Shown here piece by piece: positions 1-64,000 of a stretch of 64,000 bases of DNA (its first letter is position 1; the number at the start of each line of letters is the position of its first letter). The position numbers and the translations under genes are program-made. The DNA is from Enchytraeus crypticus. Its lineage: Eukaryota > Annelida > Clitellata > Enchytraeida > Enchytraeidae. The notes below the pieces were generated by a model. The model was not told the DNA's origin. It ran no database searches and worked only from the letters and a program-made list of their open reading frames with translations. The stretch lies in contig CAJHZI010000678.1 of NCBI GenBank assembly GCA_905160935.1, forward strand, positions 1,427,001 to 1,491,000, written 5' to 3'.

Positions 1-29
1 TACTATAAGACACTAGCGCGCGCTCACAT

Positions 30-90
<61 letters not shown>

Positions 91-1233
91 CATATCCAGA
101 CATAATTAAAAAAACCTTGGCGCAGCGCGATAGATGTGAACGCAGATGTTTCTTATTCGATAGATTAGCATCTGTATTGCCATCGACTCTCAATTCATTA
201 TTATCAGTTTTCTGGTTTGTATTGATTAATTGTATGCGAAAATAATGGTTGTAATTAGCTGTCCCACTGTTGACGTAGTTCCTTATGTTTACTTATTCAT
301 ATCGCAAGTATAGAATTAAGCTATTAATAATGTAGTCCTATTGTTTTAAATATATTACTGCTGTTCTCTTATTTTCTGCTAATGGCTGGGTAATTTGTTG
401 ACAGAAGGTTTATAAGTAGAATGTGCTTAGCTTTTGGGCATGCTCTGACATTCGACAGCAAGAATTCGATAAAAAATTGATCTTTAACATTTTGTAACGT
501 GAAACCTTAAGTAAATTAGCAAGCTTTAGGCTTGCAGAACTTACAGAAATCGACGATTGCAAATTACTCAGATTTTAAATACATCGTAAAAAGTCTTCAG
601 TAATATTAATTAGATCTCCACTTCAAATGTGACTTGTTTGCTTATTATAAGTAAGGTTTTTATATTAATGTTATCTTGGTTGAGACTAAAAACTAAACTT
701 AAGCGAGCCTGTGGAATGTTGGCGATTTTGTTCGACTACGAATCAATAGTTGCAGAATTCAAGTTCAATGCTCTCGCTGTCACTGACTGGCTTTTGAAAC
801 GCGAAACTGACGTTAAACTGAACTTTTAGATTAGACTAATGCGTTGACTACAAAATTTTGCCATGAAAATAAAATTTAAATTCATAATTATACAATTAAT
901 TTTTTAAAAATTCTAAAAATTGCTTTAAAAAAGTCTATATCCCGATACTAGTTAAACTGTGGTTGTATGGAAGGTGATGATGAGGATGTTGTCTAGAAGC
1001 AGAGAAAGGTGTAAAGTAACTACATAGAGACGAATAGCTCGTTTTGTTAACTACTAAGCGTGTGTGTTAGGAGGGTTTAAACGATCTAATATTTATGTAT
1101 TTTTTGCGTAGAACTGTCAAAATGCTAATGGCAATTATTGTCTATAATTCTGTCAATAATTATGCTAATTTCACAATTGTTCTCGTAATTTCATCAACTA
1201 TTGTGTAAATGCGATGCTTGTTTTCTGCTGCAG
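1..1233. other. 5' flank / upstream MAST intron
   Basis: Contains a (CA)n microsatellite (about 35-88). A degenerate end of an S3-type SINE (near 780-825, aactgacgttaaact) is the only other thing recognised. No exon of the MAST N-terminus was found here. Confidence 0.6.
35..88. repeat. (CA)n microsatellite
   Basis: Long uninterrupted CA run. Confidence 0.95.
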
Positions 1234-1316
1234 TCGAGTATTGAAGACAGCACAGAGCACTTCTGCTCAACCATCTCATGCACAACCGTTGAGAGTGTCC
1301 ATAGCTAACAGCTTCG
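1234..1316 (+). CDS. MAST: MAST exon 1 of window (tentative)
   Basis: A strong acceptor (ttttctgctgcag) and donor (TTCG|gtaagc) flank an open 83-base stretch ending in VSIANSFG. It ends in phase 1, exactly what exon 2 needs (G|GC AGT, giving GSPMDSPR). The sequence itself is poorly conserved, as this part of MAST is in other animals, so the call rests on splice sites and phase. Confidence 0.6.
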
Positions 1317-4300
1317 GTAAGCATTACCACTCGTCTATCATAACAGTATCGACATTGCTCGTCAGCCAAGTTTTACTGTGGTTGCCGTTCTATCGCAATT
1401 TGATATACTGTCAAACTTATTGCTTCTATTATTTTATCTACTCTTGTAGTCAGTCTTCGCTTATATTCCTCTGATGCATTAACTTACAAGTTATATCACG
1501 TAAAAATTGCTTACACGATTTTTATTATCTGTCTTTACTCACACGGGTGAAATTACACCACAAAAACTTAATTCACACGCATAACTAACATCATCACAAC
1601 TTCTGTAGATGACTTACGAAAATCTTCAGGTTTCTGTTGGTCTTGTAGGCAGTTACGATAAACTAAGCTCTCTGACTGGTATTATTATTTATTTTTGCCG
1701 ATAAGGCTGGCGTAGAACAAGTAATTACTATTTGCCTGCAATTGTGAAGTTTATTTTTTATATTTCCTAGACTGGAGTAAGATCTATATCTAAAAACTGT
1801 CAATGCAGTATTTTACTAATTGAAAGTTAAATTGCTCCTTTTTAAAGTTGCTGACATTAAGGACTGAATGCGTCCAGAACTATTGTTATCAGTGGCACGT
1901 GAGTGGGCTTGTTTATCAGCACAAGGTGCATTTGCTATTTCTTTGCTTAAATATTTTGCTGAGTTACTTGATTCAGTGAGTATTAGATATTTGTGATTTG
2001 ATTATGAAGTTAAAATTGTTATAAAATGTATGCTAATTAATCAACTGTTGTTGTGTTTTTATGTGATATGTGTAATTGAATTGAACAAATTGTTGCTTTT
2101 AGATAATTATGCGTTGTTATGTGTGGTTATTATTTGTGATGGTTATGTGGCATGTGCAGGTAGTCCCATGGATATTCCTCGTATACCATTTTACTGATTA
2201 GTGTTGTTATGTGTGATCGTTACGTGTGGCTGCTATGTGTGGTTGTTGTATGTGGTAACTGTGGTTGCTATGTGTGGTAACTGTGGTTGCTATGTGTGGT
2301 TGTTGTATGTGGTAACTGTGGTTGCTATGTGTGGTAACTGTGGTTGTTATGTGATGTGTGGTTGTTATGTGTGGTAACTGTGGTTGCTATGTGTGGTTGT
2401 TGTACTAACTGTGGTTGTTATGTGTGGTAACTGTGGTTGTTATGTGATGTGTGGTTGTTATGTGTGGTAACTGTGGTTATTATGTGTGGTTGTTATGTGT
2501 GGTAACTGTGGTTATTATGTGTGGTAACTGTGGTTGTAATGTTGTGGTTGTATAATAATAATAATAATAATAATAATAGAGGTTTAACGTCCATTTCCTC
2601 ATTCAGGGATGATGTCAGGGACGTTATGTGTGGTGTGTGGTTGTTATGTGTGACTATTGTGTTTGGTTGTTTTGTGTGATTGTTTTTATTTTATTTTAAT
2701 TCCTTATAGTTACATACATGACATACCGCATTCCTAGTTACTGTCTTTTTAGCTATTATTAATTGGTATGTTACGTGCAGGCAGTCCAATGGACAGTCCT
2801 CGTATAGCCTCCCCTTCACATCATGCGCCGCTACCGTACCCTGTCAACAAAAGGTATTCTCTACAAGTAACTTCTTTAAAGAAAATATACGTGCAGTATC
2901 TTATATCATCACCATCATCTGCTTCCCTTAAATCCCAGTTTAACTAGGTATCCTATCGGTTGGGTATCGTATTTATAAATGATAAATCAACTATATTATT
3001 GTTAATTGTATTATTATTTCAAATGTTGGCTCTTATATCGGATTATTAGGCCTAACTGTCCGCCAGGGTTCAGTAAGTTCTCGATTCAATATCAAGGATC
3101 GCCGGTCATGGTTATGCTTTCGAAAGAGTTGAACTGTAACTTCTGGTAGAACCTTTGTTTAAGTTATTTATTTTTAATATTAGTTATTGATTTTTTACTT
3201 GATTTATTTAAGCTGTAAGTTAAAAGAAACGTTGAATCGTGTTAATTGATGTAATAAATATTCTAGACGAGGCTATTGAATTATAATTTTGTTGCTAAAC
3301 TAATTGCCTACAATATGTACATTTATATAATTGCTACAAAAGTCAGCAATATTAACAGGACTAGAATTCGGTACCCTTGTATCTAGATGGAAGTAAAGTA
3401 CTAAAAATAAATTTATTACGAAAATGAAGTAAAATAATAATTACTACTAAAGTACTAAAAGTAATATTTGCTTGAATGCTATCAAATAGCCCAATTACAT
3501 TTCGCTAATTATAATTATTTGTAACAGTGGCCACACACGATCAGTTTTGCCATCAAACTCATCTGTTCAGAAATCTGTTCAGATACCTGAAGACTCTTTT
3601 CAGATCTGAAGACTCGCCCCGCCCACAAAGACTTTTGGCGCACTTGTCGGCCTAAACTTATTTTAATTTGAGCATTCTAAATAGAAATTTAATTAATTTC
3701 TTAATTGAGTAATTAAAATAGAAGTATTATAAATCACAAAGATGCTTTGACAGACAGAGATAAGAGTTACCGAATTAAATATCATTATTAAATTTAAATT
3801 TTGATTATAATATAAATTGAATAATTAGTCAATGACCTAAAAAAGCTACTAGTGGTGCAGTGATAAAGAACTCGCCTCTAGAACGAGAAGTCGCGAGTTC
3901 GGGACTGCGTTGCGACTTGAAAAACAAAAACATAGTCGTGCAAACGTTATATACGCCAAATCGATATATATACGCGACCTTTATGTTCCATTTCCTATCT
4001 AGACGCTTTCGTTTCGACCCCGAGTAGGGATATACGGAATGCTAAACGGCTTTTTTAATTTCAATATTAAACACCTTCGCTAAACAAATTAAAATTTTAT
4101 AAACAAAGAATAATAATTTTGTTTATAGTCAATCTCTATTGTATTTCTCAACAATAAAAATGCCATGCACAATTTATACAGTGTTCCACAATCTCCCGCG
4201 ATAATAATGACACTTCATAAGATAAATAGACCGTTTGGCGGGATTTAGCGCACTTGATTTAGTTGCGCGTCAATTATCGAAGTTAAGCTACACCGACCTC

Positions 4301-7300
4301 AGTTAGTACTTTGTGAGTGACCACCTTGGAAGACCGAGTGTTGACAGCTTAGGAAGGAAAAAATCCCAGGCTGATGGAAGGTTATTATTAAATCCACGCC
4401 GGCTGCAATTAATGCGCCACCAAAAGGAAACGATTACTTATAACAATGGAGAAGAGGGAGGAAATGGGCATTAAACAAGCATCTGTGCTTCCTGACTCAG
4501 TGTGCCGTTATTTTATGTTATGTTATATATAGGCCTACATGTAAGAGACTTTGCCTATACGAGGATGCAGAAATATAAACTAAATAGTGACGATGATGCA
4601 GAATACTTAATGATGCAGAATACTTAATGATGCAGAACCTACCATGTGGGAGTATAGGCTATAACTAGTATTATATTATACTGTTGTATTGATAGTGAAG
4701 TATTGGGTGAATATGGCGTAACAGTTAGAGGGTTCGCCTCGCATGCAATTGGCCTGGATTCAAACACGCAATCCACTGAAAAAACACAGACTAAATGTGA
4801 TCTACATGTATGGTGAACGTAAATAAAACTAATGATTATAGTTGAACTTGTGCATACAAAATAAGCAGGGGTATAATTTTAAATTTAGATTATAAAATAA
4901 AATAATAAAAATGGACCTATTAAATCATTAAATGATACTTCCATCATTTGGACAGCCACCATCAATCAGGGGATGGGTAGCTCTCAAATTAGTAGTTTAA
5001 ATAGTTCACAAATATATTGATTGACTGTAGTAATAACAACGCCAGTCACACGCGCTGCAGTCTGGAAATGATCGACAGCTAATTAGCATAACTGATCAGA
5101 TATCTGAACAGTTAAATTTGACTGTGTGTGGGCGATCATCAGTTTTATCTGCAGATAAATTTGACCGTGTGTGGCATATATCTGTCAGTTAAATTTGACC
5201 GTGTGTGGGCTCCGTCAAATTTATCTGAATAGATATCTGTTCAGATAAATTTGATCGTGTGTGACCACTTTTAGGGTGTCTGTGATAATCTATGCTAGAT
5301 ATATGTCACTGTGTGTGTGTGTGTGTATTCAATTTTGATGTGTACAAGTATTTGAGTTTCTGTATATTTGTAGTCGCATAGACTGTAGACGCTGGTCTGT
5401 TACGTCACTTCCTTCGTCATCAGGGTATGGGACAAACACTGCCAGCAGCTCGAGTGTCTCTGTTAGTATCTCTATCTCTCTCGCTCTCTCTCTTTCTCTC
5501 TCTCTCTCCCACTCTCTCTCTCTCTCTTCTAATCTTCTCTATCTCATTCTCGTACTGTTTGTTTTTCTTAGCTCCTTTGTAACTTTTTGTACAATTTTCA
5601 TTGTAAATCATTTTGAATTATGTATAGTGGAATAATTGATAATACTATTTGGTTAATCCTAAGAATGTAATGGTTGACTTTATTTTTGCATTGCAAATTT
5701 TCAAATTTTTGGACATGCATACTTTACGAAGAGTGACTCGTATGATGTTTCACTAAAATTGGATGCACAAATAGTGATATGTCGATGGTTGTTTCATTGT
5801 TTGGTTTATCATAAGATCATATGGACTTCTGTTATCAATGAAATACGAGAAATATGGCATAGGATGGGGCTGTGTAAAACACTTAACTGAACTTAATTTT
5901 GGCTGCACTACTATTTAAAACTGTCCTACTGTTAGCTCAAATCCCTTGTTAGAATCGTAGTCTAATGCTTTAACTTTTGCTGAGAGATAATATTATTAAA
6001 TCTACGAATCTGTACAATCAACTAAATCAGTTTATAGTTTTCGCCTTAAACGATAAACTGTATAGTTTTCCTCCTATTAATTGAAGTTGCTGTAAAACTT
6101 TACATTTAATTAAGCACAAATTTTTAACTGAATTAGTATAATATTACCATTTTCTGCAGTAATACTACAAAAATGACCTTTATCTGCTTAACTTTGCTCA
6201 ATTTTTAGTTACGCATACTTAGCCAACATACAGGCTTTTATATTGTTATCTAACTGAACACAGCTTTAGAGTACTTGTTCATATGCATATAACTGTAATG
6301 CTTGATATCCTACTAATGGACGCTTAGATCCCGGGACTGTTATTCAAGGTATATAGTAATGAAAACTGTTGTGTTTTGTGACCCCCGTGATTTCTGTGAA
6401 GGTCTTGCCATCTTCTTGAACCGTTTCGAACTCACGTCGACTAGTTATAGGCTTCGAGAGTTTGAAAGTTTTATTTGAAATATTAGCAAAGGGTATGAGT
6501 TACAAGACGTGAAGTTAAAACACATCAGTTAAAACACATGAAATCGTTTTAAAGATATTTTTGTAACGCTTTCGTTATGCGTATGTTCACGCACTTGCAT
6601 GGCATCTTATTTCTACAATCCGGATAAAGTTCAGCAGTGTGAAAGTTGTCCTTTAGCGAAGTGTGTGTAATTGTAACCTACATAATTATAGGTTATATAA
6701 GTATGAATGCACTTTGTTCGACGATTTTCTTATTTTGAAGTACTTTTTCGTTTTTTCTCGTGAATTTAAATTTAGTCGAACACTGGCTGTTTTGTATGGA
6801 CAAAGTATTTAAATAATAGAGCCCGGTGAAATCCACGGAAAGCAGCTCAGTTCTGTAATGCGACGTGATTTATACCTATACTTTGAAATCTATCCACCTT
6901 GCTATTTCATGTTATTCCATATTTGTGTGGCATGCTTGTGTTATTTAACGTAACTATGCACTCGTTTAATCGTGTTTTTAAAAAACGACTTTTATAGATT
7001 TTTATTTGTGTAGTCGTTTTAGTTGTTGATTACGAATACAACGTGAGAAGTCTGATCGTGTGATGGCTAACCATCTAGTAAATGTCTCAGCCCTGGACTG
7101 TCAACCAAATTTAGTGAATGTCAGGAGTTACAGATAGGCCTAGTAGACCTGTCGTGCCACTGTAGATATTTTTGAAATGTGTGAAAAAATTGTTGAAATA
7201 ATCAAATACATAAGTTACTGTGCTGGCAATATTGTTCATATTTCTAGTGTTCTGGTCCGAGGCACGTTTTCGTACTGAGTCTGCTTTCACCCTCCATAAA

Positions 7301-10300
7301 GAGCACTCCATAGATCAACAAGTTAATTTGTTCATAAAAAGCTACGTCTTACGTACTTTTGTCTCTTACCTTATGTAGCCTATAACTCGGAAGCCATATA
7401 GGCTATATAAACTAGATGACTTCTGAGACAGTTTCTCGTTGTCTTCTTAAGCTGTCGTCTCTAACGACGCCTGCAGTTGATTGTTGTGTTTGCGTCAGTG
7501 TCCCGGACACAACACGGGTAATATGTTCAAAGTTACTCTTTTTAAGTGACATGCAGACTCACGATATTATCATATGTTACTTATTTATTTGAGACCTATA
7601 ATTATTTTATTAATTAGGCCTTGTGGAGTTAATACGTTTTAATTAGTAATTGTTAATCCTATCGGCGTATTTATGCAATATTCGGAAAGTAATTATAGAG
7701 TATCACGTAAATTTCTATTACTATTGAATTTTGTTGTTATTCTCGTAACAAGATATATATTACTTGATTCATACAATCGATATATGTGGTTATTATGAGA
7801 GTTTGCCAGATGTATTGATCCAGCTGCACATTTATAAGATATCTGTGGTTGTAAGCAGGATGACGCTGACATCTGTTGTTCTCATTGCATACCAGCTAAA
7901 TTTCTAATTGTGTGAATGCTCCTCTTGCCCAACTCAATTGTGCAACATATATGCCTTTGAGTGCATAATACTTAAAACAGCTCGATTGATTGCTCAAATT
8001 CTTGAAGCTGTTCAATAGGTTGCTCACACTCTTAAAACAGCTCAATAGGTTGATCATACTCTTGAAGCAGCTAATAGGTTGCTCATACTCTTGAAGCAGC
8101 TCAATTGGTTGCTTATGCTCTTGAAACAGCTCAGTAGGCTGTTCATACTCTTAAAACAGCTCAATGGGTTGCTCATACTCTTGAAGTAGCTTAATAGGTT
8201 GCTTATACTTTTGAAGCAGCTCAATAGGTTGCTCACACTCTTAAAAGAGCTCAATAGGTTACTCACACTCTTGAAACAGCTCAATAGGTTGCTCACACTC
8301 TTAAAACAGCTCAATAGGTTGCTCACACTCTTAAGACAGCTCAATAGGTTGCTCATACTCTTAAACTTAAAGATGTTTAGTCATATCGTGTTGAGTGTTG
8401 ATAGGGGACACTTCTCTTTACTGCTGTTCACTTGTTGGTTTTAATGGTTTGCTATGAGTGGTCGCACTCTCACAAGCACTCCAAGTCTATTAATCCTTCA
8501 AGCCGTTCACTTGTTGCTCAAGATTATATCCGCGCACTACGAGAGTCAGAGCATTCTATTTGTTACGAAAGATATCTTGTGGTTGTCGTCTTTATGAAAC
8601 ATCATTGGATTGATGTTTAAGGTGTGGTCTGTAATCACTGTAAGATAACAGAGCACTATATATAGTCCAGAGTAGGGCTAATCAGTGCTTACAATATAAC
8701 AAAAAAAGTAATCTACACTAAGAATTTGTGTTGTCTACAAGACTATCTGAAGTGAATGACGTGCTACTGGTTAACAAATCAAAATCTCGAAGAAATTTTA
8801 CTTAACTTGTAATGCAGATACGAACTAAATATGAGACAAGTTGAAGATTTTATTCAGTCTAGTGCATGACGTCGTACTGTTGAGGCTCGTTATATTACAA
8901 CACAGGCAGCTGCGATGTTTCTAGAAAAGTTATACTGCTATAAGTGGGTGTGCTTTTAACGGATCCCCCATAGATACGCATGTCGAGACAACAGCAACAA
9001 CAGCAACAACAATAGGATTAGAGTGCTACTGTTGTCCATGACAACATCGAACACTGTGGAACCAAATTATAATCGATGAACAGAGTGAGGGGTCCAAAAA
9101 CGGTGCGAGCCAAAATCCGGGTGGTCAGTCCAAGGAAGGGTACTAGCGGAATGGAGGTTTACGTGTTGTCTCAGGTCATGGACATTTGGTGGATAGGAAA
9201 GACGCTTATGGTGTTTGTATTTAGAATAGCTTAAATAAAGAAGGAATTGGCAGTGAACATGGAACTTAAATAACGTATGGCAGTGAACATGGAACTTAAA
9301 TAACGTATGCTCCGATGTACTTTTCGGTAATACTGTATTTCACACTATATAGTTTGCCGTTATAATAATTTTAAATTGTTGCATTGTTGGAAGTAATTCT
9401 GTTTTTTAAGTCTATTATATACTCAGTTATAGCAATCAATCGGTAAAAATATTTCTATATTTCTTATCGATTTATTAAGTTGCGTTAATTAGAAATGATA
9501 AATGATAAAATGGTGTCTGATGAACAGTTGATGGAATATAGAGCCAGATAACAATAGGTCAGTCATAGACCGCAGATAGTGTAATGCGTTGTAATTCTGT
9601 TAGTATTGCGTGTAGTCTCTGTAGGTCTATTCTCACGTGAAGCCGCTGGAAGGAGTACAGCTATTCCCCTGATGGACGTATTTAGTCCTGTGTATTGTAT
9701 TATTCCGTAGTTTGCTGTATTTTTTGCATTGTCCTCTAGTTCATTGTATCGGCTGTTTGCTATTTTATAAATTTTCATTGTATTCTATTGTATTTTACAG
9801 TTAGAAAGCTAAAAAAGTATAGCCTACTGTACTATATACTTGACTGGCTCCAGTATTTTTCAGTTATTTACTGTATAATATATTTTTTGCTGAGTATGAT
9901 ATTACCCGTTTGGATTTTGATGTATTGTCTGGCACTGTAGTTTATTTTATGACATTTAATTGAATTATATTCTTTATATTGTTCTTTTCATTGTATTATA
10001 TTCATTTTATTATATTCTATAGATATTGTATTGTATTGTATTGTAGTCTCAGTACTCGTCACAGGAGCGCCTGGCTCAGCTACAACTGTTGCCTCTCATG
10101 TATTGTATTGTATTGTATTGTATTGTAGTCTCAGTACTCGTCACAGGAGCGCCTGGCTCAGCTACAACTGTTGCCTCTCATGCATTGTATTGTATTGTAT
10201 CGTATTGTATTTTATTATATTGTATTGTATTGTAGTCTCAGTACTCGTCACAGTGACGCCTGGCTCAGATACAACCTATACTTCCCTTGTATTGAATTGT

Positions 10301-11209
10301 ATTGTATTTTATTGTATTGTACTGTTCTGTATTGTACTATCTTGTATTGTATTGTATTATATTGTAGTCTTAGTACTCGTCACAGGAGCGCCTGACTCAG
10401 ATACAACCTATACCTCTCATGTAGTGAATTATTTTGTACTGTACTGTATTGTACTATCTTTTATTGTACTATCTTGAATTGTATTGTATTGTAGTCTCAG
10501 TACTCGTCACAGGAGCGCCTGGCTCAGCTACAGCTGTTGCCTCTCATGGACGACAACAACACTGTTCACTTCAGCAGCAACGACAGCAACCCCACCGTGG
10601 AGGAGGAAGAGGAGGAAGACCTAGACGATCAGAGGAGGTGCCTATTCTCTGTCTTTCTCTCTCTCTCTCTCACACACACACACATCTCTTTCTCTCTCTC
10701 TCTCTTTCTCTCTCTCTGTCTCTCTCTCACATCTCTTTCTCTCTCACACTCTCCCTCTCTCTTTCTCTCTCTCCGAATCTCGGCTACTTTGCTGCACCTC
10801 TTCCTTCATCATTCTCATGTTCTCAACATATGGTTATATTTTGACTGGACTTCTCAAATATAATTATGTTTGTGTAGCAGCAAAATTACATGACTACGTA
10901 TTGCTTTCTTTGCCCATCTCTTAATTTCAGGTAAAGCGGTGTAATTTCTCCTTTTTGGTGACAAGGAGAACGGGGAAAATTTATACAGCTGTAAAGCTTA
11001 ATTAAATATCTGCGCTTCAACTAAAAACTACTATAGTAGAATTGACAGTTGTCATCAGCATCATCATCTTCCTTTGTATCCCAGTTTAACTAAGGTCGGG
11101 AATAGAAAATTTTGTAGTAATTTCTGGAGCCTTAGCTCTCATCAACTATGCTCTCTTTGACATTGGTATCAACACTTGTATATCTGGATCTGCATAATGA
11201 TATTTATTA

Positions 11210-11289
<80 letters not shown>

Positions 11290-11363
11290 CACACACACAC
11301 ACACTCACACTCACACATCATCATCGTCATCATCATCTTCAGTTAAACTAGGGTCGGGATATG

Positions 11364-11416
<53 letters not shown>

Positions 11417-11519
11417 TATATAGCAGTATCATCAGTATATATGTGTGTATATCCCGACCCTAGTTTAACTGGGATTGAAGGAAGATGATGATGACGATGA
11501 TGATGTATGTGTGTGTGTG

Positions 11520-11600
<81 letters not shown>

Positions 11601-12749
11601 CTCCAGTATAAGAAGAGACAGCTGTGGCAGTGGTACGGACAGCAGTATCATCAGTCGTATGTCTGCTGTGAGGCCCAGGTCACATAGTCTCAGGTGAGCC
11701 TAGTTGTCTCTTGTCTGGTTTTACGTAAATGAACTGTTAAATTAATATGCATTATTTTAATTAAGAAAGTAATTCAGAACTTGACGATATAGACACCTGT
11801 AGAAGTATTTAGAAAATACTAATAGTTCGATTGTGCTATGTTTCATGTAGCTTTAAATGGATTGTCTTAATATATCTCTGAAACATATTTATTTATTTTC
11901 CTAATTATTGCATAGGTTTGTTTTTCTGAACAACTATGTAAATTCATCGAATAATTTATATTTGTATTACTTAGAGGTACTGCATAGAGGTACTGACGGT
12001 GATTACCAGACTGATTGATGTAGTGTAAATTGCTCTATCACATGTACAACACAGTATACCAACACAGTCAAGCATAGCACAGTATGCAGCGGTATGCCAA
12101 AGCATAGCACAGTATGCAGCGGTATGCCAAAGCATAGCACAGTATGCAGCGGTATGCCAAAGCATAGCATAGTATGCAGCGGAATGGTATGCCATAGTAT
12201 AACATAGTATGCAGCGCAATGGTATGCCATAGTATAGCATAGTATACATACTATACAGTCCTGGTAGATAACATATTTATTGTACACTCGTGTTTGTATG
12301 CATTGTGTACACTCGTGTTTGTACGGATTGTGTACACTCGTGTTCGTACTGATTGTGTACACTCGTGTTTGTATGCATTGTGTACACTCGTGTTTGTATG
12401 CATTGTGTACAGTCCTGGTAGATCACCTAGCACTGAGGTCGAAGCTACGATGCTCATGAACAATATCTACTGTGAGAGGTTTCCTAAGGTATGCATTTTA
12501 TTTCAAGGTCTGATTCTGATATTTAAGATTTTCAACTTTTTCAAATCTCTTGTGTCTTTCCCGATTTAATCGATTTTGGCTAGGATACTGGAGGACTACT
12601 TGTTTTTCTTGTTTCTTCATGATTATAATTAATATTATTATTATTCTTCTTCTTCCCTTTAATCCCAGTTTCACTAGGGTTGGGATACGAATGGACCTTC
12701 TCCACTTCTCTTTGTCCCATACCATATCAAAATCTCTTCAATTCGTTTT

Positions 12750-12787
<38 letters not shown>

Positions 12788-14528
12788 GTACGCTCATGTT
12801 ATTATTAATTATAATTATTATTATATTAGTGATGATGATCGATCAGGATAATCATTCGTAAGTTCTTAAGAATGATTATCCGTGACTCATTTTCAGTTCT
12901 TCTAAGCACATATGTCTTTAGCATTTCTATATTGTTCTATAACTAAGTAAAAAGCTGGCAAAGCTAATGTTAACGTCAGTTTCCTCACTCGAAAGCAATG
13001 TCAGTGACAGGCGAGCCCAGGATTTGAACCCCGCACATACTGATCAGCAGTAGTTGTAGTCGAGGAACCTGATGTAGTCGTCGATGATAAAACAGACATT
13101 AAACGTGGACGTGTTGTGTGTAGGCGGTGGAGCAGATGGAAGAGCGACTGATCCAGTTCATAGAGGCGAGCACGTCAGTGTCGAGCATGTCCCTGCAGGA
13201 AGAGGTGGAATGTTCCGGAGCTGTGCGCTTCGTCGTCAACCAGGTCGTCAAGCTGGCGACAGATTGTCTGCAACAGTCACGTGACAAACTTCTCTCCAGC
13301 TCCTACTTCTATGAACTGTCCGAGAATCTACAGACGCTACTCAACGATGTTAGTCTTTCTGTAGTGATGTGTGCTGTTGGGACGTCCCTGACGTCATCCC
13401 TGGATGAGGAAACCGACGTTAAACCTTTATTATTATTATTTTTGTCCAATATAAAGTTTTATCGTATAGTTTACAAAGTATGCTAGGTATGTGTACTAAG
13501 CTTTCCAAACATGGCCTATTGAGACGACATCAACGTGGAACTGCCGATTCTAAACTATTTAATTTAATTGCAATTCTTCTGTGCAACAGGAATACTGCCA
13601 GAAATGTTAAACGGCTAAAGAATTAATTTCTCGTTGTTTGACTATTACTGCGACTATTGCTGATTTTGGCTAAAGAGCAGTTGCTTGATTGATCGATTTA
13701 TGTTGATACGATTGATTGATTACGGACTAAAGAGCAACATAAAGAGCGGTCGCCTATTTATCGTGGTAATTGATTGATTGATTGCAGGCTAAGGAGCAGT
13801 TACCTATTTATTGTATTAATTGATTGATTGATTGTTGGCCAGGGAGCGGTTTCCCATCTATTTATTATATTAATTGATTGATTGCAGGCTAAGGAGCGGT
13901 TGCCTACCTATTTATTGTATTAGTTGATTGATTGCTTGATTGATTGCAGGCTAAAGAGCGGTTGCTTACCTATTTATTATATTAATTGATTGATTGATTG
14001 TAGGCTAAGGAACGGTTGCCTGTCTCAGGCTCAGAGCCGATAGCTCAGCTTATTAAGCGCCTCCTCATCATCGTGTCCCGACCCTCTCGTCTGCTCGAGT
14101 GTCTCGTATGTCTGTTCTTCGGTCTCTCTTCCTCCCTCTCTCTCTCTCTCCCTCCCTCTCTCTCCTCTCTCCCTCCGTCGCTCTCTCTCTCTCCCTCTCG
14201 ATTGTTTAATAGCCATTCGATTCAACTGAGTTTTGATTTTTTACGTGCTCTTCAAGCCTGTACTATATTTCATTTGTTAGATATAGAGCAAATATGACTT
14301 GCATATTCTTGGAATGTTTAAAGCTTTTCATCTAGTTCTTCATGTAGTTTAGTGTGCGTACTGTTTCAAGGTACTTTTATAGGAAGCCAAGTGCATTCAT
14401 ATACAGTTCTTTATTGTATTTATACCATCTGAGTATTGTAATTTATTTATGTATTTATTGCAAGTTATTACAATGTTAAATGAAAAACTACCGTATGTGC
14501 ATGTAGTTTTTACTACATGTAGTTTTTA

Positions 14529-14582
<54 letters not shown>

Positions 14583-14607
14583 TGAATTTTATGTATATAT
14601 ACATATA

Positions 14608-14660
<53 letters not shown>

Positions 14661-14664
14661 CCTG

Positions 14665-14706
<42 letters not shown>

Positions 14707-14731
14707 TATATGTATATATACATAAAATTCA

Positions 14732-14802
<71 letters not shown>

Positions 14803-17800
14803 CAGGAATTCAACCCAGAAGAGTTTTACTACCTGTTAGAAGCAGCTGAAGGTCAGGCCAAGCAGACTGTGAAAACAGACATTCCGCAATACATCATCAG
14901 CAAACTTGGTCTTAATAGAGATCCCATATCAGGTTAATTCAAAGAACTTTTCTTTATTTCCGGTATATCAGTTTACGTATTTCATTGCTATACTGATATC
15001 AAAGTAATTGTAAAGAATTTAGAAAATATTTGTAAATACTGATATCAGAGTAATTGTAAAGATTTAGAAGACTTAAATGCAACAGCTAGAAGAGTCTATT
15101 TTGTTTTCTAAGTTGTTTTAATGTTAATCTGTCAATCTGACTATTTTTAAAAGACGATTTATTCTGGAGACCTGATTTGAACTGATAGAGATACTTTAGA
15201 AAACAAATTTAATAATACTCACGCAAAGAACTTACTGTATAGGCACCTTATCCAATGAAGTTGCATATTGTTATTTGCACAGATTTATCGAGAGCAGAAG
15301 CCGAATACAGTAGCTTAGATGGAAGCGTCGCTACAAACTCTGACACCGATGATTCCGTGGATGTTAGTATCATATTTAGTTATTCTGAATTATTAACAAT
15401 ATCAAAATTTTAAAATCGTTAGAAATATCATCTGGTATTTGTTTTAAACTTATTTGGTTGATGTATCAGTAAGAATTTTATTGAAATTTATTTATTTAAC
15501 TAAATTAATATTCTATATTAAATTCATCATTTGGTTTATAAGAAAGTTATGCAGAAGCAGTCAATTTTTATCATAGTATAGTACTACTTTTGTATTATTT
15601 CTATTATAATACACAGTATATATCTTATAATATAATATTAATAAAGGTTTAACGTCCGTTTCCTCATCCAGAGATGATGTCAGGGACTTCCCCAACAGCA
15701 CACATCACTACAGATCAATTCACCCAGTCCAATCTGCAAAAGAAATGTGCCGAGGAGAAATATACCCATCAGTGGAACTGTTTTGATTTGAATTCTGTAT
15801 ATAGTGATATATAACTAGTCACACTTGTGTATGTGCGTATTTTTCTTATTTTTGTACAGTGTAAGCCGGCGGACAGGCGGCATGTTAAGAGGTTTTTATC
15901 TGGCAAGAAGCCTCCCTGTGAAGATGACTTTGAATCTATCAAACTTATCAGCAATGGAGCCTATGGGTACGACGTCGCTATTCTTTTAATCATTTGACCT
16001 TTAGAATGTCTACGTTCTGCTAGTATTTTTAAGTTTTTTACCAGTATTTTTCGTATGATACATGTGTGATGTGATGTATTCAGGAGTGTGTATTTGATGT
16101 GATGTATTCAGGAGTGTGTATTTGATGTGATGTATTCAGGAGTGTGTATTTGATGTGATGTATTCAGGAGCGTGTATTTGATACGCCACAAGGACACTTG
16201 TATGATACATGTGTGATGCATTCAGGAGTGTGTATTTGATACGTCACAAGGACACTCGTATGATACATGTTTGATGTATTCAGAAGCGTATATTTGATAC
16301 GCTACAAGGACACTCATTTGATACATATGTGATGTAATGTATTCAGGAGCATGTATTTGATACGCCGCAAGGACACTTGTATGATACTTGTATGATGTAT
16401 TCAGGAGCATGTATTTGATACGCCAAAGGGACACTCGTATTATACTTGTATGATGTTTTCAGGAGCGTGTATTTGATGTGATGTATTCAGGAGCGTGTAT
16501 TTGATGTGATGTATTCAGGAGCGTGTATTTGATACGCCACAAGGACACACGTCAGATATTTGCGATGAAGAAGCTGCTCAAGTCTCACCTTGTGCTGCGC
16601 AATCAGGTGGAGCAAGTGTTTGCTGAGAGAGACATACTCACGTTCTCTGACAACCCATTCGTCGTCAGCTTCTACTGCAGCTTCGAAACCAAGGTATGCC
16701 ACTTATGCTGACGTCCCTGTCATCATCCTTGTATGAAGAAATGGACGTTAAACCTTTATTATTAACCTTTATTATTATCTTGTGATATATACATGTCATC
16801 ATCATCAGCATCCTCCGTAGAATCTCAGTTCAACCAGGGTCGGGATACTAATAGACTGTCTCAAATCCTCCCTGTCCCACACCATATCATCCATCTGTCA
16901 AGACCCTATTTGAGACTTTCCATTTGTTGAAATTTTTGTTGCAATTTCTGGAGCCTAGGTTCTCACCAACCGAATGACCTTTCTGACTTGATATTGTAAG
17001 GGAAAGTACCAATGAAGGTACTATCAGCCTAAACATATCACGAAAATGAAAATATATGAGAATATTTACAAAGTCCTGGACCTGGTTCAAATCTCAGATA
17101 TCTCAGACAAATGACAGGAGAGCTAATGAGACATTCAATGTCTCATCTATTTTAAATACCTACGCTAAGAAGTATTTAGCAAACTGCAGAAGTTACTAGT
17201 TAATTAAAGGAATATGAATTCCTTAATTAATGTTTTATTACGAATAAAACAAAATATAATGTGTAAGAAACTACAACAAGTTAAACGACGTGAATGTAAA
17301 ACTAAATTACAGTCAAATTAATAATAATTAAATTAATAATATTTTAAATAAATAAATAAACATAAATAAGATGTTCGTTAAATTACTAAATCACCTTTTA
17401 AACAGCACAGGACGAAATATAGTCAAAGAAAGTAAGAAAGGGACGTTAAACTGTACTTCCACACTGGTTGTACATTATCTGTGATTAATACATGTGTTAT
17501 GCTATGCACCAATTTATCAGTATATGGAAACCTCACTACAGTAGAATTCCCCTAGGAAACTGGTCTCTAAATTATCCCTCAAACACATGGATCGTCACCC
17601 ATAAACTTAACAAATGGATTTGCCGCCTGTTTCTAAATCCCGAGATAATTAGATAATCACACTGGCTCTGTTAATTCTTACCAAGGCTAGAGTCTCTGAG
17701 TCTTGAAACGGTTTAGCCGTTTTTTATACCTTGTAAACAAGAACCCCCTAGAAACTATGTTAGCCACATGTGGTAAATTTCACTCAGGCCACAGTACTCT

Positions 17801-20800
17801 CTCTCTTAAATTCCCAGTACTGGCCTTTAAATTAATATATAATAAAGTCTGCTCGATTTAACGATGCTAGCTTCCCCTCTCTCAATAGGGTTTTCACAAC
17901 ACCACTTGAGCCTCTCCCCTACCCAAACAGGTTTCACACTGGGCAAATAATTTTCACCAAAATTATACAGACTAAGAGGGAAAAATTACTACTGCATAGA
18001 GTTTTCCCTGATACACCATTAGGCAAACATACCACACATACTTGCATATCACAGACAACGAACTCGCAGCGCCTTCCGGACCTTGTCATTACTAATAAAA
18101 TTCAGTTACTATTCATAAATAAAGTTAACACTTAATAAATAACAAAATAATAGAAATAACGTTTTAAAAAATTAAAACTTTCTAATGTTACTACTACTAA
18201 GACTGCGCTACGTCCTATTTGGACCCTGCAGTAGGTTTCAAGGTTAATTTATTCCACCTCGCTCTATCCTCAGCCAGATCACAGATGCTCCATCTAATAT
18301 GTTCAAATTCTGATTTATATCTTTGAGATCTTTATTTACTTTATTTATCTTTATTTATCTTTATTTCTAATGTTGGGTGTTTAGCGTTTAAAGGACCAGA
18401 CCGGAAGTGGGAGTACACAAAAACAAAGCTACCTAGTTTATGTTGACATGTATGTGTAAGTAAAATATAAAGCAATAATTTTATTCATGAAACTACTTAT
18501 TTGTGAGGTATAATGTTTATCATTTTGCAAGTCATTCATCATTTAATATTGATAAGCATGTAATGTTCAGGTTGATCAAGCTTGAAATCGAATGTCTGCT
18601 ACATTCTATTTACTCACCTGATAGCGACACTGTTAATGAATGTGCTTATGCTGAATCACTAATTTTTACACGTGAAACGTGTTTATTTATACAATCATTG
18701 CTAATTATTTTATTCACGTGTAATTGACTGTGTCAGTGTATATGTGTGTGCAGAAGCATGTGTGCTTGGTGATGGAGTACGTGGAAGGAGGCGACTGTGC
18801 TATGCTGCTGAAGAACATCGGAGGTCCACTTCCCATGGATCTGGCAAGGTGTGGCTTTTAATAACAATAAGAGTATCAATCAATAAGAATCTAACGTCCG
18901 GTTCCTCGCCATAAGGCAATGTCAACAATAACAGCTGTAACTGTAATTTTAAATTCAAATCTAGCTTTAGCCATCTTGTCATATGCTGTAAGCACGTAGC
19001 CGTAATGTTAGCAAATAGTTCATCGTATAATGGACATAAAGCTTAGCTATTAAATGCTTTATACGATCACTTGAACATTGTTATGGCCACTTTAATCAGA
19101 TTTAGAAGTTGCGTCACTACTACGTAGACAATAATTGTGTAATTTGACAGGATGTACTTCGCTGAGACAGTCCTTGCTCTAGAGTATCTGCACAGCTATG
19201 GAATTGTACATCGAGATCTCAAACCAGACAAGTATGTGATGAGCCTGTGTAAAATAGACTTTAAGTTTCAATAGATATCTTTATAGTTTTTACCGTTCTT
19301 GATACTTTTTGTTATACACAGTAAGTGAAGGAAGAATTAGAGGGCTTCTGATATATTTTATTATTTTATTCATTATCATCATCAGCATCGTCTTCCCTTG
19401 CATCCCAGTTTAAGTACCTATATATAATTAAATTGATTTATAAATATCGATTTAGTTTTTGTTTGAATATTTTAATATTAATCTAATCAGTATTTTTTAC
19501 ATTGATTTCTTCAGTAGACTAGAGTTTTATTATAAGTTGTGACCTGTAATAGATATTTTATTAGTATTTCAGTCTAATAGATATTTTATTATTATTTCAG
19601 TCTGTTAATAACATCTATGGGTCACATCAAGCTGACAGACTTTGGATTGTCAAAAATTGGTCTCATGAACTGTAAGTTGCCGTATAATATACACTATAAT
19701 CTCATACATTAATTCAATTGTTTAACGTGTTTACATAATTATAATTTAGAATTTAATTAGCTATGAAATCATTTACTAAATTTGTTATTTAATTAGCTAG
19801 TTTAATAGAATATTTGCTTGTTTTAAGACAGAGCTGTTTTAAATGTAGTCTCAGTTCTCTGGGGCCTCAACTGAACTTAATGTAGCTGATCAAAAGGCAA
19901 GAATTACTAATAAGCATGGAGAGGAAGGAGGAAATGGGTCTTAAACAAGCATCTGTGCTTCCTGACCCAGTGTGCCGTTATTTTATGTTATGTATTAGTG
20001 TCTTGTGTTCTTGTGATTACTCGCTATAGTTTATGTTGTTAATATGATCATTCCCAGTGTGCAAGTTTGAATATTTTTTTAGATTTTAATATTAATCATT
20101 AATTTAATATAATTCATATTTATATTACTGCTAATATTAATTTTATATAATTACTATTCAATTTATATTTTACTTTTTCAAATGCCATCTACTCATAATG
20201 TAATATAGAGCAATGTTTCATATAAATCCGTTATATATCGCTTGTCAAAGTTGTATATGAAAAAGTCCTATATGAAAATCATTGTGCCTATGTGAGTATG
20301 TGAATCAATATGCCTATTTATTATGTCTGTGAGAATCTTGACACCAGTTTCTCCTCTAGGGTGATGTTGGAGACAACTGATAAAATAAAGCTGCCTCCTG
20401 TGTATCATCCAGATATTAATCTATCATTTGAACGCAACAATACTTTTAAGTCTGTACTGCAATGGCTTAGCCAGTGTTGTCAGAGTGGTTAGAATTTTGT
20501 CTGCGAATCGGTAAGTGTGGGTTCAAATCTTAGGCTCACCTGGCACCATACTATTGTGAGAGATAAGTTGAATAAGTATAAGATAAGTGTAAGATAAGTT
20601 TTTAGATTTAAGTTTAAGGTAACACTGATTTCATTATTTTGCTGATATTTTTGTCTCATTCAGTGACGACTAACCTGTATGAGGGCTCTATTGACAAGGA
20701 GTGCAAACAGTTCAAGGACAAGCAGATTTCTGGGACTCCGGAGTACATCTCTCCTGAGGTCATTCTCAGGCAGGAGTACGGTCGGTATTGCTGTAACTGC

Positions 20801-22401
20801 TGCGTGTGTTTAACTACTCAGTGTAGATTTTATTTATCTAATTGCTATTCAATCTATACTTTATGGAAAAGTCTCAAATAGGGGCTGGACTGATGATGTG
20901 ATGTGGGACAGAGAGAATTTGAGAATTTGATTCGTGTCCCGACCCTGGTTAAACTGGGATTCAAGCGAAGATGACGGTGATGATAATGATTCAATCTATA
21001 CCTTATTTTTAAAACGCCATCTACTCATAATTTAAAATAGAGCAATATTTCATATAAAGCCGTTATATATCGCTGGTCTTCTTCTTATCGTGTCCCCACA
21101 CAGCTTTAAGCCACCTTTTAACGCAATTTTTCGCCGAGTTATTAAATTCCATTAGATCTTGTCGAGTAATTGTTCCACCTGTTAGGCAGCACTGCATCAT
21201 ATGCGCAATATCCTCCTCGTCAATATCACATTTGCACTGTCTTGAATCATTATAATAACCCAGCGACTCATTGAGACCTTCGTTCTACCAACACCTGTAC
21301 GAAACCTGTTTAGACACACCCATGTGCGCTGATTATCATCAGACCCACTGCTGGTCATAGTTGTATATTATCTTAATATATATAAAATAATTGTTAATAT
21401 ATAATTGCTACAAAAACTGAAATGAATGAATCAAGTCTATTTGTATCCTGACCCTAGTTAAACTGGGATTTAAGGGAAGATGATGATGATGACGATGATA
21501 TAAAATAATTGTAGTTTGTATTATTTTTTATACTTTAATTATAGCTTATATTATTTGTTTTTTTCTCATTTCACAGGAAAACCGGTTGACTGGTGGTCCA
21601 TGGGTATCATATTGTACGAGTTTCTGGTTGGATGTGTTCCATTCTTTGGCAACACGCCTGAAGAATTGTTTTCTCAAGTTATAAATGGTAACTCGATCTT
21701 TTTTTATTTATGTATATTCTCTAGGAAATTTAGTTTGAACGATATATTGCGTATTTTGTGTTAAAGTATAATCCTTTCTTAATGTAATTTTCATCCAATG
21801 AAAATATATCATTGAGGGGCGATTTCAAGATTTGAATCCCGTAGATACTTATCCGCCTTGGAACTCCAGCAGCTCAATCCAGAGGCTCAGTCAAATGTTG
21901 ACCCGTGTGGTGCATATGAAGCTGAGTTGTGTTGAAAGAGTTCTACAGGGTTCACAACAGCTTGTTTATTAACGTTCAAGTTGATGCTGCTTCGATACTC
22001 TCGTTAAGATTTTATTGAGACATGAACAGATGTCAGAGTTTGCATGTGGCAGAAATGAGAATGTTACTGTCTAATGTGTGGGAAAACTGTGAAGGACAGA
22101 ACGAAAAATTAATCTGTGTTAATGAGTTTGAATGTTGAGGGGATCAGGGATAGGTTGGCTCAGTCAAGATTGAGATGATATGGGCATATTGTGAGAAAGG
22201 CAGATGAGGATGTAGTAAAGAGAGTTTGGAAGGAAGAACTGGACGTTAAGCTAGAGAGAGGTAGACCACAATTGACATGAGATCCGATGATTAAAAAGGA
22301 CAATAAAAATAGGGGATTGACTGATGATATGGGGTGGAACAAAGAAGATTGGAGAAAGTTTATTTGTATCCCGACCCTAGCTAAACTGGGATTTAAGGGA
22401 A

Positions 22402-22444
<43 letters not shown>

Positions 22445-25400
22445 TGATGTTTTGTACAGAATACGACATATCTTTATCTCGGGTCTCAGAAACATGGCTA
22501 CAGCATCTCAACCACTTTGCTCGCTAGTTCTATCTACTGGAAATTAGTTTTAACTTTGTGTCTTATTTCGTTAACAGCACTTGTGACGCTTAATTTTTGG
22601 TACGATATTCTTCATTTATTAGAGTTATAAAATAATTTTCGTGATTATTTGCCTAACTGTTACTTGATTTGATTGTTTGATTTGATCGCCCGTGTTGTAC
22701 AGAATCCGTGGAATGGCCTGACGAGGAAGATTGTTGTCCACCTGAGGAAGCCAAAGACTTGATATGTCAGCTGCTGCAGCACAATCCGATGGATAGGCTG
22801 GGATCAGGTGGCGCTCATGAGGTCAAGGAACACGTCTTCTTCTATGGACTCGACTGGAACAGTCTGCTGAGACAAAAAGCAGAATTCATTCCTCAACTAG
22901 ACAACGAAGAGGATACGAGCTACTTCGATTGTAAGTTGATACAGATGGATAATGGATCTACAATTAATTTTTTGTAAGAAAAAGTTTAATGGTTTGATAT
23001 GAAAGACTGCGTTCTGAGATCAAAACATATATTCTGGTGTTGTTGTTCATGAAGTTTATGCGATACGGGTCTACAATTATTTTTGTAAAAAATGTTAAAT
23101 GGTTTGATATGAAAGACTATGTGCTAAGATCAAAACATATATTCTGGTGTAATTGTTCAGGAAGTTTATACGTGTATATTAATTTGCAGAAAGATTCAAT
23201 GTCGCTGGGTTTTCGTTTATTTTTAAAATTGGCGGTATTAACTGCTATCGGATCTCCTCATTACTCAATACAATTCTTTATATGGCAGTCGATGCTAAGA
23301 CTTTCATATATACCAGGAGAAGATGTCTCCTGGCATATAGGAGATGTCCTATATACCAGGTGGTGGCCGATAGGACGATATAAGACGATATTAGTGGCTG
23401 AGTTTATAGCACATTTCACGCAACACATTTCCTCATTATTCATTACCTACGATTCTTTATATGGAAGGCGACGCTAAGAATATCTCCTATATACCAGGTG
23501 TTGGCCGAGTTGTTAGCACACTTGTATTTGCTGTTGATGTTTTCAGCGCGCAGTGACCGCTACGACCACACGGCAGGAGAGGAGGACGACACGGAAGACG
23601 ACTCTAAGGATAACTTCTTCCAGAGCTTCTCGTCCTGTTCCCCTCGCTACAGCAAGGTCTGTCTCAAGGGCGATCAGCTCAAAGAGACTGACTCTCTGGG
23701 CGACAAGTCACGTGACAGCAGCGTCTTCTCAGTCAGCGACGACAATAAGGCTTCTGTGGACAGGCGCTCTGACGCCAGCTTCTCTTCGGGCGACTCTCTG
23801 AGGTGTCAGCTGTCGATGGATGAGTCATCGACTGACCTCACGGCCACGCTCAGGTCACCGATGTCCTCTAGCGGACATGATCTGCGCCACCACTCGGAGT
23901 CTGACAGCTCAGCACCGGTCTCTAGCGGCGGGATGTATCGCAGCACGGGAAGCAAGTCCGTGGACGGGTCGAGGAAGTCCTTGGCTGTGTCAAGTGGTCA
24001 CGTGGGTCGTCCCGTGGCCAGCCAGTCGGTGGACGCCGGCGTGGTGATAAGAAAGGCTGAAGTTGATAAGCCTGCGGTTGATAAGCTGTCGGCTCAGAGA
24101 CGCTCTGACTCTGGTGTGTGTGTTCTTATCAGTTCTCTCGATGATAGCAATGAGGAGCAGTGTAGAGTTAAGAAGATTGATACGAAAGTCACGTTCCAGC
24201 AGAGCTGTGGAGATGATGGAGATAGTGACAGGGGCGATACTAGGGAAAGAAGCAACAGGAGTAGTGATAGTAGTGATAGGGTTAGTGACAATAGTGATAA
24301 GGGTAGTGACAGGGGTAGTGATAGGATTAGTTACAGAAGTGATAAGGGTAGTGAGAGAGGTAGTGACAGAAGTGATAAGGGTAGTGAGAGAAGTTATAAG
24401 GGTAGTGAGAGGGGTAGTGCCAGGATCAGTGACAATAGTGATAAGGGTAGTGACAGGAGTGATAAGTGTAGTGAAAGGCTTAGTGATTCTGGTAGTGACA
24501 AGGTTAGTTCTGCCGCTGCGACAGTTGCTGCTAAAAATGAAAATGAATCTATAGAAGTAACCAAGGAACAGGTTAAATCAAATACAACAATTGTCCATGA
24601 CAACACAGATGGTGTTAAAGAGTCGTCTGATTTAATTCAATCTAGTTCAGTGGATGGAGACGAAGTGAAGTCATCAGGAAGCTCTACAGCCTCGCACAGT
24701 ACGAAGGCCACCAGTAGACCGGTGGGAGATAGGGTGGGAAGTATCGTTAAAGCTATGGAGCTGAATCTGCGACTGTTGACAATATCGGCGAAACGTTGCA
24801 CAGAGTCCAAGAAACAGGAACCACCGGCTAGTACTGTCTCAGTGTCTGCTGTGACTTCTACTGATCGACCTCTACCAGCACCTACGAGTAGTCTGGCGCC
24901 ATCTGTAGCAACATCTTCCACAGATCAGCCAACATCTTCATCATCTACTAACAGTCTGCAGACATCCGTGTCTGTCATTGGTCATTCGACTACTGCGTCG
25001 ACACAAAATATTGACCAGACATTAAGAGTCACTACTGTCGGACAAACAGCAGTTGCAGTAAAACTACCCGCTGCCAGTGAGTCGATCGTTGCTACATCGT
25101 TGGCGAGTGCAACGGCAACAACAACGGTTGCTTCGGGAGGTTGTCAGCTGGTAAATGTAGTAACATCTGCCTCAAATCAATCCGGCACAACATCAGCGCC
25201 TGCGACCAACCATCTTCAGAATAAATCGTCTGTGTCGACTACTTCCGTTGAGCAGCCAGTGACGGGCAGATTAACGGCTAACCCAGCAGAGCTGTCTGTA
25301 GCTGCAGAGCAGCAGGCAACGAGTCGAGCAGAAGATAACACAGTGTGCGACGAACAAGCTGCAGTGAATTGCGAACAAGTTCCAACGAACTTCGAACCAG

Positions 25401-28400
25401 CAACGATGAGCAGTGAACGGGCGACAGCGACTGGTGGTTCACGGGTAGTGAACTACAGTGACCGAGCACCAATGAACAGAGAGAACAGCTCGCAGGACGA
25501 TGATGAGACGAGCTACGAGCGGCAGATCTCTCACAAGGGTCAGTCGCTGAGCGAGACGCACTCGCCGTACGACAGTCACGTGTCTGATCAGGAGGTGGAC
25601 CATGGTAGACTCTCCCCGGTCATCATGAGGCTGAGGAGATCCACGGGTCTGGGCATCTCTGCCACCAGCACACCCAAGTCTGACGACGAGCGTGATCTCT
25701 CTGCCCGCAGGTTGACGAGATTGATTGCTGCTCTTATGCTGCTCTAATTGTCTCGTGATTGCTGCTCTTATTGTCTCATGATTGCTGCTCTTATTGTCTC
25801 AAAGATTGCTGCTCTTATTGTCTCAAGATTGCTGCTCTTATTGTCTCAAGATTGCTGCTCTTATTGTGTCGTGATTGCTGCCCTTATTGTCTCGTGATTG
25901 CTGCTCTTATTGTGTCGTGATTGCTGCTCTTAGTATCTCGTGATTGCTGCTCTTATTGTCTCGTGACTGCTGGTCTTATTGTCTCGTGTTTGCTGGTCTT
26001 ATTGTCTCGTGTTTGCTGCTCTTATTGTGTCGTGATTGCTGCTCTAATTGTCTCGTGATTGCTGCTCTTATTGTCTCATGATTGCTGCTCTTATTGTCTC
26101 GTGATTGCTGCTCTTATTCTTTTATGATTGCTACTCTTATTGTCTCGTGATTGCTGCTCTTATTGTCTCATGATTGCTGCTCTAATTGTCTCGTGATTGC
26201 TGCTCTTATTGTCTCGTGATTGCTGGTCTTATTGTCTCGTGTTTGCTGCTCTTATTGTGTCGTGATTGCTGCTCTAATTGTCTCGTGATTGCTGCTCTCA
26301 TTGTCTCATGATTGCTGCTCTTATTGTCTCGTGATTGCTGCTCTTATTCTTTTATGATTGCTACTCTTATTGTCTCGTGATTGCTGCTCTTATTGTCTCA
26401 TGATTGCTGCTCTAATTGTCTCGTGATTGCTGCTCTTATTGTCTCGTGATTGCTGTCCTATTGTCGCTGTGCTAAACTTTGTCGTCGTTTCTGTCGGGTT
26501 TAAGTTTATTGTTAAGTGGTTAAAACAATTTATAATCTCTATTGTTGTTTTATATGTTAGTTAGATTATTTATAACCCCGACTCTAGTTAAACTAGGATT
26601 CAAAGGTAGATATGATTATGATGATGACATTATGATGATGATGATATATTTGTTAGATTATAATGATGATAATAAAAATACTCTTGCTCTTTACCCCTGT
26701 TGTATATTCCCTGGGCCGGATAAAAATGATTCAGGCAGAAGATTCTCTCGCTCATCAGACGGCTTTATAGTTATTATTGTAATTTATATTTAAATCCCAT
26801 CGTCAATGGATACTGGTGGGATCGGTATGCACACTTATACTGTCAGGATCGGTATGCACACTTATACTGTCAGGCTCGGTATGCGCACTTACACTGTCAG
26901 GATCGGTATGCACACTTATACTGTCAGGATCGATATGTACACTTATACTGATGTTTAACTTATAACCAGGCCTGTATTAGAAGTTTGCTTCTCTGCTGTA
27001 GGAGCTGCGGCGAGTCGTCAGAGCTAGTAGCAGCAGCTGCAGCTGCTACGAGCCTGCAGCTGAGAAGAAACCTCTCCCCCACCCATCAGCGTAAGTCACG
27101 TGTCGTGCTGAGACACCGAGCAGCTGGGCGCAACTCTGTGGGCGCCATACCACGCCTCTCCATCTCCATAGAGACCGAGTCCACCAGCAGACCTCTCAAC
27201 AACGGTACGATTGTCTCAATAGCGCAATGGTTAGAGGTGTAGATAGCGTCATGAAGTTTTAAATGACAGACCCTGTGGTGACTGGAACCCTTCTGGGTTC
27301 GAATCCCAGCCGCGCTGATCTGAGAGTAAAATCTCGGACTGGACTGGTTATTCACTGGACTGGTTATACGGAAAATGGACTAAACTACCTAACGGTTTAA
27401 ACATGTGGTATTAAAAGTGATAGATATCAACATAGTTGATCATATCACTATAATGTGTGTTATTATCATTATTACGTGCCCCCAACATCATCCGTTTATT
27501 CATTCCAATAAAAGAAGCTAAGTTTAAAAAGCAAAGGCTGGTAAAGCTAAGGTTAACCTCAGTTTCCTCACTCGAAAGCTATGTCAGTGACGGGAGTGCT
27601 CAGGATTTGAACCTCGCACGTATTGATCCGCGGTCGAGTACCTTACCGACGTTGCCACTGGCTCCAGTCACTCTGTTAACGTCTGTTTCTGTATCACAAG
27701 GGACATTGTCAGAGACGACCCCGCTGGGATTTGAACTGAAGGCCTCCTGCTTCTCAGGCAAGCGTGCTATGTATTCGGCCATCCAACAAATATCCATGAT
27801 ATAAGTTTTTTTACAACGGACAGTAAATGAAATTAAATAATTTATTCTGAAAAAGTTCAATTATTATTTGATATTAAATTTAGCTATTAAATGCAAAGGC
27901 TCACTGTGCATAAATATTACTGAATGTGTTGTATATGCAAGTGTAACTATTATTGTAGTTTTTTTGTTCAGATGACACAATTTTTGCTGTACAAAAATGA
28001 AAAGATTTTGATTTTTGATCATATTAAGCTATTAATATAAACAAATTAATAAATAAGGATAATTTATTATTATTCATGTTAAGCTATTACGCTATGTGAA
28101 TTACGACTAGTTCTATAGCACCTTCCTCTAATTCTCACTTCTACTATACGCAGCTAGTTAACTGATTTTACTGTAGATGAAGACAATGTTCGACCTGAAC
28201 TAAGTAAACTGCTCCTGCCTCTCAAGAACTCTGGTTCACCCACATCGAGTCCTCGCCTGCTGTCCACCCGCTCCATACACCAGTCGCAGACTGTCAGGTC
28301 GAGAGCCGACAGGTCGTCCGTGGACCAGGGCTACCGGTGGGCCGGTAAGAAGTCCCTGCCCGGTAAGATGGACCCGAGCGAGATCATCGCGGCCCGGCAG

Positions 28401-31400
28401 AGTCTACCGGCAGAGGGCGGCAACGCTTGGCTGCACCACACCCTGCAGCAGCTGAGCGTGAGGTCCATGCACAAGTCTGCCTCTGCCACCTCCCTCACCG
28501 TGGCCTCCCCTACCTCACGGCGTGACCTGGGGCTGCGCAGTAAGTCCTGGCGAATCTGTTCTATCGTGCGCAGTTTTTATATTACTCGTTAAGTCGTATA
28601 GTCGAGCATTCTTCTTTGTATCTCCACTTTATGCTGATAGAGTAGAAATGACATCCCTGCCTGTTTATTACATCTGAAGCGCAGTTTTCAGTAGAGCTTA
28701 GGTTACTTTTGACTGCTCCTTTCTTCCATACGTTCCACCTTTCCCTCCTCTTTCAGTCTGTTATCCTCTTTCAGTCTTTCCATCCTCTTGGTGTTAAATA
28801 TCTTTCTAGGATTTCTGTATTTGTCCATAGTTAGAACACGTCCGGCCCCTTTCATTTGTTCTCGTGTTGATGATTTCACTTACATTTGATGTTTTGTCCT
28901 CTTTTAAAGTCTTTATTTGTTTTTGCTCTTTTTTTCTATAGTGAAATAATTTTTTATGTATTTCTATAGTAAATTATTTTAATGTATTTTATATATTTCT
29001 ATAGTGAAATGTTTTAATGTATATCTATAGTGAAGTATTTTTGATGTATAGTGAAGTATTTTTTATTATGTTTCTATAGTGAAGTATTTTTATGTATTTC
29101 TGTAGTGAAAGTATTTTTGCTGTGTTTCTATAAGTAACTGCTTTTTATCTGTTTCTACATTAAAGTATTTTGTATGTGTTTCTGTACCGGGGTATTTTGA
29201 TTGTTCAGCTGACTCAGGGCACCAGTCAGACCTGCTCTCCCCCGCCTCGAGCACGAGCTCTCGAGACACCTCGCCCAACCGCGACTCTGTCTTCTGCGGT
29301 CCCCTCAAACCACCCATGACGATACGCCGCGGTCCTCGAGGCTACGGCTTCACGCTGAGAGCCATTCGAGTCTTCTCAGGAGGAAACTCCGAGTACTACA
29401 CCCTGCATCACATGATTGTTGTAAGTCTGGCTGTCTTTGTTACATCATGTGATTGTTGTGTCATTGTTGACATCATATGATTGTTGTAAGTCTTGTTGTC
29501 ATTGTTGACATCATATGATTGTTGTAAGTCTGGTTGTCATTGTTGACATCATATGATTGTTGTAAGTCATCATATGATTGTTGTAAGTCTTGTTGTCATG
29601 TCATTGTTGACATCATATGATTGTTGTAAGTCTTGTTGTCATTGTTGTTGTAAGTCTTGTTGTCATTGTTGACATATGATTGTTGTAAGTCTTGTTGTCA
29701 TTGTTGACATCATATGATTGTTGTAAGTCTTGTTGTCATTGTTGACATCATATGATTGTTGTAAGTCTGGTTGTCATTGTTGACATCATATGATTGTTGT
29801 AAGTCTTGTTGTCATTGTTGACATCATATGATTGTTGTAAGTCTTGTTGTCATTGTTGACATCATATGATTGTTGTAAGTCTTGTTGTCATTGTTGACAT
29901 CATATGATTGTTGTAAGTCTTGTTGTCATTGTTGACATCATATGATTGTTGTAAGTCTGGTTGTCATTGTTGACATCATATGATTGTTGTAAGTCTTCCT
30001 GTCATTGTTGACATCTGTCACCTTATATCCATTTGTTCACCTTTATTAATACTTGGCTTTAGTTCGACTCGTTTTTTTGTTAAGTACTTGTGATATATTG
30101 ATTTAATTGCTTATTTGATCTAGTTTACGAAATTAAAATTCGAATTCTATGTAAATTTAGTTTTTCTGATGGTGCAGTCATAGTTTTTAAGAATTCTCTA
30201 GAAGATTTTTCTTATAGAAAAACATTGTTTAGTAACCTAATTGTGTCCTTGATCATGAGAAGGTGCTACTATTTTATTTCGTCTCTCTTAGTGCACTGTC
30301 TACTGGCAGGTCCATGGCATTTAAAGCCTCCTATTCTTAGCTTATGCGATCCTAGTACGTTTCTCTGTCTTACATTAATATCGTTATGTAAACATTTTTT
30401 AGTTTCTTTGCTGCCTGATATTCAATCAATCGATCAATAAAGATTTAATGTCCGGTTCCTCGCCATAAGGCAATGTCAGAGATAAATGTTGACAGTGATT
30501 TGTCTGCTCTCTCACAAGTCGATTGTTTTGTAGAACGTGGACAAGGACAGCGACGCCTACGCCTCTGGACTGCGTAAGACGGACATCCTGTCCCACGTCA
30601 ACAACACTCCTGTGCACGGACTCCTGCACGTTCAGGTGGTGTCTCTCATCCTCAGCAGTGCGGACAGGGTCAAGGTCCAGGTCGCCTCTCTCAACAACAC
30701 GACGATACGCAAGTGTCCGCAGCCCAGGCGGGCCGGCAACATGCCGGGCAGAATGCTGCGCATGGGCGCCGGCGTGACGTACAGCAGCGGCAGCAGCGGC
30801 GGCAGAAGACTGCGCGGTAGCGACGAGCGCCGCAGACTATCCTCTCTCTTCAAGCGTCTGAGCAATCGTAAGGTGGAACAGCTGAGTTCACCTGGAATAG
30901 CGTCCCCGGTGCGGATGGGTATCGCTGGATACAACAGATCGTTGAGTTCAGGGGACACTCTGCCGGACTCGCCGCCTCAGCTCGCGCAACAGCGGTCGCC
31001 GCCCTTCTCCCTCAAGGGCATCATCACGCGCAACGACTCGGGCTCGAGCAGCGGGTCTAGCGGGCCCAACTCCCCCAGTCAGTCGAGCAGCAGACCCAGC
31101 ACCCTGCAGGGTCTCAGACATCGGGTCAGCCTGGGCCCAGCTGTCAGCCCCGTGGCGAGGATTGGTCCTAAACATATCGGCTGCTCCGCTTCACATCGCC
31201 GGAAGTCCTGGCACAACATTCCACCCTCTCCTCTCGCTCGTACGCCGGTGTCATCTCCCATGGCAACGTCTCCGTCATCGGTGACGTCCAATCAGGGGAC
31301 TCCGTCGTCGTCGTCCGGCCACCAGGCGGCAGCACCCAGCTCTGGGTCGACTAAAGGTTCAAACACGAGCGGTCAGATGTTGTATCCACCCGGGATATCA

Positions 31401-31670
31401 AACACGACGCAGACCTTTAACCCTCAGACGCTGCTCAGTCAGAGTCTGCCCCTGCAGCAGCAGTCGTTGACCTCGACGAGGAACAGCACCGGAAGCACTC
31501 TGGCTCATCTCAAGCTCGCTGACCCTGCGGGGGCGGGGTCAAGGGTCAGGACCACGTCTCTGGGGTCAGAGAGTGAGGGCGGGGCACTGCAGAAGAAGTT
31601 GAGAGCGGTGATTTCTGATCAGGAGAAGGCCAGTAAAGAGCAACAGAATAAGAATAAGAGCGAGAAATAG
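1234..31670 (+). CDS. MAST: MAST-family serine/threonine kinase gene, 23 exons, 5'-incomplete
   Basis: MAST kinases are cytosolic AGC-type Ser/Thr kinases associated with microtubules and PTEN. The 23 exons, each with GT-AG borders, join in phase into 2050 codons plus a stop (TAG at 31668). Seen in order: SPMDSPR motif (about residue 29), [16 protein letters not shown] block (about 57-72), DUF1908-like region (about 186-363), and kinase domain (about 387-660). The kinase has glycine loop SNGAYGSVYL, Lys416 in FAMKK, Glu435 in AERDIL, hinge [13 protein letters not shown] Asp511, DFG Asp529 and [10 protein letters not shown]. An AGC tail ([17 protein letters not shown]) follows, then a 720-codon Ser/Thr-rich exon, a PDZ domain (about 1637-1730, binding loop YGFTL) and a Ser/Pro-rich tail. 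All catalytic residues are present, so it should be active. The start codon and first exons lie upstream of the window. Vertebrate MAST1-4 are roughly 1300-2600 residues. Which paralogue it matches cannot be decided; it may be the single invertebrate MAST. Confidence 0.95.
2160..2198 (+). pseudogene. Diverged copy of the start of MAST exon 2, with acceptor
   Basis: Acceptor tgcag plus GTAGTCCCATGGATATTCC; its first 28 bases match 23 of 28 at the start of the real exon at 2781. It would be in the same reading phase ([12 protein letters not shown]) but meets TGA after 12 codons. Confidence 0.8.
2200..2547. repeat. Minisatellite, GTGGTTGCTATGTGTGGTAA type
   Basis: Irregular tandem repeats of gtggtt(g/a)(c/t)tatgtgtggtaact between the exon-2 decoy and the real exon 2. 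A (TAA)n run follows at about 2550-2577. Confidence 0.93.
2566..2635 (-). repeat. S4-type short interspersed repeat
   Basis: Shares aggtttaacgtcc(a/g)tttcctc and gatgtcagggacgt with copies near 13375, 15645, 16710, 18890, 30445 and 50430; a (TTA)n tail flanks several. Confidence 0.7.
2781..2853 (+). CDS. MAST: MAST exon 2
   Basis: Encodes (G)[19 protein letters not shown] and onward, matching the conserved SPLDSPRNFSP segment of MAST proteins. Acceptor ttacgtgcag, donor AAAAG|gtattc; ends in phase 2. Confidence 0.88.
3845..4060 (+). mobile_element. S2 SINE (tRNA-derived)
   Basis: tRNA-like head (agtggtgcagtgataaagaa, B-box-like gcgagttcgggact), then a body ending gaccccgagtagggat. Same family as 42435-42648 (minus) and 58078-58305 (plus). 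Confidence 0.8.
4255..4535 (+). mobile_element. 5S rRNA-derived SINE-like element
   Basis: The head gaagttaagctacaccgacc...gttagtact...gtgaccaccttggaagaccg follows the 5S rRNA internal-promoter region. The tail caagcatctgtgcttcctga...cagtgtgccgttattttatg recurs in a 5'-truncated copy at about 19850-19995. Confidence 0.72.
5374..5461 (+). CDS. MAST: MAST exon 3
   Basis: Encodes [20 protein letters not shown] and onward, a near match to the conserved [20 protein letters not shown] block. Acceptor atatttgtag. The nearer AG at 5380-5381 would put a stop in frame, so it is not used. Donor TCT|gttagt, phase 0. Confidence 0.93.
5462..5530. repeat. (TC)n microsatellite after MAST exon 3 donor
   Basis: TC-rich run starting about ten bases into the intron. 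Confidence 0.85.
5531..7974. other. MAST intron, mostly unrecognised
   Basis: AT-rich intron sequence. About 7260-7390 resembles 50255-50370 (agtctg...ctccataaa...agatcaacaag...cttacgtagcctata), so it is an interspersed repeat of unknown type. No exon seen. Confidence 0.5.
7979..8370. repeat. 30-bp minisatellite, 13 copies
   Basis: Unit gctcaataggttgctcacac + tcttaaaaca. Because 30 is divisible by three, long open frames with a 10-residue period appear on both strands; these are not genes. Confidence 0.95.
8975..9235 (-). mobile_element. 3' end of LINE-C
   Basis: Shares acaacatcgaacactgt...ggtccaaaaacggtgc with 37160-37330, which is continuous with reverse-transcriptase C-terminal coding on the minus strand. 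Confidence 0.65.
10030..10494 (+). repeat. Exon-edge array ahead of MAST exon 4 (four decoy copies)
   Basis: Decoy exon starts at 10047, 10139, 10236 and 10368, each preceded by gtattgtag and carrying the first ~54 coding bases of exon 4 (TCTCAGTACTCGTCACAGGA and onward, to CTCATG). The real start is 10495. Copies three and four carry stops (CAGTGA; TCTTAG). Confidence 0.95.
10495..10637 (+). CDS. MAST: MAST exon 4
   Basis: Encodes [20 protein letters not shown], then an acidic Glu run. It matches the SSQEKLHQLPFQ region ahead of DUF1908. The acceptor is the last of five near-identical copies (see the repeat at 10030-10494). Donor AGGAG|gtgcct, phase 2. Confidence 0.88.
10655..10775. repeat. 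(TC)n/(CA)n low-complexity run
   Basis: Begins about 17 bases after the exon 4 donor; alternating TC and CA blocks. Confidence 0.93.
11055..11155 (-). mobile_element. LINE-A end fragment
   Basis: catcatcatcttcc...cccagtttaactaaggtcgg, then gtagtaatttctggagcctt: the common LINE-A 3'-end repeat in reverse. Confidence 0.7.
11215..11600. repeat. Microsatellites with an inverted LINE-A pair
   Basis: GT, TA and CA runs enclosing two LINE-A ends facing each other (catcatcatc...gttaaactagggtcggg at 11316-11360; cccgaccctagtttaactgg at 11453-11472). The exon-5 fragment agcagtatcatcagt lies between them at 11422-11436. Confidence 0.9.
11601..11693 (+). CDS. MAST: MAST exon 5
   Basis: Encodes [11 protein letters not shown] and ends RPRSHSL, the MAST RPRSRSLSPGRSP motif split by the next intron. 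The acceptor sits at the end of a (GT)n run; donor CTCAG|gtgagc, phase 2. Confidence 0.9.
12070..12250. repeat. 30-bp minisatellite
   Basis: Unit agcatagcacagtatgcagc + ggtatgccaa, about six copies, the later ones altered. Confidence 0.93.
12259..12412 (+). repeat. Exon-edge decoy and 25-bp array ahead of MAST exon 6
   Basis: At 12252-12269 ctatacag|TCCTGGTAGA copies the acceptor and first bases of exon 6, then diverges to a stop. Five 25-bp units (tgtacactcgtgtttgtatg + cattg) follow. The last one breaks off at tgtacag, which is the true acceptor. Confidence 0.9.
12413..12488 (+). CDS. MAST: MAST exon 6
   Basis: Completes SLSPGRSP, then encodes [20 protein letters not shown], matching MAST (SEIIMMNHVYKERFPK). 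Acceptor tgtgtacag|TCC, donor CCTAAG|gtatgc, phase 0. Confidence 0.93.
12630..12775 (-). mobile_element. LINE-A C-terminal end
   Basis: Minus-strand reading [20 protein letters not shown], the same C-terminus as the copy at 22275-22415. A (TTA)n run follows at 12757-12786. Confidence 0.75.
12950..13055 (-). mobile_element. S3 SINE (tRNA-derived)
   Basis: ttaacgtcagtttcctcact, gatgtcagtgacaggcgagc, then ggatttgaacccc (reverse of a tRNA B box). Confidence 0.8.
13124..13348 (+). CDS. MAST: MAST exon 7, DUF1908 start
   Basis: Encodes [17 protein letters not shown] and later [18 protein letters not shown], the first helices of the MAST pre-kinase DUF1908 domain. Acceptor gtgtgtag, donor AACGAT|gttagt, phase 0. 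Confidence 0.96.
13366..13440 (+). repeat. S4-type repeat with (TTA)n tail
   Basis: gtgctgttgggacgtccctg, gatgaggaaaccgacgttaa, then attattatt. Starts about 17 bases after the exon 7 donor. Confidence 0.75.
13665..14003 (+). repeat. Exon-edge array ahead of MAST exon 8
   Basis: Decoy acceptors (gattgattgcag|GCTAAGGAG) with decoy exon starts at 13788, 13888 and 13950, each followed by about 18 exon bases (AKERLP or variants), then tatttattgtattaattgat. Further degenerate copies near 13670, 13725 and 13835. Real start 14004. Confidence 0.94.
14004..14105 (+). CDS. MAST: MAST exon 8, DUF1908
   Basis: Encodes [20 protein letters not shown] and [14 protein letters not shown], matching MAST KKLMIIIARPARLLECL. 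The acceptor is the last of a ladder of similar sites. Donor TGTCTC|gtatgt, phase 0. Confidence 0.96.
14112..14205. repeat. (TC)n/(CCTC)n run
   Basis: Pyrimidine-rich low-complexity tract soon after the exon 8 donor. Confidence 0.9.
14535..14805. repeat. (TA)n palindrome abutting MAST exon 9 acceptor
   Basis: Two long arms. attctgaattttatgtatat at 14579 is the reverse complement of the segment ending aaaattcagaat at 14735. The centre holds tcctgtgaatat (about 14660-14671), the reverse complement of the true acceptor region atattcacagga. Confidence 0.93.
14806..14932 (+). CDS. MAST: MAST exon 9, DUF1908
   Basis: Encodes [20 protein letters not shown] and later [17 protein letters not shown], a very close match to the family. 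The acceptor ttcacag directly abuts a (TA)n palindrome. Donor TCAG|gttaat, phase 1. Confidence 0.97.
15283..15362 (+). CDS. MAST: MAST exon 10, linker to kinase
   Basis: Encodes [20 protein letters not shown] and DTDDSVD, resembling the acidic CDSPDTPETDDS linker of MAST. Donor GAT|gttagt, phase 0. Confidence 0.9.
15640..15725 (-). repeat. S4-type repeat
   Basis: aataaaggtttaacgtccgt...gatgatgtcagggacttccc. Confidence 0.72.
15860..15966 (+). CDS. MAST: MAST exon 11, start of kinase domain
   Basis: Encodes [20 protein letters not shown]. The glycine loop is split by the intron. Acceptor ttgtacag, donor TATGG|gtacga, phase 2. Confidence 0.97.
16080..16518 (+). repeat. Exon-edge array ahead of MAST exon 12 (ten decoys)
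   Basis: Decoy exon starts after gtattcag at 16084, 16112, 16140, 16168, 16226, 16284, 16347, 16405, 16463 and 16491; real start 16519. Short 28-bp units carry about 15 exon bases (GAGCGTGTATTTGAT); ~58-bp units carry about 30 (adding ACGCCACAAGGACAC). Confidence 0.96.
16519..16693 (+). CDS. MAST: MAST exon 12, kinase N-lobe
   Basis: Encodes [20 protein letters not shown] with the ATP-binding Lys, then [20 protein letters not shown] with the helix C Glu. The acceptor is the last of 11 equivalent sites in a tandem array; only this copy continues into the full exon. Donor ACCAAG|gtatgc, phase 0. Confidence 0.97.
16705..16780 (+). repeat. S4-type repeat with (TTA)n tail
   Basis: gctgacgtccctgtcatcat...gaagaaatggacgttaaacc, attattaacc. 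Starts 12 bases after the exon 12 donor. Confidence 0.7.
16795..17010 (-). mobile_element. LINE-A-ended repeat
   Basis: catcatcatcagcatcctcc...tcagttcaaccagggtcggg...tttctggagcctaggttctc. Confidence 0.75.
17011..18753. other. MAST intron, unrecognised
   Basis: AT-rich. No exon, array or known repeat family recognised, apart from short ttattta/ttatcttta runs near 18320-18365. Confidence 0.5.
18754..18848 (+). CDS. MAST: MAST exon 13, kinase hinge
   Basis: Encodes [20 protein letters not shown] and [11 protein letters not shown]. Acceptor gtgtgcag, donor GCAAG|gtgtgg, phase 2. Confidence 0.97.
19151..19231 (+). CDS. MAST: MAST exon 14, catalytic loop
   Basis: Encodes [20 protein letters not shown], then RDLKPD: the HRD motif and catalytic Asp. 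Phase 2 to phase 2. Confidence 0.97.
19601..19671 (+). CDS. MAST: MAST exon 15, DFG
   Basis: Encodes [20 protein letters not shown], then LMN. Carries the Mg-binding DFG. The 28 bases ahead of the acceptor are a tandem duplicate of the preceding 28 bases (two tttcag|TCT sites, the upstream one ending near 19572). Donor AACT|gtaagt, phase 1. Confidence 0.96.
19845..19998 (+). mobile_element. 5'-truncated copy of the 5S-tail element
   Basis: Shares the tail aacaagcatctgtgcttcct, gacccagtgtgccgttattt with 4440-4530, without the 5S head. Confidence 0.7.
20455..20560 (+). repeat. tRNA-like SINE remnant
   Basis: gccagtgttgtcagagtggt (A-box like) and gtgtgggttcaaatcttagg (B box). Degenerate; family uncertain. 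Confidence 0.4.
20664..20780 (+). CDS. MAST: MAST exon 16, activation segment
   Basis: Encodes [20 protein letters not shown] and [19 protein letters not shown]. The family APE motif reads SPE here. Donor TACG|gtcggt, phase 1. Confidence 0.97.
20878..20985 (+). mobile_element. LINE-A C-terminal end
   Basis: aaataggggctggactgatg...attcgtgtcccgaccctggt...gggattcaagcgaagatgac. Confidence 0.75.
21075..21350 (-). mobile_element. LINE-D reverse-transcriptase C-terminal remnant
   Basis: The reverse strand reads [12 protein letters not shown], then after a frameshift [20 protein letters not shown] and MMQC. This fits the LNR-RTG-G ... CxC ... H ... C tail of non-LTR retrotransposon polyproteins. 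Broken by frameshifts. Confidence 0.55.
21577..21687 (+). CDS. MAST: MAST exon 17, kinase C-lobe
   Basis: Encodes [20 protein letters not shown] and [16 protein letters not shown]. Acceptor tttcacag, donor AATG|gtaact, phase 1. Confidence 0.97.
22060..22440 (+). mobile_element. LINE-A ORF2 C-terminal fragment with GAT tail
   Basis: Reads [39 protein letters not shown], stop, then [20 protein letters not shown] and GFKGR. RWYGH and RGRP are usual near the end of LINE ORF2. The coding end runs straight into (GAT)n at 22401-22442. Confidence 0.75.
22703..22930 (+). CDS. MAST: MAST exon 18, end of kinase and AGC tail
   Basis: Encodes [20 protein letters not shown], then [20 protein letters not shown]. 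Acceptor ttgtacag, donor GATT|gtaagt, phase 1. Confidence 0.97.
22946..23180. repeat. 110-bp tandem duplication in MAST intron
   Basis: ggtttgatatgaaagact and aaaacatatattctggtgt recur with a 110-base period (22991 and 23101). The second copy ends in tgttcag|gaag, an acceptor-like site. Confidence 0.85.
23547..25710 (+). CDS. MAST: MAST exon 19, giant Ser/Thr-rich exon
   Basis: A single 2164-base exon adding 720 codons between the kinase and PDZ domains. It begins [19 protein letters not shown], aligning with MAST SERYHHMDSEDEEE, followed by [11 protein letters not shown] (MAST FSSCSPRFNKV). Most of the rest is Ser/Thr-rich and probably disordered; 24250-24500 is an Arg/Ser/Asp repeat. Acceptor tttcag at 23546. 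The open frame runs further upstream, to a Met at 23498, but that part is intron. Donor CGCAG|gttgac, phase 2. Confidence 0.93.
24250..24500 (+). repeat. Coding minisatellite within MAST exon 19
   Basis: ggtagtgacaggagtgataa-type units encode alternating SDR, SDK and GSER blocks. No frame break. Confidence 0.92.
25715..26460. repeat. 23-bp minisatellite, about 32 copies
   Basis: Unit tgattgctgctcttattgtc + tcg. Starts within 20 bases of the exon 19 donor. A higher-order block of about ten units recurs (gtttgctgctcttattgtgt at about 26009 and 26241). Confidence 0.95.
26570..26650 (+). mobile_element. LINE-A end with GAT tail
   Basis: ataaccccgactctagttaa, actaggattcaaagg, then (GAT)-rich. 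Confidence 0.7.
26808..26950. repeat. 27-bp minisatellite, five copies
   Basis: Unit ggatcggtatgcacacttat + actgtca, just upstream of MAST exon 20. Confidence 0.93.
27002..27204 (+). CDS. MAST: MAST exon 20
   Basis: Phase-compatible exon encoding an Ala run, then [20 protein letters not shown] and [13 protein letters not shown]. Acceptor ctgctgtag, donor AACG|gtacga. A SINE begins about six bases into the downstream intron. An inverted copy of most of this exon lies at 38655-38860. The region is not well conserved in MAST, so the evidence is splice sites, phase and codon-like sequence. Confidence 0.78.
27211..27465 (+). mobile_element. S1 SINE (tRNA-derived) six bases past a splice donor
   Basis: tgtctcaatagcgcaatggt, B-box gggttcgaatcccagccgcg, body ending gatcatatcactataatgtg. 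Carries a local duplication of ggactggttat. Same family at 38465, 39013, 43560 and 48566. Confidence 0.88.
27535..27800 (-). mobile_element. S3 SINE followed by an S4-like segment
   Basis: taacctcagtttcctcactc...ggatttgaacctcgcacg...gccactggctccag (S3), then gtttctgtatcacaagggac, a second tRNA-like unit with gggatttgaactgaagg. Confidence 0.72.
28177..28539 (+). CDS. MAST: MAST exon 21
   Basis: Encodes [40 protein letters not shown] and [20 protein letters not shown]. The HKSASATSL block matches the conserved IKSASATALSL ahead of the MAST PDZ. GC-rich compared with its flanks. Donor CGCA|gtaagt, phase 1. Confidence 0.92.
28700..29208. other. MAST intron with a tttctatagtgaa array
   Basis: 28925-29190 repeats tttctatagtgaagtatttt about nine times with variation. 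28700-28860 is unrecognised. Confidence 0.7.
29209..29420 (+). CDS. MAST: MAST exon 22, PDZ first half
   Basis: Encodes [20 protein letters not shown], then [18 protein letters not shown]: the PDZ carboxylate-binding loop and first strands. Donor ATTGTT|gtaagt is the first of a ladder of near-identical donors. Phase 0. Confidence 0.95.
29421..30005 (+). repeat. Exon-edge donor array after MAST exon 22
   Basis: The 38-bp unit contains catcatatgattgtt|gtaagt, copying the last 15 exon bases (CATCACATGATTGTT) and the donor. Intact gtaagt decoys at about 29486, 29524, 29571, 29583, 29626, 29650, 29684, 29723, 29761, 29799, 29837, 29875, 29913, 29951 and 29989. Real donor 29421. Confidence 0.96.
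30280..30412 (-). mobile_element. LINE-B 3'-end fragment
   Basis: tctcttagtgcactgtctac + tggcaggtccatgg, the reverse of the LINE-B end (see 58640-59090). Confidence 0.7.
30435..30490 (-). repeat. S4-type repeat
   Basis: aatgtccggttcctcgccat + aaggcaatgtcagaga. Same as 18890-18930 and 50430-50475. Confidence 0.7.
30534..31670 (+). CDS. MAST: MAST exon 23, PDZ second half and C-terminal tail
   Basis: Encodes [20 protein letters not shown] and [20 protein letters not shown] (end of PDZ), then a basic and Ser/Pro-rich tail with [40 protein letters not shown] and a Lys-rich end. Terminal exon; TAG at 31668-31670. Confidence 0.95.
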   Translation, partial: NVDKDSDAYASGLRKTDILSHVNNTPVHGLLHVQVVSLILSSADRVKVQVASLNNTTIRKCPQPRRAGNMPGRMLRMGAGVTYSSGSSGGRRLRGSDERRRLSSLFKRLSNRKVEQLSSPGIASPVRMGIAGYNRSLSSGDTLPDSPPQLAQQRSPPFSLKGIITRNDSGSSSGSSGPNSPSQSSSRPSTLQGLRHRVSLGPAVSPVARIGPKHIGCSASHRRKSWHNIPPSPLARTPVSSPMATSPSSVTSNQGTPSSSSGHQAAAPSSGSTKGSNTSGQMLYPPGISNTTQTFNPQTLLSQSLPLQQQSLTSTRNSTGSTLAHLKLADPAGAGSRVRTTSLGSESEGGALQKKLRAVISDQEKASKEQQNKNKSEK

Positions 31671-31826
31671 ATGTCATCAGTCGCTGATTGAAGAAGTTTA
31701 ACTCGTGTTTGGATTTATTGAATCAGTTAAATTGATTCTTTCCTCTTAAGCATATCATATCATATCTTAGAATTATTATACCTCTCCTGTGTTCTGTAAA
31801 TTGCAGGTTCAAAGGAGTTATTTCCT

Positions 31827-31867
31827 CCTTGGTCTTCCTTTTCGCTCCGTGAAAAGGAAGACCAAGG
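31827..31867 (+). promoter_or_regulatory. Perfect 17-bp stem-loop in MAST 3'UTR
   Basis: CCTTGGTCTTCCTTTTC, loop gctccgt, GAAAAGGAAGACCAAGG. Extends two more pairs with one G-U. About 157 bases after the stop codon. Confidence 0.8.
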
Positions 31868-33086
31868 GGACCCTCAAGTGCACCCTGAGGAAAGTGAAAT
31901 AATATAGGCTCCGAGGTGGATTTCCTCTAACTTCTGCTCCTACTTGCCCGGTCTCCTTTGGTGTATATATTTGCTCTCTCTATATACAATATATTTCAGG
32001 CGTAATTTAGGAACTGTAGTAAAATTTAGAAATGAAATACTCAGAACGTCAGTTGAATCTGACTTTATGTTAAAATATTTCGTTAACATATAAGAAAATC
32101 ATTAACGTGGTTGATATTAGAAAATCACTATTAGCTATTATTACTCCAATTATACTAAATATACAATATAGCGAAGAATTATTTTTAATATGATATAGTA
32201 GCCCTCTTGCAGGAAGCATTTTACCAACTGAACGGTATACTGAAGAATTTGAACTTTATAGGAATGAGATTACAACTAAAATTATTGTCGTACAAGAGAA
32301 TGTCGATAGGCATGTGGATATATTGATACTGTTATCGCTAGCGAAGCTCAAGTGCCTATAGTAAATTTGTTGTACTGATCTAGTGGAGATTAACACTTAG
32401 AATATCTTAAGTTCATAAAACTTTTGTACTTATATTTTACTACCACATGTTCAATCTAATGGAAAGCTTACAGAAAAGTTGAGCAGTATATGGTTATATA
32501 TTTGATGAAATAACTCGTTCATGTCCTATCTATATCTATCGATGTTTCATTGAGCGAGCATTGCTTTCGTTTATGTGAACAGACATTGCTGTCTATAAAT
32601 GATAAATTAATTATAAGACTCTAAATATCTCCAGATAGGCAGTTTCTTATATCCATACTAGATCATTGTGATCTGTATTTTGTTAATCCACAAGTCTATT
32701 AACTGATTTCTCAGCCTCACTGCGAATACTTGCAGCAAGTCGTATTCTTGACTTGTGTCTGTGCTACCGGTTTCAGTGACACATTTGCATATGATGTTGG
32801 TGATCTTGTCAAGTTGTAAAGTATTGTGCATATTTTGTGTTCACATTTTTTATTAATTGTACCAGAATTGTTATATTTGTTTTTGTATAAGAGTTTTTTT
32901 TAACTTTGTACGGATTGTAAGAAGAGAGATTTCTATTAAAACGCTGGACCAGGATCAGTAGTACACAGTGTACGACATTTATGGGTTCAAAACTACCTGG
33001 AAATATTGGTTTTAATAGAGTGTTGTTATCAATCCTATCATTCTTTGTCGGAGTTATTTGTATAATGCTCTGCGTGAGATGTAATT

Positions 33087-33092
33087 AATAAA
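33087..33092 (+). terminator. Candidate MAST poly(A) signal
   Basis: AATAAA within taattaataaagaagc. Other weaker candidates exist; no transcript evidence. Confidence 0.35.
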
Positions 33093-33110
33093 GAAGCTAA
33101 TGTTAAGAAG

Positions 33111-36100
33111 AGTTGTACGAGAGCCAAAGTTTCTCATAAATTTTCTCATTTTGGATAAAGTATCACGGTATAAAGGAAATAATAATGCTTAGCGTCGGTT
33201 TCTGCTTACAAGGATGCGACGAAAAACTTCCTTACAACATCTGCAGCACACTTCACTGCAGAAAGAAAAACCAATTTTTTAATAAAAGTCGTTTAATTTA
33301 AGATTATTTGATTTATCAAAGGCTTGCTCATTGATAGAGATGAGAGTAAAATTTGTGTTGAAACGTTTTCTAAGCTTTCCTTCACGCAGAGATTTAAATG
33401 GCTATGTACTGTGTGTATTGCGAGAATGTTACAACAAGTTGTATAGTTTGTAATATTTAACCATACCCGTGCTATCCTGTTATAATGGTTTATGAACTCG
33501 CACAATTATTATAGCAGGATTCTACGCATTCTTTTGTACTATCGTATATTTATATTGCAGCTGATTGTGCTAACGATAAAACGGTGTTTGTCCCTGACGT
33601 CATATTCGGGCGACGATCCAGACATTAAAGGTCCATCGTAAAACTTACTACAGTGCAGTCGTGATGCTGGTGAGAGAGCGCCGATGATTATGGTTGTTAC
33701 TGATATTGTTGATTTTGTGCAGGCTGTGATGTGACAGTATGTGATGTAGATACGCGTAGAGTTTAATTAATCCGCTAGATGTCCACTACTTTCTCTCCCT
33801 TTGAGTGTACGACATCGGTGATGTAACATTTGCCACTCTTTTTAACGGGAATGTTTGGTTAATTTCTGTCTTTGGTTCAATGCTATTTTTGGCGTTGACC
33901 CAGAAATATTGTTTCTAACGTTTTTTTTTTCTTGAGACAATTTTTTCAAACTGCACGTGATAACTTTATAATTAGAGCCTGGTTGAGCTTAGTTAATTAA
34001 TTAGAGCCATAAAGCTTTATAATTAGAGCCTGGTTGAGCTTAGTTAATTAATTGGAGCCTTTATGATTAGAGTCTGGCTGGTTTTCACTGAATTAGCGTT
34101 CAGGAGAAGAGCCGGAAGCTAAATCTTCTTCAATGTATTGACTAAGACTGATTAATCTGTCTTCAAATAGTTCATTTGAAGACAGAATAAAATACATGTA
34201 TATCACTCGTGTGCAACAAAAGTTATCTAGTAAAATTCTAATGAATGACCTTTAGGCTGGTTTGTCTCTAGTTACATACGAGACGACACAGGCAAAGCCG
34301 CATATTCTTATTGACTTTAATAAGACATCGATTAGGATAGCAGATTCGGAAACAAATTTCTGTCTGTAGCAACAAAATACCCTCGGCAGGTTGACTTTGT
34401 CTAAGAATTAATCTCTTAGTGAAACATGCATGGCCTTATTGTTGATATCGAGGGACTATAGATGCAAAGCTATGGAGTTAAGTTTAATTTCCATAGCTCT
34501 GTAACGTGAATCTTTTGCTTAGACGGTACGATGCTGATTCTAACTCGCACTATGGTAAAGATGCTACTCACACATCAAGTAAAGATACTACCAACTTGTC
34601 CATGTTAGAATTGTAGTGAACATTTGCGTGTTATTTGTAATGCGTCTGCGTGTGTATTTATTGTAGGATACTCAATGACAATCGTTTCTGCAATCTAAAA
34701 GAAGGTTGTGATTTATTTATTTTTCTATGTCCTGTTAGTTTTGTGATGCGCAGGTACTATGTGGGTCCTAACGTCTTGATATGTATATAACGTGCAACTT
34801 TGCGGTGTTGATTACTGCGTCATACTTTAATCGCATTTTTGTGACAGTTGAGACGTGGGGCCTAGTATACGAGAGACTCTATATTTTGATCACTGTTAAT
34901 TGTATGCATTAATTCTGATCTGTATATCTTGAACGTGTTTAACGTGTTTGCCTTAAGCCGAGCCCAGTGCATAAGATGATATAATCATCCCTGTGCTGTA
35001 TAAGATAAAATTAAACTCATTTTCTGTCTCATTTATATTGTTCTCTGAATTAAAAATTTCTATTTGAGTGTGCCTGAGAATAGTTTAGACTTAGACTTCA
35101 AATAGAATCTTGTGATATGTTCAGGCTGCTGCAGGCAGAGATCGTCCATAGCCAGTTCTAATGTTAGAAATTTGCTGAATTAAAGCTGGTTAACGTTAGT
35201 TTCCTCACTCGAAAGAGATTAAACAACACCATGTAATTATTTTGCAGTAGTCCTCAATTTTCCTATAGTTAAAAGGAGGTTACATTTTTCGTTCATTATT
35301 TCCTCTAATTGCTCAAATTCTCGAGCTACTCTACAATATTTCATAATTTCTGTCCCCACTTCTTGACATTTATTGAATCTAATGACGCTAGTTACACCAT
35401 TAGTTGCACCACAGGGCCTACTACTAGAAAGTGGGCGGCTCTGTCAGGAGGGTTAATTAATGAAATATGAGATGTTCGGAATATTGTAAGACATATACAA
35501 TTACTAATTGGCACGTTGTTCTAGTAGAAGTATGAAAAAGTCCTACTTGGTTAGAAATACGACGCTAGTTTTGACCACTAGGTACCGATGTCTAAGATAC
35601 TAAGAATCTAAATCTAAAACTGTGGATGTAAGAAGAAAGATTAATTCAATTTTTTGACAGTTAGATTATACTCCTCGTATTGGGGCAACTGTACGTATAA
35701 ACATTTCATTAGCTGCTGTACAATAGTTAGCACGTTTATAAAAAAAGCTACAATTTGGTTTTTAATGTCGTAAGCAGCAAGAAATTATAACCTGATGTAA
35801 ACTTAGAGGAATTGAAACCTGACTTATATTTTGAGGATTAATATCATTTGTTTCACACTTTATAAATAGTTTATAGTTTTGAAGTGTTAACCGTACAATG
35901 TTAACGCAACGTGCAGTTAACTTTCGGTAATAAAAGTAAATGTTAAAATAAAACCAGTTGAGTTTGTCACTTTAGTGTTTGTGTTTAGGTCTCTTTTGAG
36001 CCCAGTCTGGAGAGAATAACTTATACCTGATCGAGACAAGATATTTCTCTAATTTTTTCGAGTATCGACGAACTTATTTTAATAATTTATCAGGTTAGAG

Positions 36101-36989
36101 AGCGACAGCCTATAAACATTTATGTAAAGTTTAAAATCATAACCTCTTTCGTGTACACCTTTATATATGTCAGGTGAAACACTATATATTAATTATCTAG
36201 AAGTCCATACCTCTGTTAAGAAATTTTCATTAGGTGTAGGGAGACAACTTAAAATGTTTAAGTTTGAAAATGTGCGTGATATATTAAAAAAGACATCGTT
36301 TAAAGAGCTCTAACAATATTCCGCCATTTGCTTTTGTCCTATTTTCCCTGTTAACGTAATATGATGGCCTCTGTTGGAAAACATCCTGCTCATCGTGTTA
36401 ATTTATATATTTTGCTGAAAGCCACATTCACGGGTTCGGATGGGGCGGTGTTGGATGACGTTTTACTAGGGTGACCCTCGGCCTTGGGAGCGGGGCATTT
36501 GCCCCGTCAATTGTCTTGCTAAAAAGGCTACGATTAAAATCCAAGATCAGTTAGCACGGAATAGTTAAGGAGAATCCTTCAGTTTACGTCTTATCCATGA
36601 ATTAATTAATCAGTGAAGTAATAAACAGAAAAAATATACATTTTGCGTCAGTCATGCGTACAAAAAACTTCTACAGCCGTAATGTTAAATTCATTAACAA
36701 TAATATGAGTAGGCAAAATAATATTATTAAAAGTAGTGGTGTCATTAAGTGGCCGCCCAAGTACTCAAGGACTCAAAGCACAAGACCAGTGTCGGGGTGA
36801 AGAAGTACGCAGGAGAATAATTTAATTAGCATCCAAACTAGCCAATTTCGCTTTATTCTAGTTCCAGAAATAAATCCTGGTAAAGAAAGCGTTAAACAAA
36901 GTATTAATTCTTGATAGATATTACAATGCATCATTAGTAAGCTTTCCAATGGTAATTTTTAGAACTCTCTGCATACCCTATAGTAAGGC
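33111..36989. other. Intergenic DNA, no gene recognised
   Basis: AT-rich. Contains a 51-bp tandem duplication (33964-34058, ctttataattagagcctggt), an S3 fragment (about 35180-35215) and a short GC-rich patch at 36430-36520 with cggggcatttgccccg. No coding exon seen. Confidence 0.5.
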
Positions 36990-37112
36990 TAAACAAGCTA
37001 ATGTTAACGACAGCTTCCTCACTCGAAAGCGATATCAGTGACGGGAGAACCTAGAATTTGAACCCCGTACATACTGATCCGTGGTCGAATATCTAACCGA
37101 AATCGTCATTGG
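36990..37112 (-). mobile_element. S3 SINE
   Basis: taacgacagcttcctcactc...gaatttgaaccccgtacat...gtcattggctac. Confidence 0.78.
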
Positions 37113-37880
37113 CTACAGCCAATGGCGATGATGATGATTAATAATAACAACAATTAGAGTGCTACAGTCATCAATGACAACATCGAGCACTATTGGGACA
37201 AAATCAAGCCGGCGAGCAAAAAAAAGAAGGTCCAAAAACGGTGCAAATTCCAAAATCCAGAAATTCAGTCCAAAGTAAAGGGAGTTAAAGAAAAGGTGGT
37301 TTAGGCGCAGGTCGCTGCTCATGGATACTGGATGGAAAAGAGAGTGGAAAAGATAGGTCTTCAACTACTTATGGAACTGCTCATAGGAAAGCAAAGGCTG
37401 ATGTGATTCAAATGAAGATTTCCGAAGATTGGATGGAAGAGAATTCCAGATCTGAGGTGCAGCATGCTGGAAAGAACGATTAGATAGCTTAGAGCGTGAA
37501 GGTAAGCTAGGTACAAGAGTAATTAACTTAGAAGACCGAGTAATAGCAGGCTGCATCACTTTAATCAAGTGGGACATACAAGTTTGTCCAGGGATGGTGA
37601 TGGACTTAAAGGTTAACGAAGCTGTTGTGTAAATGATACGCTCTTTAATCTAAATCTAATTTAATTTAAATCTTTAATTTAGCCAGTGCAAAGACTTCGA
37701 AATAGGCGTAACATGTGAGTACTTGGAACTACAAAAAATTGCTCGCGCAAGAGAATTCTGAACAAACTGCAACCGATCAATCTCACAGCCAGGGAGATTT
37801 AAAAACAGGGAATTGCAGTAATCCAGCTTCGATTGCACAAGAGCAGCACCAATTGTAGCAGCTGTCTCACGTGACAAATA
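37113..37880 (-). mobile_element. LINE-C reverse-transcriptase C-terminal fragment
   Basis: Minus-strand frames read TAATIGAALVQSKLDYCNSL, FLNLPGCEIDRLQFVQNSLA and VTPISKSLHWLN, then after breaks SFQHAAPQIWNSLPSNLRKS. These motifs are usual after the RT domain in CR1/L2-type LINEs. Interrupted by at least one frameshift and stop, so inactive. Confidence 0.82.
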
Positions 37881-38464
37881 GCAACTGTCTCACGTGACAG
37901 TTTTAGTTATGTGTTATATTAACTATATTATAATTAATAATATTATAATTAATTATAATATAATTAATTATAATTATATCAAAATCATCATTATCTTCCT
38001 TTGAATCGCAGTTTAGCTAGGATCGGGATGCAAATAGACATTTTTAACTCCTCTATGTGTATGGTGGGGAACTTTTCCATTCGTTTTTATGAAATCTAAT
38101 TAATTTATTAAAAATATTAAAAATTAATTAGTTAAGCGTGGAAATACAAATGAATAAAGTAACAAACGGTAGAAAGATAGGATACTTGTACATAAATATA
38201 TTAGGCCTAATTGTAAATTTCAAATGATATACACCAATTACTGTATGTATTATATATCATTTAATTTTTACGATTTCTTACCCTTTTTACCTATAAAATA
38301 ATCCATCTTTTACCCGCTGGAATTTTTACAGAATAATTTACATCACTACTTTGGACACCTCAACAGCTTCAGAAGCTGAGTGGGATAATTAACTAGATCT
38401 TTTGTTATCTTCGGGGATTACAATATCACCAGTTTCTTTAGTAGGAATTTCGGTGTTGTCTTTT

Positions 38465-38860
38465 AATACCACATATTTAAACCGTTAGGCAATTTAATCC
38501 ATTTTCCGTATAACCAGTCCAGTGAATGTCCGATATTTTACTCTCAGATCAGCGCGGCTGGGATTCGAACCCAGAAGGGTTCCAGTCACCACAGGGTCTG
38601 TCATTTAAAACTTCATGACGGTATCTACGCCTCTAACCATTGCGCTATTGAGACAATCGTACCGTTATTGAGAGGTCTGCTGGTGGACTCGGTCTCTATG
38701 GAGATGGAGAGGCGTGGTATGGCGCCCACAGAGTTGCGCCCAGCTGCTCGGTGTCTCAGCACGACACGTGACTTACGCTGATGGGTGGGGGAGAGGTTTC
38801 TTCTCAGCTGCAGGCTCGTAGCTGCTGCAGCTGCTGCTACCAGCTCTGAACCCTCCCAAC
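38465..38860 (-). pseudogene. Inverted duplicate of MAST exon 20 plus S1 SINE
   Basis: 38465-38660 is an S1 SINE in reverse. 38661-38860 is the reverse complement of 27017-27210, including the exon 20 donor, with only a few differences. Similarity starts at tcagagct and ends at ggtattaaaag, so about 400 bases were copied. Confidence 0.93.
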
Positions 38861-39012
38861 TTTCAACTCCTTGTCCATATTAATATATAGAAGCTAGAAT
38901 CAAATCCCACCCCTCAAATTAGCTCCTTCTATTTTATAACCCTAGTCTCGTTCCAGAGTAGGGTCTGTTACTTAATTGATGTGCGCAGATGATTTACATG
39001 CTCTTAAGATAA

Positions 39013-39255
39013 TGTCTCCATGGCTCAATGGTTAGAGGTGTGGATAACGTCATGATCTTTTAAATGACAGATCCTGAGGTGAATTCAACTCTCGTGGGTT
39101 CGAATCCCAGCCGCGCTGATCTGAGAATAAAATCTCGGACATTCACTGGGCTGGTTATACGGAAAATGGATTAAATTGCCTAACGGATTAAACATGTGGT
39201 GTTAAAAAGTGATAGATATCGACATAGTTGATTATTCACTATAATGCGTGTTTAC
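39013..39255 (+). mobile_element. S1 SINE
   Basis: tgtctccatggctcaatggt, ggttcgaatcccagccgcgc, tail ataatgcgtgtttac. Confidence 0.88.
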
Positions 39256-40443
39256 TTTATTAAAACTGTAGCAAAAATAGTATTTTTCTCCTCAAGTAAA
39301 GAAGAAGTGACTGAGATACGAAGTGGAAGGTATAAATAAATAAATAAATAAATAAAGATACAATTAAAGTTTTGCCTTATATTATTTTTCTTAATTAGTA
39401 ATTTTCGATATTTTAATAAAAATTTTCTGCATCAGTCCGACATATAATTATGTAAACAGCATTATAAAATGCATGAATTTTGCAATAAATTCTATTGGCT
39501 TTTACAAGCAAACTGTAAGATTTTATGAGTCAACAGGTGATATCATTTCGGCTGCCTAATCATTCGATCAGTAACCATGCGACAATATTTTGTTATAGCT
39601 ATTAGCTCAAATCCATAATTGAAAAACCCTACTTAGGAGCCATAAAGGGTAATTTTGATAAATTCCATTGAGATTTTTGATTTTTTTTAAATAATAAAAT
39701 GTAAAAACAAACCCGTCTTTTAAATAGAAAAACAGTTACTAGTGTATTGTTATTAGTTCATTTGTCAACGTAGACTTAGTACACTGCATATGATTTAATT
39801 TTCCATGAATAGCTTTATGATTTTACGCATGCTACATTTAGTTACATCAAAATGTTACTATAAAAATGTTAAGAGTACTTGTAAACATTAAGTTGCCATC
39901 CTATAATTGACAAAATATAAATTTACAATGTAGCATATAAGGTAATTAAAAATTAAAAATTAATTTCTAAATTTATTTCCGAGGTTTCATGTCCTTGCTT
40001 TACAGAATGTGGAACAATATTGGTGACTTACTACAGTGTGCATCACATCACTTTCTGTTTCACTTTCATTGAAGAACTTTGTTACAGCATTTTCTGTATA
40101 TTTTATTTACATTAAATGGTAATACATGTTGAAAGTGGACCATTCAACTAAATGGATTTATTGACAGAATTTATATCCGGTTGATTAATTTTTTAAAATT
40201 TAATAAAGTTTATAAAGTTTATAAAGTTAATGGTAATAGAAACTGGATTCCTTGTATTACCCAGCACCCTCTGGTAGTAATGAAATAAATAATATAAAAC
40301 TTTTATTTATATTTTCATTATTTATGTGTGTGATAATATTCTCAATGCGTTGTAAATATTTTAACTTGTAGATATAAGTTGCAGAAAGATAAGATCCTAT
40401 AAAGGACTCTAGGGTAAAGAAGATATAGATATATTTAGTAGTT
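39256..40443. other. Upstream flank of iRhom
   Basis: AT-rich with (ATAA)n at 39336-39355. No CpG-rich promoter or other feature recognised. Probably contains the promoter and 5'UTR. Confidence 0.45.
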
Positions 40444-40523
40444 ATGTCGAGACGCCACAACTCGACACTTCCTCGAGGTCGCCAGAGGGGAGAGGAATAT
40501 GATCCAACGCAGAGATATAAGAG
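40444..40523 (+). CDS. RHBDF: iRhom exon 1, start codon
   Basis: First ATG after an in-frame TAG at 40426-40428. Encodes [20 protein letters not shown] and PTQRYK. The donor (AAGAG|gtagga, phase 2) matches the one base that exon 2 supplies. The N-terminus of iRhoms is poorly conserved, so an additional upstream start cannot be excluded. Confidence 0.72.
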
Positions 40524-43500
40524 GTAGGAACAGTAAATCTAAAGCTATACCTGTATGCTGTCTATTCCTTCCTCCAATGATACTGTACATTATGTAGGTA
40601 GTCCTGCTATGATCTTCTATTTAGCTATTGTACTAGTATAATATTATATCGCTCATCATTTTCGAGTGACATCACTTTCGAGTGAGGAAACTGACGTTAA
40701 CATTTACTTGACTTTTTATGAAATTATACAGCTGAATATACAATGCATTTTATGAATTCTAAGAACTGAACATTGCGTTATTCCAAAATGCTTGATAAAT
40801 TCCCCCCCCCCCACCAGGATATGATTGAGCAATTCAGAGTTAGTGGCAGTGTCCTAATAATTGAGGGGTGATGAGATAGCAAAGGATTAGTGGACATTAA
40901 CAATGGATATATAAAATATCTTTAAAATATCTTAAAGAGTTTTGATCCAATTTGCACAGATTTGTACAATTTAATTGCTTAGTTGATTAAACAAGGTTCA
41001 GATTTTATTTGTGAGGAAATTACATTGTTAGAAAAAGAAAAATCTATGACAATAAATGTCTTTATTTTAATCTAGAAGGGATAACCTACACAGTAGTTTT
41101 ACTTAATACTGTTTTGTGTTTTTTAATCATTATAAAGTGTCCTCATTTTATCTGTTATTGTTGACTATTGCATCTATAATAACATCACTTGCTGAGTATT
41201 TCAGGAATTAGTTTTTTTCTAACTCTCATTATTTATTTTCTCCTGAATCGTGAATGCATATATGTATATAAACACAGAGAATGTTGGTATATTCTGTACA
41301 AAATTCGCCACTAAAAGATTCTAAATGTCATTAGGGCCGTTACTAACAGAATATCAAACTAAACGTTGCTGAATATGTAGGCCTATTATACTGTATTGTA
41401 TGACAATTAGAGTTTGTTTTTTGTTTCATTGATAAATCTTTGTTTTGTAAGAGAAGCCACTTTTATTTCTAAAAGTTGGAATTGCACAATTAGTGTTGTC
41501 TAGACAAACAATTTTTCAAAAGTCCTGTTACTGTTTCAAGGTACACCAATCAACCAAAGTATGCGACAGCAGTGTGGTAAATGCATATTTGTATGGTGTA
41601 ATATTTAAATATTAATGTAAGTTTCTATTTAGCATTTATATATCTAGATGGACTTTTTTTGTAGTGAAGAAAACCTGGAAGAAGCTGGAAAGTGGTCTCT
41701 GCTTTCCAAGTTAGTTCTCCTATCTAATAATATTAATTAGCTCTGCCTGTAAGAATGAATAATTGTAACTGTAACATAATAATTGCGATAATTGATTTCT
41801 ATGTATCTCTCTATCTAGTCTTCTGCCACTTGGCCCGTCCAATGTATATATTTCTATTCACTGTAAATCAATCAACAAGTTACTGCCTTTAATAATGCTT
41901 ATACCTTATTCACACTTTATTGTAGAATATAGCTTGGGAATAATGGCTTCCAAGTTCTAAGGTAGTTTCCCATTGTCTTCCTCATTTCTTGCTTAAGATG
42001 CCTTTATGCCGTGTGCAGTTTACAATTTATATTTTTTCCTGTGAACTGATCTCAATATGGAAGATAATGGCTTGTATACTTATATTTGTAATTATAATAA
42101 AAATGTAGTTAATAAATATAGAAAATTGTAGTAAATTTTTATAAAAAACAGTTAATTTTATTATTAAAATATAGTTATTGTAACAATATATTTAGTATTT
42201 GAATGAACAGTTAATCTTAGTATTAAAATATAGTTATTGTAACAATGTATTTATTATATAAATGATAGATATTGTTGTTTGAAAAGAATCGATTTCATTT
42301 TATGAGATAAAATTGATAAACAATTATTTATTGTTTGGCTTTTTAACTAAGTGTACATGTCATGTCCTTTGAGAGATAGTTCTGAATTAATTATATTTTC
42401 TGTTTACATGGCAATAGTTAACTTCTGTTAGCATGCCGTTAATCCCTATTCGGGGTCGACACGGAGGGGTCTAGATAGGAAATGGAACTTTAAGGTCGTC
42501 TATCCATTGGCCTAACACCACCAAGTGTACACGACTAGGTTTTTATTCGCCCCTTGGAAGAGAAAACCCACGTCGCAATGCAGTCTCAAACCCACTACCT
42601 TTCATTCAAGAGCCGAGCTCTCTACTCACTGCGCCACGAGGCGTTCTCTTTCTTAGTGCACTACCTACTGGCAGGTTCATGGTACTTAATGCCTCCACTC
42701 TTCCCTGTCCTCCACCTTCCTCTTCATTTCCACATATGAGTGGGTCTTTAAATCATGTAACATACCTAATCTTGGCCTGCCCCTGCCTCTTTTTCCTTCC
42801 ACGAGGCATTATGTTATATATATAACTACTTTCATGTTATATATTAGTATATGTAGCTATTGCTGCTTGCTAAATAGCAATAGTTACATATAATAATATA
42901 TAACATGATGTAATAAAACTATTTGTTAAGAAGCTTGCAGGCCTGATGCTTGCTTAAGGTCGCTACTTGTGCAATGGCCTATCAAGCTGACAAAGACCAT
43001 GCGTAAAGCAGCTAGCCCAAATAATTTCGTTATTAAAATATATGATATTGGTTTTGCTAAATATATTAAGCTATCTTGCAAAATATTTCTTGCCACCTCT
43101 GGACAATTGAATGAATTTTGCCTTGAATTAAAGTCATATTCAATTTCTCTGTCATTTTAAATTAATCAGGTGCAATAATAGTATGACTTGGTGCAACCTT
43201 AGAACTAATATGCTTGTTCTTTTAACAATGTTTTGATATCAACTACAAATGATGTTAATTCATTTTTGGCTGTACTTTGTATATTTTGTCCGCGTTGTCA
43301 ATTAGGAACTTAAAGCACGCTGTCGCAGATTTCTTTGGAGTGGCAGACGATGAGGAAAGTGATCCAGATTATTTGAAACGCAAGTGGGAGAATCGATCGA
43401 TTAAGATGCTCTCTAAGAACGCCATCACAGGTAAAATCCTCACTGTCTCTTTCTGCTTCTGTTTCTGCTGAACTTTCTCTCTCGCTCTCTTTCACACTCT

Positions 43501-46500
43501 TTCTCATTGGCGCTATTTTTGTTATTTTGTGGTGTCTCGTGATCAGTTTATATCTAGAATGTCTCAATAGCGTAGGGGTAACGTCTTGAAGTTTTAAATG
43601 ACTGATCCTAAGGTGAATTGAAGCCTCGTGGTTCGAATCCCGGCTGCGCTGATCTGCGAGTAAAATCTCGAATATTCACTGGACTGATTACACGGAAAAT
43701 GGACTAAATTGCTTAACGGTTTGAACATGTGGTATTAAAAGTGATAGATATCAACACAGTTGATCATTTCACTAAATTTTGTGATTTATTTTTATAATAT
43801 TCTTACTGAATACCATATTATCTTGTATTACCTTCAGTGTCAAATTGGTTACATGAGCTAAGCTCTCAGATGCTAACTTAGTAGTAGTTTTATGGTATTA
43901 ATTCATAAATTGATATTCTTCATGCCATTAATTCTATTTGTTCTCATTGTTTCATTCATTTTATATTTAAATTACCTCCTGATTGTTCAGAATCAAAATA
44001 TTCCAAAAGTGTATGCTTCAGTCAGATTGTGTTTATTGTGTTTTCGCTATGCTGTGTTTTAATGGTGCTTGATTTCAGCATCTGATGAATTTGTCTGATA
44101 ATATAATTTAGATTAAATCTTTTTTCATCAATTAACCTACTGCGGGGGTACTTAGAACTATATCTCTGACGAAAAAGTGTGTGTTAAATAAATATTAGAT
44201 AGTAAATAGGCCAATCATCTATATATTTGACTTCCCTTTTATCATCATCTTTGAATTAATAACTGGGCATTGAAATTCTTTTTGGTTAGGTGTTTGATTA
44301 CTTGATTTATTGTAATATTTCCTGTGTTGTATCTAGGTTACAGAAGTGTAGGCTAATTGTACTTGTTTTGCAACAGGCAACTGAGCAATAACTGAGTAGG
44401 GCAAAGAGAAACCACCTCAGGAGCCATATAACTTCTCTTATGTCATCTTTTAGTGAAAAGCATGACATTGAATTCATCCTCCCTTGAATCCCATTTTAAC
44501 CAGGGTCGGGATACAAATAGATTGTCTAAATCCTCTCTGTCCTACACCACACCACCAGCCAATCTCCTATTTGAGACTTTTACATTCGTTTAAATTTTTT
44601 GTAGAAATTTCTGGAGCCTTGGCGCTCACCAACCGAGTGCCCTTCTGACTTTCATATGGATCTTAGTGTTTTAGTCACCTTCTACGACACGTGCAGTAAC
44701 CAGTTAGTCAATCTTCAAACAACCTGGACACAGCACAGGGAATCTGCTAATTAATTAATTAAATTAATTAATGTAGTGATGATGTTTAGTGTAGTGTGTA
44801 CGAATAGAATTCTCAAATAGGGGATTGGCTGGTGGTGTGGTGTCGGACAGAGAGGATCTGAGACAGTCTATTCGTATCCTGACCCTGGTTAAACTGAGAT
44901 TCAAAGGAGGATGATGATGATGAATGTAGTGATGATATATCTGTGTATGTAGGCAAGGTAATTGGTCGCAGTGCTCTTCATGATGAGCGGGTGGAGGAAC
45001 CTCTGAGGGACGAGCCTGGGATGGAGGGAGAGGCCATAGAGATGAGGAACCTAGTGAGTGGTCAAGGTGAGCGGGGGGAGGTTGCTCTGTACGCGGGGGC
45101 CAGACAGTTGGGTGAAGGGGTGGTGGATGTGACAGACTCAGCCCTACAGAGAGGTGATAGCAAGGTGGAGATCAGACGTCCACAGAGACATACATCCTGG
45201 ACTGGCAAGTCTCCGGCTCGTAGGAGGTGAGGACCTGGAATGTGTGGTTTTTATTTTATTTTGTTTTTAATTGTTGCATATTTGTTTTTCTTCATTTTTA
45301 AGCATTACATTGATTTTACACGTTTCAACCAGCAACGTTGGATTAAAAAAGTTAAAATTTCATCTTTTGATAACTTATTGCATTCATTAGAGGGTGTCTC
45401 AATAGGAGCATAATGATGGTACTTGTTGAAGTTCATTGTTATTTAATTTGTTATATATTTAAGTTTATTTAGTAATTTAGTTCAGCATTGATGAGACCTT
45501 TCATCATGGAGGTTTGTAAGAAGATATGGGATATCAGTGTCGCAGATTTTTCATTAGATGCTAACAGCTGGTCAATTGGTTCATTATTAACATTAATTAT
45601 ATATCTCTTACCATTATCCTTTCAAGAAACCAGGCCAGTGTTACGCGTGGCTTCAGTTTTTAGATTTATTATATGGATGGATATTACAATTATATTTCAT
45701 AGAAATTTATGCACTGTTTTAATGAAACTCTAATTTTAATTAAAAATGGTATTTAATATATTCTACACCACTTGATGTAATCTGAAATTTGTGTGGATCA
45801 TGGAAAAATATGTAATTATTTTTATTATGGAAATCAATTAAACATTATCTCTTTAACTATTTATATTAGTAATAATTGTAAACTAAGTAGTGGTTATCCT
45901 ATCAGAAAGTATCTCAATAAATAGATCGGCATATTGTTATATGAAATCAGTTGAAGTATTAACTTAATTTAAGCATTTTGGTTTAATTATCTAGAAAGAC
46001 ACTCATTAGGATATAGTTTAACTGCTTTGGATAATATATTTTAACAAGTTGCCAGACGCTTCTTGAATATACTGTGTGTGTTTATGTAAAATCATACTTA
46101 AGATTACTTTGATTAAATACACAGCTTCTTGAATTTAATCAAGTTTATTGCTGCATGAGAGAATCAGAATCTCAGCAGAATCTTCAATTTTCAGTATTGA
46201 TGTGATATATTTATAGTATTTTATACGCTCATGTAAACCGTTTATATTATAAATATATTATTATTATATATTATTATTGTAAACCGCTTGTATTTATGCC
46301 GGAACATTTGAATATCTGCAATTTTTGTAACGTTTTACTATACTTTATTCATATTTTTTGTTTTTATGTACTTTTAATAGCACATACACGTGAGTATAAC
46401 AATTTCCGTATCTCTTGTGATTCAAATAATTTGGGCAGTTAGTGTTGATTTAGTTACTCACTCCTTCCTTTGACACTCCAGTACTTATTATGCTGTTTAA

Positions 46501-49500
46501 AAGAGTTTTTAAACCCTGTGTGATTCACCATGATATGATGTGGATTGTTTTATAAGTTGTTTATTTTTTTATACTATATTGGTCTGACATTTGATATAAG
46601 TATTACAGATTAAATATTATAGCTTAGGACAATAATAAAGAGATATATTGTTTCCATGCTTTTTATTTAAATACAAATATCAGATCAAAATGTAGTTTAT
46701 TCTGATTAATCATGTTTGAAAAAGTTAAATTATTAAGTTAGGCGTGTGTTTCTTAACTGAATTAGTGTAATGTGGTAGATAGTCAGACTGGATTTCAAAC
46801 CTATGGCTTCCTGATTACCTAGATATTTTGCTAAAATTTTCTCCACTGACATTATGTGGATTAAACATCTTCATTGGAAGGTGATCTGGTCATTACATAG
46901 CTGTTAATTAGATTTCATTTAACATTTCCCAATATCATGTCACTTAAAATTTAGTGTGCTTGTCATGCTATACTGTACCACTTATCGAGGTTTTGAATTT
47001 TTAAGTTATTTGACTACCCCATACTATTTCTGTTGGCAGTGTTTGAGCTTTGTCTCATTGCTTGTTTTGCTCGCTATTAGTTGGGAAGCTGGGTTAAAGA
47101 AATTGTACACGCTACTTAGATAAGATCCACTAAATTGTTAACCTTTTAATCACTGCTTTTGAATTTTTATTTGGGCGCTAATTAATCTCTTTCTATTCTT
47201 TTCTATCAATGTGTACGGGGTTCAAATCCTGGGCCCGCCCGTCACTGACATCGCTTTCGAGTGAGGAAACTGACGTTAACCGTAGCTATTTTTGCTTTTG
47301 CTTTCATTATAACACTGTACGTTGTGGATAGAGAGATAAATATCCTTAATGTAATTCTTAATTAAATATGAATAAGTCTATTGATATGGATATTTTAACC
47401 CTAGTTCTATCATATCTCTATATTAAAGATTTCATTTTTTATAGGCATCTGCATACACATGAATTAGTGCCAAGGCGGTTTTGTACGTAAAAACTGTAGC
47501 CAATATCTCAAATTGCCTCATATTTTAAGTCCAAGAATCTGCATTTTTTGAAGTGCTATCTTTTGTTTGTTATAATTTTTATGATTACAGACTCTCTTCA
47601 CACAGCATAGTTTTGCTAAAAATTACAACTATATCGACTTATTGGTTTCTTTACCATGTTGTTTAATGTTAAAAATTACCTTTTTCTATTGGATATGAGA
47701 GTTGTGTTTAAATCCGTTAAATTGTGAATTAAATACAGTGTGATGGTAATAGTAAGATTTTTCTTAGTTACGAACCACTTTAATCAAAAAGCTTGTTCTT
47801 TACGTAAATTCCTAAGAGCATAAATATGCTGTCTATGTCATGGACAATTATATTCCGTTAAATTAATAAAATTGCAAAATTTTATTAAATACTAGTTTAG
47901 ATTGATGTAGGAAAATATAGCATGTAGATGATGATGATAGCAATGTTATGCGTAACCCGTTTGCTTATATTGCAAGTTAATAAAGTTACAAAGTTACTGC
48001 CAAGCTGTTTCACTGATTAGTTTCATTGATTAGTTGATTTGTAGATATATTAGTTTGTGTAATTTCCTGTGTAAGTTTGTGGTAGATGCCTGTAGAGACT
48101 TATTATGTGTAGTTTTTAGGTTCAGAGTGCAGTGTAAATAAAAGGTTGTTTTATTATTACAGGGTGCGCATTAAAAAAATATCCTCGTAGCACAATTGTG
48201 ATAGCCTAGTCAATTCTTAATATTTTGCCTTGAAATTTTAAGGTTCTCTTGTCGAGGGATTTAGCCACAAGCTGACCAAATTTTGTAAAAATAGTTTTAA
48301 GGGAACCGGAGTTATCCAAGTTTTGCGAAAAAATTGATTTTTTTCATGTAACACGCAACGTAAAACGCCAATTAGAATCAATTCCTTTTTGAAAATCGGC
48401 TATTGCAAATTATTTTAATGTTTGGAGTTGTTGATTGATCTCTTCTCACCTTTCTCTCAGATACTACATGGGAGCTTTGATAACATAGCATTGTGTGCGC
48501 TTACATTGTATTGAATCGCTCATTGTTTCCAAGCAGTTTATTGTGTTGTTGTTTTGTAATTTGAATGTCTCACTAGCGTAGAGGCAACGTCATCCAGTTT
48601 TACATGACAGATCCAGAGGTGAATGGAAAACTCGCGGGTTCGAATCCCAGCCGCGCTGATCTGAGAGTAAAATCTCTGACATTCACTGGACTAATTATAC
48701 GGAAAATGGACTAAACTGTCTAACGGTTTAAACATGTGGTATTAAAAGTGATAGATATCAACGTAGTTGATCATTTCACTATAATGTGTGTTTACTTTTT
48801 AAAATTTATTTATCCATGTTCACAGTAAGCTGGTGAGAAAACCATCGGCGTCTGTTGGGGCAGCAGTGCTCGAGGTGGCGCCACCTGTCTATGTCAAGGA
48901 CGATGTCTGGAAGATGGCGCTAGGTGGAATGATGAAGAAACTCTCAGTCAGTATTGTCTGTCTGCTAGATTTAATCTTGTTTTCTTATTCAGTGATGCAG
49001 TGATTGGAGAATTTAGTTACTTAGTTTATTGCTAAACCATAAAGTAACTTTGTGCTTGTTAGTGTAGTTTTTCTAATAAAATATAGCGTGAGGACATTGG
49101 AAGAAAAATGCTGGATAGCACTTTAAAAGCACTGTATAGCATTGGTTTTGAAAGTGATTAAGATTATATAATGCATATATTATGAACTTATTCACGTCAT
49201 TCAGTCAAGGTTGATGTTGAAGATTTTTTGTAAAATGAGAAAATTTCTCAAACTTGCATTATTTTTGTATCACTTTGTTGAAAATGTATGCCTACATGTT
49301 GTGAATTAATATAATTATTCTGTTGTAAAGTTTACGCCGACACCAATGTTTTCAGATCTCTAAAATATGATCTGCTAAATCTTATGCAATATTATGTGTC
49401 TATGCATATTTATATTCAAGCATGTGAAGTTTTATTTGTACGATTAGCATGTAACGATTAGCATAAGTAAAGTAAATGTAATTAGCATATATAATTATAA

Positions 49501-52500
49501 TATTAATTATTGGCATATATAATAGTAATTAGCATATATAAGTAAATGAATGTTGTTGGAATGTCGTAGTGTTGTTGTTGTTGATAATGATCAGATAATC
49601 TATGATTCATATTGGTGTTGTTGTAGACGAGAGGTCATCCAGCTTCCCGCACTCAGAGACATCGCAGCATGAGAAGTATTCCCAGGAATCAGGTGAGTGG
49701 AATTTATTATATGAATCAATTCGTTATTGTTGCAATAGTGAAGCGCGCTTGAAGCATTGGTAGGACTTGCGCGTCTCAGACAAAGTTATGCAGTTGAGCT
49801 AAGTTAAGCTAAGTCAGACCCGGTTAGTACCTGGAAGGGAGTTCATCTTGAAGTAACGATACAGCACTGAACGAAAACTGTAGTGTGTTAACGATTATAT
49901 TAAGTCCAAGCTAGCTGTAGTCTGCGCTGTCCAAAGTCATGGAGAGAACAGAAAATAAAATAGACTACATAAACAATAACTAAGCAAGAACTTTTCTAAC
50001 ACATGATGTATGTCAGACGTGCAACTTTACAGAAAGATCATCTTTAACTGTGACTTTCAGTTCGTTCTGTCTAATGGGCTTGTGTCGCAAATATTAAGCT
50101 TTTTGAGCAGTTGCTACTATATAATAATAAATAGTATTAAGGGTTTAATCTCCTTTTCCTCCTTTTGGCATGTTGACATGGTTGAATATAGTACTTTATG
50201 TTTTAAAGACACGAACAATGCTCTCTCTTCAGTGCACTGTCAAGTGGCAGGTTCAAGGTACATATTCATACTAAAAGTCTGTTTTCTCGCTCCATAAAAG
50301 CACTACTAAGATCAACAAGATAATCCCATCACAACGTCTATGCCCTACCCGTATCTTACGTAGCCTATAGCGAACAATGCAAATGAAAGTTAAATCCTCG
50401 TTGCAATCAATCAATCAATGAATAAGAATTTAACGTCCGGTTCCTCGCCATGAGGCAATGTCAGGGACGTCTCTTGCAGACACTACACAAACAGGCGCCA
50501 AAGCACCATACGATGCAGAGAGTTCCATATTGTCGATATTGCACTGATTCAGGTGTCCCAAGCCTCGACACTGCCCAGTGCTTACCGCCACAGAACTGCT
50601 GAGGCGGATACCCTGCCAACACTCGACGAAGTGGCTACGAGTCAGCTGTCGTCACATCTCGCTGATGTCTCGTTCTTTGACTCTCCCCAGGCTACCAGCC
50701 CTCGAGCTCCCGTCGTTCGTCGTCCCGCTCGCCGCCCGCCCAGGCGATCAGCGACCATGCCCGCTGCTGCTGAGCAGGTTCCTGAGAGAGGAGTTAGGAG
50801 AATAGCTGGCGGAGGAGGAGATGTGGAGAGAGGCAGAGAGAGAGATAGAGAGAGAAACGATGATGATGAAAGAGATGCAGATGTGGTTGCCGCTAGTGCC
50901 TTTGATGGAGGAGACGTTCCTAGCATTGGGTGACTGCAGTTCACAGTTCTTCTTAATCTAATTAATTTTACAATTGTCATTGTGTTTAGTATGTGTTTTT
51001 TATAATTTTGGTGAATCGATTTGGGGTGATGTGTGATGTTGGGACGTCACTGAAAGCATCCTTTAGAAATGGAATTGAAGTTCTGATTAGGATAATAATT
51101 TATATATCTTTATATATAATTATTATATACGTGTGGGTGTATATATGTATTTATGTGTGTGTGTGTGTGTATTATTATAAAATATTACTATATATTAATA
51201 TTAATGTGTGTGCATGTATATATGCACCTGATAGTTGATGAGTAAACACCTAATGTAATATAATATATTTAATAAATGCTCTGTCCTAATCTATGTCCCC
51301 GTTGTGTCCGAGTTGTTTGAAGAATTGACCAACTGGTGACTGCACGTGTAGAAGTCGACTAAAGCACTAAGATCCATACCAACGTCAGAAAGGGTATTCG
51401 GTTGGTGAGCGCCAAGGCTTCAGAAATTGCTACAAAAATTTAAGCAAATGGAATGTCTCAGATAAGGCATTGACTGATGATATGATGTAGGACAGAGAGG
51501 ATTTGAGACAGTCAATTCGTATCCCGACCCTAGTTAAACTGGGAATCAAGGGAGGATGATGATGATGATGATAAATGCTTTGTGCTACTCTATGCTATTT
51601 ATGTCCTCTTTTCCTCTTTTCCTCTTTTCTAAGAATGTGAAACAGCATAACCACATTCTTAATCAATCAATCAGTAAATAGCTCTTAGATGGAAATGAAC
51701 GACATAATTACTGTGAGTGATGTAATCCTGCCTGCAGGCTATTGAGAGATAAGCGGTCTCAGAGCAAGCCTGTCGCTCCCACTGGGTTCAAGGCTGAACC
51801 GCCGCCTGACTATGAGGATATAGACGAGGGGGATGGGCTTAGCGAAGGGATAAGGAAGATACCTAAATCATTGCTCAAAGAGATTATAACCAACGGGCCG
51901 AAGAGACGACTAGGGGAGGGGGTGACGGGACTTGTCTTTGGCTGGGAACAGAGAAGATCTGGACTCGATCCTGATGTCTACAAACAAATCGAGGCCATAG
52001 AGGCCGATATGCACAGGTTTGTTTTCTATTAAAATACTATAAAGATCTAAAAAGTCAACATCAGAAAGGGCATTTGGTTTAGGGAGCGCCTAGGCACCGT
52101 AAATTGCTACAGAATTGTCTAAAACGAATGGAAAAGTTTCTATTTGTATCTAGACCCTTCTTAAAAAGCTGGTAAAGCTAAGGTTAACGTCAGTTTCCTC
52201 ACTCGAAAGTGATGTCAGTGACGGGCGAGCCCAGGATTTGAACCCCGCACATACTGATCCGCGGTCGATTGTCTTACCGACTTCGCCACTGGCTCCAGCC
52301 TGAAAACTGGGAGTCAAGGTGGGATGATGATGACGATGATGATGACGATTTTTACTTGAAGGCGTCTCGAGTAGAATTAGTACACGTATATACCTAAGAC
52401 CTACCATTTAACGGAACGTAAAGATGAATATGAAAGCAAGTCATATTTGAAATTAAGTCTTTTTAATTGTTATCATGTCTATTCTGGCATTAATTTCCTT

Positions 52501-55500
52501 ATTGGTTCAGATATTTCTGGTTTAGATTCTGCTAGATTGGCTAGTATATAATTATCAGTAACATCATATCTCTCTCTCTCTCTCTCTTAGTGCACTGCCT
52601 ACTGGCAGATCCATGGTATACAGCGCCTCCACTCTTCTCTGTCTTCCAATTTCTTCTTCATTTCCACATGTGCGTGGGTCTTTAAATAATCTAACATACC
52701 TAATCTCGGCCTGCCCCTGCCTCTTATTCCCTTCTATTCTACCTGCTATGACCTCTATTAATAGACCTTCCCCCCTTAGGATGTGTCCTATCCAACTCTT
52801 CTTCCTATTTCTTAATACATTTATTTCTTAATACTTAAACACATAAACATCATATAACTGTTGTTTTATTTCAGGCCCTATTTTACATACTGGGTGACGT
52901 TTGTTCAGATCGTCTGCTTCATAGTTGCTGTGTGTGTCAGTGGAATCTCAACAATAGGCGTTCACAAGACTATCATACGTGGAGAAGTGAGAACCAGTAT
53001 TCTATGAATAGCTAAAACCTTAACAATCAGTCTTCATTTACCAATTACTAAAACCTATGGCATATCATCTATCTTCAGAGCTCTTAGAATTGTAGCAGTT
53101 TACGTATTAGATGATGCTATACAAGCGTTATGATTATGTGCCTGTGAACGTTGTGTTATTCTCATTGTCTTAATCAATTTTTATTGACTTGGTTTTACTT
53201 GTTTTATGAATTTAACTTTGTTTAATGATTTTATTCTTTTAAATAAAGTGTATTGAAATATTTTACTGATTCTAAAAGAGAATAAGTCTTTACTTGTATT
53301 GATTTGAACATTAAGGGCAGTCTAGTTTCAGTATGAGAAAATGAACTTATCTTTGGCCTATTGCTTTGGCTGAAACTTTAATTTTTTTTATAAATAATGT
53401 TTATAATATTGTTTTTGCTATTATTATTAGATTAAATGCACAAACACAATCTGGTTTAATTGGTTCAATCTGGTTTAATCGGGTTTAATTGTTTTAGGTA
53501 TTAACCACCAGACTGACTACGGAGTATGTTGAACGGCCTGAGTTAGACAACATGTGGATTGGACCGCGACAGGTGAGGCTTCTGAATACTCTTTATTTAA
53601 TTATCTTTATTTTTGTTAATGAAAACACTTTTATGTTGTTGCTGATTGGAAGAGTCAGAGTAAATGAATGTCAAGGGTAACTTTTTTTCTGTTTCATATC
53701 GTTAGTCAGCACAGATAAATAATACAAACAATAGAACTTCGTTAGACAGATAAACAATTCAGACTTCAACAACACTTGTGAAATATTTTTTAAAAATATT
53801 ATCAATAGAGGCTATAACAAAAGAACTCTCAATAAATACAAACACTCCATTTAGGAACAACAATCCTTAAGCACCAATGAGGGAAGAAATAATCCTAAGG
53901 TTCTGAATAATAATAGCATCCCTATGATTCTACCTTTTTCTGTAATAGCTCAAGACTTATTTACCTCCTGGAAAAACATCAAAAATAAATTACCACAAAT
54001 AAAAATCATAAAATATTTTAGTAAAAATATGAATCTGGCTTCTATATTAACAAGATCTGATCGTACTAAAAACAAGTACAATCGAAATATTGGGGAGGTC
54101 AATCTTAACAGGTTAATAACTCTTATTGGGCAGGATAAGGATTTATTTTAAAATAATTTTTCGGACTCAGGGAGTGATAATTTGGGGTTTTTGATAAGTT
54201 TTCTGGACGATGAGGAAAGTTTTGATTCAGGAGAGGTCAATTTGGATGGTTTGATAAATTTACTTGAAAATAGTCATTAATGATATTGTTATTACTGAAA
54301 AATACTTTCCTATTCAGTAACGAGCTTATTAACGAAATAATATTATAGTATTTAAATTAATAAACTTAAGAAAAATGGTTTTTTTTAGTGAAAAAACAAA
54401 TATCCTTCTATTGAAATAAAAAATTTTTTAGACAATTGTTTTAAGGAAATGTTCCTTTCTTTTGAATGATTTACATACATACATGTATCTACTCATCAAA
54501 TGGGCCCCTTACAGACTTGTGTCCCTTCGATTCCTTTTTAGGGATCCTGATAAAAAACTTGTCTTTGTGGTGGTGGTGGTGATAATGAATGATGATATTG
54601 ATGATTATGATGGTGGTGGTGGTGGTTGTGGTGATGGTTATCATCATGATCATGATGGTGGTGGTGGTGGTTGTGATGGTGGTTATCATCGTGATCATGA
54701 TCATCATGGTGGTGATAGTGGTGATGATGAAAACGATGACGATGATGATAATTGATTGATCCTAGGCTGATTTGATACACCTGGGTGCTCGGTACACGCT
54801 GTGCATGAGACCGGACATAAACCTGGAGAGAGAGTTGCAGATAGACATCGCACGAGAGAGACAGACAGCGTGTTGTGTGAGGAACGATGGCTCGGGCTCC
54901 GTGCAGACCTTGCAGCACAAGTGTTCGGTCTGTACTCTCTCACCTTCAGCTCACGATTAAATATGTCATGTCATGTCATGTGATCATCCTGGGGCTGGTT
55001 TCAGCCAAAGATTTCTCTATGATTTTCCTCCTCAAAACTCTATTCTTTGTCATTTCCTCGATGTTCATTCTTTTTCTTTCTGCTTTTCTTCCTTAAATGC
55101 AAACTCCAGCAGCCTTCAAGTCTTCTTCGAGGCAGTCCTTCCATCTTCTTTTAGGGCTACCTGCTTATTAATCTGACGATTTATAATAACAACTACAAAT
55201 AATCAATAATTGATTTGTACTACCAAATTAATGCAATATTATTAAGTTATCAATAATTTTTTGTGAATATTTAGACTCAATTATGGGAATTAACTGCAAA
55301 ACCTTTATTATAATTAGATTTAACCCTAAAAAGGAAATGTATATATATGTACATTAATAACAAAAAGACATTAACAAGTAACTGGCAATATTACTAAGTT
55401 ATGGATAAATTAGGAGAAACTTTAAATTCAGTTATGTTAATTAAAATTAGCTCAGAATTTTTAATATTAATAAAATTAAACGTTAAAAAGTAACTGGTAG

Positions 55501-58500
55501 GTCATATGTACTTAGTTAGTTTAGTTAGGAAATTGTAAATCTGTAGAGATATTATAATCAAGCTTTTTGTATGAAATTATGCCACATTGAAGTCAATTTA
55601 AAATAATTTAGCGTTAAATATTCTAGCATCGAAATGGTACTCTTGGTAATTTGACTGTCAACTTCTTCCGCTTATCATTCAAATCTCTCCTGTATCAGCT
55701 ATGTTTGTAGTCTTCTACGAATGAATACAGTTTGGCTGGTCTATTGTCCTGTTAATTAATTCAACTCATTATTTAACTAATGTAATTACAAATTACTGTG
55801 TATGTATTAGGTAGATTCTAATGTTGATGAGCTTGACCAGCTAATTTTATGCATTTCTATGCTTTATCCTTGAAATATGTTCTTGTTCAATGAATTGCTA
55901 TCATCATTCTGATAGATCTCCCGTACCGTGTACGAAATGCTTCCGTGTGTCTGTGTTGTCTCCCTTAGTAACTAAAATGTGATGTGATTTTTTGGAAATG
56001 TAGAATACATTGTCGACGTGGATAAAGTGGAACGGATCAAGTGTAACTCAGAACCGACATTCTGGATCCGTGTGTGGTCAAGATCCTAGGTATGACGTCC
56101 TTAATCCTTTCACACACACACGCTCTCTCACACTAAAAAGCTAAAAATAAGCTAAGGTTAACATCAGTTTCCGCACTCGAAAGCCATGTCAGTGACGGGC
56201 GAGCCCAGGATTTGAACCCGCACATACTCATCCGCGGTCGAATGTCTTACCGACGTCGCCACCGGTTCCAGCCAACACACACACACTCTCACACAGACAT
56301 GCACATTCTGTCTCACATACATTCATATACACGCACACAGTCACACACACACACACTTTCTCAGAGTTTTAGGGAAAATCACTGTATGTTTCTAAAAATT
56401 TATTTCTAAATTTTGCACTAATTCTCAGTCTCGTTTATTTGTTATGAGTGCAGGCTGTGCACTAATCCTCAGTCTCGTTTATTTGTTATGAGTGCAGGTT
56501 GTGCACTAATCCTCAGTCTCGTTTACTTGTTATGAGCGCAGGTTGTGCACTAATTCTCAGTCTCGTTTATTTGTTATGAGTGCAGGTTGTGCACTAATCC
56601 TCAGTCTCGTTTATTTGTTATGAGCTCAGGTTGTGCACTAATCCTCAGTCTGTGGGATCTTTTGAATGGAAAGATGACATCACAGAATGGCCTGTAAGTA
56701 AATTATCTAATATCACCGCTCTCCTCCTATCTCTCTCGCTCTCTATCTCTCTATCTCTCTCTCTCTCTCTATCTCACTCTCTCTTTCTCTCTATCTCTCT
56801 CTCTCTCTGTCTCTCTCTATATCTCTCTCTGTCTCTCTCTCTCTCTCTCGGTACTTTTGCCCATTCAGAACTTAGGCGGCCGTAATTCTACATTAGATAA
56901 TTTTCCTTATACGTTAGGATGCTGTTAACAAACATCACATTTTCATTTTTCACTTCTTTCTGGAGTTACTCTTTTTTTCTTTTTTCACTTCTTTCTGGAG
57001 TTGGAGTTACATCATATTGCAAGTGTAAAGTCGAGTTTAATGTGTATTATGTCGCCTCCGAAACTAATTGGCCATCAGGGTTGATGTACTTTAGTTAAGC
57101 TGAAGTCGCTGGGATGATATCAGCTTGTTGCCTGTTAATATGCTCGTTATTGAGTCATCATCATCTTTTTCTCATTATTCCCAGCTTAATTAGGGTTGGG
57201 ATACGAATAGATCATCTCCACTTCTCTCTGTCCCTTACCATATCGTCAGTCAACAATTTTTTCCATTCGTTTTGGAAACTTTTGTAGCTCAATTCTTGAG
57301 CTTAGGCGCTCACCAACCGAATGCCTTCTCTGACGTTAGTTTTGATCTTAGTGTTTTAGTTGCCTTCTACTACACGTGCGGTCACCGAATTGTCTATTCT
57401 TCAAACAACCCGGCCACAACACGCTGTTTGCTCGCTATTGGGTATGATTGTAAATTATAGAGTATCCCGTATGCCTTGAGCCCTGTCGTCTATAGTTGTC
57501 TGATTGAGATTGAGAAACCGTAGATAACTATCTAATTTTTCTAGATTTGTAAGGAGACACGGAGCATTCCTTCAAAAAGAGATGAATACAGGAACATGCA
57601 GTATGATGTCGTGGGCCGCCCGTGTTGTATCGGTATACAGGGTCAGTGTGAAATAATCACCCGAGAACAGTGCACCTTCCAAAGAGGCTACTTCCACGAA
57701 GAGGCCACTCTTTGCTCTCAGGTATCAATCAATTAATTTAAACAGTAGTTCTAACGATTGCTAATCATTGATTAGTTAAATGATATGATTAAGAGAGCAG
57801 TAGAAGTTAGATCGACTTCGAGGTATCAGATCATCGGACAGTGGCTTCTAGATCTGTGGCCACAAGGCCGCCGTCGTGTGGTCGTGGAGTACATTTTTGA
57901 GCTGCGGCTGATTTGTCGCTTCATTATGGTTGTTATATATGTTAACAACTTTCCCCTGTCTCTTCCATATTTTAAACATTCATGAACTAGACAAAATGTC
58001 AGTAGTTTAAAGTGAATAAAACCTCTGTTTTGCCTTTGAATTGTAGGAAAATTTTATAAGTTTTGATCAAATTTTGGAACGCCTCGTGGCGCAGTGGTAG
58101 AAAGCTCGCCTCTTGAATGAGAGGTCGTGGATTCGAGACTGCATAGCGACCTGGGTTTTTCTCTTCTGAGGGGAGAGTAAAAACCCAGTCGTGTACACTT
58201 GGTGATGTCAGGCCTATGGATAGCCGACCTCAACGTTCCATTTCCTATCCAGTCCCCTCCATATCGACCCCGAATAGGGATTTGCGGCACGCTAAACGGA
58301 AGTTTTTTTGTTTTTTTTATTGTTTTTTTTATAAGTTTTGATCAAGTTTCAAAATAATACTAGAGGTGCATCTATCCTGGGGACACAATATATGAACGCT
58401 TAACAAACCTTACTTACATCACACTGGTACAAAGTTTCGTATTTGTATTTTAAGTGATAATTAGACTTATTGCGGACTAGTATCAGGTTTTGTCGTGATA

Positions 58501-61500
58501 TACCATTATTTCTTGGGGGATATGCTTTTTGACGAGGTGGGCCCCTATGCCTTCCTCAGCTTTGACAGACATTACAGAGCAGGGGTGTCTTTCCCTGAGA
58601 AAACTATCCTGTTTACCCAAAGTTTGTTTCACAACCATACAATAGCGTGGTCCAAACTTTGGTTTGGGCCACGCTATTGTATGGTTGTGAAACATGGACC
58701 TTAAGGAAGGAAGATATTAGGAAACTAGAGGCATTGGGAATGTGGATTTGGAGAAGAATGGAGAGGATTAGTTGGACTCAAAAGGCTACAAATGAGGAAG
58801 TTCTAGAGAGAGCTGGCACGGATAGACAGTTGATAAATATATTAAGATATAGGAAGAAGAGTTGGATAGGACACATTCTAAGGGGGGAAGGTCTATTAAG
58901 AGAGGTCATAGAAGGTAGAATGGAAGGAAAAAGAGGCAGGGGCAGGCCGAGATTAGGTATGTTAGATGATTTAAAGACCCACTCATATGTGGAAATGAAG
59001 AGGAAGGCGGAAGACAGAGAAGAGTGGAGACGTTATATACCATGGACCTGCCAGTAGGCAGTGCACTAAGAGAGAGAGTGTCAGGTTCTAAATTTTAACG
59101 GTGATTAATTGTTGTGAGAGATCTGAGCCTGTAGAGCATAAATATGCAACGTATTTGTACTTGTTGTGAATCTGTAATGTATTTTTACTATTTTTATACA
59201 AATTGACCTATCTTATACACATTACCAATGTTAGTGTAGGCCTACTATGTTTTGTTCTATCTTTTGTACTTTGTTGCTTTGCTGTTGAACTATGTTGGTG
59301 TGCTCTGTTTTGTACTGTGTTATTGTATTATGTTGTTGTACTATGTTGTTATATTATGTTGTTGTACTATGTTGTTGTATTATGTTGTTGTACTATGTTG
59401 TTTTACTAGGTTAGTTTACTATGTTGTTGTGCTATGTTGTTGTACAATGTCGTTGAACTATGTTGTTGTGCTATGTTGTTGTACTATATTGCTGTGCTGT
59501 ATTATTGTTCTATATTGCTGTACTATGTTGTTGTACTATTTGGCTGTACTATGTTGTTGTACAATGTTGTTGTACTGTGTTTTTGTGCTATGTTGTTGTA
59601 CTGTGTTGTTGTACTATGTTGTACTATATTGTTGTACTATGTTGTTGCGCTATGTTATTGTACTATGTAGTTGTATTATGTTGCTATGCTATGTTGTTAT
59701 GGTATGTTGTTATATTATGTTGTTGTACTATGTTGTTGTACTATGTTGATGTGCTATGTTATTGTGCTATGTTGTGCTATATTATTGTACTATGTTATTG
59801 TACTGTATCTCAGGTAAAGTGTCTGGACGAGATATGTGGTATGATACCGTTCTGGAACCCTGACGTACCGGATCAGTTCTATCGTCTCTGGACTTCCTTC
59901 TTCATCCATGCTGGGTAAGAATCGCTTGTTGTTGTTGCTCGCCTAAATTGTTCAACAACAAAGGCTGCCAGGGGTTCCTTTGTTCAGATTTGGAGTGAGA
60001 ATTTCTGTATATCTTGACAGCGATCCATGACGTTTTCCAGACGTTGACTTCCATATAGCGGAAGTCTAAAAAAGCTGGTAAAGCTAAGGTTAACGTCAGT
60101 TTCCTCACTCGAAAGCGATGTCAGTGAAGGGCGAGCCCAGGATTTGAATCCCGCACATATTGATCCGCGATAGAGTACTATGTTGTTGTTGTATTGTTCT
60201 TTGTTCGGTAGAGTTCTATGTTGTTGTACTATCTACCGACGTCGCCACTGGCTGCTATAATGATCATAGAATGGATTACAATAATCGTTTGATTTAGTAA
60301 TCTATTCAACTAAAATTATTGTAGTCGTGAGCCATGTAAGTATTATTATGAATCAATCTCTTTTACTCGAGATATGCATTTAAATCATCTTACGTAAGTC
60401 TGCTGTTATAAGTGACGATCAGTCTTTATTATCACTTGTGTTATTGATGTTGTTGTTGTTTAACAGTGTGATTCAATTGGTGCTGACTATCATAGTTCAG
60501 GTGTTTATAATGAGAGACCTGGAGAAGCTGGCTGGATGGCTGAGGATTTGCATCATATACCTAGGAAGTGGAATGGGAGGAAGTCTGGCGAGCGCTCTGC
60601 TGGTGCCTTATCACGTAGAGGTTAGAGTTCAACTTGCTCTCTCTCTCTCTCTCTCATAGTGCACTGCCTACTGGCAGGTCCATGTTATATAACGTCTCCA
60701 CTCTTCTCTGTCTTCTGCTTTCCTCTTCATTTCCACATATGAGTGGGTCTTTAAATCATCTAACATACCTAATCTCGGCCTGCTCCTGCCTCTTTTTCAT
60801 TCCATTCTACCTTCTATGACCTCTATTAATAGACCGTCTCTCCTCAGAATGTGTCCTATCCAACTCTTCTTTCTTTCATTAATACATTTATCAACTGTCT
60901 ATCGATATCTACTCTCTCCAGAATATCCTCATTTGTAACCTTTTGAGTCCAACTAATCCTCTCCATTCTTCTGCAAATCCACATTTCCAATGCCTCCAGT
61001 ATCCTAATATCTTCCTTCTGATATCTTATAACTGACTCTGTGTTTAGCTTTATTTCTCTATCCCTGCACTAATTGTGGTACAAATTCCTACAAAACACAT
61101 AGGATGTAGTAAGTCACTGTCATCATCAACAAATTCAACATCCCTTGAATCTCAGTTTAACTAGGTTCGGGATAAATATTTCCTTTCGTTTTAGAAAATT
61201 TGTAGCAATTTCTGGAACATATGCGCTTACCATCCGAATGCCCTTTGTAACGTTGGTTTGGATCTTAGCTATTTGTCGCCTTTATGACACGTGCTGTCCA
61301 CGGTTGGTCACTCTTCAGCAACCCGGTCACAACACTGGTAAGTGAATGAACAAGCAATTTGAAAATGGCTGTAATGGAAGAATCCAAGCTCCGAATGAGT
61401 CAAATAATTGCAAATTTCACCTACACTACAAAATACTGTTGCTACTCTACATCCCATATTATGACGCAGGTATGGAATACTCTTGTTTAGTTAGTTAGCT

Positions 61501-62238
61501 GGTTTGTTAAGTTAGTTTTTGTTTTGTATCGACCCTGACATCGCCTTGGGATGTGAAACCTGGTGTTAAATCATCCTTGTATTGTATTTTATCGGATTTA
61601 TCCCGACACAAGCTAAACTGGGACTCAAGGGACTCGAGGGGTTCAAATCCTGGGCTCGCCCGTCACTGAGATCGCTTTCGAGTGAGGAAACTGACCTTAA
61701 CATTAGCGTTTTTTGCTGACTTCTGTACAGCAGAGGCTAAGCCTAGTTTACCATCTATTTCCAGTCTAACGTGGTACTGAAGCAGACGTGTAACTTTATT
61801 TTACTTCAGGCCGGACCATCAGGCTGTCAGTTTGGTTTGTTGGCCTGCATGATGGTCGAAGTCATCCACACCTGGCGCCTGAACACCACCCCTTGGTGGG
61901 CTCTCGGCAAGCTCACTGTCGTCACTCTGATCTGCTTCTGTCTCGGCTTCCTGCCTCTCATCGACAACATCGCGCATGTGTTTGGATTCGTCTTCGGCTT
62001 CCTCCTCTCGTTCGCTCTCCTGCCGTTCGTCACGTTCAACGTGGTTGATCGTAGAGGAAAGATCATCGGCATCGTTTTCTGTCTCACCTTCTGCGTGCTG
62101 CTCTTCGTCGCTCTCATCCTCGTCTTCTACCTGGCTCCTGTCAGGAGCTGCTACGTGTGTCAGTACTTCAACTGTATACCATTCACGCCGTCCTTCTGCA
62201 GCAACACTGAGGTACAGATTGTGAGAAGTACTGTGTAA
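40444..62238 (+). CDS. RHBDF: Inactive rhomboid (iRhom/RHBDF), 16 exons, complete
   Basis: iRhoms are ER/Golgi multi-pass rhomboid pseudoproteases that bind ADAM17 or EGF-family clients and control their traffic. The 16 exons join in phase to 893 residues plus TAA (human iRhom1/2 are about 855). Seen: cytosolic N-terminus with RRHNSTLP near residue 2 (fits a mode-II 14-3-3 pattern, by inference); VADFFGV (about 34-40) matching TADWFGV; TM1 (about 443-465); Cys-rich iRhom homology domain (about 490-680) with [39 protein letters not shown] and [29 protein letters not shown] leading into TM2; [10 protein letters not shown]; six further TM segments. The usual rhomboid GxSG reads GPSG (753-756) and the TM6 His is kept (807), so this member may be nearer to an active dyad than human GPAG. 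Confidence 0.95.
40524..42430. other. iRhom intron 1, first part
   Basis: AT-rich. An S3 end fragment (40665-40705, ttcgagtgaggaaactgacg) and a C10 run at 40803 are the only recognisable items. Confidence 0.5.
42435..42648 (-). mobile_element. S2 SINE
   Basis: ccctattcggggtcgacacg...gtgtacacgactaggttttt...cactgcgccacgaggcg. Confidence 0.85.
42649..42812 (-). mobile_element. LINE-B 3' fragment
   Basis: cttagtgcactacctactgg, cctaatcttggcctgcccct. Lies directly against the S2 SINE. Confidence 0.78.
43306..43430 (+). CDS. RHBDF: iRhom exon 2
   Basis: Encodes [20 protein letters not shown] and [17 protein letters not shown], matching the conserved RRGTADWFGV...KWQRKSIRHCSQR stretch. Donor CACAG|gtaaaa, phase 1. 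Confidence 0.92.
43560..43780 (+). mobile_element. S1 SINE
   Basis: tgtctcaatagcgtaggggt, ggttcgaatcccggctgcgc. Confidence 0.87.
44475..44725 (-). mobile_element. LINE-A-ended repeat
   Basis: cccttgaatcccattttaac, cagggtcgggatac...ggcgctcaccaaccgagtgc...cgacacgtgcagtaacc. Confidence 0.8.
44812..44932 (+). mobile_element. LINE-A C-terminal end with GAT tail
   Basis: caaataggggattggctggt...ctattcgtatcctgaccctg...ggaggatgatgatgatga. Ends about 20 bases before iRhom exon 3. It faces the copy at 44475, forming an inverted pair. Confidence 0.8.
44953..45226 (+). CDS. RHBDF: iRhom exon 3
   Basis: Open 274-base exon in phase with both neighbours. Encodes [20 protein letters not shown] and onward, a charged, Gly-rich cytosolic region. 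Acceptor gtatgtag, donor AGGAG|gtgagg, phase 2. Confidence 0.85.
45227..48565. other. iRhom intron 3
   Basis: AT-rich. Contains an S3 SINE remnant at 47205-47290 (plus; ggttcaaatcctgggcccgc). Otherwise nothing recognised. Confidence 0.5.
48566..48796 (+). mobile_element. S1 SINE
   Basis: tgtctcactagcgtagaggc, ggttcgaatcccagccgcgc, tail ataatgtgtgtttac. Ends 30 bases before iRhom exon 4. Confidence 0.88.
48826..48946 (+). CDS. RHBDF: iRhom exon 4
   Basis: Encodes [20 protein letters not shown] and [16 protein letters not shown], comparable to the AKMSFRAAAALMKG stretch of vertebrate iRhoms. Donor CTCTCA|gtcagt (phase 0) chosen to match exon 5. A SINE ends about 30 bases upstream. Confidence 0.82.
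49627..49692 (+). CDS. RHBDF: iRhom exon 5
   Basis: Encodes [20 protein letters not shown] and NQ. Acceptor tgttgtag, donor AATCAG|gtgagt. Phase 0 on both sides. Confidence 0.82.
49742..49880 (+). mobile_element. 5S rRNA-derived fragment
   Basis: gagctaagttaagctaagtc, agacccggttagtacctgga, agggag follows the 3' half of 5S rRNA (internal control region to TTAGTACTTGGATGGGAG). The upstream part is diverged; not a functional 5S gene. Confidence 0.6.
50215..50480 (-). repeat. LINE-B-end-like fragment and S4 repeat
   Basis: tctcttcagtgcactgtcaa + gtggcagg resembles the LINE-B end. 50430-50475 is an S4 repeat (aatttaacgtccggttcctc). Confidence 0.55.
50553..50929 (+). CDS. RHBDF: iRhom exon 6
   Basis: Encodes [40 protein letters not shown] and FFDSPQ, resembling the PASFLEEDTTDFPDELDTSFF segment of iRhoms, then an Arg/Pro-rich and acidic stretch. 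Donor ATTGG|gtgact in phase 2, just before an in-frame TGA. GC-rich exon. Confidence 0.88.
51110..51235. repeat. TA/TG low-complexity tract
   Basis: tatata and (GT)n runs in iRhom intron 6. Confidence 0.8.
51300..51575 (+). mobile_element. LINE-A-ended repeat with GAT tail
   Basis: gtgtccgagttgtttgaaga...tcggttggtgagcgccaagg...gtatcccgaccctagttaaa, (GATGAT)n. One of the longest copies of this repeat in the window. Confidence 0.83.
51738..52016 (+). CDS. RHBDF: iRhom exon 7
   Basis: Encodes [40 protein letters not shown] and [10 protein letters not shown], the juxtamembrane cytosolic region ahead of TM1. Acceptor cctgcag, donor CACAG|gtttgt, phase 2. Confidence 0.93.
52050..52355 (+). mobile_element. 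LINE-A-ended repeat split by an S3 SINE
   Basis: 52050-52157 (aacatcagaaagggcatttg...tagaccctt) and 52304-52350 (aaaactgggagtcaaggtgg, GAT tail) are two halves of one copy. Between them, 52160-52303 is a reverse-oriented S3 SINE. Confidence 0.82.
52568..52835 (-). mobile_element. LINE-B 3' fragment with (CT)n
   Basis: (tc)n, cttagtgcactgcctactgg...aatctcggcctgcccctgcc...aggatgtgtcctatccaact. Confidence 0.83.
52875..52986 (+). CDS. RHBDF: iRhom exon 8, TM1
   Basis: Encodes [20 protein letters not shown] and VSGISTIG, the first membrane segment (human [20 protein letters not shown]). Phase 1 in, phase 0 out. Confidence 0.96.
53498..53572 (+). CDS. RHBDF: iRhom exon 9
   Basis: Encodes [20 protein letters not shown] and IGPRQ, the start of the lumenal iRhom homology domain (human QQENFWIGPSS). 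Confidence 0.95.
53750..54155 (+). mobile_element. Penelope-like reverse-transcriptase fragment (possible)
   Basis: An open frame contains [40 protein letters not shown] and RSDRTKNK; upstream, in another frame, comes [11 protein letters not shown]. This order resembles the linker between RT and GIY-YIG in Penelope-like elements (a GY-K-L-K stretch, then PF...W..I...P, then NL...L.RSD). Fragment only. Confidence 0.4.
54565..54755. repeat. GAT/GGT satellite abutting iRhom exon 10
   Basis: gtggtggtggttgtgatggt and tatcatcatgatcatgatgg units, ending about ten bases before the acceptor. Confidence 0.9.
54766..54927 (+). CDS. RHBDF: iRhom exon 10, iRhom homology domain
   Basis: Encodes [20 protein letters not shown] and later [20 protein letters not shown], near-identical in pattern to vertebrate iRhoms. 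The acceptor abuts a GAT/GGT satellite. Confidence 0.97.
54928..56003. other. iRhom intron 10
   Basis: (ATGTC)n at 54962-54981 just after the exon; the rest is AT-rich and unrecognised. Confidence 0.5.
56004..56089 (+). CDS. RHBDF: iRhom exon 11, iRhom homology domain
   Basis: Encodes [20 protein letters not shown] and GSVCGQDP, matching the VWVKWP...GSVCHQDPR segment. Donor CCTAG|gtatga, phase 2. Confidence 0.95.
56130..56275 (-). mobile_element. S3 SINE
   Basis: taacatcagtttccgcactc...ggatttgaacccgcacata...cgccaccggttccagcc. (CA)n blocks on both sides. Confidence 0.82.
56412..56629 (+). repeat. Exon-edge array ahead of iRhom exon 12 (44 bp, four decoys)
   Basis: Decoy exon starts at 56454, 56498, 56542 and 56586, exactly 44 bases apart; real start 56630. 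The unit contains the acceptor and the first 22 coding bases (G + TTGTGCACTAATCCTCAGTC and onward), then tttatttgttatgagtgcag. Confidence 0.97.
56630..56693 (+). CDS. RHBDF: iRhom exon 12, iRhom homology domain
   Basis: Encodes [20 protein letters not shown] and P. The acceptor is the last of five identical sites spaced 44 bases apart; only this copy continues into coding sequence. Donor GGCCT|gtaagt, phase 0. Confidence 0.95.
56720..56850. repeat. (TC)n tract after iRhom exon 12
   Basis: Long ctctctatctctctctc run starting about 27 bases after the donor. Confidence 0.93.
57155..57430 (-). mobile_element. LINE-A-ended repeat
   Basis: cagcttaattagggttggga...gcgctcaccaaccgaatgcc...caacccggccacaacac. 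Confidence 0.8.
57545..57721 (+). CDS. RHBDF: iRhom exon 13, iRhom homology domain
   Basis: Encodes [35 protein letters not shown] and [14 protein letters not shown], the conserved Cys cluster. Phase 0 to phase 0. Confidence 0.97.
58078..58305 (+). mobile_element. S2 SINE, nearly complete
   Basis: cgcctcgtggcgcagtggta, B-box gtcgtggattcgagactgca, body gtgtacacttggtgatgtca, end gaccccgaatagggatttgc, T-rich tail. Confidence 0.87.
58620..59090 (+). mobile_element. LINE-B ORF2 C-terminal end with snap-back 5' end
   Basis: The open frame reads [40 protein letters not shown] and [20 protein letters not shown], then [20 protein letters not shown] and [12 protein letters not shown], stop. This is the typical C-terminus of a non-LTR retrotransposon reverse transcriptase. 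It ends ctgccagtaggcagtgcact + (AG)n. The 5' end at 58625-58700 is an inverted repeat of LINE sequence. Confidence 0.88.
59250..59800. repeat. TTGTTGTACTATG minisatellite ahead of iRhom exon 14
   Basis: About 40 irregular units of tgttgtactatg(t). Cys/Tyr-rich open frames arise from it and are not genes. Ends about ten bases before the exon 14 acceptor. Confidence 0.95.
59814..59914 (+). CDS. RHBDF: iRhom exon 14, rhomboid L1 loop and TM2 start
   Basis: Encodes [20 protein letters not shown] and [14 protein letters not shown]. The acceptor directly abuts the TTGTTGTACTATG array. Donor GCTGG|gtaaga, phase 2. Confidence 0.97.
60070..60258 (-). mobile_element. S3 SINE interrupted by satellite sequence
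   Basis: taacgtcagtttcctcactc...ggatttgaatcccgcac, then at 60176-60232 tactatgttgttgttgtatt-type sequence from the neighbouring array, then accgacgtcgccactggctg completing the SINE. Confidence 0.85.
60467..60620 (+). CDS. RHBDF: iRhom exon 15, TM2-TM3
   Basis: Encodes [40 protein letters not shown] and [11 protein letters not shown]. Donor GAG|gttaga, phase 0. Confidence 0.97.
60640..61035 (-). mobile_element. LINE-B 3' fragment
   Basis: (ct)n, catagtgcactgcctactgg...cctaatctcggcctgctcct...ttttgagtccaactaatcct...aatgcctccagtatcctaat. The reverse complement of the frame at 58730-59070, with stops. Confidence 0.87.
61125..61345 (-). mobile_element. LINE-A-ended repeat
   Basis: cccttgaatctcagtttaac, taggttcgggat...tttctggaacatatgcgctt...caacccggtcacaacac. 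Confidence 0.75.
61640..61715 (+). mobile_element. S3 SINE end
   Basis: ggggttcaaatcctgggctc, gcccgtcactgagatcgctt, tcgagtgaggaaactgacc. Plus orientation. Ends about 95 bases ahead of iRhom exon 16. Confidence 0.78.
61810..62238 (+). CDS. RHBDF: iRhom exon 16, TM4-TM7 and stop
   Basis: Encodes [20 protein letters not shown] (TM4, GPSG in the GxSG position), then [20 protein letters not shown] (TM6 with His807), a last TM segment ([20 protein letters not shown]) and [19 protein letters not shown] at 62236-62238. GC-richer than its flanks. Confidence 0.96.
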   Translation, partial: AGPSGCQFGLLACMMVEVIHTWRLNTTPWWALGKLTVVTLICFCLGFLPLIDNIAHVFGFVFGFLLSFALLPFVTFNVVDRRGKIIGIVFCLTFCVLLFVALILVFYLAPVRSCYVCQYFNCIPFTPSFCSNTEVQIVRSTV

Positions 62239-64000
62239 AAAGGCACTGCCGAATGCGCCATTGGATAAACGTCTCGCCCTCGAATTGGTTTGATTTGAGT
62301 CACTGAATTGCCCTGGCGGTGTTATCTTGTTATGTTAGATAGACGATTGCTTGATGAGAAGGCCACCTGGGATGGTCTTTGTAGAGTTTTTGTGATCAGA
62401 AATGGACGTTGAGTTGATCTCCCGTCACCGGGAAGTTTTCTAAAAGTAAATCTCGTGCTTTACCCTGCTTCATAATTTCTCTGGTATTGAGTTGCAATCC
62501 CGTTTCAAGGGAGATGTTTTCAGCTTCAGTAGTGTTAACGCTGTTTTCAGCTTGAATATTTCTCTGACGAGTGTTAACGCTGTTTTTATGGTCGCTCAAT
62601 GGTAATTTTCTGATTGTTTTCTGTGGCATTTTGCTTTGTTACGTCTCATTGTTGACACTTAGATGTTAGAAACGTGGTAACTAAATGTTCATATTAATAT
62701 TAGCCTATATTTACTTAGTCGGAAATATAGTTTCAGGTGCCTGAATTATGATAGCAATTACAGATAGTTAACTCTTGTGAGTGTAACTATATTGCTTTGG
62801 CTTTCGTATCTTTACCATTAGTACATATTTACAGATTTTGTGAGTATGCGTCAGAAGTATTCAACTTATAGGCAATCAACTTAATAGACAATATGACGAT
62901 TTCGATCTTATATGGACAATAAAAGCTGAACGATATTGAACTCTGCTCCTAGTGGATGGAGTTGTTGGGAAATGTTTATAAATAAAAATTATAAAAGGGA
63001 TTAATTAAAATTGGAAGAGATTTGTGGTTAAGAGAATGATATGCGTATGTGCTTATTTCAACTGCACGTATTCAGGCATTTATATTGATGTAATCTTAAT
63101 TGTGTTAATGTGCTTAATCATTATACATAATTATAATTTGCTCTGATGATGTTAGTAACTTAATGCGGATTGTTAACGTGCTTACAATGAATATTTAGAT
63201 ATTAACCTTCTTATGCATGATTTTAACGTGTACAATTTTATATATACGATATGCAGTATGGTACGGTTTGGCTTTTTCTACACTTATGAGTTATGACGAT
63301 TCATGTTAATGTACTGAGTGATATTGTGTTGTGAGCAATAGAGGCTTGTAGCGTGGTTTTCTTATGCAATACGAGCAGTAACTGTGTATGTGTGCAGTTA
63401 TTGTATCGTTTATTTGTAGTTTATTTGTACCGTGTGCAGCTGCATACAATTGCTTTTGTACACATTAACCTCTGATGTGTACGATTTCTTGCTTGAAGAG
63501 GACTTGAAATTAAATTTCTGTTTTTAATTTAAACACTAAAGTTATGCTTATGCTGTCTTATTTTAAGCACTGAAATTATTAATTTTAATATAAAATATTG
63601 GAAGCTGTTATACTGTGTACCTGTTAATATCGATGACCTAATTTCTTGTGTATTATCTAGGACTAAGCTAAGCTAAGCTGATGTTAACGTCAGTTTCCTC
63701 TCTAGAAAGCGATGTCAGTGACGACACTGCACTATGCTTCATTTAGTTCGTGATGTTAGCTCAATGTAGAATAAGTGACAATGTAAGGTACCAAACAGCC
63801 CTAGAGCTATCTCTTAGTTTATTGAGCTGATTCAGTGTCATACTGATCATATCAGTAACGCATAGTGACCAGATACAGTAAGCACGTGATTCAAATCCTT
63901 CACGGTCTTGGTGTCGCTTAGTTAATTTATTCAGTGTTGCCCGTTGTACATTGGGATACTGGCCAGCAGTGAATGAGTGTGATGTACCGTTTTGGTTTAG
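62239..64000 (+). other. iRhom 3'UTR and flank
   Basis: AT-rich. AATAAA at 62918-62923 is a candidate poly(A) signal. 62245-62330 looks tRNA-like (aatgcgccattggataaacg). An S3 fragment in reverse lies at 63675-63725 (taacgtcagtttcctctcta). No further gene seen. Confidence 0.5.

Follow-up and report, generated by a model that had tools for sequence, protein, structure and literature searches.

Tandem repeats whose unit spans an exon-intron boundary have been described in amphioxus under the name mirages, reported from a handful of genes: Adh3, the globins BflGb6 and BflGb9, troponin C (TnC), and PGBD5, with citations of comparable structures in retinol dehydrogenase and presenilin (PMC3087553, PMC3902484). 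In the portions of these two papers available, mirage units measure 10-72 bp in the Adh3 gene, against about 150-160 bp in the globins, and the boundary (true) copy is left out of the homogenisation that occurs among the copies. Haplotype and somatic copy-number instability and RT-PCR evidence have been published, and the authors suggest that regular splicing is undisturbed by mirages (PMC3087553, PMC3902484).

In the genes examined here, introns of the annelid Enchytraeus crypticus often carry repeats of the neighbouring exon edge together with its splice site. An amphioxus origin of the DNA is rejected: COX1 is 95% identical to Enchytraeidae and Lumbriculus entries (in a database clustered at 90%), and the 120 listed of 4986 MAST matches reach at most 63% identity, with Branchiostoma absent among those that carry a name. 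Like mirages, these repeats span the true boundary, affect both 5' and 3' boundaries, and include many copies (decoys) with an intact AG (56/63) or GT (36/37). A preliminary description of the locus knew of no named family with this behaviour; the kind had in fact already been described in amphioxus, and what is new is its occurrence in another phylum and an estimate of its frequency over 202 edges. With about 13% of sampled edges copied in a protostome, the structure is no cephalochordate oddity.

Partial likenesses are found in other systems. In human IFI6 (6-16), a minisatellite at the end of an exon likewise has units carrying splice donors; the available sections describe these as serving as alternative donors in transcripts, whereas the E. 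crypticus arrays show no frame bias (PMC4526556). In potato RdRp, a tandem duplication carrying an acceptor likewise crossed an intron-exon boundary, but according to the part of that paper concerned a new intron arose, whereas the copies considered here lie within existing introns (PMC4974935). Earthworms are related clitellates, and the excerpts on their metallothionein genes report similarly large minisatellite arrays in intron 1, with monomers of obscure role, and one clone in which exon 4 is tandemly duplicated, the duplications being absent from the final transcript (PMC12783039). The excerpts available on amphioxus huntingtin (PMC2206037) and on a yeast minisatellite screen (PMC3618361) contain nothing bearing on exon-edge arrays.

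The window (the whole 64-kb stretch of DNA analysed) holds a MAST gene, whose exon edges were placed by tblastn with MAST homologues and by splice-site reading, and a rhomboid-like gene. An edge was scored as positive when the 20-mer that joins 8 intron bases to 12 exon bases at the junction has a direct copy, differing at no more than three positions, in the 1500 bp that adjoin it on the intron side (the 20-mer criterion). The features are as follows, with the exon numbers of the preliminary description in parentheses.

2152..2171, + strand: one weak and diverged match to the exon 2781-2853 acceptor (20-mer criterion, 17/20 bases)
10024..10532, + strand: decoy-bearing acceptor array of MAST exon 10495-10637 (TRF, sequence, 20-mer criterion, blastn)
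10495..10637, + strand: MAST exon (4) whose 5' edge is copied (tblastn with MAST homologues, splice sites)
12251..12488, + strand: MAST exon 12413-12488 (6) with one decoy (TRF, sequence, 20-mer criterion)
13753..14021, + strand: acceptor array of MAST exon 14004-14105 (8) (TRF, sequence, 20-mer criterion)
16049..16559, + strand: acceptor array of MAST exon 16519-16693 (12) (TRF, sequence, 20-mer criterion)
29404..30020, + strand: donor array of the MAST exon ending at 29420 (22) (TRF, sequence, 20-mer criterion)
56408..56655, + strand: acceptor array of rhomboid-like (iRhom) exon 56631-56691 (TRF, sequence, 20-mer criterion)

The array at acceptor 10495 repeats the acceptor with up to 54 exon bases per copy, separated by an ATTGT microsatellite, and its four decoy exon edges lie at 10047, 10129, 10236, and 10368. 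At 14004 the unit comprises an ATTG microsatellite, the acceptor, and about 18 exon bases; three decoys satisfy the 20-mer criterion, while the others are degenerate and one lacks AG. The array at 16519 contains 10 decoys with up to 30 exon bases in a mixture of 28- and 58-bp units. The donor array at 29420 contains 14 decoys, its 38-bp unit containing about 15 exon bases and GTAAGT. In the rhomboid-like gene, the array at 56631 has a 44-bp unit with 21 exon bases and four decoys that satisfy the criterion. This gene is provisionally called iRhom from a Pfam Rhomboid match further along it (E 1.6e-12) and our own reading. Six arrays carrying a splice site and 11-54 exon bases had originally been described, and these five (about 15-54 exon bases) stand; at the sixth, exon 12413, there is a single diverged decoy with the acceptor and 11 exon bases (12251-12270), and the 25-bp array between it and the exon (12281-12411) lacks the exon edge. 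The three further cases, at MAST exons 2, 5, and 9, are present as matches, but all are weak: the 17/20 match listed above, a 15-nt internal match to exon 11601 at 11422-11436, and, from inspection by eye, an inverted copy (14660-14669) that lies in a TA palindrome and has 10 bases in common, of which two are exonic.

Counting the 20 acceptors and 19 donors with fixed edges, a set that covers one exon only of the iRhom gene, seven of 39 window edges are positive. Six of these (acceptors 10495, 12413, 14004, 16519, and 56631, and donor 29420) are the ones originally described. By chance about one of 39 would be expected, since a copy lies only upstream of 2.3% of window positions and only downstream of another 2.3%. 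The window was picked for its arrays, so a genome sample is the fairer test.

The sample comprises 110 myosin and kinesin exons on 38 contigs outside the window, drawn from 57 of 81 myosin and 53 of 128 kinesin matches; kinesin loci L047 and L048, which have long uninterrupted frames, were excluded. Splice-site score, reading frame, and homologous position decided where each edge was placed; 18 of the 220 edges, which were ambiguous or coincided with the end of a domain, were dropped. The count is confined to copies that are in direct orientation and span the junction. At least one intron-side copy is found at 27 of the 202 scored edges (13.4%), namely 18/103 acceptors and 9/99 donors, in a sample whose ambiguous edges were picked by eye, sometimes with decoys visible, so that picking was not strictly blind. 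The two batches are unequal, with 12/142 positive edges in the first and 15/60 in the second, which took in lower-scoring exons and three regions picked for clustered exons. Two or more copies are present at 18 of the 27 positive edges, with up to nine copies in each of the alignments and up to 17 upstream near-copies at acceptors, and in 26 of the 27 there is no copy on the exon side of the true edge. The arrays had been said to occur in unrelated genes, and they are seen in MAST, in the rhomboid-like gene, and elsewhere in the genome. They amount to dozens of natural experiments on how a splice site is chosen among near-identical copies. They may also provide the starting material that proposed tandem-duplication models of intron gain call for, and are likely to be a trap for gene predictors.

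Exon edges are over-represented among arrays by two measures in the sample. By the 20-mer test, 13.4% of edges are copied, whereas 2.8% of nearby non-coding positions lie in a terminal copy (ratio 3.4-6.2), and edges exceed this terminal-copy control in 5000/5000 locus bootstraps. By the TRF test, the figures are 19/202 edges (9.4%) against 4.0% (confidence interval of the ratio 1.38-3.43). An ordinary minisatellite would be expected to include edges as often as random non-coding points, and neither test finds this; the suspected enrichment at edges is thus borne out by both, although the 142 edges of the first batch show no excess over a lenient control accepting any copy on that side (8.5% vs 7.3%). 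Exon-interior 20-mers at least 30 nt from both edges have a nearby copy in 0/7600 cases in the first batch and 71/9378 over both batches. The copy rate drops smoothly into the exon, to at most 1% by +30 at acceptors and to zero by +16 at donors, as expected of units with a median spacing of 43 (range 27-460) that lie across the edge.

We consider it likely that the arrays are mirages in the amphioxus sense: tolerated tandem duplications crossing the exon-intron border, whose copies have no role. The process would start with a minisatellite-like tandem duplication whose span by chance includes the border. A duplication confined to exon sequence would alter the protein and presumably be removed. 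One spanning the edge would leave the exon intact if the spliceosome takes the splice site that is continuous with the remainder of the exon, and would be tolerated because that exon-adjacent site is used (exon definition). Protein homology and splice-site reading suggest that splicing does proceed from the exon-adjacent site. Slippage, unequal exchange, or gene conversion may then lengthen a tolerated array, whose copies would themselves have no role. The edge excess would arise because arrays attached to a conserved exon survive longer and are easier to detect, a local hotspot being a possible further contributor. Slippage-like tandem duplication is also the best of the options first put forward. 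The size of the excess (3.4-6.2 by 20-mers, 1.4-3.4 by TRF) would be unexpected under a uniform neutral process and counts against the tolerated-duplication view.

A less probable possibility is that tandem duplication in this lineage has its favoured starting points no more than about 50 bp from exon edges, for example through R-loops or through conflict between replication and transcription at the ends of introns. The bootstrap result favours this, as does the steep climb of terminal copies towards edges: among intronic 20-mers near acceptors, the rate is 21-24% between -40 and -28 but 0-6% between -150 and -400, and towards donors it rises from 1-4% at 100-400 bp to 14%. The excess in purely intronic 20-mers beside the acceptor means that exon conservation alone is no sufficient explanation. 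The lack of excess over the lenient control in the first batch argues the other way, and a several-fold excess might arise with no hotspot, from survival, from detectability, and from transposons diluting the interiors of introns. Neither the longest simple-repeat run (p 0.51) nor the TTGA motif (p 0.32) separates the 18 acceptors with copies from the 85 without, and seeding by simple repeats at acceptors is unsupported by this comparison. Were preferential initiation at edges real, roughly one exon edge in eight would, on a tentative estimate, carry near-identical copies, often arrayed, and the genome would be a natural library for studying how the spliceosome chooses among near-identical sites. 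It is similarly doubtful, though conceivable, that such a hotspot acts together with arrays serving as recombination points that move the adjoining exon between paralogues, of which one kinesin pair is seen.

That the decoys form splice-site ladders selected to regulate splicing, as the preliminary description allowed, is very improbable. Edges with copies are common and AG and GT are mostly kept. However, AG changes about as often as neighbouring bases (mismatch 0.052 vs 0.076-0.089 elsewhere). Decoy spacings fall 27/29/44 by frame class, with no excess of multiples of three (27/100), and splicing to the nearest decoy would cause a frameshift or bring in a stop in 29/33 cases; the absence of frame bias and these protein-breaking decoys leave a selected ladder unsupported. 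In addition, two paralogous genes with a homologous mirage in common differ in decoy number, with 17 vs 2. GT is better kept in donor decoys than other bases (mismatch 0.019 vs 0.05-0.08; nine arrays, no statistical test), which fits selection and counts against tolerated duplication. On the separate matter of whether the true copy stands outside homogenisation, 18 exon differences are common to all decoys relative to it; nine are synonymous and nine are not, and 11 lie at third positions.

An artefact of the hybrid long-read/short-read assembly, in which copy numbers of tandem arrays are error-prone and, by the available part of its report, 80.6% of PacBio reads map back (PMC8460440), is exceedingly improbable given units that differ by substitutions and intermediate types, the mirage common to two paralogues, and 27 cases mostly in different genes, although the number of copies in an array may yet prove inaccurate. 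Insertion of patches derived from lariats or by reverse transcription at the borders of exons was also suggested at first, and has nothing in its favour except that location. A lariat lacks the exon and an mRNA lacks the intron. The direct units in both window and sample run unspliced from intron into exon, so such patches do not fit the arrays found and deserve almost no credence.

Introner-like mobile introns have a unit dispersed across many unrelated genes. A genome search with one unit from the MAST gene (window 10030-10230) gives 185 matches; those listed outside the window cover the ATTGT simple-repeat end (about 147-201), except for C607:53685-53808, which covers 70-201 at 74%.

Tandem arrays of exon edges are real, are present across the sampled genes of Enchytraeus crypticus, and are of a known kind. 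Minisatellite-like tandem duplications spanning intron-exon boundaries in amphioxus genes have been named mirages, so the preliminary description's statement that no named family behaves in this way does not hold. No report of mirages in annelids was found among the matches listed from the open-licence literature searched, and the available portion of the E. crypticus genome paper does not mention such arrays (PMC8460440). In the literature examined the edge arrays are new for the annelid phylum, with their frequency now quantified for a sample. The accessible parts of other sources describe intron minisatellites in earthworm metallothionein, plus duplicated exons in one clone (PMC12783039), and offer single-gene parallels in human IFI6 and potato RdRp. 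The point of interest is whether duplication is genuinely concentrated at splice edges as a mutational hotspot.

Exon edges in the window were fixed by tblastn with MAST homologues and by splice-site reading, and 20 acceptors and 19 donors were tested. A copy was defined as a match in direct orientation to the 20-mer across the edge (8 intron and 12 exon bases), with at most 3 mismatches and no further than 1500 bp on the intron side. Seven of the 39 edges are positive, namely the six previously listed and acceptor 2781, where the match is marginal; about 2.3% of window positions have copies on only one given side. Of the six MAST and iRhom introns said to hold tandem repeats of the adjoining exon edge, five contain arrays, while acceptor 12413 has a single decoy (an intron-side copy of the real edge and its splice site) beside an array that lacks the edge. 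Around 15-54 exon bases are copied in the window arrays, and 11 at acceptor 12413. The diverged, internal or inverted pieces claimed for MAST exons 2, 5 and 9 are weak.

Several other features of the window were noted. A long MAST exon contains a coding repeat (24251-24501), so this gene is repeat-bearing in its coding part too. Near the end of the same open frame begins an array of about 32 copies of a 23-bp unit (25720-26465), which may be a further edge case. By eye, long TA/TG tracts at 11220-11600 and 14530-14800 hold inverted pieces of adjoining sequence, including 10 nt of an acceptor. Bases 70-201 of the array at 10030-10230, past its simple-repeat part, have a second genomic match (C607:53685-53808, 74%). 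An open frame at 58599-59054 probably resembles a non-LTR reverse transcriptase in its C-terminal part.

Frequency was estimated from Pfam matches to myosin heads (81) and kinesins (128), picked independently of arrays from a genome of 524,188,772 bases in 802 contigs. The sample used comprised 57 myosin and 53 kinesin exons, 110 in all, spread over 38 contigs, with 202 of 220 edges usable. By the window's copy criterion, with alignments for each, copies adjoin 18/103 acceptors and 9/99 donors, 27/202 edges in total; the difference between acceptors and donors is not significant (p 0.10). A single copy, 36-460 bp away, adjoins nine of these edges, and the other 18 have at least two, the highest counts being 17 decoys at one acceptor and 8 at each of two donors.

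Controls were 203,902 non-coding positions in the same loci, taken outside the tested exons and a surrounding 80-bp margin, although they may include unrecognised exons. By the 20-mer criterion, 13.4% of edges have copies, compared with 7.8% of control positions for any copy on one given side and 2.8% for a terminal copy. For uniform tandem duplication the terminal-copy control is probably the right comparison, because the real edge is usually the last copy (no exon-side copy in 26/27), and the ratio of edges to this control is 3.4-6.2 by bootstrap over loci. The two batches are unequal (12/142 and 15/60, p 0.003), and two cases in the second are probably a converted paralogue pair, hence non-independent. 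Alone, the first batch is above the terminal-copy control (ratio 1.4-5.2) and in no excess over the lenient any-copy control (8.5% vs 7.3%). When arrays are called with Tandem Repeats Finder (TRF), their final 8-90 bases include 19/202 edges and 4.0% of random points, a ratio of 1.4-3.4. The excess at edges is thus present by both measures, its size being uncertain at about 2 to 5 fold.

Near acceptors, the terminal-copy share is 0-6% at 150-400 bp and 21-24% for wholly intronic 20-mers starting 28-40 bp upstream of the exon. It is 16.5% for 20-mers that cross the edge, and at most 1% from 30 bp into the exon. The donor curve is a weaker version of this, at 1-4%, 14% and 9%, then zero from 16 bp. 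T-rich composition may lie behind part of the rise just upstream of acceptors. The 60 intron bases preceding the acceptor contain a doubled TTGA-type motif in 19/103 sampled cases, compared with 135/3182 background 60-mers, and sampled acceptors that have copies show no significant difference in its frequency from those that lack them. The median TRF period is 54 in edge arrays and 22 in other arrays, though longer units are also likelier to satisfy the criterion.

Splice signals are largely kept in the decoys (AG in 56/63, GT in 36/37). The AG mismatch rate (0.052) is near that of neighbouring bases (0.076-0.089); that of GT (0.019, from nine arrays only) is nominally below the 0.05-0.08 at other positions. 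Decoy spacings fall into the frame classes as 27/29/44. Among 33 cases (27 sampled, 6 window), 9 have a nearest decoy that preserves the frame, and in 5 of these it introduces a stop, so use of the nearest decoy would break the protein in 29/33. An origin in lariats or spliced-RNA patches, suggested earlier, is disfavoured: the units run unspliced through the junction, indicating genomic DNA as the template, though the criterion counts junction-spanning copies only and is blind to other patches. The simplest account is tandem duplication spanning the exon-intron border, tolerated because splicing presumably stays with the site attached to the exon body, a choice that exon definition may explain. 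Arrays formed by such duplication would then undergo ordinary minisatellite turnover.

The paralogous kinesin genes at sampled loci L060 (C617:2797512) and L062 (C405:2586488) have a 41-bp acceptor mirage in common, in which the criterion recognises 17 decoys at L060 and 2 at L062. The first 105 bases of the adjoining exon are identical at 103/105 positions, compared with 182/234 and 118/150 (about 78%) in two other exon pairs of these genes, and similarity falls again deeper in the exon and past its end. This pattern, a single case, suggests that the mirage probably served as the anchor of a gene conversion tract. Elsewhere in the genome, two adjacent kinesin-like matches with long uninterrupted frames (L047 and L048, C252:65170-68659) are possibly retrocopies. 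COX1-like fragments were also observed on contigs C361, C424, C796, C373 and C166, the COX1 itself being on C802 and sharing 95% identity with Enchytraeidae and Lumbriculus entries; all five fragments contain TGA codons, one is under the family cut-off, and they are probably nuclear copies of mitochondrial DNA.
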